Assembly (NCBI GenBank): GCA_030247885.1
Contig: JAPDRO010000003.1
Coordinates: 248,001 to 312,000 of the forward strand
DNA: 64,000 nucleotides
Reading direction: 5' to 3'
DNA from: Taxawa tesnikishii (nom. ined.)
Lineage: Eukaryota; Ascomycota; Dothideomycetes; Dothideales
A program made the translations under genes and the position numbers. How positions within the stretch are numbered: position 1 is the stretch's first letter; every line of letters begins with the position of its first letter. The notes beneath the pieces were generated by a model. That model saw only the letters and a program-made list of their open reading frames with translations, did not search any database and had not been told where the DNA came from. Shown in pieces: positions 1 through 64,000 of the stretch.

Positions 1-180
1 TTGCCGATCCGATCCGATCTCTTCCCCAGATTTCCGCGGCGGCGTCGATGATCGCATCTTGTTCCTTGCACTCCAACTCAGCCCTCTTTCCGCTAGGCGG
101 CGGTATTGTTCATTGCTTCCCATACCATCTTCTATTCTCTTCCCGCTCAAGCTCTCCGGTCGACAAACAGCGCTGCGACA

Positions 181-1173
181 ATGCGCTTTCTCTCCCTCCT
201 CCCCGCCGTCCTCCCTCTAGCGCACTGCCTCCCTGCCTCACCTACCACCTCCCCTCTACCACTCGTCATCTGGCACGGCCTCGGCGATCGCTACGACGCA
301 GACGGTCTTAATGAAGTCTCCAAACTCGCCCAGCGCGTACACCCCGGCACCCATACCTACATAGTCCGCCTCGACGACGACGGACAAGCGGACCAAAAAG
401 CGACCTTCTTCGGCAACCTGACCGAGCAGATCGCCTCAGTATGCGATACCCTCTCCGCGGACCCGAAACTCAGTGCAAACAACACGCGCATCGATGCGCT
501 TGGGTTCTCGCAGGGCGGGCAGTTCTTGCGTGGTCTGATCGAGCGTTGTCCCGGGATCAGTGTAAGGAGCCTGGTGACGTTCGGAAGCCAGCACAACGGC
601 ATTGCCAAGTTCCAAGCTTGCGGGACGTGGGACTTCCTGTGCAAGGGCGCGGTGGGGCTCATACGCGGAAACGCGTGGAGCGAGTGGGTGCAGGGCAATA
701 TCGTGCCAGCGCAGTACTACCGCGAATTGAACGAGACGTCCGGACTGGGCAGCAAGCCGTACCTGGAGGCGTCGAACTTCATCGCCGACGTCAACAACGA
801 GCGCGCCAATAAGTCTTCCGTCTACAAGAAACGACTGAGCATGTTGGAGAAGTTCGTCATGTATGTGTTCGACGAGGACAAGACGGTGATCCCGAAAGAG
901 AGCGGCTGGTTTGCGGAGGTTAATGGAACAAGCGAAGAGGTTATCCCGTTGAGGAATAGGACGATTTATCATGAGGATTGGATTGGGTTGAAGGAGTTGG
1001 ATAGGAAGGGTGCGCTGGTATTCAAGACGGCGCCGGGTGAGCATATGAGGTTGAGTGACAAGTTGCTCAAGGAGACTTTTAAGGAGTTCTATGGGCCCGA
1101 GACGAAGGCGAATGAGTGGAGGATTGTTGATGAAGGTGAAGAGCAGGAGGTCTTCAATCTGCACGAGCTGTGA
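181..1173 (+). CDS. PPT1: Palmitoyl-protein thioesterase (PPT1 family)
   Basis: Intronless gene of 330 residues. The ATG at 181 is chosen because it opens a signal peptide (MRFLSLLPAVLPLAHCLPAS); the open frame extends upstream without another ATG. The family is a lysosomal/vacuolar alpha/beta hydrolase that removes palmitate from S-acylated proteins. Visible landmarks are the LVIWHGLGD oxyanion-strand motif near residue 30, the nucleophile elbow GFSQGGQFLRG (Ser near residue 112), the following FGSQHNG segment, and a C-terminal PGEHMRLS stretch that supplies the catalytic His. Several N-linked glycosylation sites (NLT, NNT, NET, NGT) fit a secretory route. Length is close to that of animal PPT1 (about 306). 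The next gene lies tail to tail, 189 bp away. Identification is firm; the vacuolar location is family knowledge. Confidence 0.93.
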   Translation: MRFLSLLPAVLPLAHCLPASPTTSPLPLVIWHGLGDRYDADGLNEVSKLAQRVHPGTHTYIVRLDDDGQADQKATFFGNLTEQIASVCDTLSADPKLSANNTRIDALGFSQGGQFLRGLIERCPGISVRSLVTFGSQHNGIAKFQACGTWDFLCKGAVGLIRGNAWSEWVQGNIVPAQYYRELNETSGLGSKPYLEASNFIADVNNERANKSSVYKKRLSMLEKFVMYVFDEDKTVIPKESGWFAEVNGTSEEVIPLRNRTIYHEDWIGLKELDRKGALVFKTAPGEHMRLSDKLLKETFKEFYGPETKANEWRIVDEGEEQEVFNLHEL

Positions 1174-1362
1174 GGAATGATGAGGCCAGATTGCGGGTTA
1201 GCAGGGCGTTAGGGGTGGGCAAAGCTGCTGTGCAGCGTGTAATTGTTCCTGTACAAATGCTGTGAACATATCGTGCGAAAATTGTAATCATTACACGCCC
1301 TCTCCCCTCAACGCCGTTTACCACCAACGCCACGCAATGCAGGAACTCAAGTCGCAAGCAGC

Positions 1363-2575
1363 TCAAGCCGAAGCCGCAACAGCCTTCCTAGCCTCCTCCT
1401 TCTGGCGCTTGAGCACGTCCTTCCTCTTCGCCTTGTCGTTCACTTGGCCATCCATACCGTCACTCTTCCTCTTCTTCTTCGGCTTCTCGGCCTCCGCCGC
1501 ATCCAAGCTCTTCCTCTTCTTCTCCGGCGCTGCTGCCTCAACCTCATCCTTCTCCACCTTACTCTCCGTCAACGCACTCCGCTTCCTCTTCTTCTCCTTC
1601 TTGCCGACCTGCAGCTCCGGCGCCTTGTCTAGCACGTCCGCCTCGTCCTCCCACAGCTCGTCAGCCAGCCAGATCGGCAAGCTCGTGGTGTTGGGTCCCT
1701 TGACGTGCACGCTCTTGACATTTCTCCACCCCTTGGTTACGTACTTGTCGGTCAGTCCCTTGACCACAGTCTCCACGTTCTCAGCAGTGTGCTCCGCCGG
1801 CCAACTCGCCTTGCCCACCTTGACGGCTACGTTCGTACCAGGCGAGAGGTGCACCAACGCCGCGCCGATGGCGCGCTCAATCTCTTTTGCGATGCTCTCT
1901 GGCTTGGCCTCTGCTCTTGGCTTCTTAGATCCGCCCTCCGAGATCTTCAACAGCTTAGCCCCGTTCTCGTCCTTGGTCTGCTTTTTGCCCTCCAGCGTAA
2001 CGGGGACCGGCCTCTTGGCGCCAGTGCCGTAGAAGACCTTGCCGAGCGTCGTGGGCAGGTATGTAACGATGCGGTCGTCGGCAAGGAAGATGTCGTATTC
2101 GCCGAACAGCTGGCGCCGGGATTCGTACGACTTGTACTTGGCTTTCAGTTTCGTGATGCCGATGACACGGTTGATCTTGGAGGCGAGTTGAGGTGGGAAT
2201 GAGGTGTCTGCGACGATGTCCTTGTAGATGCGCTGTGGGTCGGCGGTAATGAGACAGATACGAAGGTTGGGCGAGGAGGCGCTGTGGAGGGGTGTGAGAG
2301 AACGATCTTGCCGGGCTTTAGTTGCTTCTTGTCGACGATGTGCTTCTTGGTCGTAAGAGTGAGCCAGATGGGTACTGCATCATCATCACCTGCTTCTGCT
2401 TCCGAGGACTCGTCGGCGAGCAAGTCCCGCTTGGTAGTGTTTGCGGCGCGAGCGGTCTCGTCGGATTGGATTTTCTTGACGAGAGCGCTGGTCGCACGAA
2501 GGGTTTGTGCGGGGTCCAGCTGGTAGGGGATCCGGACTTGACCTTTGTCGTCAACGCTGTGCTTGTGGGAGCCAT
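1363..2575 (-). CDS. Ribosomal L1-domain nucleolar protein (Cic1/RSL1D1/Utp30-like), frame broken twice
   Basis: About 404 residues once two one-base gaps are allowed for. The start MAPTSTALTTKVKSGS (ATG at 2575) runs in one frame, then YQLDPAQTLRATSALVKKIQ follows in a second frame and LRICLITADPQRIYKDIV through to the stop in a third. Each switch falls on a four-base C run (plus-strand GGGG at 2526-2529 and 2289-2292) that would read through if it held five bases. The L1 domain occupies about residues 20-270; a lysine-rich tail (KKEKKRKR, EKKRKS, KPKKKRK) follows, as expected for a nucleolar pre-60S or pre-40S assembly factor. No intron can explain the switches. I read this as a live gene with sequence errors. 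Cic1 and Utp30 are hard to separate by eye. Confidence 0.82.
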
Positions 2576-3445
2576 GGCCGCGGTGTGGTGTGTTTGCGCG
2601 CAAAAGATGGCTGCGAATGCAAGAGGCGCTCGAGATTTCTGGAGGATGCATGTGCCAAGATTTCGCGACAATTTCTGCCGAGAGGCGGTGAAACACAACA
2701 AGCCGCGGAACCTCCGACTCTCCGATGTTTGCTTTCGCTTCTGACATCCACTTCACTCTTCGCATTGTTTCTATGCAACGTTGTGTGGCATCGCCACCAA
2801 CCCCTGTGCTTCAGGCTCCAGGCCACCATTGAATTTCCTCGAGGAGTCACGCTATGGTCAGGAGGTCATCCGGAAACACCAAAAGACAATCATGCCGGCC
2901 TTCCATGGTATGGTCATCCGTTCAAAGACCCTGCCTGTATCCCGAAGACTTGTCTTTCACACATTATGGGTGGCATGTCGGCATCTTGGTATTCTGAGAT
3001 GCAAGGATGCCTGACATCTGTGTCCAGATTGGAGGGCCGGTAAGACATCTCACGAATTTGGTCCACGCAAAACGCAGCGATTGTTTGCTCAACTCTCGTT
3101 GGGCATCATGCATCTATTTGCTGCAGCTTTCCGTGGTTCTTGGCTATGCTGACATGCCTGGAGCGTCTTTTGCGTCTCTTTCTGTCCAGTCTCATGCTTT
3201 GCGAGCCGCCTGCTCTCCAGACGATGCGGTTTCCAAGCCTCGTGAACGGGTTCCCGTGCACCAACCGCCTGCCGTACGGTATTGATTGCAATCTCCAACC
3301 AATCGAAGCCTGTTCAGATACCTGCTTGCTCCTAGGTGAGGGGCTGAGCTCGAGTTCGTGTAATGCTCAACAGATGACCCGCTGCGTAAGTTGCCTTAGC
3401 AGCGGTATGTTGCACACGGCGGAGTATTCTCCTTTTCTTCTTAAA
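2576..3445. other. Intergenic, no supported gene
   Basis: 870 bp between the divergent L1-domain gene and the next forward gene. Only short frames without family resemblance are present. It should hold the promoters of both neighbours. Confidence 0.5.
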
Positions 3446-4189
3446 ATGTCCATCTTCCGTCTCCTGCTCCTCTTTCTTGTAAGCTTTGGCTTCTATGCAC
3501 CCTTCCAAAATACAAGCTCGGCTTTTCAAACTCAACATACTGCGTTCATCATGGCTGTACTCGCTATGGGACCTTACGTGGGCCCCTCTATGGCGAACAC
3601 GAGGATCGGCCGCCGATACGCTCTCAACCAATACCCTCTCTTCGCCTCACAGAACATGTACGGAGGATGTTTGGGAGCGCCTGGTTTTCCTACGTTCGGA
3701 GGCGGACGCATACCTGGCCTCGACCAAGGTGGCGCGTGGGGCCTCTCTGGGCCCGGCGTGGGGTACCAAATGATCAACCCGTTCGCCGGACAGTACGCTT
3801 CTCCCCTCAATGGCATGCGAGGTCGATCCATGGCCGGTTACGGGAACCCTCTACCCGGTGGAATGGCCGGTTACGGCGGGCTCGAGCAGCTTGTTCCGAT
3901 CCAGGTGGTCAACGCGTTCTCGGCGCAGGCACCCCAACTCTTCGCGCCAGGCATGGATTACGGACCGAGAGCGATGATCATACTACAAGCGCGCGACGAA
4001 TTCCCGGAAATGGTTGATCCCCAGGATCCATGGGGATCGATGCTGGACCCTCGCTTCCTAGCGGCCGTACAGCCTCGAGTTCAGGCTTGGTGGGACGACG
4101 ATATCATGTATAACCCTGTTCGCCGGTCTGACTATGCTAGGTATAGGAGAGGACTATTTGATGGTTGGTATTCTCCATGGATGATCTGA
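3446..4189 (+). CDS. Hypothetical Gly/Pro-rich protein, possibly secreted
   Basis: Not recognised. From the ATG at 3446 the product is 247 residues and begins MSIFRLLLLFLVSFGFYAP, a good signal-peptide shape. A later ATG at 3551 (MAVLAMGPYVGPSMANTRIG) would give 212 residues without it, and the frame is open further upstream, so the start is uncertain. The middle is rich in Gly, Pro, Met and Tyr with loose repeats (GMRGRSMAGYGNPLPGGMAG then YGGLEQ). The C-terminus is more ordinary and ends in charged and aromatic residues (WWDDDIMYNPVRRSDYARYR, ending in YSPWMI). No catalytic motif is visible. Composition and a 700-bp open frame argue that it is real; function is unknown. Confidence 0.5.
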   Translation: MSIFRLLLLFLVSFGFYAPFQNTSSAFQTQHTAFIMAVLAMGPYVGPSMANTRIGRRYALNQYPLFASQNMYGGCLGAPGFPTFGGGRIPGLDQGGAWGLSGPGVGYQMINPFAGQYASPLNGMRGRSMAGYGNPLPGGMAGYGGLEQLVPIQVVNAFSAQAPQLFAPGMDYGPRAMIILQARDEFPEMVDPQDPWGSMLDPRFLAAVQPRVQAWWDDDIMYNPVRRSDYARYRRGLFDGWYSPWMI

Positions 4190-4843
4190 AAGCCAGATCA
4201 AGTCAGCTCTTTCTCGTCCGCTTCTATCTGACCATATCCTGCATACACTATTGTCATTCATTGAACGTTCGTTCCCTCGCTGACGGTGCGCACAGGCGGA
4301 CGTTCCTTCTACGACTAGATCACTGTCCCTCATAGGCAGAATGTCCGGGAGGCCGAGTTTCATCGGCCAGAACGCAACCGAAAAAAGCGACCAAAAAGTT
4401 CCCTTGTCCGTTTTGAGCGTCAATTATTCAGCCTCCTGTTGGGAAGCCTGCGTGAAATACTTGAGTTCTTTCATTGAAGCGAGCGTTGGACAGGACTTCA
4501 GGGCGGGTCGTTTTTCCGCGAATAACGGCTGCTGTTTCGAACGTGGCAGCGAAGCGCTTGATGGACGTATCTCCTACGTCGAAACAACAACAAAAAAAAC
4601 AGAGTTCAGAATTACCCAAACCGCCATCTCTCTATCCACACGATGCACAAAGTTTAGATCGGTCTGATCTTCAGGTCGTCGGACCTGTCAACTCCCCAAC
4701 CTTCCTACGGATATAAGGCATGATTGCCTCGCTATACCTCACAACCACACGTTCCGCCCAAGCGGTACCCTCAGGAGTGCGGCCATGCCTTTGCACGTCA
4801 TTAATCATCTTCTCCGCCTGCCGCGTCACCTTCAATAGTCAAC
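4190..4843. other. Intergenic, no supported gene
   Basis: 654 bp between convergent genes. Nothing recognisable; a run of A (near 4592-4601) and short frames only. Confidence 0.5.
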
Positions 4844-5641
4844 TCATAAACCTCTCACCCCCTCTCTCGCGCCAATGAGCCTGTTCACCTCATGTCCCAC
4901 ATCTCTCCACATCCCTCCCTCTTCCTCATCTTCCCCGCCATTAAAGCTCGTCAAGACCTCAAACCAACTCTCCTCTTTGTCTTCTCTGAAACCCAATCCA
5001 CAGCTCGTCCCGCCCCACTTCCAGATCCGGTAGACAAGACTGCGGTACACGAGCCGCCAGACCAGATCCCGGAAGCAGTTTGAATTGGACACGCGCACGA
5101 CGCGGACGTTGCGCAGGTTCTTGAGGGTTTCGGCGAGGATGTAAGCGAGGGTGTGACACTGCGACAGATCGGCGACTTCGGCGTAGGCTTCGTAACTCGC
5201 GTCCGGCCGCATGGGGATGAGGGTCAGGTGCTCGAGTTGCAGGTGCGGGCAGCCGAAGGGGAGGCCGTTCCAGGCTTCGTTGAGGGCACGGAGGGATTGG
5301 ATCTTGGCGCGTAGGGTGATGTGGCGGAGATGCGTGGCTTGGAGTTCTGAGAGGGAGGATCGGAGCGTGCGGAAGGAGTCTGGGTCACAGTGGGGTCCGG
5401 AGAGTGAGACGGGTGTGTTGCTGTGGTAGAGGAGGTGCGTCTCTGTGTAGAGGGCTTTGCAAGTGAGGAGGAGAGGTGATGCGGTGGGTGGTGGCAGGGC
5501 GGGCTCGCCGGTGGAGGAGAGGTAGATTACTGAGGGTGCGTAGTGGTCTGGCGTAGGGAAGAGGTAATCCCAGATCTGGTTACGCAGCTCTGGCGGGATT
5601 GTGAGGAGGCTTGGTGCCGGCCGGTCTGCCGTTGTTACCAT
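4844..5641 (-). CDS. 2EXR/F-box-like domain protein
   Basis: Single exon of 265 residues with an ATG at 5641. The N-terminus LLTIPPELRNQIWDYLFP is the F-box-like/2EXR signature common in fungal proteins, and PLLLTCKALYTETHLLYHSN is the usual second half of that module. The rest (residues about 85-230) is leucine-rich with predicted helices and ends in an acidic patch (GGEDEEEGG). Members are very numerous in Pezizomycotina; most are uncharacterised and a few may be ubiquitin-ligase substrate adaptors. Upstream on the same strand is a (GTT)n tract in the likely leader. Family confident; function unknown. Confidence 0.75.
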   Translation of the reverse strand: MVTTADRPAPSLLTIPPELRNQIWDYLFPTPDHYAPSVIYLSSTGEPALPPPTASPLLLTCKALYTETHLLYHSNTPVSLSGPHCDPDSFRTLRSSLSELQATHLRHITLRAKIQSLRALNEAWNGLPFGCPHLQLEHLTLIPMRPDASYEAYAEVADLSQCHTLAYILAETLKNLRNVRVVRVSNSNCFRDLVWRLVYRSLVYRIWKWGGTSCGLGFREDKEESWFEVLTSFNGGEDEEEGGMWRDVGHEVNRLIGAREGVRGL

Positions 5642-5675
5642 TGTGAGCTATCAGGATCGAGGTTGAAATGGAATG

Positions 5676-5703
5676 AGAGATGGTTGTTGTTGTTGTTGTT
5701 GGT
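5676..5703. repeat. (GTT)n microsatellite
   Basis: A short run of GTT units with one interruption lies in the probable 5' leader of the F-box-like gene, followed by ATGGATGGATGGA near 5728. The rest of the 5642-5984 spacer shows nothing else. Confidence 0.7.
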
Positions 5704-5984
5704 GTTGATGTCTACGAGAGTACAATGATGGATGGATGGAGCGATAAGGCCATGATAACCGGAATTGGCTTCCGCATCCGGTCCGGGGAAGTTGAATGGA
5801 GATGTATGACGTAGCCTAAATATCATATGATAACAAGGAAACGGCCGCGTGTCAGATGAGCAGTCGTTCACTGTATACGCGACAATGCACCCCTAACAAA
5901 CAAATCCGTTGTCCACAGTGGACGAAAGACCTATACAGTACAACGGACAACAGCACCACTCCCTGATACCGGCGGAAGGAAACA

Positions 5985-7594
5985 ATGGCCTCGATCCTGC
6001 GGCAGATTGTCGCCAGCCCGCGCGCGAGGCATCCAGAAGCAGGCTTGGATCTCTGTTACGTGACAGACGATAGTAATACTCAGTCTCTCATTCGCTTCTT
6101 CCGCTCCTACTAACCGTCTCCCTCAGTCATCGCAACATCCGGCCCCAGCGGCACTTACCCTCAACTCGCCTACCGCAACCCGCTTTCCGACCTTGTCAAG
6201 TTCCTCGATCGCAAACACGGCGACCAGTGGGCGATTTGGGAGTTCCGTGCCGAAGGCACTGGTTACCCAGACTCGGAAGTCTATGGCCGCGTACGACACT
6301 ACCCCTGGCCGGATCACCATCCTCCGCCCTTCGCGCTGATCCCGCTGATTATGGGGAGTATGCGCAACTGGCTGAAGTACGAAGACATGGATGGCAAAAG
6401 CGGGGGTGTCAAGGACGGGAAGAAGAGAGTGGTTGTTGTGCACTGCAAGGCCGGCAAAGGGAGGAGTGGGACGGTCAGCTGCAGCTACTTGATCAGTGAG
6501 GAGGGATGGAAGATGGAAGATGCATTGAAAAGATTCACAGAGCGCAGGATGCGACCTGGCTTTGGTGCCGGCGTCAGTATCCCCAGCCAGCTGCGGTGGG
6601 TCGGCTACGTGGATCGCTGGACCAAGGGCGGGAAAATCTACACGGAACGACCGGTCGAAGTACTCGAAGTGCATGTCTGGGGATTACGAGATGGTGTCAA
6701 GGTCGCTGTGCAGGGCTACGTGGATGAGGGCAAGACGATCAAGGCGTTCCACACCTTCAGCAAGCAAGAGCGGATCGTCGTCAAGAACGACATCAAGAAG
6801 TCCAATCCAGGATTCGCGGACGTGGTTTCAGAAGCCATGAAAGCAAAAGACAATGTCACCAAAGGTCAGGCACCCCTAGAGCCTAGCGTCGTCGAAGAAG
6901 CTGCCCGTGAAGCGCAGAAGGTGCCCCGACCATCCGAAGGTCTGAACCCTGGGACGGGCGGAGACATCGTATTCCGCCCCTCCAATCCCATCATCCTCGA
7001 AACGAACGACATCAATATCGACTTTGAGCGCCGCAACAAAGCCAGCTACGGCTTCAGCATGGTGACTTCAGTCGCACACGTCTGGTTTAACACCTTTTTC
7101 GAAGGTCGCGGGCCTGAACAGAATGGCACCGCAGACGACAACGGCGTCTTCGAGATCGAATGGGATGCCATGGATGGCATCAAGGGATCCGCGCGAAAGG
7201 GCACACGCGCCTTCGACAAGATGGCCGTGGTCTGGAAATCCGCCGCAAAGGAGCGCCAGCACAGCGTTGTGATCATGGAGCCGAAGGCCGGAGAGGAGGT
7301 CCGTCAGACGCAGCCGGCAGATTGGAGGGGAACGATCAGTTTGAACCCAGCTTAGGGAGGGATTTGGGGATTAGGGCCAGCACGCCGCATAGTGCGCATA
7401 TCAGCCGTGCGAGCAGTCTAAGGAGCGAAAAAGGGAGGACGAGTGCGGATAGCGACGATGAGAGGAAGGCTGTTAAGCCGTTCGGGGTCGATGGGCAGAC
7501 GGATGGTGGGCCGTCGAAGACGTTGCTGCCGACCAGTAAGGATCTACCGGGACCTACGCATGGCAATGAGAGGGAAGGAAAGGGGAGTGCATGA
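5985..7594 (+). CDS. TEP1: PTEN-type phosphatidylinositol 3-phosphatase
   Basis: Two exons: 5985-6072, then 6127 onward, with a 54-bp intron (CTAAC branch near 6110) that joins LDLCYVTDD to IIATSGPSG. The product has the PTEN dual-specificity phosphatase domain with P-loop HCKAGKGRSG (catalytic Cys about residue 136), then a C2-like domain (about 200-430). It should dephosphorylate PtdIns(3,4,5)P3 at the membrane. As written the frame stops at 7355 (438 residues), but one more C in the CCC at 7346-7348 would continue NPSLGRDLGIRAS into an 80-residue Ser-rich tail ending at 7594 (518 residues). The window shows many such missing C/G bases, so I prefer the longer form, with less certainty than the core call. 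Confidence 0.88.
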
Positions 7595-9307
7595 TTATTA
7601 AAAGGATGGATGAGGAGCATGGGCTACCATAAGATACCCGGTCTACCCTCCGGAGTACGGCGCAGTGATGAAATCGAAAGACATGAGAGGATGACCGATA
7701 TTTATTTTGTAGTTTGCGTTAAACTAGAGAAGGCCATAGAAGGCGATAATTCCCACCGTATCCCAACGCGGACTATTGCAGAAGACGACCGTCCAGCTCC
7801 TATACTTCCAAGGCGAGCAAAGCTACGAAAACGAACAAGCTTAGTCAAGAGGCTAGTCCGATGCGGGTAATCGCTACGGTAGGAAGCTTTGCTGGGACAT
7901 ATACTAGAATTCTGAGCAAGGACTCGCGACGTCCTGTTGTCAACGTGCGGGAGCGAGGACATGACCCGAACATTCCGACCGCGAACATTCGAGGAACTCA
8001 TCGTCATCCGTAATCCCATCTATACTCCCTCTTTCCATCTCGGCTCCTGCGTGAGCTTGTTCGTTATCAGGTAGCATATCCCGCGGTCTTAGCAATACTC
8101 TTCAAGAACATCCCGACGGTTGGCCCAGGATCCATACATTTATCCATTTTCGCAACCTTCTTCCCACCGAGATTCGCTACACCAGTGTTGCCTCTCTCCG
8201 AAATTGCGTGCTCCCGCTCTTCCACACTATTGACGTCTTGGACACCAGCCCTTGTATCGTGACTCCGGGCGTACCTTTCCATGTGGTCTTCACTGCCGAA
8301 CATGACTGCCCCCAGTCTTTTGCCACTCTGATATCCTCGGCCATAGCACTGCTCCATGTTTGACCAGACACTGAACTTGACTGCAATACCCAAAGCGCGC
8401 ATAAAGAACTCTGCGCTTTCCGCAATGGCAATCACCAGAGGGGAATGTGGTGAATGCCATAACCAGTCTTTGGAAAGCCTACCATGCTATCGGCAGGCTG
8501 GGGTTGCAAGTACTAAGCCAATGGAGCAAGAGTATCCAAACGAGACGCGATGAAGTGCTTGGAAAGATTATAGTGAAACGAAGGGCCTTCTTGGCCACTA
8601 GTACCTGCTTGGCTCCTACTTGTCATGCTGGTGAAGCGCCGCCGTTCGCGGCACGGCGCCATATGGAAAACAGGCGTCGAGGCGCAGGACTACTTCTTCC
8701 CGATAATGGAAGACGGTAGGGAAGAATCGTTGCCAGCCGAGCAGAACTGGACAAGCTCGACCAGTGAGGCGATTTTAGGTTGTTCGGACTTTAACCAAAG
8801 GAGTGTGTGTAGCATGGCGAGTGTGGTTGTTGTGGATGCCTTCCGTCAGCCGTGTCCTTGTTGACCGGTCAGAGGAGCCGAAACTCATGCCACAAAATAC
8901 GAATGCATGCTCAAACATACCCCGACCTCAGGCGCGACCACGTACTGCGCCAAATCGAGGCTGAGCAAGCCATCTTCCTTACCAATGCAAGCCTCGCGCG
9001 CGTAGAGAGTTGATACCGAACCCATGTGCTGCGCAGCACACGCTGCGCCTCAAGCCAGGGGTGGAAGTTTTGCGCCCGAGGTGTGCATAGCTGCAGCTTA
9101 CATCGCATGAGGACACCCCTCATGATCCATCTCAAGGCAGCTACAACATATCAGAAGAACACAACGTTTCTTCACAAGCGCTGTCAGCATGTCGCTATTC
9201 GAGTTGCTGAAAATGTTCATTTCGAGCAAGGTATGCATATTCCTTCACCGGATCAACCTCTGCTGAAATAGTCATAGCGTGAACAACCCACCATCTTCGG
9301 GTATTCC
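7595..9307. other. Gene-poor stretch
   Basis: 1.7 kb with only short frames. The one candidate is a minus-strand frame at 8067-8435 (listed separately). No repeat structure seen. Confidence 0.45.
8067..8437 (-). CDS. Doubtful small ORF, unknown
   Basis: Not recognised. An open frame of about 120 residues (VIAIAESAEFFMRALGIAVK near its start, FLKSIAKTAGYAT at its end) has no ATG of its own at the 5' end. A second frame just upstream (MVGFPKTGYGIHHIPLW) would join it if the GG near 8438 were GGG, the same kind of one-base shortfall seen in recognised genes of this window. It may be a piece of a real gene, or chance. Confidence 0.25.
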
Positions 9308-10309
9308 ATGTCGGTGGATCTATCGCAAGTGTCACTTGATGCAGCTGGGCTGGTTGCGCTTGCAGATCTTTCAACCATTGCTCGGCGGACAGCACTTACT
9401 GGAACGTCGACCCTGTTGGACGCTTTTGTGCTATGTCCCGGTCTGCATCGGCAGACCACCGCTCCGCAGCTGAACCAGGGAGAATATCCCGCATGTGCGG
9501 CATTGACCACGGGCTACGTCTTCCGGGTTGAGAACCCAGCTACGGTACTTTACCTGCAAAAAGTTGGTCGCACTGGACAGCTTACGACGCTATCCGTCAA
9601 AGAAGTCCAACGAAAGCCAACAACGTTTTCATCGGTCTTGTCGTTTTTCTACAGCTCTCGAGGAGTATCCTGGATTTCGACCATACCATATTTTGGTGCT
9701 GCGCTGCTCACCGTTATCACACTTTTGTTGCTAATCTTGTTCAAAGATTGGTGGGGCCTCTTCGTTATCTCCTTACTGATGTTCTCCCGTCTGTGCAACG
9801 TATTGGTCATCCGCGCCCGGAGTGAGATCGGGTGGAAAGGCGCACCTGAGCCTGGAGTGAATGGCGACCTTCTTATACTACTCAGCCAAGACCGCTGGAT
9901 TCGGATGCATGGCGCGGTAGACGATCTCAAAACGGTCACATCAGGACAATGGCTCCGGGACCCGACGTTCCTAGAAAGTTCCGTAACTGCTTTTGCAACA
10001 GTCCTGGTCTATCTGGATGTAGCTCTGACTAGTAACACGCTTCAATCCGGAAAGGTTATGCTGCTAATCCTGCTCATCGGTTCTGCGGGGTTATTGGCCA
10101 TAGCGAACGAAAAGACGGAGGTTTTGCAGATGCATGGAAGGACAATTCAGATCGATGGAGCACGAAAACGCTATCCTCGGAGGTTAGTTTTAGCGGAAGA
10201 GCTGATTAAAGAGACTGGCCGTGACGACTGGGCCATACGACTTGGCATGATCAACTCTGGAGCGGACTCTCCGTCAAAGGCGAAGGTAGAGGGGCCTGTC
10301 ACGATGTGA
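9308..10309 (+). CDS. Fungal integral membrane protein, unknown function
   Basis: Single exon of 333 residues from an ATG at 9308 (MSVDLSQVSLDAAGLVALAD). Four hydrophobic segments are visible: about residues 124-142 (YFGAALLTVITLLLLILF), 145-163 (WGLFVISLLMFSRLCNVLV), 225-240 and 253-268 (VMLLILLIGSAGLLAIA). Soluble regions lie N-terminal and between the second and third segments. It resembles uncharacterised Pezizomycotina membrane proteins. No transporter or enzyme motif is evident. An additional 5' exon cannot be excluded. Confidence 0.7.
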   Translation: MSVDLSQVSLDAAGLVALADLSTIARRTALTGTSTLLDAFVLCPGLHRQTTAPQLNQGEYPACAALTTGYVFRVENPATVLYLQKVGRTGQLTTLSVKEVQRKPTTFSSVLSFFYSSRGVSWISTIPYFGAALLTVITLLLLILFKDWWGLFVISLLMFSRLCNVLVIRARSEIGWKGAPEPGVNGDLLILLSQDRWIRMHGAVDDLKTVTSGQWLRDPTFLESSVTAFATVLVYLDVALTSNTLQSGKVMLLILLIGSAGLLAIANEKTEVLQMHGRTIQIDGARKRYPRRLVLAEELIKETGRDDWAIRLGMINSGADSPSKAKVEGPVTM

Positions 10310-10557
10310 ACAGCAAGAGACGTTCGTATTATGAGAGTGTCTATTATCTTCTTGACCCGATGTCTATACCGCAATTCCTGACTTCTTCAATAAGTGTTAT
10401 TGTCCGCGGCTGGCTTGTGGCAGGCATTCGTGTGAGTGTCATTTGGGGAGGAGAAAACATTCTGCCGTACGTAGTTGTTCATTGTCATTTGCAGGTGCCA
10501 TATCAAACAACACCTACGCATACGCTACACCTTCTCTCAGATGAGTGATACTCCGCT

Positions 10558-11641
10558 TTATATCTCCTCCTTCAGCTCATTGCCCTTCTCAGAAGGAGCC
10601 TGACGCATCGGAACCCCTTTCTCATCAGCCCACAGCGGCTGCTTGTTGACGTTAAACTGCAACACTTCCGGCCGCTGATAGTGACCCGCTGCGTCGACCC
10701 AGACTTTCACCTGCGCCAGCTGCGACAGATCCACTTCTGCACATACAAGCTTCTCCTCGCTTCCGGTATGAGGACCTGCAAGGAACGCACAGAACGGATG
10801 CAAAACAGACGACTTTCCTCCACCTGCCTTCACTAGGTCTTGCGACCCCAGATTCTTCTCCATCCAGTCCAAACAGGTGTCGTCGACGTAGTTCGATGCT
10901 GTGATGACGAAGACCTGCGCTATGAGGGCGTGTGCCTTCGTCAATGCCTCAATCTGCGCGTCTGCTACAGCTTCGGATCCAGCCATAGTCGACAATGCCG
11001 GCCAAGCGCCAGCATGAATGTGCTGATTTTGCATAATCAAAGCCTGCCTTGCCCCGTTCATCGTGTGTTCCCAGCAGCAGAGACCGCCGAGATTGTATCC
11101 AAGCGCAGGTTTCCAGGTTCGCAGACTGTGGCCCCCACCCTGTGCCCACACGAGCCGCTCGACGTAGGTCGGCTGTAGTTTCCTGTGCACTCCAAACAGA
11201 CTGCCGTCCGCATCGATGATGACCTGCGAGTTGAAGAGTGTGTAGCCGTCCGCCACACGCTCCGGAGTGCCGAGATTGACAGTGACACCGGCACTCCGGC
11301 ATGCCGCTTGCACGGAATCGAGGTCTTTGCTTCGAACTACGGCGCGCTCTTCGGCATATTTGACCAGTGCGGTTTGTTGCTTCAACGGTTGATAGCATTC
11401 GATAAAGCACTCACAACCAAAGAGCAATTGAGAGCGCCGGGTTCGCCGATCGAAGATGGCTTACGGGATATCCGGGAACGAAGGTTTCCGGGAAAACCAA
11501 GAGCTTGAGGTCTTCTTTGCCGGCTTGCTCTACCTACTTCACAGCCTTCTGTAGCGTGGCGGCCTTTTTCATCAAGACTGGCGCCGCGTGGGCGGCGGCG
11601 GCAACCTTGAATTTCAGGTCTGGTGTCTTGTTGGCTGCCAT
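10558..11641 (-). pseudogene. Nitrilase (carbon-nitrogen hydrolase) with in-frame stop
   Basis: Two exons, 11641-11465 and 11409-10558, split by a 55-bp intron that joins FPETFVPGYP to CFIECYQPL. All three catalytic positions are present: Glu in FPETF (codon 52), Lys in HRKLQPTYVER (codon 136) and Cys in GLCCWEHT (codon 171). Codon 36 is TAG (11534-11536) inside the otherwise perfectly conserved stretch AVK-stop-VEQAGKEDLKLLVFPE. The rest is intact to an acidic C-terminus, about 342 codons, normal for the family. Nitrilases turn nitriles into acids and ammonia. A substitution stop differs from the missing-base pattern elsewhere, so a recent null allele or a single-base error are both possible. 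Confidence 0.8.
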
Positions 11642-11879
11642 CACTGCGTGAGTAGTCCAGGTGTTATATGCCAATGGTTGTACATGCTTAGATTGTGAAT
11701 AAGCCGCGTCGCAAACGGTAGACGTCGTTTCTTAGCTAAGCCGCCCATGCAACGGCCCTTGCCGACGATAAGTTCAGGGCTTAAGCGAGCTATACCAGAC
11801 CCTGGAGGTTTAAGCTTATGGTAGCTCATGGCGGTGAACGTTACTGTCGAGTTCTACTGCAGGTGGACGGTTTCTCAGC

Positions 11880-12824
11880 TCAAGTCTTTCGTCTTGACCG
11901 TCCATTTCTGTAGGCCGGGAGACGGAGCAATTGGTCTGTTTCCCTCCTCCATCTGGTAAGCTGGGGGTCGTCAGGCTTACTGTCATAGAGCCGTTCGCCA
12001 GACTGTCCGGTCGTGGGCTGCCGCAGATGTGTTCTTCTCTTGCGCCGCCACCATATAAAGCAGCCTAAGAGCAGTGCAAGAATCACGATCCCAACTGACA
12101 CACCTATGCCTGCTTTCGCACCAACACTCAAGTCGTCGCTATCGGCTGAAGACGCTGTCGCGGTCGAGGTAACCAGTGTAGAGGTGGATGACGCTACTGA
12201 GGTAGGGGTCTGTTGGAACAGTCAGTGATGTGATTCAGCCAATTTCCTTTGTCATTCTGGCGGTGCTATATTCAAGCGGGTTTCAAGGTTCCCTTACGGA
12301 GCAGGTTTACTTACCGCGGAGTACCTGCTGTCGTTAATGACACCTATGGACGTAAGATTCCAATGCTGGCCTCGCCTGGTTGGACTGAAATTCGAGTTCA
12401 TAACTATTGTGCCTGCAGCAAGCGCTGTGTCCAGGCGGAGTCCTGTGCCATTCTTCTGGTTGGTTACGAAGAAGGTCTGGCCCGTCGATGAGTTAAAGTT
12501 CCAAAGTATAGCCCCATCTCCCGGATCTGGTGCCATGTAACACAGAATGCTAAACGATCCTTGTTCGGCCGTAGCGGAGGTATTGGCCGCAAATGACTGG
12601 AAGTATGACGTTGGCCCAAGGGCGGAGGTACGGAGAATGTAGTTGCCGTGGCCTACGGACATGACTTGCCATCGTTGCCGTGTATCGGCAGGATTTGGGG
12701 CGTCGAGGAATGTTGAACCAGTGGTGCCGTTGTTGTTGTACAGGGCATCAGCCGACGCGAGAGCACTCCCGTTAGCACCGTTCGGTACAAGTTGGTACCA
12801 GAAGTTGTCACTGAAATCCGCCAT
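11880..12824 (-). CDS. Ricin-B-like lectin domain protein with single membrane span
   Basis: Two exons, 12824-12315 and 12209-11880 (105-bp intron, GTAAGT donor), 279 residues. The start MADFSDNFWYQLVPN and the repeated QRW-type turns (DTRQRWQVMSVGHGNYILR, RRGQHWNLTSIG) match a fungal extracellular beta-trefoil-like module of about 165 residues. A Ser/Thr-rich stalk follows (PTSVASSTSTLVTSTATASS), then a transmembrane segment (GIGVSVGIVILALLLGCFIW) and a basic stop-transfer RRKRR with a short cytoplasmic tail. There is no classical signal peptide, so the topology may be type III. The layout suggests a cell-surface carbohydrate-binding protein. The function is inferred. Confidence 0.78.
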
Positions 12825-13944
12825 CAATGATAGCTATAGTGTGTTTTCTCTGGCGAGCAGTATGCGATATGAGGCAGAACCGAGAACAATAGAGGGGGCA
12901 AGACGAAACAAGAAGATAGGAGAGAAGAGGTAGAAGAAGAAACTGCAGAACTTCTCAACTCAGGACCTGGCCTACCTTCCTACATTCAAATAAGAACCAG
13001 GCGATCAGCCTGATGTTCCAAGCTATGGAAGGATTCCATACTAAAGTAGACCCGCATAGAGATCCTTCATGATCCCGCTTCCTGCGCCACGCTGCGCTGC
13101 ATCGCCCGATAGTCAGATCTATTGGCCCGCCCCGAATTGCCTTGAGTCTGTCATGATTTGGATTGTTTCATGTGTGGCTTGGAGCCTGACTAGCCTTGCT
13201 ACCCTTGCTACCATTGCTACCCTTGCTACCCTTACTACGTGTGAACAAGCCAATCCGGTTGCGCAATAACTTCGGACAGGCGCAGCGATGATCGCTTCCA
13301 ACAACGGATCATGATACAAGCACTCCTACAACACGGGGTAGTTCGATGTCAAGGTCCAGGGCAACCTGCAAGCGTGCTGTGCAGTTTAAAACGGTGAAGA
13401 TTGACACCGGAGGAAGCGAACTGCGTTAAGCAAGTTCTGCAAGCGAGGGCTAAGAATGATTTACAACAGTAAATTCCAGAAACGGAAAATGCACTTCCAT
13501 TGCTCAGCTGCACCTCTTCCGTCCATGTTGGTTGCGCATCAACACATGTCCTAAGATCCCCGGTCATCAGGAACCTTCTGAGGAAGCTCGCGAGGTGCTT
13601 TTCGCTTCGTTTTAGCATGATTAAGCACTCGTTAGAAGCTCGTTTTGTCGACCTTGAACCATAGACAACCCGGCCGTGTCCTATACAAGTACCCTACCAC
13701 CTACAATACCTACTTGGTGGCGGTTAAAGATGTTCTTCAGTTCTAGTATCATAGAGCTCTTCGCCGTCTTCTCCTATTTCACAGATTACAGGAAGGGTGT
13801 CTCCGGCAGTACTTACACCATTCACTCTACCAGCTACGACCGCCGCTCCTCCGTGAGTGAGTCTTCATTCGAGCGACCTTCGCCGTAGGCGATCAATACA
13901 CGGAGACACGTGGCTGTAACAAAATGTTCTTCATGAAACAATGA
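12825..13944. other. Intergenic, no supported gene
   Basis: 1.1 kb without a credible gene. It holds a small 9-bp minisatellite (listed separately). Confidence 0.5.
13192..13238. repeat. 9-bp minisatellite (about 5 units of CCCTTGCTA)
   Basis: Successive 9-mers AGCCTTGCT(A), CCCTTGCTA, CCATTGCTA, CCCTTGCTA, CCCTTACTA are read directly. In one frame they encode a TLATLATIATLATL repeat, but no gene is evident. Confidence 0.8.
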
Positions 13945-15613
13945 TCAATTAACCTGGGGTTTAAAGGACACTCTTCCTTTTGGAGTTCCCGTACTCTCCT
14001 CCGTATGCACCCAATCCTTCGGACTCTTTAGGACTAACCTTTCTGCTGTACCGTCCGTCTCCACCGCCTTCTTGTTCACAGCTTCCATCTCAAATCCGGC
14101 GATGAGCTTGTACTGCGCACCAATACCCTCCAACTCATCCTTGGGTATCACATCATATATATTATTGAAGCCATCCGGAGCCCGCTCATGTGCCAACTGC
14201 AACACGTGATCCGGACCATTGGCTCTGTTCGCCATAACGATTCTGCTCGTCGGTGGCAACCGCGCCTCCTGATACTTTTCTAGCGCCAACGGCAGGTCGT
14301 TCGTGTTCTTCAGCAAACAGTTCGCTAACGTCTCAGCGTCAATGATGGCTTGAGATGCGCCGTTGGAACCGATCGGATACCTGACAAGGGTCAACATGTT
14401 ATCGCATGTCTTGGCGTGTGTTTTAGAATCAGCATGCGTTGGTTCTTAGCGAGCCGCCAACGTAGTAGAAGGACCTTGCTAAGACGTAGCCCATGGAGGA
14501 GCGCTCTGTTAGATGGATGGCTGCTCGATGCCTGATACATTAATCGTAAAGAGGCATTATAGCAGACAGTCAACACCTAACAACGAAAGCTTCCTGAGGA
14601 ACAGCGTCGACTTATATCCTGACGGACAGCACTTACATGGCATGCGCGGCATCACCCAGCAATGTCAGACGTCCGAAGCTCCATTTGTCCACCGGATCCC
14701 GGTCGCACATGGGATACTCGAACACCTTCTCCGTATCATCGATCAGCTGCTTCATGCTCAGCCCTCCACACTGCCATTTCTCGAATGGACCCTCGAATTT
14801 CTCCTTCGGTACGCTTTTTGTCCAGTCTGGCTTTGGAGGCGTCAGGTCTTTGTCGTCTTTGTCCCGAATCCGCAGCTCAGCGATCCAGTTGATGAGGGAT
14901 TTCCCTTCACGCGCCGCAGTCCCAGAGATAGGGTAGGCGATGAATTTCTGGTCTGCATGCCCCGCCCAAACCATCGAAGCGCCAGTCAGGTAAGGCTCTT
15001 GTTTCAGGCAACCACGCCAGAGCATGCGGCCTGAGAAGCGAGGCAAACCCTCGGACGGGTACAGGATACGCCGCGCGGTGCTGTTGATGCCGTCTGCGGC
15101 AACTAAGATGCTGCCCGCTACATCGGGAATATCGGCAGGTTGGCCTGGGTTGCTACGCTGGACGAATTTTGCCGTGATGCTCTCAGCGCCTTGCTCGAAG
15201 CTAGAGAGTGCGTGGTTCAGATGGATACGTTCGGTCCCAATCCTCTCCTTGACAGTTGCGAGGAGCAGCATCTGGAACTCTCCTCGGTGGATGCTAAACT
15301 GTGGTACCGAATAGCCGGCATACTTGCCCCGAGGTTCGCTTAGGATGCTGTCACCATGCCGGTTGTAGAAGTTGAGTTCGGCTGTTGGAATCGCGATGCT
15401 TTCGAGTGCGGGCAGCAAACCTAGGTTCCGGAGGATTAGGACTGCGGAAGGCTGTACATTGATCCCGACGCCCAAGGTAGTCAGTTCTGAAGCGGCTTCG
15501 AAGATGTGGATGTCAGTGAAGCCGGCGGCGTGGAGGGAGAGTGCTGTAGTAAGGCCGCCAATGCCGGCGCCCGCGATGAGGATGCGAGGCTGAGGCTGGC
15601 TGACAAAGGGCAT
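13945..15613 (-). CDS. FAD-dependent monooxygenase (salicylate hydroxylase-like)
   Basis: Two exons, 15613-14637 and 14380-13945, giving 470 residues. The N-terminal Rossmann motif RILIAGAGIGGLTTALSLHA and the linked acidic HIFEAASEL bind FAD ADP; LVAADGINSTARR is the central DG motif; the second FAD motif GDAAHAM straddles the intron and continues as YPIGSNGASQAI. That junction proves the splice. The intron is 256 bp, much longer than the 45-105 bp normal here. Family members hydroxylate aromatic acids or flavonoid-like substrates with NAD(P)H; the actual substrate is unknown. The ATG at 15613 is chosen because it sits just before the flavin fold; the upstream frame lacks another ATG. Confidence 0.9.
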
Positions 15614-16755
15614 TCTTTCTAAGCTGAGTCCTGATGGAATACTAACAAAGAGACAAACAAGGGCAAAAAAGGTGCTATATTTATTCGAGAATCGAGATGT
15701 GCAGAAGATGCAGGTATGTCTCAATGCAGAGGTCGAAGTAAAGAATGCCTCTTGTGTTCCTTTTCTTGTAATGTTTCAACGACGAAGGAAGCAGACCGCG
15801 ACAGGGTATGTACAGGACAGAACAGAAAGACAGAGGTATAAAGAGAGAAAAAGTACAAGTGCAAACGTTCCAGGTCGGGGTAGAGCGTGCTCCCCGCCGT
15901 GTTCGGAGCCTGGAAATCTAGCTAAACCCCACAGCCGCACGGCCATTGCCCAATCGGCAACCTGATCGGTTAATTTCTCGGCGCCTGCTCCCTGCCCTCC
16001 TTGAACTCTCACCGTCATCTAGACCACACTTACATTCTTGCGAACACGCCCGGTAGGAGCTCAACGCGCGAGCTCATACGCAGCTTCAAAGGAGAGGTTT
16101 CAGCGCTATACGAATTTTGCTTTCTGCCAGTCACCTGTATCGTACGTTCACCGACATCAGGCCAAAACCTTGCTCGAACGCCCAATGCGAGTAGAGCGAA
16201 GATATAAAGGTCAGCTCCACTGACGCTTGATCCTTCCAACGTACCCTAGAATACTTGGGTCTGCCTGTCCCTCCTTACCACCGACCGTTCGCATGTCTCA
16301 CTACTGGTTGCCATACCATACCCACTACCGGCGTTACACCTATGGAGCTCGGACTCAGTCTGTCAATTGCCTGACCAGAACACGGACATTTGTCTGGCGA
16401 ATGATTTCCAACGCCTTGTTGACGATCCTCTACAGAGATGCCCAATCAAGCATACCAAGAGTTTTGTGTGCCTGCAGCCTTGCCGTGCAGGGATCGGGCC
16501 ATGGTGGATGGCGTCCTTGGCGAAGCAAACGTGTGGGACAATGCACAGCCGCACCACAAACATAGAATACCAAGACCGCCACTCAATGTGACTCGCCATT
16601 GGAAACAATAGTACTGCAGTATTGTGGTGGCAGCGCAAGGGCTGCGGTTCCCGAGCTCTGTAAGATAAGAAGATGGTAGAAGTTCTCTGGAATGCCGGTT
16701 TATTGCTCATCATCCATTCTCACTGTCAACGTACCGCCAAACCCCAGAACTCAAG
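15614..16755. other. Intergenic, no supported gene
   Basis: 1.14 kb between divergent genes; short frames only, no structure recognised. Confidence 0.5.
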
Positions 16756-17871
16756 ATGCAACGATTCTTCACCATAGCCATAACCACTTCTACTCTCGTG
16801 CTTCAAGCGCATGCCTCAAGCCTCTTCATCCGTCAATCCTTCCAATCATGCGCGGATCAAGGTGCCGCTTGCTGCCCAGACGGTGTCACCTATTGCGAGT
16901 CCGCACCCTACTGTTATACCCAACCTGATGGCACATTCGGGTGCTGCGAGACCGAGAACGGCTGCAATGGTCAACTCCACGACACAAATACCAACATCGA
17001 TTTCTCCGCCGGCACGGCAAGTGCGAACCCTGGCACCACATCCTCCTTTGCTACTCCACAGCCAACTAAGGCGTCCACGACCACTCTGCTTGCTTCCAGC
17101 ACCCTCACTAGCGCTTCTACCCCAAGCGCCACTTCTGGCTTCCTCTCCTGCGCCGAGCAAGGCGTATCGGGTCCCAGCTGCTGCCCAGATGACTCGACAA
17201 TCTGCGAACACTCATCACACCCATACTGTTTCCTAGGCACCGACGGGGAATATGGCTGTTGCGCGACTGAGCATGGCTGCGATGGCTCGCCCGGCGCGGT
17301 AATCACTGGAATCACGGACGTCAGCACCACGGGCGGCGTCACCGCGACTGCTCCAGCCCCGAGCGCCACCTCTGCATTCCTCTCGTGCGTAGAACAGGGT
17401 GTATCAGGCGTCTCGTGTTGCCCGAATGGTCACACTGTCTGTCGAGACCCTTCATATCCGTACTGCTTCCTAGGCACAGACGGAGAGTACGGATGCTGCC
17501 GTACCGCGCATGGATGCGACGGCCAACCAGGCGCGGAGGAGACGAGCCTGGTCGACAACATCCAGAGCACGACTTCCAACTCTGCAACCGCTTCGACTTC
17601 GATTGAAACACGATCAACCTTTGTTGCTGGAAATGGCTCGCCGGCCGAAGTCACCACTCCGACCTCGCCAGCCACCGGTTTCGCTGTGTCTACCACGTCT
17701 ACATCGAGTACTGCGCGAACCAGTTCCTCCTCTCGTACCAGTTCTGCAGCGACCAGTACTACGAGCACTCCGTCTGGTGTGGAGGCTTCCACAGGCGACA
17801 GCAGTCGATGCATGGTGAATGGATTCCTGTGTATGGCTGGAGGAATCTTAATCATTCGACTTCTCATGTGA
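16756..17871 (+). CDS. GPI-type surface protein with three Cys-rich modules
   Basis: Single exon, 371 residues. A signal peptide (MQRFFTIAITTSTLVLQAHA) is followed by three copies of a module of about 40 residues starting near 30, 130 and 205. Each holds eight cysteines in the order C-CC-C-C-CC-C, for example SCADQGAACCPDGVTYC then a GCC and a final NGC. Copies two and three are most alike (SCAEQGVSG and SCVEQGVSG, shared YCFLGTDGEYGCC). Ser/Thr-rich linkers separate them, and a longer Ser/Thr stalk (about 270-350) leads to a hydrophobic C-terminus (CMAGGILIIRLLM) typical of a GPI-attachment signal. It should be a cell-wall or plasma-membrane surface protein. No enzyme motif is present. The module family is not one I can name. 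Confidence 0.78.
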   Translation: MQRFFTIAITTSTLVLQAHASSLFIRQSFQSCADQGAACCPDGVTYCESAPYCYTQPDGTFGCCETENGCNGQLHDTNTNIDFSAGTASANPGTTSSFATPQPTKASTTTLLASSTLTSASTPSATSGFLSCAEQGVSGPSCCPDDSTICEHSSHPYCFLGTDGEYGCCATEHGCDGSPGAVITGITDVSTTGGVTATAPAPSATSAFLSCVEQGVSGVSCCPNGHTVCRDPSYPYCFLGTDGEYGCCRTAHGCDGQPGAEETSLVDNIQSTTSNSATASTSIETRSTFVAGNGSPAEVTTPTSPATGFAVSTTSTSSTARTSSSSRTSSAATSTTSTPSGVEASTGDSSRCMVNGFLCMAGGILIIRLLM

Positions 17872-19049
17872 CGTGGAAGGAATGGCTTCAAAGACGGAAG
17901 GCCAGAATGTATGAATGTCACGGATTGCGGCACGAACGACTATGGGTAATGGAAATTGGGCATCCCGACTGAGAGGTAGTACAAGACGCTCTTTACAACC
18001 TGTATTTTGGTCTGCTCATCGCCGTGTGTGTTCGTCAAAGTGTCTTGCAACGTCAATGCTGGCAATCAAGCAGCAACTCAATAGTGTCGTGCACAGTAAT
18101 GTTCAAGTGGTGATTGTACGCGGCTCGTGGCATTTATTCGGTTGTGCAAGAGTTCAACTTCTGTCCTGCTCGTCTAAGTACTGAGGGTCTATTAGGGGTC
18201 AATATTGTAAGCTTAAACCACAAACCGGTAGAGCTTGCTTGAAGTTCCAAGGTCCAATAACGGCAGCTGCTGCGCTCTGTAGTCGTACGGGTGTGCCATG
18301 ACTCTAATGCACCCAGACAGCACATTTTGAGAAGCATGCTAAGGTCAGTCCTTGTACTTGTAGCAGCACGACAGAGAGACGGAACGTCAGCAGTTGGGTG
18401 CCAGTGCGCAGCAGGACTGCTGCGGCTCCATTTGAGGGTACCATCATCTGGCGCAGCGTGGACGTACGGAGTATCCCTACTGCAGAGCAAGATGCACCAG
18501 TACATATGGCTTCTTGAGAGACCCGCTGCTCCAAAAACTAAGAATGAGACCTTGAGAGGACCAGAAAGCTGTCACCCTTGCTTGACGAAGTTCGTCAAAA
18601 CAGGATAACACCTTACCAACCTTCCGGAAAGATTGAAGGGGCCGATTACGAGAATTGTGTTGCTCTTCATAACGTCACAGTCAAGCACAGATAGGTTTTC
18701 GACAGCTCAAAGGTTTGGTGGGGGACGAAGTCTCAACATGCACAGGATTATGTTGCCGCCAGTGGTGGTGTAGGACATCTGGCCATTGCTTCGCTTAGAG
18801 ATTATAGTGTTACGCTCTGCTAGGTAGTGGGGACTCATTGTGAGTCAACATCAAGTCTTTCAACACCTGTTGCTGCATTCTATCTAGTGCCTCTGTCTTG
18901 CACCACACTCCCTTCAAGTTCGTATCTAAAACCGGGACTTCCCTCCGCTTCTACCCACGCACGAGAATCTGCAACATCCAGTTCTACCCTTCCGGCTGTA
19001 TGTGACGGTGTCTCGTGCAGTTCCTGCACGCCACCGCTCGTCCATTTCG
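17872..19049. other. Gene-poor stretch with possible relics
   Basis: About 1.2 kb with no intact gene. It includes an alcohol-dehydrogenase-like scrap near its end (listed separately) and leads into two decayed genes. Confidence 0.4.
18697..18825 (+). pseudogene. Possible zinc alcohol dehydrogenase scrap
   Basis: One forward frame reads AASGGVGHLAIASLRDYSVTL, close to the NAD(P)-binding GASGGVGHLAIQYAK strand-turn-helix of medium-chain dehydrogenases. Flanking sequence in this frame (YVA before it, a stop soon after) gives little more. If real it is a small remnant; the match is short and could be chance. Confidence 0.3.
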
Positions 19050-20099
19050 CTATCTCGCCAGGGAACTTGTTGATTGAGTTGTCGTTTGCCGCTTCGAAGT
19101 AGCTGTGATCTTTCTCCTATCTAAGCTGGTGCTATTGTGCGGAACTGCACTATAGTCAATCTCGTCTCCGACTCTTGCTCTTGCCTTCCTCCTTCGGCGT
19201 GCGATCAGGGCTCCGACGGCCAAAAGGCAGAGAACAGTAATACATCCAATGACAATGCCAACGATTGCACCTATACTCAGCCTATGCGGAGGACGAGGTG
19301 CAGGCATCGATGTGCCGTCCGTTACGTTCGTGTGCAATTAGAGAATCGGGACGATGTGCTCTTGCGGCATAGGGTTAGCGAATATCGCTTGTGCAACAGT
19401 GAAGTTCTATCTCTCATAATTGACGATAAGGTAGGCTTCTTGCAACAAAGTGCGTCCAATCATGTATCATGTTTCGTCCACAGCACGGCAGATAGGGAAA
19501 TATCGCGTGGCATTCAGATAGACCCGATAGCTGGCTTCGAGATCGAAAGCAGCGTTATGTAATTCGCTGGGTTGGGTTGCGTTTACGACGTCATAGAGAG
19601 AAGTCCCGAGGGCAATAGTTAAGGTGGGATTGAGTTCTACCAGCTTGTCATGGATAGTGTCGTTTACCAAGTAGAGCTCTGTACTGTCATCGTAAACCAG
19701 GCCAAATGCCGACGCAAATGCATCACAGGCTGCAGCTGGTAGCAAAAGATATGGCAGCGTGCTGTCAATGGTCATGAAGGTTGGCTTCTGGAGGAGTCCC
19801 ACGGTGCCTGAGAGAGTGTTGATAGCGACGATACTTCGGGCTCTAACTTGTAGAGGCCGGCTATCGTCCGATGCGAAAGTGAACGTTAGGCTCGACTGCG
19901 TGAAGCGGACAGAATCACAGCCCCCAAGTGTAAGACTGCCGAGGACCTTTGAGTAACGATAAGCCGCTCCGGCTGTGTAGGCATAAGATAGACTTGGTAT
20001 CTTGTTCGAGTCCACGAGGTTTGTCATGAAGGATGGTACGGGATTGCTGAAGTCTGAGAAATTCGAAGGTTTGCGGTCTCTCTGCTCTGGCCGCCACAT
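19050..20099 (-). pseudogene. Decayed aspartic peptidase (A1-like) with membrane anchor
   Basis: A 210-codon open stretch holds the C-terminal lobe of a pepsin-like protease: YSKVLGSLTLGGCDSVRF, PTFMTIDSTLPYLLLPAAAC (second lobe, where a catalytic Asp-Ser/Thr is expected) and AAFDLEASYRVYLNATRYFP. The reading frame then continues in phase through three stops (TGA, TAG, TAA between about 19330 and 19470) that interrupt YMIGRTLLQEAYLIVNYE and the family's GRTLLQEAYL landmark, and goes on to a transmembrane segment (GAIVGIVIGCITVLCLLAVG) and basic tail. The N-terminal lobe with the first catalytic Asp is missing; other sequence abuts at about 20100. This is a truncated, non-coding relic. In-phase C-to-T type stops fit slow decay or RIP. 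Confidence 0.75.
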
Positions 20100-20104
20100 C
20101 TGGT

Positions 20105-20588
20105 CAAGATGAGGGAGTCTTGACAGTGGGCACGCAGATCTTCACTTACAAGCTCGCCGCATCCGCAGCTATTCCTCTTGCTGTGGGTTCACAGACACTG
20201 TATCCTGGCGGCTCAGAGATCACCGTCAATGGACAAACACTGAGTCTACCAGCGTCTGGCTTCGGTCCAGTTATAATCAACGGCGAGACAACAGCCTTCT
20301 ACTGCCGGTGGAGGAGCCGACGTGGTAAGCATCGGAACTCAACAGGGTACATTAACGCCCGTGGGTTCCGCGATAGTCATCGCTTCCCAAACATTGCACC
20401 CCGGAGGCTCTGCTGTCACGATTAGCGGGGAGACGCACAGCCTTCCGTCGAGCGGAAGTGGCATTGTGGTAGTGTCGGGTACAATGACGAGCACGGAGGG
20501 CCTCGGAGGGTACATCTGGGGTGGGATAGGTGGCAGCGACCGAAGCGGCGCGGGCGACACGCCGGCGACGTACACTGGACCGGCTTAA
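20105..20588 (+). pseudogene. Fragment of a Ser/Gly-rich repeat surface protein
   Basis: Two repeats of about 55 residues can be read: one with AIPLAVGSQTLYPGGSEITV and GQTLSLPASG, the other with AIVIASQTLHPGGSAVTISG and ETHSLPSSG. They are of the G-Q-T-x-S-L type found at the C-terminal end of fungal cell-wall proteins. The first copy passes into the second frame near 20300, so the stretch is broken. No start codon context or signal peptide lies upstream; it abuts the aspartic peptidase relic. I read it as the tail of a lost gene. Confidence 0.5.
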
Positions 20589-20738
20589 ACTGGGACCGCT
20601 AGTAAGTCAAGAGCTGGTCAGGCTTGTTCTTTGATGCTTGTTATGGTAGGAGGTTGGTGCTTCATGGTAGACCTTCTGAGATAGGATAAAGTTGGCTGTA
20701 AATTTTGCTTTTGAGCAATTATGCCGCCGAGCCTGTAT

Positions 20739-22561
20739 CTAGCGCTTGACCCTGGGAAACACGATACGGCCGTTCGAAAAGAACACGTTCTTGCCGCCAA
20801 ACCGCTCCTTGGTCCGATCTCCACCAGTGTGTCGCATCGGAGGAATACAAAACTTCTCATCCACCGAGCCGACCTGGACCTGAAGCCTGTACCCCTTGTC
20901 GAAGACGTACGAGGTCGGGTAGAAAGGAACAACCACACTGTAAGTCTTGCCCTTTTCAACCGAAGCTCGAGGTGCGGCAGCAACAGAAACGATCCTTTGC
21001 TTCAGGAAACCACTGTACTCATCTCTGTGCGAGAGTCGCCAGTAGGTGCGACAAAAGCTGTAGATGGGCTCATCGTGGTTGCCAGGCAAAACCACATACT
21101 CCCCTTTGTCGTCAATGGCCCGGAGGTACAAGAAAAGATCCAGATCTTCGGCTTCAGTGGACACCTCAACCTCGAGGTACGGGCTACCGAGGATCTCGAC
21201 TTCCTCTTCGAACGGAATACTGTCGAATGTGACGCTGCCCTGAAGACCTTCGTACTCGAAAGCTTTAGGTTCACCAGATGGCTTGTCAAAAACCAGCTTC
21301 TGATCCTCCGTAAAGTATAGAGACACATCATCTGCGTCAGCCGGTGGGAAAGACTTCTCATTCCGGAAGTAGGTCTCAGTACCATGTCTGACTAGGACTC
21401 TCACGGGTGGGACTTCTAACATTCCGTTGTCGTGTTTTCCCATCAAGAAGTAGTCGAGAAACTTCTTCTCGTACTCGACATGCTCAGGAAAGTAGAAGCT
21501 GGCCAAATGGTTACCTGTGTGCATCTCCAGCCATTTGTGCTTTGAGGACATGCTATTGTAAGCAAGGATATTGCCTGGAAGATGGATTTCCGGATCGGTC
21601 CAGTTACCGGCGGTGTAAAGGGGACCTGAATATTGGCAAGCTTTCGAAGCTTGTACAGAATCGCCCAAGGATCCTCGGTCGGATACTCTGCTTTCTCAAG
21701 CAGAGCAGGGAAATCGTTACGGTTGGCTTCCAGCTGGTCCTGACTCATCTCTTGCGCGCCACGTTGATAGGGGACGACAATATTGTTGAACCAGTGCCCC
21801 TGGAAGTTAGAGCTGTAGACTCCGCCCCTGCGTGATGCCTGATACATGTCGGCGGCTGACTCGTAGGAAAGCACGCACGTCAAGTGCGGAGGCTGCTGCA
21901 TTGCAGCCCAGTATCCGACCATGCCGTAGTAGCTGATGCCCGCCATGGCAACCTTACCGGTGTTCCATGGCTGTGTACCGATCCATTCGATGATGTCGTA
22001 GAGGTCTTGTACTCTGTTAGAACCGAGCGCCTAATAATTTCTCCTTTATGCATCGCTGAAGGGGAGCTCGTTATTTCCCTCACCTTGGCCTTCCGCGTCC
22101 GCCTGGATCTTCGCTGAACGCTCCAAGCCAAACACATCCAGTCGTCCTTCGCTCTTTCCAGTTCCACGGGTATCAACCCGGACTATGGCATACCCATATT
22201 CTTTGGTCTAGTATCCATCAGCAGTGCCGATGAGACAATAGATTCAACTTACCCATAGAATCGGGTCAACGAGCTCGAAAGCCGAATCTGGGCCTTGCGG
22301 CTTGATACTCTTGTACATGTTGTGATATATATCCGTCTTCGGAAGGCCGAAGGTGGAAGAATGAATGTCTTTACCGTAAGGACCAAAGCTGGCAAGCACT
22401 GGGGCCTTGACGTTCTCCTTGGTGGTAGCGAACGGAAGGAAGATGTCTGCACACAGTCGGACGCCATCTCTCATCGGTACGAAAACATCCTTGAAACGGG
22501 TGTATCCATCGACATCTGTAACACTAGATGCATTCTTAGGTAGCTCCAGAGATGAGGCCAT
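20739..22561 (-). CDS. CocE/NonD-type alpha/beta hydrolase (X-Pro dipeptidyl-peptidase S15 family)
   Basis: Three exons: 22561-22253, 22207-22084 and 22005-20739, with introns of 45 and 78 bp. Joins are confirmed by conserved text: DPILW to TKEYGYAIVRVDTRGTG, and AEGQ to DLYDIIEWIGTQPWNTGKVA. The nucleophile elbow is AGISYYGMVG. A C-terminal jelly-roll domain (PYLEVEVSTEAEDLDLFLYL) is typical of S15. Frame is lost once: RKLANIQVP switches to LYTAGNWTDPEIHLPG at plus-strand GGGG 21620-21623, which needs a fifth base. Corrected length is 566 residues. Such enzymes hydrolyse acyl esters or X-Pro peptides; the substrate is unknown. Confidence 0.87.
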
Positions 22562-23544
22562 TGCTGCTGAGTGTGTGGTTGTTCAGGGTTTGAAGGAACG
22601 ACAACGACCGATGCGTTGAAAGTCTATATACACCTAACTAAGTCCATCCTCTCAATGCGGGGTCAAGGACGCAAAATCTCCGCTCACTTCGGTATCAGTT
22701 GACGGGAACGTTTCCTTTGAACTACTCAGATAGTGCTGCAAGACTATGCTGCATCTACTGGAGGTGTTGTGGCGAGTCGGAACGGCTGTGTACACTTCCG
22801 GTATATAATTCAGTCCAGTGGCAACAGTCTGGCCTTGCGCCCAGGCTAGGGCACTCTAAGTCGGAGCGGTCGTCAATCTGATCGGCAAGGCTCAGGTTTG
22901 TCAACACGGATTCACATCATTTGATGATTGCTTTGTTGCTGAAAGGACCTTGGGGTCACCTCTTCCCCTTCCTTGATCAGCGCCGATGCCGAAAGCGGCC
23001 CGACGACCGTTCATTCCGTCTTAGCTCCGTCGGATACTCTCACTTTACCTTGGCATGCCAGTGTATCCAGCTTCCATAGTAGACTAATAAACCTGCATGC
23101 TGTCCGGGGATGCTTCCGGAACTGTAGTGACCCGAACATCCGTTGCAGTCGGGCCTTGATATACCATCCATCACTCTGCCAGTCAAGACACGGTCTTAGC
23201 AATGCGCTCATTGGCATAGCTCGATTGAGTTGTGATACGATGGATTCATCGTGTGAGGTCACGTCGCAAGAATTGCGGTCGATCTATCGATTTACCAGTC
23301 TTGCTTACGGCGCCCGCAGACTGAGCACACCAGCACTGGCAAGCATTTCTACTGAAGCTTCCTTACCATCCTGTGCCTTGCCGTTGAAGCGACTCCCTGC
23401 TTTTTCACCCCAAGGTCAACTTCTGCTATCTCTGCTCCAAAACTTTGGCGCAAACCGCGTTTGCTGCGGTCGACGTCACATGGCCCAACTCGTTTTTCTG
23501 AGCAGCTCACAGCATCCCGCCGGCGGCCCAGTCTTGCTCGACGC

Positions 23545-23883
23545 GAGTACTTTGACTACCACGCGCTCGTCCACGGACAAGAAGCGTGGACTGCCCCCGA
23601 CAGCATCGACCAGCCGCTCGCTTACGTCTAAGACCACAGTCTCGACAGCGCCATGGGAGTGAATACATCGTACACCAAAGCGCCATCCTACACCGGCCGC
23701 GACAACCTCACAGAGTCGTACAGCCGGTTTGAGGATGCCTTTGCCACGCCTCCGCCCAGTAATTACATAGCGACAGTGATCGGTCCCGCTGGCAACAGCT
23801 TCAGCGACCCGAGTGCAGCTTTCAGCATGTATGCCTATGGGAACTTCTTCCCAGGTGTCAAGAACACCTGTGTCCTTAACTGA
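23545..23883 (+). pseudogene. Doubtful decayed ORF, unknown
   Basis: One frame reads YFDYHALVHGQEAWTAPDSI, passes a single TAA near 23630, then continues in phase as DHSLDSAMGVNTSYTKAPSY and through to PGVKNTCVLN and a TGA. The smooth composition across the stop suggests a former coding region, perhaps of a secreted protein. Upstream sequence (FAAVDVTWPNSFF in another frame) may belong to it. I do not recognise the family. Confidence 0.3.
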
Positions 23884-23920
23884 CCTCATGAGGCTGTGGC
23901 CGCTTTTTTGAACTATTAGT

Positions 23921-23975
23921 TGAGCTTCACTTGAGATACACTTGAGCTGTACTATAAGTTCACTCAAGCTCGACT
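23921..23975. repeat. 11-bp-period degenerate tandem array A
   Basis: Five consecutive 11-mers: TGAGCTTCACT, TGAGATACACT, TGAGCTGTACT, ATAAGTTCACT, CAAGCTCGACT. It lies between a decayed ORF and the macrodomain gene. The same consensus recurs at five other sites in the window. Confidence 0.85.
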
Positions 23976-24231
23976 GGATTGTTCCCTCCGATCATTGAAT
24001 GGAACAGACGAGATCGAACGGTGCATTGAATGAAAAGGAGAAGATGAAGTTGAAGTGAGCATTGCGTGAAACAGCAATGCGTGATGTCAGTGGCCCGTGT
24101 GTACGCGACTTCCCAAATCGCATGTGAAAGTCGGGTCTTGCCTTTCCTCATGAGACAAGAGCAAAAACATCGACGCATTCTCTTCGTTCTCTTTCTTTCG
24201 TCGTCGCAACCTCTCTGGCCGTAGCAACTAC

Positions 24232-25149
24232 ATGCCACCGCTCTCCAGAATGGCGACCATCAAATCACTGAACGACATACCGACACTCACACTTCTCTAC
24301 AAGCTTGGCCGTCTCTCCCCAGCTTCGGCGACGCTCCAAGGTGCTAGTAGCGCCTACAACGACAAAATCAGCCTGATCCGCACCGATATCACCAAGCTCA
24401 AAGTCGACGTGATCGTCAATGCCGCGAACGAGTCTCTTCTAGGCGGAGGTGGTGTAGATGGTGCCATCCACCGCGCTGCTGGCCCGCAACTTCTGGACGA
24501 GTGCGAAACCCTCGACGGCTGCGATACTGGTGATGCTAAGATTACCAACGCGTACAATCTGCCATGCAAGAAAGTTATTCATGCCGTTGGACCAGTCTAT
24601 TACACTACGAAGCGTCAGGGCAAGCACACGTCGTTGCTGCAGTCCTGCTACAGGAAGTGCCTCGACCTGGCTGTGGAGAACAACTGCAAGAGCATCGCTT
24701 TCAGTGCCCTCAGCACTGGCGTCTACGGGTACCCAAGCGACGAGGCTGCGCAGGCCGCGAGTGAGGAAGTGAAGAAGTGGCTGGATACGCATGGCAAGGC
24801 GGATGAGATGGACAGGATCATCTTTTGCAGCTTCATGGAGAAGGACGAGATCGCGTACAACAAGGAGATCCCGCAAGTCAAGGTGCCATCGTATGTGAAT
24901 GTTCATCTTCGCTAACCGACACAGGAAACACTTCCTCCTGCTACAGAGGTACCTTCAGATGAGGATCGTGAGGAAGGCGGCGTGAAGCTGGATGAGTCCA
25001 AGACTGAGGCGAAGGACGAGGCCATGTCTCAGCTTCCGGACGCGCCAACTAACCAACCGGTGGCAGAGGGGCAACCTGAGGCTAAGAAGCTCAAGTCCAG
25101 CCATTCAGACACTGGGGACTTCGACAAAGTGACGAGATCTGAGCTTTAA
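24232..25149 (+). CDS. Macrodomain protein (MACROD/O-acetyl-ADP-ribose deacetylase type)
   Basis: Two exons, 24232-24876 and 24925-25149, total 289 residues. The macrodomain (about 40-215) shows the ADP-ribose pocket: [40 protein letters not shown] and the phosphate loop [10 protein letters not shown]. It should remove mono-ADP-ribose or hydrolyse O-acetyl-ADP-ribose. Exon 2 adds a charged, low-complexity tail ([20 protein letters not shown]). The splice is the weak point: the phase that keeps the tail open uses a GTCAAG donor joining EIPQ to ETLPPATEV, which aligns with the family's EIPKYFPPT; the better-looking GTATGT donor gives a short wrong-frame end. A second ATG at 24250 is an alternative start. 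Confidence 0.85.
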
Positions 25150-25673
25150 GTGAGGCACAGGTTCGGGTAGACCCATAACTGCAGCTGTACACCTCTGGCG
25201 GTCTTTGACATGCATGATGCGTAGTATTGGGATTCAGAGCATTGGCGTTGTCGGTATACCCTGGGCATGTCGAATCGATTACGAAAAGTTTTGCTTTCCA
25301 CTTTAATAATTGGGAGAAAATTGGAACCTCAATACAGTACTATGCAGAGATTGCCTCTCGATCGTAGACAGGTTTGCTAGACAGCAGGCATAACCAGCCA
25401 GCGTTCTGCTTCCACTCATCCGATCGCTTCTCGACTCAATATAGAGATATCACTATATGATGCGAGCAATGGCCCAGCGTAGATCAGGCTGATCAACGGG
25501 AGATTGACTCCACGTTCCGCGGCCTTCCCAACCTTGAGTCGCCTCGCAACCAGTCTTGTTGCCCGCGACCTAGACAACCTTGCACACTCTCACCCTTTCA
25601 TGTATATAGTAATGTTAATACAGTAATTCCTTCTCTTCATTTCCCAGTTTCTACATTTTCCTTGGTCGCGGCC
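25150..25673. other. Intergenic, no supported gene
   Basis: 524 bp between two forward genes; terminator of one and promoter of the next, nothing else recognised. Confidence 0.5.
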
Positions 25674-28600
25674 ATGAGTGCTCCGCAACGCCAGTTTGTC
25701 CGCACGCAGGACCCCACACTCACAACAGCCTTGGAAAGTCTGGGATCCGATTCCTATACTGCGTATCGGCTTGTCAGTCTCTATTTCTTGTTGACGGGAT
25801 TACGGAAACGAAAGAACTAACAGTTCTTACCAGAAACACGCCGACGCCGAACATGTTCACCTTACAACGCGCCGCTGCTTCGTAGGACCTATTCCGGAGG
25901 GCTGGCTCCGGAGCCACCGCAAGGAGTGGTATAAGCATTATCTACATATTCACCATTCTTCCAAGGCCCCAACCTTCTCCGCTGGCGACAACGTCAGCCA
26001 TCACCGGCGTATGACTGGCATCGACGCCCCTACATAAGGCCAAGCTTTCCACAGCCGGCCGATGTTAATGCAGAGGACAGAAGGAGCGATATTGAGGAGG
26101 AAGAAGAGGATGAGGAACTCGAGGATGCAGATTCGGACGAGGAGATTGTGACGGAACCGCCAGGCGCAGTGTCGATGCCTAGAGTTCTAACAAATCCGGA
26201 GGGCCAAATATTAAAGGAGGATGAGGAGGACGAGGGCAGGAGGAAGGAGCCCAATCCGGCACTATCTTCGTATACCACCGGTCCAGCTTCCTTTAAGACC
26301 GCCTTTCAGTCTCCGCCCTCTCCGGACAGCGCAAGGAATCTGCCACAGCCAGAACGAAAACAGATGGGAAGGGGGACATCGGCCGCATCATATGTTACAG
26401 CGTCTAATGGCTTGCTGGTACCTGGGGATGGCGCTGAGGAAGTGACGGATGACAAAGCAGACCGAAAGCGACGTAGTGAGTCGAAGAGGCGGAGTGTTCG
26501 GTTCGAAAATGGCGAGGAACCCACAGCAACTGGACCTCGGAACTCCTCTGTGGTGGACAGCAGTATAAGTGCTCTTACTCCAGACGCAGTACAGTCAGGT
26601 TTCAGTTCAGTCCGATCAACCACCTCCTTGCTTCGAGCACAAAGGTCAGATGCAGATATGTCTCAACAGGAAGCGGGGAGAACGTCGACACAGCAACTCC
26701 TGGAGTTAGCACAGATAGGCAGCAAGACGCTGCGCTGCAGCGTACCAACTCTACTCGCTCACAAGGTTCCCACAACGGCAATCGTAGAGCAAGCGAAAAC
26801 AGAGCCGGTCTAATACGGTTCAATATTCCGGACGTAAAGCCAAGCAAAACAGAATTGCAGGTCAAGGCGCGGTTGGCCCAGGTCGGACGAAGACGGCTTC
26901 CTCGTAGCTTAACTCGTAGCAAGTTGAAAGATGGCGAGATTGTGAAGATGGAAAAGATGCTCGTTCGCAAAGACATCGCTGCTGGGCAGGAACAACCTAG
27001 CGAAGATTACAATGAAAAGGACAGCCGCCGGGTCGAAGCTCGCACGGTCAAGAAATGGGCAGAGTTTATGGTGGTCTGCAGAGAGAGCCACGAGGACGAC
27101 GCGACAATGGTCTTGCAGATGTACAAGACGAGGGTCATCCCTGCTACCAATGAAAGCAAGACGAAAAAGAGAGCCACACATCAGCTGCTGCTCCACAAGA
27201 AGAAGATTAAGATCAATCTTTTCTCCGCTCTGGACAAGACCATCGTTCTTTGGGTGCCGAAGGAACTGGGGACTGAAATCTTCTTTTGCGCCCTCATGCG
27301 GGCTCGAACGCGGTGGAATGGTACAATTTCCTCCGAAGCGTGCTTGGGGCCGGGCGAGCGCAGACCCTACAGGTTAACATACCGGACCTCCGCGTGAGTC
27401 TCAGGCTCGAAAACCCGTTCGAGCAGTTGGAAGCTTCACAGGACCTCGCAGAAGCGGCGGAGGGAGATGAAAACGCACTTGCTCGGGTAGTTGAGGAAGA
27501 GCAAGCCATCGCAAGCCGCATAATTGATCGCTGTATCGAGATGCTTGCCAAGTCTGACGAATGGAACAATGTGTTGGCCCAGTGGACCAAGAACGATCGC
27601 GTGGGTCTAGCGTGGAAGCGGTACGACCGCCTGGAATGGATCCACGGAGCCAACGAGCGTAAGATGTACGGCACAATCGCGATGCAGAAGACACATGAGC
27701 TGGAGTTGCGGCCAAAACAACATTACCCTCTCGTCACGAAAGCGAAAGGCAAGACACTTCACGAACCGCCCCCTGTTGAGGGCTTCCTGATACGCTTGAC
27801 GTCTCAGAAGGGCAATGAGCAGAAGTTCGGGAAAATGTTCTTCAAGCGGCTTTATTTCACCACTCACAACCAGTATTTGCTCTTCCTGCGGCCCGCAAGA
27901 GCGCTGCCACCTCCACCGCCCAAGATGCCCATGTCGGAGAACTCCAAGATACCCTCTGCCAAGCAAATCGCGGATAAGATTCCCATCGTGTTTGCAGTCA
28001 ATCCATATCCTTTGCACGACGACACAGTCGCCTGGCTTGCACCGCACGGCGCATCCGAGGAAGATATCCGCAAGCATGACCAAGATGCCTACGATGAGGC
28101 GGAGCGAAACGTGCACGCTTTGCTCAACTGCGACGGCTTTATCAACATGTGCGACATCAAAAAGGTGCGTAAGGTACATCGCGGAGCTACACCTGCGGAT
28201 GAGCAGGTTGATGAGGGCTCGGATGTCGATTTCGACGCCGAAGTCGAGGACAGTCGTCACGATGACGGCAAAACGACCGAGTTCGACGACGACCGCACCT
28301 TCGAGCTGCTCATGCGCAACGGGCTGGTCGTACGCCTGCAAGCGTTCAGCAAAGCAACCAAGAAGGAGTGGATGAAGCGCCTGCGCGAGCTCGTCGAGTA
28401 CTGGCAGCACCGCGCGGCCGCCGACATGGAACTGTACAAGTCCGTACGCGCCCAAAACCTGCGCGATCTCAACATCAACGAGCGCGCGGAAGCGGACGTG
28501 GGCAGCTTCGCGCACAAATGGGAAGTCACGCGCTCCTTCGCCAGCCCGGAGCTGTACAACATGTGCGGCATCAGCAGCTGTCGCAGCATCCACATGTCGG

Positions 28601-29174
28601 GCCTGCTGTTCCGCAAGCCGCGCCGACACGCCACCTTCACGCGATGCCACGTCATCCTCTCGCACGGCCACCTGCTCATCTTCCAGGACACGCTCCGCAA
28701 GAGCACGGGCAAGAAACTGGTCCATATCCACCACGAACGCCTCGCCGCCATTGACCTGCACGACTGCTACCTCTACGCCGGCGCGACGACGGAGGCCGAT
28801 CTGCTCTACCAAAACCGCACTTTCGACAGCAGCATGCCGGGCAACAACGCGCTGCCGCGCATCTGGCTCGAGGACGGTTGGACCAGTGCCGACGAAGACG
28901 TCATGATGTGCTTTGCCATCTGGCAGGGCCAGCGCAAGGGCTGGTTCCGCAGCAGCCAGGACGTCGACGATGTCAAGGAGGGTCAGAAGGTGAGGGGAAG
29001 GGCAGGCAGAAGATCAAGAGGGTTGGGCAGTTGGGTGTGCCTGGTAGGAGTGTTGTGTTCAGAGCGAGGAGTAGGGCGGAGAGGGATCATTGGGTCTTGG
29101 CTATTGCGACGGAGATTGAGCGGTTGGGGACTCAGGAGGATGTTAGGGTCGTTGACGATGGCAAGGGGAAGTAG
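25674..29174 (+). CDS. SPO71: Spo71/Spo7-family sporulation PH-domain protein, frame broken four times
   Basis: Two exons (25674-25772; from 25834; 61-bp intron). Corrected length is about 1,147 residues. The N-terminus has the GPIPEGWLRSHRKEWYK landmark, then an acidic, disordered stretch. The Spo7_2_N-like domain includes LFSALDKTIVLWVPKELGTE and WYNFLRSVLGAG, followed by two PH-like regions (about 650-780 with FLIRLTSQKGNEQKFGKMFF, and about 900-1,130). S. cerevisiae Spo71 and S. pombe Spo7 act in forespore membrane growth. Frame is lost at CCCC 26027-26030, GGGG 26675-26678, GGG 27300-27302 and GGG 28980-28982; each is repaired by one more base of the same kind and restores conserved text (DAP-YIRPSF, QEAG-ENVD, ALMRG-SNAVEWYN, KEG-SEGEGKG). 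The call rests on remembered family motifs. Confidence 0.8.
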
Positions 29175-29643
29175 GATAGCAATGGAGTAGGGGTGAGCGT
29201 GGTGAGGAGGACATAGGTGCGGATGGGGATCATCTCTAGCATGGCGTTTTGTGGGTTCTAGGTGTAATGATACCACGGTGCTTCATTTCTGGTTCGCATC
29301 AACCCGTGCCATGTTTTCTATCGATAACTGGAAGCGAAGAGTTTACATGAGGCATTCGCATAACAACGCTCGAGTGAAGAAGGTAAAGGGCTCAAGTGAA
29401 GCTCAAGTAAGGCTCACGTAGAGCCGGGGTGTGCGCACATGGATCAGTGAATGTCTCACAGCAAACACTCTCTTCCGACGCTCAACGGAAGAGGGGAGTG
29501 CGGAATGCATCCCTGTCATCGCAAAACCCACGTCCTTACACATCCCGGACTCGGTAATGCCTAACGTGCAGAGGGATATCTCATTCTTGTTGTGTTCTAT
29601 CTAGCGGAAAGTCCTATCATACGTCATCCCCCGTGTGTATCGT
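29175..29643. other. Intergenic with repeat array
   Basis: 469 bp between convergent genes; contains array B. Confidence 0.5.
29368..29422. repeat. 11-bp-period degenerate tandem array B
   Basis: Five 11-mers: GCTCGAGTGAA, GAAGGTAAAGG, GCTCAAGTGAA, GCTCAAGTAAG, GCTCACGTAGA. This is the reverse complement sense of array A. It sits about 190 bp past the SPO71 stop. Confidence 0.85.
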
Positions 29644-30468
29644 CTACTGACCACGTCCAACAGCACTGAGAAAAGAGAGAATTAGTATGCGTATTGCCAA
29701 CTCCGACCTTTCGAGACTTACTTGTATCCATAAGCCGTCCCCCAAGTACCAACGCGTTGATTGCAGGTGAGGTCCCCAGTCTGGTTGAACGCATGGTCGT
29801 TGCTTGCAATCATCAGCCGGCGTTGTTTCCAGCTGCCCGAAAAAGGTGCGGAAGACTTACAAGTAGCACTCCCAGAATGGAGTCACGGTGCCGTAATCCT
29901 GCATCATCCACTGGACATAGACGAAATCACAGCTGCCAAGCTGGGCACATTGGGCCTTGCAGGTGGCGATGGCATCTTTCTGGCCGACGGTGGAGTTCAG
30001 GGCGAAGTTGGCGCGGACAGCGACATCGATGCATCCGTCCTGGGGACCGAAGACCTTGGTGAAGCTTGGAGCGGCAAGCGAGAGGGTTTTGGTCGCGGTC
30101 ACGGTCGACGTGGCAGTGGTGAGCCAGGTAGAGACGGGGGTGGTGGTGAGGACGACCTGGCCAGTAACGGTGACAGTCTTAGTGACGGTGTCGCAGGACG
30201 AGTCGGAAGCATCACGGCGGTCGCGGCGCAACGGAGCGTGTGCGACCACGCTGGTGGTCTTTGCGTGAGTGTATGTCGTGGTCGTTACTTCGGTGGTCTC
30301 CAAGACGTTGAAGACGGAGTAGATGGTCGAGATTGGGCCTGGGGCGGTGACGAAAGAGGACACGATGTCGACCGAGGTGACGGTGACGGTGCTAGGGGAG
30401 CATGATTGGGCATATACTGTCGAAGAGAGCCCAAGGGCGATCAACGCTGTGGAGAAGATGGCCTGCAT
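29644..30468 (-). CDS. Secreted Thr/Val-rich protein, unknown
   Basis: Three exons: 30468-29861, 29802-29722 and 29665-29644, with introns of 58 and 56 bp; 236 residues. The ATG at 30468 opens a signal peptide (MQAIFSTALIALGLSSTVYA). A Ser/Thr/Val-rich zone with TVTVTS, TTTTYTHAKT and a possible dibasic processing site (LRRDRRDAS) precedes a compact C-terminal domain of about 75 residues with cysteines in DGCIDVAV, ATCKAQCAQLGSC, FWECYF and LTCNQRVGTWG. Exon joins WECY-FNDHAFNQTG and AYGY-NAVGRGQ keep the phase. The layout is that of a small secreted fungal protein. No enzyme motif is present. Confidence 0.72.
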
Positions 30469-31713
30469 TGTAGAGGAAATCGAAAACGGACGAGGGGTAG
30501 CAGTTGTAACGTAAGCTCCAGAGTAACGAATGGAAATGCTCGGACGCAGTCCGGGGCAATGCTTGTGGAGTGAGAAAGAGATGCAGCGCAACGCCGGGAT
30601 GCTGTGAGTAGTGATGATCACAACTGAAAAGAGCAAGAAACAACCTCAGCTATATCACCGAACACCTGCCACAGCAAACATCCATTGACGCACAATATCG
30701 GATCCCCTCATGGCATTCCGGTGGATGCCACTTTGGCTAGACTTGATTCTTTTCCCGCGTTAAGGACGAACGTGGAAACCATCCGCATCGCGGCGGCATC
30801 CTATCATCATTTTACTGTCTCCCACGGTCAGCGGGAGGCTTGCAGTGGTGAAACTTGCAGGTGCTGGCATACGCAAGGAAGCAAGCCTCAACGGACCGGC
30901 GGGTCGGCTAGAATGGTGCTGGATACGATAGGAGAGGTCGCTGTGATGTCCGCGCAAGCGGAGGCGGACCGTCAACTGGCTACCAGTCGTGCGGTCAGTG
31001 CGGTCAGGTACGAGAGCTTGTTAGGAGCGATCTGTTCTGGGCAAAAACGTGCCTCGAGGGCCGGGATGATCCTGGTTTGGGCGGTGCGATATTGAGTCCA
31101 AAATGGCCGTTCCACTGCAGAAGAGCGGAGCAGGGTCGTCGACTTAGGTATCACACCAGCGCAGATGCGGTCTAGCATGCGGCGTGAAGAAGACGTCCGC
31201 TTGCGCAAGCCGTGTCCGTCTCTTAATCCTCCACGACTCCCAATTGGCCAGGCTCGATCCTGCTGCCAGGGCACTTCCCGTCCCTAGAAGCCATCCGTGC
31301 CGAGGGATGTCGTGTTTGCACGGCGGCACGTCGTCAACGGCTGTCACATCTGTGAGTGCGTGAAACGATTGTGTTACATGTACAGGAGCCAACTTCCTCC
31401 TTTCTTTGCCGAAGTCCAAGCTCTCGTTGCGGCTCCACAAAATCCGTGCTCGAATAGTGCTCCTCGTACCACGTGAAATATGAAGAGCCGGGATACGCAG
31501 GCTGATCTGTGACGATTGAAACTAGCAAGTGCCAAAATGTACATGCATATGCATATGCACACAACAACTATATATGGGCATGCATGTCTGCCAATTTAGC
31601 CATGAGCGGACCCAACCATTATTTCCTGTTTCCCAATCAACACTTCAGCCAGATACGATCCACCTGTACGGTTCAGGACGGCCCACGACCCGCCTTTCGA
31701 TAGTCTATGGAAG
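30469..31713. other. Intergenic, no supported gene
   Basis: 1.2 kb with only unconvincing frames. A palindromic ACATGCATATGCATATGCAC lies at about 31540-31560. Confidence 0.5.
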
Positions 31714-33401
31714 CTATTCCGTACACGCTGAGATCTCTTGTCTGATCATGCTGCACAGCCCATCTGGGGAAGCCTCGAGGAGCTGGACTTCTGCCTTGAG
31801 ATTTAGCATCAGCATGACCTGGAGCTCCCGCCTCCACTCCACATCTTCCCCGCTTTGGGTGAATTGTTGACTTTCGAGCATTTTCCGGGCCTTGTGGCGG
31901 TCTCGTTTGCTTAGCTGAAGAAGCCCTTGGCTTGTGTGCGTACTTTCACCGTCCGCGACATGCTTGCTGCGAAGACCGACCCAACGCATACTCGGCACGG
32001 TAAGGGTGTCTTTCTCTTTTGCAAAAGCAGCCGAGCCGTGCTTGTACGTGGAGAAAATAGCCATGCCGTCGGGGTCGTAGTCCATCAGTCCGTACACAGG
32101 AGGGCTTCGGAAGCCATTACGCGGAGATGCCGTAGACAGATAACGCGTCATCGCTCGTGTCGATACATCTGGATAACCTTTACCCTGAAGGAGTGTCAGG
32201 TATATTTTTACAGACAGCCACCAAATGCACCAACCGTGACCATGATGCCTCTCGTGCAGACTTCGCTCCAAAACGGTGACGCTGCAATAGAGTGGAAGGT
32301 TGCCTACGGTGGTAAGCCTTTCCGTCAGGCTCGCCTGCGTACGAAGTCTACCTCTTTCTCGATCACAAGGATCCACTGAACTGCCTGCATGTCCGCTGAT
32401 AAGACTTCCCGCGTTGGTGGGATGAGAGTGCCTTCTTTGTCGGAGGAAGTGTCAAGCTGCGAGCCATCTCTTCGACAAATCTGGAGAGCCCCTACGATGA
32501 GCCCTTTGGCGGCTGCCGACTAGGTTGCTGTTAGTCTGTGCTGTGCGCGTATACGGAAACACGCAGCAAACCACGTTCAGACATATCCTTGGAACGTTGA
32601 ACGAACGAGCAATGATGTCGACGTAGCGATCCACAGCAGCTTGACGGCCAAACAGTGCCGGGTCTCGGTAGTAGAGATCTCTGGGCGAATCTGTTAGCTT
32701 TCACCTAAACGCCAAAGCTGCCGTAACACCATGGTAAAACTGCTTTTACCGTTTCGTAAGAATTACACCCGTGATGATGGCCTCGTGGATCAATTCCAAA
32801 AGTCTGATTACAACAGCTGGACATTATCAGCAATGGATACTCTCTCCGCAAACGAGTGCACGGTACTGAATCTCCAAGCTTCTTCAGCAGTTTTTCCAGG
32901 AAAAGAGAGACTTCTAGGTCGCAGCTCATCGTCAGGCGAGGTACTGCTGCATGCATCCAGGACTATCGTCGCTCCTGCTCTCTCTGCCAACAGCGCATCT
33001 ACGACGGTTTCGAAGACCCGCTCAATCTTTGCGATCACTTCCTCGTTTTCCACAATAGTCGGACCTTCAACTTTGTGATGATCCGCTTGCACATCAACAT
33101 AGGCTCCCGACCCATGTCTCACTTGCGGAACTTCTGTCTCAGAATCGCGATCGTGGGACCCCGCTGGCGCATCATGGCCAGGTTCTGGACAAGGCGGACA
33201 ATTTGAACTGTCCTCATAAACCCCGTCTAAATCAACATTAGGCGGCGAAGAAGGCGCTGTAGTCCGCGAGACAAGATCATCGTCCGTAGTCAATAGATGT
33301 TGAGCTGCATGGATTAGCGACTCTTGTGAAGAGTCTTGAAGCAATTCATCTGCAAAGAGCATGTCATCGTCGTCGTCGTGCAACATGGCTACTGTGCGCA
33401 T
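31714..33401 (-). CDS. SPO11: Meiotic double-strand-break endonuclease Spo11
   Basis: Six exons: 33401-32867, 32816-32750, 32680-32572, 32519-32352, 32303-32235 and 32184-31714; introns of 48-69 bp; 472 residues. Conserved joins support every splice, e.g. AWRF-TVVIRLLELIHEA, LTK-RDLYYRDPALFG, VIEKE-ATFHSIAASPFW, GIMVT-GKGYPDVSTRA. The catalytic Tyr pair is in RDLYYRD (residues 204-205). The Toprim region has EKEATF (metal Glu) and YGLMDYDPDGMAIF (DxD), then PSMRWVGLRSKHV. The enzyme starts meiotic recombination by a topoisomerase-VI-like cleavage. The N-terminal 100 residues are acidic and variable (a DDDDD run from CATCGT repeats at 33363-33378). An ATG at 33386 is an alternative start. No frame damage. 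Confidence 0.94.
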
Positions 33402-33690
33402 GCGTAACGCGTTGCAGCGAGGTGTCGCAGTGAATGGGTGTTGGACCAAAGTGTTGGTGGGCACGACGAGGCCAGTCTGGTCGGCAAAGCTGAAGCCAAT
33501 AAAGAGGAAAGAGGTCGCGCTTTCGGGAGACGCGTCGCTCTTTCCCTCTCGGAATTACATTCGCGCCTCGCGTCTGCCTCTCCACAACCACTTTATCCTA
33601 CCCACTCGCGACACAGCACAGCACCCATTGTACGAGAACTCGAACTACTATAGATTTGCCCATACTCTGGAGACGTGTTGTACAAGAATC
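33402..33690. promoter_or_regulatory. Divergent promoter SPO11 / CAF-1 subunit
   Basis: 289 bp separate the start codons of a meiotic gene and a replication-linked gene. No TATA box or named operator can be asserted by eye; the short shared spacer is the observation. Confidence 0.5.
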
Positions 33691-35765
33691 ATGGACGAAC
33701 CAGCCGACACGATTGCTGTCTGCGAAACCAAGAAACGCCCTTTCCCAGATAACGAGCCTCACGTGTCGATACCACTTTCGGGCGAAGCAGTTCAGTCTGT
33801 CGAGACTAGCACATCCATGCCTACACCACCCCTGACCGCGGAATCCGACAATGGTAGCCCCGCACAATCAAAAGACGCGCTGAGACAGGCATCTCCAGCC
33901 CTGAGCACCTCAACGCTAAGTAGCCTTGCAACTTCAACCCAGGAGCCCAGGGATGGAGCAAGCGGTACACTAGCGAAAGCATCTTCAAGTACACCTCGCC
34001 CTGCCAAGCGCAGGAAGTTGACTGTTGTTGAGAAAGAGCAACAACTGCGGGAGAAGGAGGCCAAGGAACGCGAAAAGGCAGAGAAGAAGGCGAAGAGGGA
34101 AGAAGAGAAGACCAAGAAGGAGGAAGAGAAGCGAGTTAAGGATGAAGAGCGCCGGCGGAAGAATGAGGAGAGGGAAGTGAAGCAGCGCGAAAAGGACTTG
34201 GAGAAGCAGCGCAAGGAAGAGGAAAGGGCCAAGAAGAGAGAGTGAGTATGTCCAAGGCTTGAGTCGTTCTGGCTAACAGGACAACAGTCCCAGATGCGCC
34301 TAAACTCCTTCTTTGCTAAGCCTGCCACACCAAAGCCTGCTAGCACACAAGTAGCTCCAAGTCAATCTCCCTTGGATAACGGCAGGAGAAAGTCGTTGTC
34401 ATTGGGGTCAGAAGAACCAATGGTGGAGTTGCAGGTAAAATCCGTTTCCCCAGAGAGGAAACCTACTCCAGCGAAAAGGTCGGATTATGAGGTCGTATTC
34501 TTGCCGTTTGCACTTCCTTCGTACACCACCTGTGCACCTTACAGCAGGTTCGTGGACGCCAAGAGCGAGGCGGATGCAGCGGCAAACCGGTTTGATAAGC
34601 TCTTACAGAACGCTTTCAGGCCCTCAACAGAACATACATCACCAGCAGATCTGCTAAAGACTTGGTTCGCCCAGGACCGCGATCGGTCGCGGGGTCTCTG
34701 GCAACCAAATGTGCGCGAAGTCATCGAAAGTCTCCAAGGATCACCTGGGAACCCGGTCGATCTTACAGCGGACGGTGGAGAAGGTCACAGACCCGAGGAT
34801 CTCTTGGAAGCAGTTTCCATACGGCATCTCCACTTTGCGGAAGACGTGAGACCCCCATATCATGGCTCTTACTCAAAGATCACATTGCAGCCAGAATCTG
34901 CGCGTCTGCGGAGGAACCCGTTCAGCAAGGTTCGCAAAGATACAGACTACGGGTACGACTCGGAAGCCGAATGGGAAGAGCCTGAAGAAGGCGAAGACAT
35001 CCTGTCCGATGGCGAGGATGATGTCGAAAGTATTGGTAGTGCAGATGATATGGATGGCTTCCTTGACGACGAGGATGCTGGAGATGCGAAAAGAAAAGTC
35101 ATCACGGGTGATCTGAAGCCCATCAGTACTGGACTGTGTTGGGAGGACGCTTCGGGCAAGCTCGACTCATATGCTAGCGAAGTAGTGGCGGACTTAGAAG
35201 GAATGAGGGTTGAGTTTCTGATCGGTACGTGCTTGCATTTTGCAACGCTTTGTTTCAGAACTTGACAGCAGACAGACCTTCCCACTACCTCGATCAATCC
35301 ATTCTCAACCTCATATTGGCAGACTCAGATGCCCCCGCCTCCTCAACCAGCATCAGAACCCACGTTGCAGTTGCAGAATGGTCTGCTGAAGTTACGTCCA
35401 CCTCTGCAGACTCGCCAGAGTAACGAGTCCAGTATCGTTGGTGCAGCAAGTGGAATGAAGGGTCCCATCATGGCAGTTGAGAAGGGCAAAGCCGCAAAAG
35501 CACCGGTGAAGAAGCTTAGCAGCGAGGATCTTGCAGAGTTCAAGGAAGCTGTGCAGGGTAGTAATCTCACGAAGATTGAGCTGCTCAAGGCATTGAAGAA
35601 AAGGTACATGCACATGTTTGCGGCTCATGACCGAGAAGCGCTGACGAATGGTGCAGATTTCCTAAACTCACAAACGAGACCATCAAAGATACACTTAGCT
35701 CTGACTTCGCCCGTGTTGGTGCGACGGCAGCAGAGAAAAGATGGATCTTCATTAGCGATTCTTGA
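33691..35765 (+). CDS. RLF2: Chromatin assembly factor 1 large subunit (Cac1/Rlf2)
   Basis: Four exons: 33691-34241, 34288-35224, 35276-35603 and 35657-35765; about 641 residues. Residues about 110-190 form the long charged KER coiled coil (EKEQQLREKEAKEREKAEKK and on). MRLNSFFAKP and similar text is the PCNA-type region; DYEVVFLPFALPSYTTCAPY and the acidic EWEEPEEGEDILSDGEDDVE segment are the ED/Cac2-binding zone. The C-terminal winged helix ends TNETIKDTLSSDFARVGATA and EKRWIFI. CAF-1 deposits H3-H4 on new DNA. Joins DFLI-DLPTTSINPF and KALKKR-FPKLTNET are good. The first join needs one base: CCC at 34289-34291 should be CCCC for phase. It diverges from SPO11. Confidence 0.9.
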
Positions 35766-36321
35766 TTCGAATTTCACCTCAAGGCCGCTATGGTCAATAT
35801 CGAACCAGATAGTTGGCTTGCTCAGGACCACAAGTGTAGGCATACAGTGATTATGTTTTCAAGGGTATCATTACTTGCACGATGTTTGCACGATGATTTG
35901 GCAAGGCGTCTTGGAGGATTTTGCTGTCTTTGCTGGCCCACTGACAGGCCATACGGCGGCTCTATGTGTTTCGGAATTGCTCTCTACGAATGGTATTCAT
36001 GTTGCTGGAGGAACGGCTGGAAGCATACTGTTTTTATGCTCGGAAAAATCGTGTCGTGAAACACCTGGCTTCGGCAAAACTTAGTATAGATACCCAACGA
36101 GTAGATGATCAGAATCCAATTGTACGCGCCCTCTCAAGAGTAGACCGCAGTCAAGTGAATGGACGCAAGGTCTTTAAGCCGAATGCGGAAAGCCAGCCGA
36201 GACTTGGCATATATCAGACCGTTGTTGCTACATGGCAGCAACTACACTGTTTATTTGCCTTCATTTACCTCTGGAGTACATGCTATGAACGAAGAACAAT
36301 AACCCAACTCCTTCTTTCACT
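35766..36321. other. Intergenic, no supported gene
   Basis: 556 bp between two forward genes; short frames only. Confidence 0.5.
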
Positions 36322-39207
36322 ATGGACGATCTCTCAGGACTCGACTGGTCGGCAGCTCCCAAATCCAACAATGCCGCTCCGCTGAAGCCCGCCCCGTCCA
36401 TGTCTAACTACTCAGGCTTCCGGGCTACTCCTCCTCCGCTCTCCAGTAATAACACGCCGCAACCATTCAGCAGACCTTCAAGTGCTTTGAGTGCACAAAA
36501 ACTTCCTACAAAGTCACCCTCACCGGCAAATGACAGCTTCTCCAGCCTCCTCTCTCTGAACTCCAAGAAGGCGCCCAGCAATCTCACCTTACAGGACCGT
36601 CAGAGGCAATTGCTGGAGGACAAGCGGAAACAGGAGGCCGAGCAGAGAAAGAGACTGGACAGTCAATTCAGCGCCAATGATGCGCATCTGTGGGATAATC
36701 TTGGGAGTGGGAGGGGTACGCCGGAAGCGAGGACTGCGTCACCCGCAGCGCCTTTGGGTGACAGACAACTAGGAGGAGCAAAGGACGAACATGAGGATGA
36801 CATTCTGGCTGCCTTCAACTCGGTCGCTCCGGTGGATAAGAGCAGTCATTTTCCACCCCGGTTCCAGCTGGTGCAAGCGGAAGGAATACACCAGCAGTAG
36901 CGCAGAGCAACGGGCAGACTTATGATCAGAACAATGCAAACAATGGCATGCTGGGAGACGACGATGACCCGTTTGGTCTGGGGGCTATGCCAGCGAGAAG
37001 TGCAGGGAGAAGCCCACAACCGGCGCCGCAAACGGATGATGATGATGATATACTGGGCGATTTGGGCAAGCCAGTCACTGCAAAGCCTCCACAAAGAGCC
37101 CCGGTTGATGAGACCTTCAATATCGAGGAACCTGAAACCACACCATCTCCTCCGCCAGCCTCGGATCCTCGCGATCGTGCCATAGCAGAACTCGTGGATA
37201 TGGGCTTCCCAACAGATCGATCAAGGCGAGCGCTGGACGAAACCGACGGGAATATTCAAGCTGCCGTCAGCTGGCTGCTCAACCAAGCACACGAAGAGTC
37301 GCGGCAAAGATCGCGTGGAGGCCAGGGTGAAGAAAGACACAGGACGCCGATACAGGAGGTCAGAAGCCAGCGCCAGACGGCTGCGCAGAGAGGACCACGA
37401 GATCAGTCAGAAGACTCTTTACCAGCCTGGATGCGTCAAGAAGGACGGTCTGGCTCTGCCCAGCGGAAACAAGACGGTCGGTCGCCCGGTCCGGAAAAAG
37501 ATGCGGCGCGTCTCGCATCTGAGTTCGGAACCAGTCTGTTCAAGTCCGCAAATTCTTTATGGAAAACTGGCCAGAAACAGATGCAGAGAGCAATTGCCGA
37601 CTTCCAGCAAGAAGGTAACCCAAACCAACCCAAATGGATGAGGGAGGCCAGTGCAGATTCACAGAGGGCTAGTAGCCGGGGGCCACAAGAGGCTGCTCCT
37701 CGTGCACAAGCGAGGTCGGCTGCAGAGGCAACCGATGAAGCCATGATGTTGGAGTCAGGAGCCGGTCGACCACAGAAACCGTCCCGTCCAAGCGCAACTG
37801 AGCCACACCGCCTTGCCCCTAACGGATCTCTATCGAGGGGACGGTCGCCGGCGCACGACTTGCCTGATCGGACTACACCCCAACCTCGCCTCATGCAACA
37901 GCAATCTTCTCCAGCCATCGACAAGCGCCCCACTACAAAGCTCAGCCGGCAAGAAGTAGAGGAACAAACATCACAAGCTTATGTCAGCCCTGCGCGACGA
38001 AAACGGCCAACTCCCAAGCCGGAAGCCGAGCCAGAGGTCGACCTCTTCAGTCCAGCTCCAGCCACAGCAACACCATCTCAACCTGCGCGACCCTCACAGG
38101 CGACGCCCCTGCACGCACGCCAGTCCCTGCTGTCAGGCCAGCATCTATACCGCAGCGACCACGCCCCACAGTTGCGCCACGAAACATTCCTCAAGTATCA
38201 CCCACCGCACTCTCAAACTCCGCCCAGCATCGAAACGCCGGTACCGCAGCGTTCAAACGTGGTGACTATGCAGCGGCACATGCATCCTACACCTCCGCCC
38301 TTTCTCCAATCCCGCCCGCCCATCCCCTCACCATCATCATTCTCTCAAATCGCGCACTGACAGCCATCAAAACCGGAGACCCCAAGGTGGCCGTTGCGGA
38401 CGCTGACGCCGCCCTCAACCTCATTGGATCTGCGCGTGGCGAAGGCGAAACGATCGACACGGGCGACGGCGTCAAGGAGATGAAAGAGTTCTACGGGAAA
38501 GCGCTGATGCGCAAAGCCGAAGCGCTCGAGAACATGGAAAGATGGTCCGAGGCGGGCGGAGCGTGGCGCTTGTGCATCGAGGCCGGCGTGGGCGGAGCAG
38601 TGAGCCTGCGCGGACGGGACAGGTGCGAGAAAGCCGCCGCCGGTGGGTCGGGTGATGCCTCTGCGGCAACGACGGCGAGAGCAGCGCCCGCCAGACCCGC
38701 GCAGCCGACGAAGAAACCGCCCCCGAAGCCAATCGCCAGACCGCAGCTGTCGTCGCAGGCGTCCGCGGAGGCGGTCAAGAAGTTACGCGCGGCGAATGCG
38801 GCTGCGGAGAAGGCGGATGATGAGAAGTTCCTCCTTTCCGACCAAGTCGAGGCGCGCATTAACAGCTGGAAGGGCGGGAAAGCGGACAATTTACGTGCGC
38901 TTCTCGGCAGTCTGGATGCCGTGCTCTGGCCCGAGGCTGGGTGGAAGAAGGTGGGCATGAGCGATCTGGTCATCCCTGGCAAGGTGAAGATCATCTACAT
39001 GAAGGCGATTGCGAAGGTTCATCCGGATAAGGTGAGTTACCGAAGTGCAGAACGGCGGGCACTGGTGAGTCAGATCGTGATTGCTAACGTTAGGTTGTGC
39101 AACAGATTCCACAGAGCGCGACAACGGAGCAGAGGATGATCAGCGCGTCGGTTTTCGCTACGTTGAACGAGGCTTGGGATAAGTTCAAGCGTGATAACGG
39201 ACTCTAG
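36322..39207 (+). CDS. SWA2: Auxilin-like J-domain protein (Swa2), frame broken twice
   Basis: Two exons, 36322-39031 and 39106-39207, about 937 residues after correction. Order of parts: a disordered N-terminus with clathrin/adaptor-type DPFG motifs and DDDDDILGDLG; a UBA domain (RAIAELVDMGFPTDRSRRAL, about 285-325); a disordered Pro/Ser/Gln-rich middle; a TPR block (FKRGDYAAAHASYTSALS, IIILSNRALTAIKTGD); and a C-terminal J domain with HPDK, spliced to IPQSATTEQRMISASVFATL. The family uncoats clathrin vesicles with Hsp70. The frame is lost at CCCC 36856-36859 (SHFPP-PVPAGASG) and CCCC 38106-38109 (QATP-PARTPVPAVRP); one more C at each restores continuity. The acceptor at 39105 is chosen over one 12 bp upstream because it gives the family's HPDKIP. 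Confidence 0.88.
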
Positions 39208-40265
39208 GTTCGGGTTACTAGAACAGCTGAATGTGACGATAGATTCGGGTGGTCATTGCACTCTGATGCTACCTGGAAAAATATTTTGTTAGGAAGATTT
39301 GTCCGAGGTGGATCATGCGTGAGTGCCCGCCGCACTTTTCCGATTCCTCTTCCCGCCTCTCTCTATTTCCAAAGTCCTGTCATCCGGGTTCTCGGAGCTC
39401 ACAGGTGGTGGGGGAGAAATTTGATAGTTTCACCGCCCATTTCTTTTTGTAAGTATTCATTCTTCTCGACCACTCGTATTGGTAGTAATCACGGCTTGTG
39501 CTTGCTCGTGGTGCATCCAGCAAGTCCTTCTCATCCAGGTCCCTTTTCCTATCATAGACGTCGGCGGGAAACAAGATCGCTCCTGCAGCTCTCAAGTGAG
39601 CAGCTCTCAATCGAAAAGGTGGAGTGATGATGGCAGGCCTAGACGAGATGTTCTCTCGATGGCGCAGCATACAGAAAGGCCGTCGAGATGAGGTGGCATG
39701 CAACGAGGAACTCCAACTGTTGCACAAAGCTTCTTCCATTGATCTCGGCAACCCGCACTGGCAGATTCGTTGGCCTGGTCGGGGTCTTTGGCTTCTGAGG
39801 AGACATGTGCGATCAAGGATCGAGAGGACGGTCGAAACGGGGAAGAGCTGCTGCGAGAGGAAGGGCCTCTCCGTACTGGCCATCTCACGATGATGTACCG
39901 CTTCCTCCACTCAAGGGATTGAAGGAGATGCGCTGCATCCCTCGTATAGCGTTATGAGAGATGTGGATCTGGGTTCTTGTCCTGGTTGCTGAACTGAAGG
40001 AGGCACGCTACTTCGTACACGACGGATGCGGGCAGATACTCGTCAGTTGGCTGGTTCTCGTGTCGCTAGACCAGAGGCTCCATGATGCATCCGGGAAGCC
40101 GTCAGGATGAGCAATTAATGAATCTGAAAAAGAAGGAAGGAAACCGACACGCGAGAGACTGAGATTCCAGAAGAAAGAGTGACACCGGAGCAGTTCGGGT
40201 TGTCCTTGGAGTTCGTTTTCATCAAATCGTTCACCACAAAAGCCCGTTCGTACATATTCTGATCC
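39208..40265. other. Intergenic, no supported gene
   Basis: 1.06 kb between convergent genes. A minus-strand frame of 176 codons (39380-39910) lacks family resemblance and a plausible composition, so I leave it out. Confidence 0.45.
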
Positions 40266-42764
40266 TTACTTGTGCAACACCTCGTCGCCTTTGATCTTCC
40301 ACTCTCCTCCTTCCCTTGTCGCGCTCAAAACTCCAATCTCCTTGCCCTCCGAATCCACAAGCGTAAACTCCGTATCCTCATCCGGCTCGAACAACTTGAC
40401 CTCAACATCCTCCCTCCAGTCCCACGTCGTCCTCTTCTCGCCCTCTTTGCCTAACACAAGCAGCGTCCCTTGCCTTACATACAACGGCAGGCTGGTAAAA
40501 TCGTGCTTCTCCTTCACCCACTTGGGACCCTCGACGACGTTTCCGTCCCACCAGCTCGTCCAGCGGCCAGCAGGAAGGTAGAATTCGACTTCACCGCTCT
40601 CGTCGAAGACAGGCGCGACGAGGATGCGCGAGCCAAGCATGAACTGTGCGTCGCAGAGCCACGCCGTCCTGTCTTCGGGGAACTCGAGGGCCATGGCACG
40701 GACGCTGACGGGCCAGCCGTGTTTGACGGCCTCGGTGGCCGTGCTATACAGGTATGGCATCAGCCTGCATTTGAGCTGAGTGGCACGACGCAGGACAGCT
40801 GAGGCGCCCTGCTCGGAGCGGTCATCGTTGTCTATCAGCCATGGCACACGGTAAGAGTTTGAGCCGTGGAGGCGGGAGTGCGAGGATAGAAGCCCGAACT
40901 GGACCCAGCGCTTGTAGATGGTAGCATCGGGCGTTCCCTCGAACCCGCCAATGTCGACGGACCAGAAGCTGTATCCGCACAGGCCAAGCGAGAGACCTCC
41001 GCGGACTGACTCGGCCATGGCTTCATAGGTGGATTCGCAGTCGCCGCCCCACTGAAGTGGGAAGCGCTGGGTGCCGGCGGTAGCAGAGCGCGAGAAGAGG
41101 ACGGCTTGGTCGTTGCCATAGCGCTTCTGCAGCGCTTCATACACGATCTTGTTGTAGATGAAGGCGTAGTAGTTGTGCATCTTAGCCGGATCAAGGCTGG
41201 AGTCGTGCCAGACAACGTCGGTTGAGGGGATGCGCTCGCCGAAGTCTGTCTTGATGGTGTCGACACCAATATCAAAGAGCTCGTTCAGGCAACTCACGAA
41301 CCAGTCGCAGGCGGCTGGGTTGGTGAAGTCGACGATGGCCATGCCCGCTTGCCAGAGGTCCCATTGGAAGATGTCGCCGTTCTTGCGCTTCAGGAGGTAA
41401 CCCTTGGCGGCTGCTTCAGCGAAGACTGGGGAGGCCTGACCTAGGTAAGGGTTGATCCAGACGCAGACTTTGTTAATGAGCCCATCCTTCTTAAATCGTG
41501 CAATCGATGACTTGGGATCAGGGAAATACTTTTTGTCGAAGACGAAGTCACACCAGTGGAACGCTCGGAGCCAAAAGCAGTCCTACACAAGGTTTGAGCC
41601 AAGGACCCAGCAAACCCAAAGCCATACTCACGTAATGGAAAACTTCCAAAGGAATATCCCGCTCTCTCATTCCGTCCAAGAAGCTAGCAACAGTCTTATC
41701 GTCATACTCGGTAGTGAAAGAAGTGGTAAGCCACAAGCCTGGCATCGTCAGCAAGATACTTTCGAAAAAGGACTCGTTGACATTACCGTAGCTCCAGCTA
41801 GGCACCTTGCCCGGCTTTCCTGTGAGTACCGTGTACCTGTTCAGGACCTCCTTGGGTGTAGGTCCGTAGATGATATACCACTTCAACCTCTGACCCTCGA
41901 CACTAGTCTGCACTCTGCAGCTGCGCTCGCTGCCAATCTCAAGGTCCACCCTCTCAGGCGCATCGATGAAGACACCGTACCCGCGATTACTGAGCCAGAA
42001 AGAGACGTTCTTGTACGCCTGCTCACTCGATGTACCGCCGTCGGCGTTCCAGAGCGAGACGTGCTGACCCACCTTGTTGAAGGCACCGAAGCGCTCGCCC
42101 AGACCATAGACCTGTTCACCTACGCTGAGGTTTGTCTGGGTCAGGATGTAATGATGGATTTGCCGCATGTCGGCAGTTTGCATCGGACTGCTGGTGGCGG
42201 GATCATAGGCCAGACCCACGCTGCGGTTGAGAAGCGAGGTCAGCTTGTGCTTGCCGTCGGCGCTGTGGAAGCGGATGTCAAACGTGTGTAGCTGAGAAGT
42301 AACCGTAGCTGCTATGCTGCCGGAGGAGATGGTGGTTCCGCTTTCGGACTTGGTCACGGAAGCCTTCACGTCTGGTTTGCCTCCGGGGAAGAGATCGAAG
42401 TGTGGTCCCTTGTTGAGAGCACCATGCCAGTGTGTCACCTCAACAGACAGAATTCCATCTGTTACTGCCTCAATGTCCTACAACATTTCAGTCAATTGAG
42501 AACGTTCAACAACCTCTAGGCTGTTGCGCAGAGCAAAGGTACCACTGTGAGAGTAGGTCGGTTCAGTGTGTCTCCACGGGACCGAATCTGCGTTGTTGGG
42601 CAGAGTAGACTGAGTTTCTTGCCATTTTGGGATTGATCGATGGAATAGATTTCTTCGGCGTATTCGACCCTCTTCCCCTCGGCGACCAGCCACATTCCTG
42701 CAGGCATCATCAACCAAAGGTAAGGGATTGTCTCGGTTACCGACTTACCATCTCTGAACTTCAT
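40266..42764 (-). CDS. GH31 alpha-xylosidase
   Basis: Four exons: 42764-42749 (16 bp), 42697-42543, 42477-41632 and 41582-40266; introns 51, 65 and 49 bp; 777 residues. Joins MKFRDG-MWLVAEGKRVEYAE, RPTLTV-DIEAVTDGILSVE and LEVFHY-DCFWLRAFHWCDF are conserved. The nucleophile Asp is in IKTDFGERIP (about 452) and the acid/base Asp in QWGGDCEST (about 520), matching YicI-type alpha-xylosidases rather than maltases. It lacks a signal peptide, so it is probably intracellular and acts on xylosylated oligosaccharides such as isoprimeverose taken up from xyloglucan. No frame damage. Family is certain; xylosidase specificity is inferred from the YicI-like motifs. Confidence 0.92.
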
Positions 42765-43991
42765 CTTGAATATGGATCGACGCCAATTCGCAGGTTAAAC
42801 TACTCACGTCAGACGCTCGACTTCAAAGACTTGACAGCCGCGCGAAAGCCGAGTAACTACACGAGGGTATCGAGCACAGAAAGAAAAGACAAATGTACCT
42901 AGCAGAATCTGGGAGACATCTGACATCCTCGGCCTACTTGTACGTGACTTACATGTGGATCTACCAAGCGCCTGCATCAGGTGGTTGGTTTAGCCCGATG
43001 GGCGCGGAGGGGTAGCATGTAACAGACGGAGAATTTCCCACCGAGCCATGCGACGTCGAATCAATGCAGGTACGCAGGCGGTAAACTGACTCCTGCTGGC
43101 CACAACTTCTGCCATTCTCGTCGAGAGGACCATTTTCTCCGGCCGAGAAGACACGATGTCTATGGCTGCGTGAATTGGTGGTCCGGTCAGGAAGGCAACG
43201 GAGGTTCTCCGCATTGGTATGGCGTCTTCTCAATCTCGACATTATACTCTACAACCGGACGTACCGATCCAGACAGACTGTTCGGGAGTGAAAGTGAATA
43301 CAGCAGAAGCCCTTTTGTTCAGAGGATATGACATATGAAACAGACTCCAGTTGAAGATGGTCGAAAGAGCTATAGAGATAGAGCAGTATAGGAATCTTCG
43401 GCGGCAGCCGCCCCGGTTTTCCGGTAACAACTTCCCCTAGCTCAAATGCGCGAGTCATGCCCATACTAGACTCAAATGGGTATGCACGAAGCAGACAGCA
43501 ACTATGATCGCTCTATAGAGTAGGGCTTCCTTTGAGCTCTGACATACTATCCTATTGCTGCGATAACTGAAAGCGATCAGCCGAAGTGAAGCTCCAGTGA
43601 AACTTTCACTGGAGCTCAAGTGGAGTATTCAGAAGTCTGCCGGCAACCACTGATCGAAAGTCGACATGACGTTTGATCCTTCAGCTGCTTCGAAGAACTG
43701 TTTTTCACGCATGGTTCTCTCCAACGACACGATTATACCATCCGCCATGAGGAGGCTTCCCAGGTTTTCGTGGTGGCGCGGATGCGAGCGGCTACATCTA
43801 TGTGCCACTGGTTCATTGACCGCCCAGCCAGCAGTTTTCCGGTCCTTATGAGCATGCTGTTAGCGAACCCAATCAGGGATTCTTCCATCCATCTCCTGAA
43901 GTGGGAGCACTGTGCCATTTGCCAACCTGGCAAGCGCTCGTTCCCTTATACGGCGGGAATACTCTCATCTCTTTTCACATCCTCACATCTC
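42765..43991. other. Intergenic with repeat array
   Basis: 1.2 kb with no credible gene; contains array C with a perfect palindrome. Confidence 0.5.
43580..43623. repeat. 11-bp-period degenerate tandem array C
   Basis: Units GCCGAAGTGAA, GCTCCAGTGAA, ACTTTCACTGG, AGCTCAAGTGG. The third unit is in the opposite sense, and together they make a perfect 27-bp inverted repeat at 43590-43616 (AGCTCCAGTGAAA, one C, TTTCACTGGAGCT). Confidence 0.8.
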
Positions 43992-44857
43992 TCACCCTGT
44001 CCTCCTCCATTTCGTCTCCTCAGTCCCCGGCTCCTCCAACCCGTCAACTGCATCTTCAAACTCATCCGCCGTCCGGACCGTCCCAGCGCCAGCACCCAAA
44101 CCGGTACCACCGTCAGCTCCCTCGCCCCCAAACATTGCCACTCCTTCACGCAAATTTCCTTCCTCATCAAAGAACTCATGCATGTTCTCACTTGTGATCC
44201 AACCTCCTGCACCCGGCAAAGGTTCCTGCTCTCCCTCATCGCTCTCATCCGGATCTGGGTGCAGATCTGCGCACGCGGAGACGGCAGCGTACAGCGCTTG
44301 GATCGGTGTCTGGGACGTTTCGGCTGGTTCAGCGTGTTGGCTAGCAGCCGGAGGCGTCAGGAGCAGTTCCAAGGTCTCAAGATCCTCGTCTGCGGTTTGG
44401 GAGGTGTCGGATAGGCAGAGCTGCATGTACAGCGCGGACTGCTGTTGCGCGTGGAGAGATGGTCGGATAGGGTATTTGGACGCCCGAGGAAGTGGTAGGG
44501 GAGAAGAGTATGAAATACCTGCTACCTCCATCAGCACCTGTATCTCTGCAAAAGCGAATTGAGACGCGGTAAGACGTACTCGGATGTCACCCAGATGTCT
44601 ATCCCTGGTATCTCGACCTGCTCTTGCGCTTCTGCTTCGCCATTGGCTGCGTTCACTTGCGGCGTATTGCTGCGTAGGTTCGAGAGGGCAGGCTGCGATT
44701 CTAGGTGTTGTCGCTCTAAGCTGAGCTTCACATCGCCGCTGTGGTAGTGCAGGACTGCTTTTCCGCCGAAGAAGGTGCCTGGTGTTTGCGCTTGGTGTTC
44801 CTCGAGACTGGTGAATTGGTCGCGAGAGGGCGCGTCCCGGATTATTTCGAGCGCCAT
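43992..44857 (-). CDS. LOT5: LOT5 / ICln (Voldacs) family protein
   Basis: Two exons, 44857-44580 and 44518-43992 (61-bp intron), about 268 residues. The PH-like ICln fold shows GTFFGGKAVLHYHSGDV, IDIWVTSEYFILFSPTTSSG across the splice, and VQIPYPTIS followed by LHAQQQSALYMQLCL. The acidic C-terminus (DPDESDEGEQEPLP, EFFDEEGNLREG) is typical. ICln proteins chaperone Sm-protein assembly; yeast Lot5 is poorly defined. The frame is lost between PTIS and LHA near 44447, where ATCTCTCCAC would need two more bases (a CT unit) or one less; this differs from the plain G/C-run losses seen in other genes. An upstream in-frame extension in another frame is a shadow. Confidence 0.8.
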
Positions 44858-45361
44858 TATGTACGAGATGTGTCAAGAGTTCCTGCGGCTGAAGTTCAAT
44901 CTCTATGCGTGGTCTGGTTTTGTTAATGAAAGTCGAGTGAAATGCGAAACCACATAGAGACGCGGGGTTACTTGTGTAGATAAATAGGGCTGATAGGGCT
45001 GACGTTTTGCATGACTCGCGTCAATATCACATGCCGAGAGGTTCTGGTGAGCATACATACATGTGTTGCGCCTACTATCCGTGTCCACTACAAATCGAAA
45101 GCGAACAACTCTCGAAAGAAGCCCGAGCGAGGCTGAGGTGAAGCCTGAACGATGCTCAGACGAAGCCTGGATAAGGCTTGAGTGGACCTTGACTGAACTA
45201 CCGACAATCGTTCACTCCTGAAGTACCAATGAAACGGGGCGTTACGGTTTCGAAAACGGCAAAAATGGCAGTCAAATCAGTGCTTGCAGTACAACGCCAC
45301 ATATGTAGCAAATGGGTATTTCGTGACAAACATCCGAACAGTCCAGCAAATGACCAGTGAC
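44858..45361. other. Intergenic with repeat array
   Basis: 504 bp between the LOT5 start and the transporter stop; contains array D. Confidence 0.5.
45110..45197. repeat. 11-bp-period degenerate tandem array D
   Basis: The clearest long copy: TCTCGAAAGAA, GCCCGAGCGAG, GCTGAGGTGAA, GCCTGAACGAT, GCTCAGACGAA, GCCTGGATAAG, GCTTGAGTGGA, CCTTGACTGAA. Eight units keep an exact 11-bp phase over 88 bp. Confidence 0.88.
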
Positions 45362-47019
45362 CTACCTTCCAATCCACTTCAACTCTCCAAATCTCAATGG
45401 GACGTATGCAATCAGCGTGAAGGCAAACGCCAACTCGTTAGCAATATCACCGCCACTTTCTCCAATCATCGCCGCCAAAGGCCCACTGAACCATGTCGTG
45501 ACCATTCCCAACATCCAGCCGACGAAGCCGATCAGGAACGCGGCAAGCGCCGCGACGCCCACCGGTAGTTCGCTAGGGTTGTTCCACGCCTCGAGGTTGT
45601 AGTTGCGCAGATTGCCCTTGCGGAAGAGGTAATGTTCGACGAAGAGGACGACGAAGAAGGAGGTGTTCCAGTAGCCGAGGAGTGCAAGGAAGTTCTCGAG
45701 CACGGTCAGCAGCTCGTCTTTGCCGGCGATGGCGATGGCCATGATGACGCCGAAGAGAACGAGCGTCCAAAAGAAGCGTGGGACAACGGAGAGAGGACGG
45801 GCGAATTGTTGGATAGAGAGCGCGGCGGAGTAGAGGTTGATGCAGTTCATGCCAACTGTGAAGGGAATCTCGTCAGTCCACCGTTGTTTTCTTCGGCGTT
45901 ACAGAGGAACAAAGTAGACTTACTGCCAGCAAGAACCAGGATAACGAGGATGAACTTGGCGAAACCCCTTGGGTACAGGATCTGCTGGATGAGGAATCCA
46001 ACACCAGACTCGTCGTATGTGTTTGCCCAGTCCTCCTTGACGCCCATTGCCGATCCAACACAGCAACCCAGAACCATACCGATGCAGGTGGGGATTGTGA
46101 TACCCAGAGTGGTAAGGATGAACACCTTGGTCTTACTGGTATCAACCGGGTACTGCACGTAGTAATCCGACACGATCGAGGACCAGGAAGCGCTGGATCC
46201 GTAAACGATAGCCAGGAGGGAGAGGACAGTACCACTGAGCGTAGCGCCGGAGAGCTCTGACTTGGTCTTGACGTCCGTGAAGCGCGCAGTCTCGCCGTAC
46301 ATGATCATGAACAGCACGAAAAAGACGAACCAGGCGTACTTCTCGTAGGTCATGATGGCCCTGAGTCCGATGAAACTGATTGTCAAGGCGCCAACCGCAA
46401 TGATGACCACACCCAGCACGAGCGAGACCTTTCCATCCGAGACGGCGGACAGCGCCAGGCCGCCTGTGATGCATCCGACAGCGCTCCAACCCACCTGGGA
46501 GACGACATTGAGGGCAGCGATGAGCTTGGAGGGCCACCAACCGAAACTGTACCGCGAGATGGACACCTGTCTCAACCCGGTTCCAGGCCCCAGGGTTGCG
46601 CACCATCCCGAAACCATTGCGCCTAGAAGTGTTCCGAATATAACGACGCACACGCTCTGTGTGAAATCGAGTCCAAATTCCCACCCCAGGAAGCCCGTTG
46701 CAAAACAACTAATGTTCATGGTACCACTGGCCCAGAGCAGAGCCATGACGGCCTGGTTGTGCCATGATTGAGGGACCTTGTTCTCAGGCAGGATACGATC
46801 GATAGCCTGGGTTTCAACACCGAGCTTGCGGTCGAGGGCAGCCTCGAACGAGCGCAGCTTGCTGAGGATGCCATTGTCTTGGTGAACGCGGACGTGGTTG
46901 TACTCGGTCGTGCCGCCACTGCCCTGTGAGTCGATATCTGCAGAGACAGTACCCTGAGCGAACTTTTCGGCACTGGTCACTGTGTGCTGCGGTGCGTGCT
47001 TTTCCTCGTCGAAGGCCAT
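45362..47019 (-). CDS. NCS1 purine/cytosine permease (FCY2-type)
   Basis: Two exons, 47019-45924 and 45855-45362 (68-bp intron), 529 residues. About twelve hydrophobic helices are visible. Landmarks of nucleobase:cation symporters are WHNQAVMALLWASGTMNISC, FGTLLGAMVSGWCATLGPGT, RQVSISRYSFGWWPSKLIAA, and YGSSASWSSIVSDYYVQYP. The splice joins VILVLAG to IGMNCINLYSAALS. The soluble N-terminus (about 90 residues) ends in VETQAIDRILPENK. It should import purines, cytosine or a related vitamin by proton symport at the plasma membrane. The family is certain; the exact substrate is not. No frame damage. Confidence 0.92.
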
Positions 47020-47549
47020 TGTGTAAGGATGGGCGGAGCTTTTGCCTGGTTAATGGGGCAGCCCGATGGGATGGTAGCAGGAGAGCACCAGCGAAGGATG
47101 AGGAGTTGGGGTTGTGGTTGGAGTCCCCATAACGATGGTGGGCAGGGCAGCTGGGCTCGTATAAATTGAACACACTGTGTCCCGCGCTATTTTCAATAAG
47201 GCAGCTGTCCACGCGGGAGTTTATCTGTAAGTTTTTCCAGCCCTGCGCCTAGAACAAGCCGAGGCCAAGCTCAACCAAGCAAAATGCTTCGATGGAAACG
47301 CTAAGCGTTCAGGGCTCGGCGAGGCCGTGCAGATCCCGGACCATCGGAGCCGCCCTATCAGTAAGCATACATGCAAAAGACTCAAAACACCCAAGCAACG
47401 ATTAGTTGTGTTTATATATGTATACATATCCATGTCGAGGGCGGAAAGGGGTATTTAATGCGCTGGTAAGCCAGAAAATCGACAGGTAAATAACAAAGAC
47501 CAAACCATACCATGCCGAAAGCTTGCAACAAGAACACCACCACCGTGCA
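47020..47549. other. Intergenic, no supported gene
   Basis: 530 bp; promoter of the permease and 3' end of the next gene. A weak hint of 11-bp spacing at 47267-47300 is too poor to call a repeat. Confidence 0.45.
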
Positions 47550-50500
47550 TCAGGGTATCCTCTCCATTTCATCTTTTGCCTTGAGATACTTTGCCGCCAA
47601 TGCATCCCCGCCTTTTGCACTGAGCTCCATCCAATGATGTGCCACACACATGGTCATTGGGTCGTACCGATCAGGATCTTTCCACCTGCGCTCGATTGTG
47701 TCTTTGAAAACGTCCTGCGGTCGGGTCATGGGCGCGATGACCCTATTCATGAGATCCGGATGCGTCAAGTAAAGTGTTGCCAACTCGCGCTGTGCGACTG
47801 GATCCCCATCCTTCGCTGTAATCTGCAGCAGCTGTGCGGCGTCCGCCATTGAATACTGCGAGACATCTTCCTGGATGGGAAAGGATGAAGTTGGCGTAAA
47901 AGTCGCCGCATCGCGCTGTTGTTGCGCTGCAGATGCCGTGTGTGAGTGTCCCCGGTTGGATGTCTGGTAGAGGATGATTTGGTCAGTAAGCTCCATCATC
48001 GATCTGCAGATCTCCTCCTTGAGGCTCAACGCCGCAATTGCCGCGTTCCAGAACGCCTTGCCTTCGGGAGATGTCTCGAGGATGTCCATGGGCACAAGCG
48101 AGGCAACGTATTGCATGTCGCGAAACAGCGTCCTTGGACGGAGCGCAGGATTTCGAAATATATCTCGAAATGCGGATACAGCGGTATCGGTATTCGCGCT
48201 GGCTTTTCGCAAGCCAGACGCATCAAGCCTAAGGTGCAGTTTGAATTCCTCTCTAGGTTGGGTCATGGGTGTGTCAAGATTGTGCGTCTGTACTACTGGC
48301 AGTGGTGCTGTTCGAGACGAAGATTTGAAGGTGAGTATCGACTGGAGTTCATGCAGCATCTTGAGCTTCGCAAAGGGGTTGCATGCCATGGCGAAGGTGC
48401 CGATCAGCCTGCGGGAAGCATGTTCGGAATTGAAGACTCCCGCACGGATGTCTTTGCTTTCGCGTTCATGCTGGTCGTGCGATGTGAAATTTTCGTGCCC
48501 TCCGTAGCTGCGGTTGTCGAGCGCAACCGCTTGAGGGTCTCTGCTCTCCGCCTCTCTACTTCCGAATTGCCGCTCGTTTTTATCAAGGCTGGCGCTCTGA
48601 CCGCCTTGCGCAGCACCGGCAACGCCTTTGCCAGAGATCATCTGAGCAAACCTCCCAGAAAGAGTATCCCACATAGCCACATCGGTCTCACAGCCATCAG
48701 GAAACATCATGTTTCCCAGATCACTGATCAGTAAGCTGGTAAGAGACTCCCTCAGCTTCGTTAGGAACTCGTAACGGTTCTGCACTGGCACCTCAGAAGG
48801 GGCCCTCATTTGAATGCTCAGTGTCGGTGACAGACTTCTGGAACTGCCGCTGGTGATGCTGGACGGTGTCTGGATTTCCGTACTGACAGGTGACCAGAAC
48901 TCGGTAGAAGATTTGTTCGTGAGTGTCGGACTGGAACTACCGAAGTAATCTTGCATTCCTGGCGGCTGGAAAGTACTGGCAATTGGGAACACCGATTGAC
49001 GTTTGTGTCGCAAAGCAAAAGGAACGGGGTCAGCTCTGCCGGATGAGCCTAGGCCGCATGAGCTGCGTGAGCCGGGGCGTCCGGTTGCTTGATAGCTCGA
49101 GTACCTTTCCGATAAACCAGGCATGGCCGTGCCGTACGGAGCGTCAACGCGGTCGCTTCGTGAGGATTGGTAGCGCTCATGTTGAAACAGTTCGCTAGAC
49201 CAAAGAACCGGACTTTTCACGGGGCTCTCGCTGATGAGGTTGTTGATACATCTGTTCAGCTCAAGGCAGAACCTGTGGATTCTCTCTTCGCCTTTGCAGA
49301 GATTTTCAATTCCTCGTTTCTCCATCCAGGAACGCGTGAGTTGCGCCTGCTCATTGCCAAGCTTGTTTGGCCCACCGTAGTCGGGAGCAACTGCCATGAT
49401 ATCAAGCGTAACAACAGCAGCTGGGGTCTTGAGATGCGCCCATTGTGCAGAAGGTTTGAAAGCACCCCGTTGTCGTGCAGTCGGGAGGCCCTCTGCAACC
49501 GGACGTTGACCTCTACCAGGTGGACACATCGTCTGCAACGCAGATACAACCCCTTTGAGGTCCTCGTACTGAGCGGCAACCCTTACATCGACAGCGTACC
49601 ACATCTTCTCACGCAACCGATGGAGATCTTCGCTTATAGCTTCGACGATTCGGTCGAACTGTTCTTGTTGCGGTACAAGCCTGGTCAGCAGGCCTTCACA
49701 CGCTTCAATAACAGCTTGTGAACGTTCAATCGATCGCTTGATATCCCTCGTGAACTGGTTCACAAGTGGTGCGCAACCACCCCTCGTCAAGGAATCGGAG
49801 AGATGCCTTATGCGTTCCAGTGTTTGGCTGTAGTAGCAGGCTTTAGTAAAACTTCCCTCACGTTGATAGTACTCGACAGCACGCTCCATGTAACTTGTAA
49901 GCGATTCATCACACACCTCATCAGCGTGCGATGGATGCGTTCCAGAAGATGAAGGTCGGCCAAAGGCCGTCCAGTCCGTGGCAGGACTCAACGGGCTGTA
50001 GGTGCCGGAATACGTCCTCCGGCGGAAAGGATTGGAAGAGGCGTGATGCGTGCCACCGCCGTAACGTTGGAAGGGGTTTGCTGACTGGGTTTCTTCCGTG
50101 CCTTGACCAGGCCCAGCATCATGTGCACCGTCGCTTGGAATCGGGACTTTGAGGACGGCAAATTCTTCCACAAGGCCCAGAACCGCACTCCGCATCTGCA
50201 GATAATCAGTATCAAGGTCAGCTAAATCAGCCTCCAGATCGCCAGCCTTCAGTGGATTAGACATATCGGCGGCAGGATAGTTTTCGGAGGCCCTGTGGCG
50301 ATGTTGGACAGTTCGAGTGGCATTCGCTGGCTTAGGGAACGGCATCCAGTTCTCCAGGAATGGGCCAACTTTTCCAAGAGCAGCATCAGGGCCAATGGTA
50401 CCTGTGAGTTCGGTACAGGCTTGTCTCAAGAGAGAGCTTGTGGGATCTAAACATCCATGTTCCTTCTCCGACTGTAACCTTGGCGTATCCGGTCGAGAGA

Positions 50501-52158
50501 CTGAACTCATATCACCCAGGCCAGAATCGTTGAAGGCAGAAAGACCGGAAACAGAAGAAGCAGAAGATAGTGGGGTCTGGGGGCCGCGTAAGTTAGCCGG
50601 CGTGAAAAGCTGGGGCTTCTCCTCGGGATAGAGCGCATCAACGAGGGTTACAACATCCGCAACGCAGAGCATCGGAGGCAAAGGCTTGCACGACTTGTGC
50701 AGAGCATGATTAAACCCGGGCTCCCGATCGGCTTCGGCTTGGTGGGCATTTCCTCCGGAAGATGCCTTGAATCCGGCAACGATCTTCTCCACATCGGCCG
50801 CAATAGTAGCCTCTACGGAGACGGAGTGTTTCCTACGCAAGTTAGAACTGAGGATGACTGCGGTAACAAGAATATACCAATTATATGCCACATCAAAGAT
50901 CATATGTTGCGCTCTTGTAGCGATCTCTCTCAGGATCCGTTGACGGGCGTTTTCTGGGATTAGATGGCTCAAAAGAAGGCCACAGCTCTACGACACGTCA
51001 GCACCTAAGCCTTAAGTGGTTTAAGACACATACCTCTGGGCTGACGATGGCTCTCGTTAGGAACGAAGGGAACAGCCAGCGCGTGACGAAGAAATAAGGA
51101 GCCGCGTTGCATTGTGTAGGAAACCGGTGAAGTTGTCGAACAATCTCCTGTCCTATATGAATAACGCTATCCGGTATGAGGCCAAAAGCAGTTTGGTCAG
51201 CCAACAGTGACAATAAATCCTTAATGGCCTCGCCATAGAATGCTTCCGAGGCTGCTTCATCACTTGCGTCCTGAGCGTCCCGGAATTGGCTCCTCATACG
51301 GAAAGATTGCTTGTCCGGCTTTTCCAAGAGAAAACTGCCATCATGCAGACAACGTAAGATCCAGTTCTCTAGGGACTGCTTGCCAGCCCAGTTGCTTAAT
51401 CTGGCCCATTCGTTGAGAACAGATATGACAAACCGGTCACTGCCCGGTTTCCGGTCAACTAGCAACTTTGCACATATTGACGCCCAAGCTGTGGTTCGTG
51501 AGGCTCCGGAAGGTACGGGATTGCCATTGTCATCAGTTGCGACGAGTTCAAACAGCAAAGACAAGGGATCGTGTCTGGAAAGATCAAGGAAATGCTCCAA
51601 CGGATCTGGACCTGTCCTTTCCCTCGAAAGCGCTGATTGAGATCCCCTCAGACTGGGCGGTCGGCTGCCAAAGACAGAGCGGCCAGACGTCGTCCCAGTG
51701 TGGGAAGTCAGTAAGAAACCAAGGTCCTGTTGTGACAACGACAGAAGCCGGTTGGTTAAGAAATCAGGATTGGTGCAAACATCGTTGATGAACCGAACCA
51801 AAATACTTCGTGAGATCTCGGATACTCCGTCCAAAATGGATGGAGGAACCGTCTGGCCTGAGTGGTCCACGCTGGCTTGCAAGTGTTGGCCGACAGGCAG
51901 ATTTTCATCGTAAGCGAAACATGAATCTCTCATGGAACGGAAAGCACTGTATAGAGATGCAAATTCCCGTTTGTCTTCCCACTGCAAGCAATCGGATAAT
52001 GCGGACTGTAGCGCGTGACCACCTCGAACGAAGCGGGCACGCACAGCGCACGACACTTGTAACCTGTGTGCGCGCTCTCGAACCTGTCTTCGCGCTCGCT
52101 TGTGGTATTTTTGCAGGCGAAGTAAATGAGAAAGTTCGGACAAGGAATTGGAAGACAT
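47550..52158 (-). CDS. Large conserved fungal protein, unknown function
   Basis: Three exons: 52158-51034, 50987-50878 and 50832-47550, introns 46 and 45 bp, 1,505 residues. The N-terminal 450 residues look helical and contain LLFELVATDDNGNPVP, FFVTRWLFPSFLTRAIVSPE and SHLIPENARQRILREIATRA, a pattern reminiscent of RasGAP/VPS9-type helical folds, but no arginine finger or other proof is visible. A Ser-rich middle with NPFQR and NPFRRR repeats follows. The C-terminus (QYSMADAAQLLQITAKDGDP, QRELATLYLTHPDLMNRVIA, HHWMELSAKGGDALAAKYLK) resembles Sel1-like helical repeats. Splices keep phase (SPE-SCGLLLSHL, VAYNW-KHSVSVEA). I do not know its role; membrane-traffic or signalling scaffold is a guess. 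A further 5' exon is possible. Confidence 0.75.
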
Positions 52159-53595
52159 TCTGTGGTGAACTGGCAGCGGTGGGTCGATTGGTGCAAACGG
52201 AAGCGAAGAGAGAAAATTGTTCGTAGAACCAACAATGACATTGCCATGAGAAGAAGGCGTGTTCAGGTTGACCTGAAGATGCGTTACTGGGTTGTCTTGT
52301 GGGCGAGCGCGGCTCGCATGATCATTGCTCGACTGGGAAAAGGTGGATTGGGAAGTTGTCAGACTCGCTGCCTGCTCCGATGTATCGCAGCGAAGGCCAT
52401 TAAGTTTCGGCGGGCATAGAGTTGGGTCCCCTGAGAAATGTGTGGTGCTGGCTGCAGGGAACGTTGTTAGCGGCGATGCTTGACAGTTGCCAGCTCATAC
52501 AGCAGCGCGCAGCGCATAGCCTGTGATCTGCAGGGCGCTGATTGGCCGAGACATGCTGCACGAATGGCAACTCGGAACGACGTTATTGAATAGAACATAC
52601 AGCACGCAGACGCTGCCGGCAAAGGAAAGCGAGAGGCCTCGCTCATTGCATTCTGTTGCCAGCAGCGTTACGTCTCACCCGACGAAGGATCCTGGTAAGC
52701 TCGCGGCAACGAGCATGGAGAGAGAGAGACTCGAGGTGCGTGCGGTACAAACCCACAAACCCCTCTTTCGGCTATCGGTAAACAGCCGTATCCAGTCCGT
52801 CCGGGTTGGGACTGTTGTTTTGTGCGACGGAGCAGCTGGAGATTGATGGGAAGGGGCCAGTTGAAGCGAGTATGTCTGAACCGCGGGTATGCGACAAGAA
52901 AACAAATGGTATGGCTGATGCAAAGTTCGGGGACGTTGGAGGAGGAAGATGGTGGCTGTTGGCCCTCAAGGCATCACATGCGTGGGAAATAGCTGGCATG
53001 GCTTGCATGAATGGTTCCAGCGAATGAACGTCCAACGCGGGGATGGCCGGACACAGGGTGTGCCGCACTACTCGTTAGCACTGACATCCCACAGGTCGGA
53101 CGCTCGCTGGCAGGAAACGCTTTTGGTCTTCTGCATAGCACTATCAACGTTGCATTCGGTGCGTGAGCGAAGTGACTTCTCAAATGCTGGCCGGGTCCGG
53201 GTCCGGCCCATGCATCCAGAAAGTTCCAAGTTCCACGTTAGCAAGCTGCCAGCGCAGCGCTTCGTGTGCGGTGGACATTGCATTTGCGCAATTGTTGGCT
53301 TCTCCAAGCAAGCTATTTGATCGTGCTCCATGACAGGCTACGTTGTGCGTGGCCGGTTCTGCGGCCACGTCGACTAGACTTCAAATGGGAAAGCACCGCA
53401 CAGCTAGCCGCTGACGCTTGGCGAATAAGGCGACGGCGCTCATTTCCACACCACGGCGTCCCTCACCCTCCCATCGAAGTTTATCTTCCAAACTCCAAGC
53501 AGTTATAGCAGGGATATCTAGTGAGATCGCACAGAATCTGGGTCGTGTGGAACCACTCTCCGGGTTACCGGAGCCAGTGATTGAAGGGTGTCTGC
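52159..53595. other. Intergenic, no supported gene
   Basis: 1.4 kb holding only short frames without family resemblance on both strands. Confidence 0.45.
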
Positions 53596-54922
53596 TCAGC
53601 TCATCGCACTCCTCAACATGGGCGCGACCTGCTTCCTGCTGCAGGAGACATTCTTCTGCCGCCACATACGCAAGTACAGCCCGTCCTCTTCTTTGCCGTT
53701 ATCGTCTTCCAGTTCTAAGTCAGAGCCTTTGCTATCTGCGAATTTTTCGAGCACCTTTTGACCATCGGAGTGCGAGCTCATCGTTAGCAACTCTCTCGAG
53801 AATGCTCCATCTTCCGAGGTAAATGCTGTCATGATCGCAAAGACCCCCAGCTTCCTCTCCTTCGCAAACTTCTTCAGTGCGTTGACGAAGGCCTCGTTGC
53901 TTCCTTCTCCGCCCTCGTCTTGTGCCTTGCTCCGTAGAAAACTTAGCGGCTTCACGATAGAACTCATGCCGAGGTTCATGCCATTTTCCGTCCACTGCTT
54001 GTAATCCTTCCTCAGAATGTCCCTCAACGCAAGAGAGTCAAGGTCCTTCTTGGCTTCGTTGATCTTCTCAAAGAAAGTATCTCTTTGGAAGTCCTTACTC
54101 ACTTTTCCGCACAGCCCAATCTTCGCTTCGAGGAACTCGACCGCTTTCCTGTCGTGATCCTTGGTCTTGTTTTCGTCCTTCAAGTTCATCGTATCAATCA
54201 GTATAGATGCCATCGCTAGCTGTGCCACCTGTGCATCCCACAGGGCAGCCACCGCACTGTCGTCCGTAAGCGTATCGCCTTGTGCGTGAGCGGCCCCGAC
54301 GATGATGTACCCAGAGAAAGCCTTTCCCATGCGTCTCGACAGTAATTGGTGACGAGACTGGTGCAACTTCCGCTAGCCGTGATGATGCGTGGCTCATCGC
54401 CTGTGTCCTTGAGGACTTTGCCTTCGTCCTCATGATGGTCTATGACGCCCACAACACGGTGAGAGTAGGTGGATCCCAGAACACCTTGAAGGGCATTGTG
54501 GTCTACTAAGATCCAGCGCGTTGACTCTGGGGACAACTCAGACTCAATGTTCGGTAAACTTGGTAGGTCGTCAAGCGTGATGAGATGATCAGACTCCACG
54601 TTTGCATGCGGTAACAGAGCCAGCAGCTCCGGTCGTAGAGCGATATCAGATTTGGGGATGTTCAGTACAGGGATGTAGAGATGGGCTGGAGACTTTGATC
54701 TTGGAGCAATGGATTGTATGTATGAGAACAGTATCGAGCATGTGATGGAGTCGAGGTCTGTCCGGAAATTAGCTCTGACCCCTGTTTTGATGTTTCCGGC
54801 TGCAGACCTGCAGACTCATTTCCTATCACTAGCGTGACAGTGTCTTTTCTGGAGATGGATGTCTTCAAGCTGCGTTTGGCATGGCTTAGGAAAGCCCTCA
54901 ATGAGTTCCTTGCAAATGCCAT
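53596..54922 (-). CDS. PPX1: Exopolyphosphatase PPX1 (DHH family)
   Basis: Two exons, 54922-54808 and 54757-53596 (50-bp intron), 425 residues after correction. The ATG at 54922 (MAFARNSLRAFLSHAK) is the first in frame. Metal-binding motifs of DHH phosphoesterases are NESADLDSI (split by the intron), STRWILVDHNAL, and VVGVIDHHEDEG. The DHHA2-type C-terminal domain ends LYLRMWRQKNVSCSRKQVAP. The enzyme removes terminal phosphate from inorganic polyphosphate in cytosol or mitochondria. Frame is lost at plus-strand CCCC 54294-54297: LGTSSSG passes to AAHAQGDTLTDDSAVAALWD only if a fifth base is present. It diverges from the methyltransferase gene across 208 bp. Confidence 0.92.
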
Positions 54923-55130
54923 GGTCCGTGGTCCAAATGACTTAGACAACAGCTGTATCAGTTGTATCTGTTCTCCAACGGTCCAAAGACAAGATACTTT
55001 AGGGAGGATTCACACGAAATATCCCACTTCCAAATGACATCATCCTATACAGCGGAAAACTTCCGTGTACAACCACACTATACATTTTTTCCAACCGTCT
55101 CCTCTGCCGTTCATTCCACCAAACCTAATC
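54923..55130. promoter_or_regulatory. Divergent promoter PPX1 / methyltransferase
   Basis: 208 bp between the two start codons. No specific element can be asserted by eye. Confidence 0.45.
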
Positions 55131-56398
55131 ATGCCGTCCGAAGACCCCAATGCCGAGCTCTCACGTGCCGAATACTGGGACAAACGCTACAGCGACAATG
55201 CGCCGTCTTACGACTGGCTCCGAAACTTCGACACCGTGAAGCCGTTCTTGACCAAACACCTCCCGCCCGCATCCTCGGCACCCAAAATCGTGCACATGGG
55301 CAACGGAAATAGCGTATGCAGACCTCAGCTGTTCCCTTGTTGACTTTGTTCGATACCCGCAATGCGAGCTTGGTTCAAGAAGTCGGAGGAAGACTGATCG
55401 AGGCGCATCATCCACAGTAGACTCTTCCAGCCTCCCTTCTCTCGTTGCCAGACTCCTCCTACACTTCCCAGACAGCGATCGACTTCTCACCGGTCGTGAT
55501 CGCGAACATGAGCGCCGCACACCCGGGGATCGAATGGCGCGTCATGGACATCCGAGCGCTCGAGTTCGCGAACGGAAGCTTTGATGTCTGCATCGACAAG
55601 GCGACGCTCGATGCCATGCTGTATGGTAGTCTATGGGATCCGGAAGATGAGGTCAGAGACAATGTTAAGAGATATGTGGACGAGGTACGTAGGAATTTCC
55701 ACACAACACGCAGCGGTAGTGCAACTGGGAAACAGTGTTCTCGACGGGTCAGTCGAGGTAAGGTGCTCGAGGCTGTTGCATGGTAACAGGGATGTCCCCC
55801 TCTTGCACAGATAAAGCGCACATGCACATGGCCGCCTTGTTCCAGTGACAACTCGGGAAGTAGGATGTTGCTGGTACACGATCCAAGCTTTGCTCAAACC
55901 TCACTTAAGCTTCGTTTTGGCATCGTTTGGACTTTACTTGAGCTTGACTCAGGCTTCACTTGAGCTTTAGTTAATCACTTGGGCTTCACTTATGGCTGGA
56001 GGACGTCGAGAGAAGCATAGGCGATCGTTGAGGGAAGAACACGTGACAAGGCAAAGCAAACTGTTCGTACCTATGAGAAACGACGGTAGTGAGAACAGCA
56101 AGGGTAATCGCCGCTTGATTGAGAGCAATTGGACGTGTAATGACCGACTGTTGAGAACACTGACCCACTCAGAGAATGCGTGGTTGAGGAGGAGATGGGT
56201 GAATGCAGCAGCTAACACGCAACAGATCGCACGAGTGCTGAAGCCAGGCGGACTCTGGCTGTACATCACATGGCGCCAACCACACTTCATCCGGCCACTG
56301 ATCCAGCGTCCGGAGGTATGGAGCGTGGAGGTCGAGACGTTGGCAGACGGAGGGGTATGTTCGAATACTTTGGGTTCGTCATGAGGAAGAAAGGGTAA
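55131..56398 (+). CDS. METTL13-type SAM-dependent methyltransferase
   Basis: Three exons: 55131-55313, 55421-55684 and 56226-56398; about 206 residues. The N-terminus AEYWDKRYSDNAPSYDWL and the SAM motif I KIVHMGNGNS are those of the METTL13/ECE2-like group, with D-x-x-x-L motif text MDIRALEFANGSFDVCIDKA TLDAML following and VLKPGGLWLYITWRQPHF near the end. The motif I reads MGNGNS where LGCGNS is usual. Members methylate eEF1A or related targets; the target here is unknown. The second intron is 541 bp, ten times the norm, and carries repeat array E. The frame is lost at GGGG 56352-56355: ADGG continues as MFEYFGFVMRKKG only with a fifth G. Confidence 0.85.
55884..55990. repeat. 11-bp-period degenerate tandem array E (intronic)
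   Basis: Units include CAAGCTTTGCT, CAAACCTCACT, TAAGCTTCGTT, TTGGCATCGTT, TGGACTTTACT, TGAGCTTGACT, CAGGCTTCACT, TGAGCTTTAGT, a shortened TAATCACT and TGGGCTTCACT. About ten units, the longest array here, inside the oversized second intron of the methyltransferase gene. Confidence 0.88.
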
Positions 56399-56769
56399 TC
56401 TGCTCTAACCGACGAAAAAAACGCATTGCGCATGACACGTCGCTGAGGCGTAAAGAAGGGGTTCGACGTTGGTACGTGAGGATTTTGATTATGCCGGTCT
56501 ACATGCGCCCTAACTCCTCCCATAGGCCCCTGAGGCCGCATTGGGAATGCCGAGATTAGGGTACGTCACCCCGGGCTCCAGACATAAGTATTACGGGGAA
56601 GACACGGAACAGAGGACAGGAGAAGAAGAGAAAAACAGGAAAAAGAAAAGAGGTATCTCTGCGCAAATTCCACGTCCAGACCAACCAATCTGCCCCGAGT
56701 AACATTCCATCAAGTCTACAGCAGAAGCAGAAGCATGAAAAAGCCATGCCGTCACTGTCGGCCACTCTC
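56399..56769. other. Intergenic, no supported gene
   Basis: 371 bp between the convergent methyltransferase and septin genes; purine-rich, no gene. Confidence 0.5.
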
Positions 56770-58133
56770 CTAGCGACGTCCATGCGAGCGCGTCACGCTG
56801 CCCTGCAGGCCCTCGACCTCGGCCTCGAGCTGCTTGATAACGGCGTGACTCTGCTCGAGATCCTTGTTGAGACGGTCGCGCTCGCTGATGAGCTTCTGCT
56901 CCCACTGGCGGAATCGCTGCTCTTCGACCTTGACCTGCTCGGTGAAACGCTTCCGCAGAGCCTCCTCCTCTTCCTTGAACTTAGGGTTGTCCAGCTTTCT
57001 CGGTCTGGCCTCGCCGAACTTTCTTGTTTCCATCTGCTGTGCGCGGTAGGCTTCGTAGTGCTGCTCCTCGGTGGTGTGGATGAGATCAAGCATGTGAGTG
57101 CGTATCAGGATAGAGCGCAGCTTCTTGAAGTCACAGTGGTCCTCGTTCTCGACTTCAGCAACACCCCAGGCATATTGGCGACCCTTGACGCTGCGGCCGT
57201 CGGCGGTTTGCACGTCCTTCTCGGAGCCGATGACGGAGAAGGGCATTGCAGCGATGAGTTGACGAGCGTGTGCAAGAGCTGGCTCGTCGTCTTCCTCAAG
57301 TGGTGGCTGGTAGATCCTGATGCCTTGCGCCTCGATCACAGCCCGTACTCTATGCTTGAACCTCGCCAGGTCATGTGGGCTGAGGGTGTCGGCCTTTGCA
57401 ACAACGGGAATGAGGTTCACGCGAGTGCACAGGCGCTTCATGACCTCGATATCCAGCGGCTTCAAAGTGTGTCCGGTAGGTCTGATGAAGTATAGGCAGG
57501 CGTGAACACGGAGGTCGACCTTCTCGGTACGGCGTGGCTGCTGCTCCTGAAGCATGTAGGACTCATGCTGGTCGTCCAGGAACTCGATGATTGGTTGCCA
57601 GGAGTCGCGGTTGTTCACGTAGTCGCCGAATCCAGGGGTGTCAATGACAGTGAGGCGGACTGCAGATTACGACGATCAGCGATGTCGTCCAACCCGTCAA
57701 AAGTTTCGATAGGCGCACCCTTGAAGAACTTCTCTTCCAACTCCGCCTTTGTGATCTCAATCTCCACAGTCTTGTCAACCTGCTTGGCATGGCGGCGTCT
57801 GTGGTCTGCGTAGTTCTTGATGGTGGTGGAGAAGAGGGTGTTGATGAAGGTGGTCTTTCCAAGACCGGACTCGCCAGCAACCTATTCTCTTGTCAGCATT
57901 GAGCAATGTGGAGAGAAGTGATTTGACGGACCATTATCGTGAAGGCGGCACCGCGCTTAGCAACGATCTTGTGACTGTGTTCGAGTTAGTTTCTCCTGGC
58001 ATGGCGGTCCACTCGACGATGCGCATACCGCTGGTTGGGAAGCTGGGCAAGTGGTCAGCCAGAGCGAGCAACATGCCGGACATTTCTCGTTACTCACATT
58101 GGCAATGCCAATCGGGGATGCTGATTCGGCCAT
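56770..58133 (-). CDS. CDC12: Septin Cdc12 (AspC orthologue)
   Basis: Five exons: 58133-58098, 58042-58029 (14 bp), 57974-57932, 57881-57719 and 57659-56770; introns 50-59 bp; 381 residues. The spliced start reads MAESASPIGIAN-LPNQ-RHKIVAKRGAAFTIM-VAGESGLG. GTPase motifs: P-loop GESGLGKTTF, DTPGFGDYVNN, and AKADTL. The text FLDDQHESYMLQEQQPRRTE and ALRKRFTEQVKVEEQRFRQW matches yeast Cdc12 closely and separates it from Cdc3, Cdc10 and Cdc11. A C-terminal coiled coil (about 310-370) is normal for Cdc12. It polymerises into septin filaments at the septum and hyphal tips. No frame damage. The 14-bp exon is unusually small. Confidence 0.95.
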
Positions 58134-58442
58134 GGTCCGGTATTGTTCGAGAGCTCTCTGGATGGGGTCGTTTGGGAATGTGCTAAGGACTGGGAAAGGG
58201 AGCGTTAGTATGTTGTGTATTACAACACCAGATGCAAGCCTCGAACCTGGAAGAGGAGACTAGTAAAGACTGAAGCGAGCGAAGGAGATGTGGTGTACAA
58301 GGAGAACGAGCAGATGCAGGAAACGGTCAATGTTCAACAGACCCTGTCGCGCTGTACATGTGCCTGAGAAAGTGCGGAGCGCAGGAAACACACACTTGCG
58401 CTTGGCGGTGGAAAGGAGAAGGCACGCGCTGAACTTACCCGC

Positions 58443-58474
58443 GTTGGCATTGGCATTGGCATTGGCATTGGCAG
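58443..58474. repeat. Hexanucleotide repeat (TTGGCA)n
   Basis: About five units of TTGGCA in tandem, read directly, within the CDC12/PWP2 spacer. Confidence 0.85.
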
Positions 58475-58524
58475 GGGTCGACGAGCCGATCTGAGTGGCT
58501 CGAGCGACACGGCCACTCAAACCT

Positions 58525-58559
58525 CGACCCTGGCCCTGGCCCTGGCCCTGGCCCTGGTC
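58525..58559. repeat. Hexanucleotide repeat (CCTGGC)n
   Basis: About five units of CCTGGC in tandem, read directly, 50 bp after the first repeat. Confidence 0.85.
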
Positions 58560-58722
58560 GTTTGCGGGGAAGGAAGAGGAAGGTGCCGGCATCGAAGATA
58601 ATCTTTGCGGGAGTGACGTTCCGAAGGTCGGAAAAATAATTCTGTTCGATTTCACGACTGCCTTCGCTGCGGTATCCGGACGCCGTGAAGGAGTTTGGCC
58701 CTGTCGCAGAGAGTGTCGCAGG

Positions 58723-61535
58723 ATGAAGACCGATTTCAAGGTGCGCACATTCTTTATCGTCGCCCTGCGCCTTCCCTTCACTTTACTTACTTTCTTCACC
58801 TCGCCTGCAGTTTTCCAATCTTCTTGGCACAGTATACCGCAGAGGGAATCTGTGCTTCACCCCGGATGGCACCTGCCTGCTGTCGCCTGTAGGCAACCGC
58901 GTCACTGTATTCGACCTCGTAAAGTACGCGACACGACATCTTACGCACCATGAACACGGCGCATTCTGACAGTCACCAGCAACAAGTCCCACACCTTGCC
59001 CTTCGCTCACCGACGCAACATAGCTAGACTTGCTCTAAACCCTCGGGGAACCTACTTCTATCTGTCGATGAAGACGGCCAGGCCATCCTTACACATGTTC
59101 AGCGGCGAATCTCTCTATACCACTTTACCTTCAAGGGCACCGTCTCCGCCCTAGTCTTCTCTCCCTCGGGACAACACTTTGCTGTCGCGTTAGGACGAAA
59201 GATCGAGACATGGCGGACACCTTCGACGCCTGGAGAGGATGAGGATGGCGGACTGGAATTTGCGCCGTTCGTGAAGCATCGGGAGTACGTGGGCCACTAC
59301 GACACAGTCCAGAGCATCGAGTGGTCGAGCGACTCGCGCTTCTTCTTGAGCGCATCGAAGGATCTGACGGCAAGAGTATGGAGTTTGGATCCCGAGCAAG
59401 GCTTCACGGCGACTACCTTATCTGGACACCGACAAGGCGTTTATGCGGCATGGTTTTCTGCGGATCAAGAGACTATCTGGACAGTGTCGAAGGATGGAGC
59501 GCTCTTCCAATGGGGTTATCTACCCCCGAGGAATGCGCCCGAAACCGACAACCCAATCGATGCAGAGGAGAATCTACGATGGCGGATTGCTGAACGACAT
59601 TATTTCATGCAAGGCCAAGCGCACCTTACATGTGCAGCGTTCCATGCAGATTCGAATCTGCTTGTTGCCGGATTCTCAAACGGCACGTTCGGCTTGTACG
59701 AGCTCCCGGATTTCAACCAAATACACAACCTCAGTATATCCCAGAACGATGTTGACTTCGTAACGATCAACAAGACTGGTGAATGGCTTGCATTCGGGGC
59801 TTCGGCTCTCGGTCAGCTGCTTGTATGGGAGTGGCAATCGGAGTCTTATATCCTGAAGCAGCAAGGCCACTTTGACTCTTTGAACTCACTAACATACTCT
59901 CCTTCAGGCGATCGCATCATCACCTGCGCCGACGACGGCAAAATCAAAGTCTGGGATGTAGCCTCAGGCTTCTGCATAGTAACTTTCACCGAACACACCT
60001 CGGGCGTTACGGCCTGCGAATTCGCCAAGCGTGGCAACGTATTATTCACAGCTTCTCTGGATGGCTCAGTCCGTGCGTGGGACTTGATTCGATACCGCAA
60101 CTTCCGCACCTTCACCGCACCCTCTCGCCTCTCTTTCTCTTCGCTGGCCGTGGATCCTTCGGGAGAAGTCGTCGCAGCCGGATCTCTCGATGACTCCAAT
60201 ATCCACATCTGGTCCGTTCAGACCGGCCAACTGCTGGATCAGCTGGCCGGTCACGAAAGTCCAGTCTCTTCCCTTGCATTCGCACCGAACGGCAGCGCTC
60301 TGGTTTCTGGATCGTGGGACCACACTGTCAGGATATGGTCTGTCTTTGCACGCACACAGACTAGCGAACCGCTCCAGCTACAAGCGGATGTCCTATGTGT
60401 GGCGGTACGGCCGGACTCGAAACAAATTGCTGTTAGCACACTCGACGGACAACTTACGTTCTGGTCACTATCCGAGGGCACTCAAGAAGCCGGTTTCGAC
60501 GGCCGTCGTGATGTCTCTGGTGGGCGGAAGCTTACCGATCGCCGCACAGCCGCAAACGCAGCCGGGACAAAGGCTTTCAACAGCATCAACTACAGTGCTG
60601 ACGGCAGCGTAGTGGTCGCTGGGGGAAACAGCAAATATATCTGCCTCTACGACGTCGGCTCTGGTGTCCTGCTGCACAAGTACACTGTCAGTGTCAACCT
60701 TTCGCTCGAAGGTACACAGGAGTTCCTCAACAGCAAGAACCTCACCGAAGCCGGACCTCGCGGCATGATCGACACACAGGGTGACGCATCCGATCTCGAG
60801 GACCGCATCGACAAGTTTTTGCCCGGCGCCAAGCGTGGTGATGCGGCGCAGAGACAAACCGGACCGGAAATCAGAGTTCCCGGCGTCGCATTCGCACCCA
60901 CCGGACGCGCTTTCTGCGCAGCGAGCACGGAAGGGCTACTCGTATACAGTCTCGACACCACCGTGGCCTTCGATCCGTTCGACCTCGACATCACCGTCAC
61001 GCCGGCATCGACACTGAAGACGCTGCAGCAGAAGGATTACCTGAAAGCTCTCGTCATGGCCTTCCGGCTGAACGGTCCCAAGCTGGTCACGCGAGTGTAT
61101 CGCGCCGTGCCTCCGGCCGACATCGCGCTCCTGGTCAAGGATCTGCCCCTCGTGTACCTCGAGCGGTTGTTGCGGCACATCGCGCAGCAAGCGGACGGAA
61201 GCCCGGCGTTGGAGCTGAACCTCCTCTGGCTCGAAGTGCTGCTCAAGACGCACGGAAAGGTGTTGAAGGACAGGCAGGGCGAGTATGCGGAGGTGCTGAG
61301 GATGGTGCAGAGGGCAGTCGGCCGGATCCAGAAGGAGATCATGGCGGTTGCCGAGGGCAATGAGTTCATGGTGGAGTACTTGCTTGCTCAGCCGAGGAAG
61401 AGCAAGGATGCCGACTTGAAGAGAATAGAGTTGGTGAAGGCGGGCGCGGGAGCCGAAGAAGCAGCAGCAGCAGCTGTGGATGAGGATATGGAAGACGGAG
61501 ATGAAAACGAGGAGGAGTGGATCGGACTTGATTAA
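58723..61535 (+). CDS. PWP2: PWP2/UTP1 WD40 protein of the SSU processome
   Basis: Three exons: 58723-58740 (18 bp), 58811-58923 and 58980-61535; 895 residues after correction. The spliced start MKTDFK-FSNLLGTVYRRGN is diagnostic. Twin WD40 propellers fill about residues 10-680 (GHYDTVQSIEWSSDSRFFLS, GDRIITCADDGKIKVWD, GSALVSGSWDHTVRIW). The Utp12 domain follows (FDPFDLDITVTPASTLKTLQ, RLNGPKLVTRVYRAVP) and an acidic end (DEDMEDGDENEEE). It scaffolds the UTP-B complex on 5'ETS pre-rRNA in the nucleolus. One frame loss: GGGG 59045-59048 must be five G to give NPRGNLLLSVDEDGQAIL, matching yeast. Splice VFDLV-NNKSHTLPF uses the acceptor at 58979. Confidence 0.95.
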
Positions 61536-62417
61536 TGTAACTGTGCTGATAGAATCTTTATACCCTGGCCCCCGAGGCAAACAGTTTTCATAAGGCGCGA
61601 GTGAAACTGGAGGGAGGCTGAAGTAAAGCTCGAGCAGTTGAAGGTCGAGTGAAGCTAAAGCGAGGGGTTTAAATGAAACTTGTTACAAAGATTGAATAGG
61701 GTCCGGTCCACACGCCCTCAGGAATGACGACAATATGGCTCTGCACAGGAGCTCTATACAGTCGCTACAAGACTATACTGGAATTGACAACATCAGACGT
61801 CGAGGCAACTTTTTCCATCACCTCTAGAGTTTCGAACTCCGATCATGTCTGGACGCGATTCTCCATCAGGCCCGATCCAGCGTGGATCGATAAAGCTCAA
61901 ATGCAAACACCCAACGCCGCACTGCGGTACCCCTATGTCAAAGGCTCGGGTACCGCAGACGCTATTGTCGGCTTCCTCAATGGTCTCATTGTTCCGCAGG
62001 GCAGGATGGGAAGCCCCTATGCTGTCAACAGTAGAAAAATTCAAACGTGTGTTTCCGAGATTAGTAGGATAAGATGGTACGACATCGTTGGATAGCGAAA
62101 GCACATTTATACCAGAAAGGCGGACACCTCTCAAACGGGTTGGGAAATCTCGAAGAATGGGGTACGAGTAAGGCTATCTAGAAACAGCGCAAACAGGCAA
62201 GCTCTTGTCCAATAACCTCACACGAAAACCAAACAAAAGATGAAGAGAAACCAAGCCTCAATCATGACAGAATTCATAACAGTAACTCATTCAAACGCCA
62301 GACTTGTGGAGCTGTGTGAACGTGTAAGCATACATCCACCGAAAGTTTCTCACGAAGGAAAATTTACCCAAAGTGACATCTCGTGTCCACCGATAACGGG
62401 GAGTGTATGTCCGTGTA
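61536..62417. other. Intergenic with repeat array
   Basis: 882 bp between convergent genes; contains array F. A forward frame of 123 codons at 61724-62095 has no family resemblance and is left out. Confidence 0.5.
61595..61671. repeat. 11-bp-period degenerate tandem array F
   Basis: Units GCGCGAGTGAA, ACTGGAGGGAG, GCTGAAGTAAA, GCTCGAGCAGT, TGAAGGTCGAG, TGAAGCTAAAG, CGAGGGGTTTA. It begins about 60 bp past the PWP2 stop and shows one phase slip. Confidence 0.75.
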
Positions 62418-63811
62418 TCAATTCTTCGCAACAGCTTCAGGGTAAGCGTTCTCATCCCTGCCACACTCGTCGCTGACAGTCCTCTTCCACTTCTCCAGGG
62501 AGGCAGTGACAGATGTGGGGTCCACCACGTCGTCTCCGTCCTCGAAGATGATGATGTCGCCATGGATATCACCTTCGCCCGTGACGACAGGCACGTCGGT
62601 GACCTCCTTAGTCCCATGCAGGCAAGCCTTCTCGACGGCGAAGACGGACTGCTCAATCTCTTGAGTCAGTTCTGCAGTAGTCTTCTCGGTTTCCTTCTCC
62701 TCAAGTGCAGACACCATGATGTAAGAATCCTTATCGAGGCCGACAGCGAAGAAGTCTTCGGTCTCAAGGTCGGACAAGGGGAGCGCTCGCCGTCGTCCAT
62801 GGCGTCAAGCTTCTGGATCTTGCGGCGAGGTATCTGTGACTTGTGTGTGCCAACAGTGGCTCCGGCTCTGTGTGATGCGGTGGAGCGTGGAATAGGTGCT
62901 TCAAAGTCCGGTGGCGGCACGTTCTCTTTGCCCTTCTCTTCGTCTGCCTTCTTGGTGCTCTCTTCGTCCGACGAAAGGTCGAGGACCGCAGTCGAGTGTT
63001 CCATCATGTTGGATGCTTCCTCCTCCGGGGTGTCTTCATGAATTTCGAAGAACCAGTTCTGTGGCATGCAGTCTTGAATGGTGGCTGCCTTCTTCGGCGC
63101 CTCCTTCGGAGCAGATCTCGTGATTGTACCAGCGAGTGCGGCATCGAGGCTGAATGGCAAACCTGAACAGCCACCGCGGGAGAAGGATGGTGGATCTATT
63201 CGGGTAAACGGAGCTGAGATACGTCGATTCTTGAGGTCGGCTGCACGCTTGGACTTGGGTGAGCGGCCAGCTGGTGCGGTGAGAGGAGCTCGTGGAGAGG
63301 AGCTGTTGGCCTTGCTGCGAGCCATTGGTGTTTGGAAACGGGATGGAATTGTTGATGGTGGAGGCATGCTGGATAGAGGAGATGCTTTGGCCGGGGTGAA
63401 GGAGAAGGAAGAAGTAGAGGCGAGTTTGAAAGCAGAGGGCTTCTTGGGAGTGCCATCGTCACCCTTGCTGCGTTTGGTGGGAGACGCAAAAACGGAAGGA
63501 TCGATGTTCTCGCTATCACAGTCGTCGTAGTCGGAAGGGGCGAGCCGGCGCTTGTTGGAGGAGTTCAGAGATGCAGATTTAAGCGGGCTTGACATGTTAG
63601 GCTTGCCAGCTGCAGTCGGTGTGGATAAGAGGCCTGGATAGTGACAGCATAGTGAGTTGTGGAATCCTTGTATGCTGCATTGGTTTGATTTGGTGATTCG
63701 TTCGGACGTACCATTCTGGCGATTCTTGGCACTGGACAGATGCTGCAATCTAGGACTGTCGAGCACACCAAATGGCTGTCGTACAGCGGACACTGACGCG
63801 TGAGTGGTCAT
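62418..63811 (-). CDS. Conserved fungal protein of unknown function
   Basis: Two exons, 63811-63712 and 63609-62418 (102-bp intron), 430 residues after correction. The start MTTHASVSAVRQPFGVLDSP and the join KNRQN-AGKPNMSSPL fit a family of disordered Dothideomycete proteins with SPSK/SPTK-type basic motifs (FASPTKRSKG, GRSPKSKRAADLKNRR), a more conserved core (PFSLDAALAGTI, MPQNWFFEIHEDTPEEE, HSTAVLDLSSDEES, KGKENVPP) and an acidic C-terminal part (SDLETEDFFAVGLDKDSYIM). CDK-type sites and KEN-like text (GKENVPP) suggest cell-cycle control, which is a guess. The frame is lost at plus-strand GGGG 62778-62781: ERSP passes to LSDLETEDFF only with a fifth base. Confidence 0.75.
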
Positions 63812-64000
63812 TGTGAGTATTGATATCGTCAATCGGGAGGAAAGGCCCTATGTCACGCGTGAGATTGCGATGTCGTCGACGACGGCGGCTATCGTGCACG
63901 GCCGATCGCCCGCTTGAGGTGTCTCTTGCTCAGTGTCGTTTGTTATCACGATATGGCAGAATGATGAGGATATCAATAACGACTCAGCCGAACAGAGAGG
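63812..64000. other. Window end, no feature
   Basis: Probable promoter of the preceding minus-strand gene; nothing else seen. Confidence 0.4.

What the first reader, a model, noticed from the sequence alone, without database searches (positions are those of the whole stretch)
23921..61671. A dispersed family of degenerate 11-bp-period tandem arrays (consensus about TGAGCTTCACT)
Six sites (23921-23975, 29368-29422, 43580-43623, 45110-45197, 55884-55990, 61595-61671) carry 4-10 tandem units of 11 bp sharing one consensus, in either orientation. Period is kept even where bases differ, so spacing rather than exact sequence seems conserved. None is coding: five lie between genes, one in an intron. 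Eleven bases is close to one helical turn. I know no named fungal repeat with this unit. They could be remnants of a spreading minisatellite, protein-binding arrays, or curved DNA near 3' ends.
Basis: seen in the sequence. Interest (0 to 1): 0.78.

Follow-up and report, generated by a model that had tools for sequence, protein, structure and literature searches.

The report
Decayed hairpin-like repeats in fungal DNA
Six stretches of non-coding fungal DNA carry the worn remains of one short dispersed repeat, built from an 11-letter unit and apparently arranged as two facing arms like a small mobile element; this is real but probably fossil DNA and not a working device.

Summary
All six arrays match one 11-bp consensus far above chance: wraparound scores 31-66 (F in two pieces), against a best of about 21 in the part of the shuffled-control output I could see. 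Profiles built without each array find it again at 15-36 bits (best in ten shuffled windows 6.5). All six lie outside my approximate gene models. Array E lies in a 541-bp intron of a methyltransferase gene.

The arrays do not look like bare minisatellites. On their 3' side lies a second, weaker run of the same unit in the opposite orientation: summed score 86.1, against 56.6 +/- 5.1 for permuted units (0 of 400 reach it). The other three side/orientation sums are at chance. The arm is nominally significant for A, B, C and E, weak for D, absent for F. D and E also share unit order (p=0.003, best of 15 pairs).

Changes are even over columns 3-11 (p=0.47) and not RIP-like. Curvature gives no general signal.

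Best reading: old, decayed copies of a short (about 105-180 bp) non-autonomous foldback/MITE-like element whose arms were tandem 11-mers. No target-site duplication or transposase was seen. No fungal genome could be searched, so copy number and name stay open.

The parts
23902..23978 (+). Array A, about 5-6 units; 18 bp lie between the stop codon of the upstream + strand reading frame and the array
   Evidence: score 51.3; TRF period 11; stop at 23881-23883
24045..24079 (-). Weak facing arm of A, 66 bp 3' of the array
   Evidence: score 17.0, p=0.004
29366..29424 (-). Array B, about 4-5 units, between two apparently convergent genes
   Evidence: score 39.6; TRF period 11
29322..29337 (-). Block TCGCTTYCAGTTATCG 3' of B, shared with C (15 of 16 bases) and in part with D
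29278..29303 (+). Weak facing arm of B, 62 bp 3' of the array
   Evidence: score 14.1, p=0.024
43577..43625 (-). Array C, about 3-4 units, with internal 13-bp perfect palindrome 43590-43602 / 43604-43616
   Evidence: score 34.1; inverted repeat
43561..43576 (-). Shared 3' block next to C
43519..43538 (+). Weak facing arm of C, 38 bp 3' of the array
   Evidence: score 15.2, p=0.008
45110..45197 (-). Array D, 7-8 units; 164 bp lie between it and the 3' end of a permease-like gene on the - strand (last exon inferred)
   Evidence: score 40.6; TRF period 22; gene:
45091..45108 (-). Block resembling the shared B/C block, next to D
   Evidence: 2 mismatches to TTGTTCGCTTYCRATTAT; 3 hits in window, shuffles mean 0.06 (the pattern was written from these same loci)
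45018..45054 (+). Possible weak facing arm of D (not significant alone)
   Evidence: score 11.5, p=0.12
55685..56225 (+). 541-bp intron (GTACGT...CAACAG) of a methyltransferase gene; contains E
   Evidence: PDB 2pxx alignment runs across the junction; Pfam methyltransferase on exon 2
55884..55993 (+). Array E, about 9-10 units, longest and best kept
   Evidence: score 65.7 for 55886-55976, further units to 55993 after a 3-bp gap; TRF period 11
56006..56046 (-). Weak facing arm of E, 12 bp 3' of the array
   Evidence: score 19.9; none of 3000 null draws reached it (null maximum 17.4)
55733..55745 (+). Left half of a 13-bp inverted pair (12/13) around E inside the intron; may well be chance
56150..56162 (-). 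Right half of the same inverted pair
61591..61671 (-). Array F, about 5-6 units; 55 bp lie between the stop of a PWP2/UTP1 gene and the array; no facing arm found
   Evidence: scores 30.9 and 25.5 in two pieces; gene; arm p=0.59

Best explanation
The six sites are old, decayed copies of one short dispersed non-autonomous element of roughly 105-180 bp. It consisted of two facing arms made of the same 11-bp unit, one arm longer (5-10 units) and one shorter (2-4 units). This is the plan of a miniature foldback/MITE-type DNA transposon. Shown by calculation: the common consensus, a second weaker run in facing orientation (as a group; individually in four of six), and decay without constraint specific to columns 3-11. 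Inferred: that the copies were spread by a transposase in trans acting on the repeated arms, that insertion favoured introns and intergenic DNA (or was tolerated only there), and that all copies are now dead.
For: Common consensus at six separate non-coding loci in both orientations. A facing second arm 12-66 bp 3' of the array: summed score 86.1 against permuted-unit mean 56.6, sd 5.1, max 72.2, 0 of 400; 0 of 200,000 sums resampled from 1,200 random non-coding draws. Sums for the three other side/orientation classes are at chance. Profile hits to the held-out copy run past the array edge in 5 of 6 (A 51 bp, B 58, C 34, E 25, F 18; D none). A 15-of-16 block is shared beside B and C, with a related block beside D. 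On the 3' side A-D exceeds all 147 null draws and B-D has p=0.007, among 30 flank pairs. D and E share unit order in register 0, p=0.0033. Units are star-like: intra-array identity 0.601, inter-array 0.585, p=0.18. Mismatches are even over columns 3-11 (p=0.47). The intron holding E is 541 bp.
Against: No target-site duplication above chance. General homology of the flanks is at most borderline (five 3' sides p=0.058, five 5' sides p=0.275; 500-bp flanks at the edge of the null). Of the three whole elements folded as single-stranded DNA, A has z -2.3, B 0.3 and E 0.7; C and D were not folded. F has no second arm and D's is weak. D/E is the best of 15 pairs (about 0.05 after correction) and the combined test over all pairs is not significant (p=0.31). 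The shared block searched with up to 3 mismatches is not more frequent than chance (2 hits; 24 of 100 shuffles have as many). The 13-bp inverted pair around E would arise by chance in roughly one such intron in ten (my estimate), more often over the six regions searched, and is not seen at other arrays. No transposase source is known. The four flank classes were examined after the fact, and profile alignments can overrun array edges by chance.
Confidence: 0.48

Rival explanations
1. A dispersed minisatellite without transposon structure: an 11-bp tandem sequence was copied to many sites (for example by break repair or circular-DNA insertion), sometimes twice in opposite orientation, and then decayed.
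For: Shared consensus with little flank homology; star-like units; no target-site duplication; C shows local inversion.
Against: As a group, only the facing 3' class of second runs exceeds chance; the sums of the other three do not, though single values there reach p=0.049 (B, 5' same) and p=0.032 (C, 3' same). A shared block lies beside B, C and in part D. D and E share unit order.
Confidence: 0.25
2. Arrays of binding sites for a helical-phase DNA-binding protein (insulator, terminator or repressor), kept or regained by selection at an 11-bp spacing.
For: Period near a helical turn; quasi-palindromic unit; uneven column conservation overall (p=0.003), which comes from columns 1-2; array divergence of about 0.35 substitutions per site (my K2P estimate by hand counts) is large for DNA that survives in a compact genome; the five intergenic arrays each have a gene's 3' end on at least one side (approximate models).
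Against: Columns 3-11 are equally variable (p=0.47). Single units outside the arrays are not enriched in the consensus register (16 with up to 2 mismatches against 14.6 for permuted units; the other ten rotations, 16-27, were counted without a control). Orientation and distance to genes are mixed. E lies in an intron. Curvature is ordinary in 4 of 6.
Confidence: 0.15
3. RNA-level elements: structured 3' UTR or intron segments, or small-RNA precursors.
For: Against dinucleotide shuffles all six fold better than average in the consensus direction (z A -3.3, B -1.9, C -3.6, D -1.6, E -2.1, F -0.5). By my approximate models each array is in the sense direction of at least one adjacent gene, which would often happen by chance.
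Against: Against arrays sampled from the unit profile only C stands out (z -3.2; A -1.5, F +2.0); Stouffer z -1.1 sense, -0.5 antisense, so most of the folding comes from the unit itself. No Rfam match at gathering thresholds.
Confidence: 0.05
4. Chance or selection of look-alike stretches by the first reader.
For: Units are only 73% identical to the consensus; C is weak in one test (rank 2).
Against: Markov controls and leave-one-out tests, and consensus-free TRF for four of the six.
Confidence: 0.02

Closest known systems
Tm1, a Mutator/Foldback family of Meloidogyne nematodes (PMC3169594, passages read)
   Same: Composite inverted terminal repeats made largely of a variable number of short tandem units (13-15 bp), differing in length between the two ends; MITE-like members; apparently inactive and decaying
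   Different: Here the unit is 11 bp with another sequence; Tm1 has defined end motifs and 9-bp target-site duplications, neither of which was found here; no transposase-encoding copy is known here
Galileo and the Drosophila Foldback element (PMC3573991, passages read)
   Same: Long, internally repetitive inverted repeats whose length varies by tandem-repeat dynamics
   Different: Those elements are much larger (recalled) and Galileo is placed in the P superfamily by its transposase; the present copies are about 105-180 bp with no coding part seen
Fungal introner-like elements (PMC4457414, abstract and outline read)
   Same: Dispersed repeated sequence that can lie inside an intron of a filamentous fungus and that degenerates
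   Different: Introner-like elements are themselves introns; 5 of 6 copies here are outside genes and E occupies only part of its intron
Interspersed-homology recognition in repeat-induced point mutation, Neurospora (PMC4858203, passages read)
   Same: An 11- or 12-bp period figures in homology sensing in one set of tests
   Different: The tested systems used several hundred base pairs, and in other conditions of that paper 10 bp worked best and 11-15 bp gave little or no effect. RIP leaves C-to-T changes; here the four transition types occur at similar rates per site (one search counts)

Membership tests
Foldback / MITE-type DNA transposon | Inverted (facing) terminal arms | tested here: met
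   As a group: 3'-opposite arm sum 86.1, 0 of 400 permuted units. Individually p<0.05 in 4 of 6 (A, B, C, E); D p=0.12, F p=0.59. That the arms are terminal is inferred, since the ends are not known
Foldback / MITE-type DNA transposon | Arms composed of short tandem subrepeats (foldback type) | tested here: met
   Strong arms: 6 of 6. Weak arms are only 20-41 bp
Foldback / MITE-type DNA transposon | Target-site duplication | tested here: inconclusive
   Best 8-mer matches of 6-7 in 5 copies tested equal the null (6 or 7 in 288 of 300); ends are not known to the base
Foldback / MITE-type DNA transposon | Multiple copies with the same ends | tested here: inconclusive
   Block shared by B and C, partly D; 5' sides p=0.275, 3' sides p=0.058
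Foldback / MITE-type DNA transposon | Mobility (empty sites, related transposase) | not testable with these tools
   No fungal genome is held; a PWP2 protein scan of viral contigs, meant to reach fungal DNA, found no relatives
Introner-like element | Element is itself a spliced intron | tested here: not met
   5 of 6 lie outside my gene models; E with its arm fills about 30% of a 541-bp intron
RIP-mutated repeat | Excess of C-to-T / G-to-A over the reverse | tested here: not met
   T>C 26, C>T 18, G>A 14, A>G 13, near-equal per site
Known structured RNA family | Match to an Rfam model | tested here: not met
   0 matches at gathering thresholds in the window

The most novel reading that the evidence does not exclude
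The family is kept, not dead: an 11-bp-phased array with a facing second arm is a dispersed chromosomal module of this fungal lineage, for example a docking or insulating site whose spacing rather than base sequence is selected, seeded across the genome by a former mobile element.
Probability: 0.08. Interest if true: 0.75.

Novelty: new variant of a known kind. Interest (0 to 1): 0.36.

Why it matters
If the density seen here (six in 64 kb) held genome-wide, this fungus would carry thousands of copies (extrapolation from one window). They would be a repeat family too degenerate for ordinary repeat finders: Tandem Repeats Finder at low threshold reports only fragments of four of the six. Such fossils date bursts of mobile elements, may explain oversized introns and 3' flanks, and could give RIP, recombination or chromatin proteins a dispersed substrate with near-helical-turn phasing. 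As single loci they are probably inert.

Tried and rejected
RIP decay: rejected on the substitution spectrum. My own idea that columns 1-2 vary because the ancestral unit began with a hypermutable CpG is weakened by a window CpG ratio of 0.95. RNA structure: rejected except for the C palindrome. Long flank homology: A-D (above all 147 null draws), B-D (p=0.007) and B-F (p=0.014) on the 3' side stood out of 30 pairs; B-F is discounted because F's flank there is coding, and the group test on five copies was borderline (p=0.058), so I do not rest on it. B-E left-flank alignment runs into an exon; treated as chance. Inverted pair around E: not found at other arrays. Target-site duplications: null. 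Positional signal between arrays: only D-E of 15 pairs.

Other sources: two viral-contig pattern scans and one viral-contig protein scan gave no usable relative. The one genome-contig scan, with an exact 22-mer, gave a 2.6-copy run in an intergenic stretch of a Burkholderiales MAG contig (L001), which I judge to be coincidence by local tandem duplication.

Literature: ten searches in all. Five were for the unit or for short tandem arrays in fungi, one for introners (35), two for RIP homology sensing (44, 47) and two for foldback elements (56, 64). Nothing describing this unit appeared. The nine papers holding the 11-mer string look from their titles like unrelated work, and I opened none. The one paper holding '11-bp repeat' and 'fungus' (PMC10085805, S. 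osmophilus genome) was seen in the listing only. PMC9659126 (TEs as a source of tandem repeats) was seen in passages.

Rows dropped before counts: F was left out of the five-element alignment, the flank group test and the target-site test, because its 3' side runs into coding DNA; it was scored as a target. Partial units at array ends and inserted bases were dropped in the 34-unit statistics. Exon 3 of the methyltransferase gene was given to Pfam in the wrong frame (0 families), so that row says nothing; one search used the right frame.
Full report
What was checked. The window is taken to be nuclear DNA of a filamentous ascomycete. That is my judgement from gene content (PWP2, septin, GH31, ICln-type and DHHA2 genes with short introns), not a tool's assignment; the species is unknown and no genome is held. 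Wraparound dynamic programming against repeated TGAGCTTCACT gave 51.3 (A, 23902-23978 +), 39.6 (B, 29366-29424 -), 34.1 (C, 43579-43625 -), 40.6 (D, 45111-45197 -), 65.7 (E, 55886-55976 +) and 30.9 plus 25.5 (F, 61591-61634 and 61635-61665 -). In order-3 Markov copies the best value in the visible output was about 21. Tandem Repeats Finder sees A, B and E with period 11 and D with period 22, not C or F. Leave-one-out: 5 of 6 rank first and C second. Profile scores for the held-out copy were A 20.1, B 18.5, C 16.0, D 15.2, E 35.8 and F 19.5 bits; the all-copy profile's best hit in ten shuffled windows was 6.5.

Placement. A begins 18 bp beyond a stop codon. B lies between two apparently convergent genes. 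C lies between an ICln-like gene's 3' end and the GH31 gene's 5' end. D lies between a permease gene's 3' end and the ICln-like gene's 5' end. F begins 55 bp beyond the PWP2 stop. E lies in a 541-bp intron, 55685-56225 (GTACGT...CAACAG). The joined exons keep frame and align across the junction to PDB 2pxx, E=1e-18, and Pfam reads exon 2 as a methyltransferase. All gene models are mine and approximate; several neighbours have no Pfam family.

Anatomy of the unit. Over 34 full units, identity to the consensus is 73%. There are 71 transitions and 29 transversions: T>C 26, C>T 18, G>A 14, A>G 13. Per site these four rates are nearly equal (0.18-0.21), which is not the mark of RIP. Mismatches per column are 16, 17, 8, 6, 5, 8, 6, 11, 9, 10, 4. 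Heterogeneity is significant (p=0.003) but comes from columns 1-2; columns 3-11 are even (p=0.47). Units within an array are no more alike than units of different arrays (0.601 against 0.585, p=0.18), and neighbours are no more alike than others (p=0.82). This looks like a star: one homogeneous ancestor, then independent decay. K2P distance to the consensus, computed by hand from these counts, is about 0.35, so the copies are old, or the ancestor was already uneven.

A second arm. In 150 bp on each side of each array, in both orientations, I scored the best run of the unit. On the 3' side in opposite orientation the scores were A 17.0 (p 0.004), B 14.1 (0.024), C 15.2 (0.008), D 11.5 (0.12), E 19.9 (none of 3000 draws) and F 8.4 (0.59). 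Of the 18 other values two were nominally below 0.05: B 5'-same 0.049 and C 3'-same 0.032. The 3'-opposite sum, 86.1, exceeds all 400 permuted units (mean 56.6, sd 5.1, max 72.2). The other three sums are ordinary: 143 (5' same), 127 (5' opposite) and 70 (3' same) of 400 permuted units reach them. Against random non-coding places the sum was never reached in 200,000 resamplings of 1,200 draws. The four classes were examined after the fact, which costs a factor of four. From array start to the far end of the weak arm the copies measure 178, 147, 107, 180 and 163 bp in A to E. Two facing arms is what an inverted-repeat element looks like from either arm.

Common descent. Profile hits to the held-out copy continue beyond the array edge in 5 of 6, though such overrun can be chance. 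B and C share TCGCTTYCAGTTATCG (15 of 16) on their 3' side and D has a related block. The joint pattern occurs three times in the window, only beside these arrays, against 0.06 expected in shuffles, but it was written from these loci; the B/C block alone, with up to 3 mismatches, is not more frequent than in shuffles. D and E match unit by unit from their first unit (mean 7.4 of 11 in register, 6.1 out of register, p=0.0033; best of 15 pairs, combined p 0.31). Wider flank homology is not established: 3' sides p=0.058, 5' sides p=0.275, despite single high pairs (A-D, B-D).

What did not hold. RNA folding beats dinucleotide shuffles to some degree in all six but is no better than in arrays drawn from the unit profile, except C. 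Single-strand DNA folding of whole elements A, B and E gave z of -2.3, 0.3 and 0.7; C and D were not tried. Curvature is unusual in 2 of 6. There is no target-site duplication above the null in the five copies tested. Single units in the consensus register are not enriched outside arrays. A 13-bp inverted pair encloses E in its intron (55733-55745 and 56150-56162). It begins CAG, as some hAT-type ends do (recalled), but no other array has it.

Interpretation. Together these favour decayed copies of a short, two-armed, tandem-built element of the foldback/MITE plan. The closest described anatomy I could read is Tm1 of root-knot nematodes, with terminal repeats built from a variable number of 13-15 bp units and unequal arms (PMC3169594, passages), then Galileo (PMC3573991, passages). 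Membership is not proven: ends, target-site duplications and transposase are missing. A plain dispersed minisatellite remains the main rival, and a selected binding array a lesser one. The link between 11-bp period and homology sensing in RIP (PMC4858203, passages) is suggestive only: the same paper found 10 bp best and 11-15 bp nearly inactive in other conditions, and the mutation spectrum here speaks against RIP having acted.

Prior art. Five of my ten full-text searches were for the unit or short fungal tandem arrays and found no paper on it. The library lacks most subscription papers and no repeat database was available, so an existing name cannot be excluded.

Noticed in passing
window 43590-43616: Perfect 13-bp inverted repeat with a 1-bp loop inside array C, although array units are on average about 27% diverged; it may be a recent template-switch correction of a quasi-palindrome.
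   Followed up: partly
window 56226-56400: The last part of the methyltransferase gene next to array E seems to change reading frame near its C-terminus (judged from recalled relatives); an unrecognised intron, a sequencing error or a damaged gene.
   Followed up: no
window 16756-17871: Secreted-looking protein with internally duplicated cysteine-rich modules; 17120-17299 and 17357-17536 are 70% identical DNA. No Pfam family.
   Followed up: no
L001 7819-7847: A Burkholderiales MAG contig has 2.6 perfect copies of CTTGAGCTTCA between genes, the same 11-mer as here up to rotation; judged coincidence.
   Followed up: partly
window 58444-58557: Two perfect 5-copy hexanucleotide repeats (TTGGCA and CCCTGG) close together upstream of the PWP2 reading frame.
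   Followed up: no
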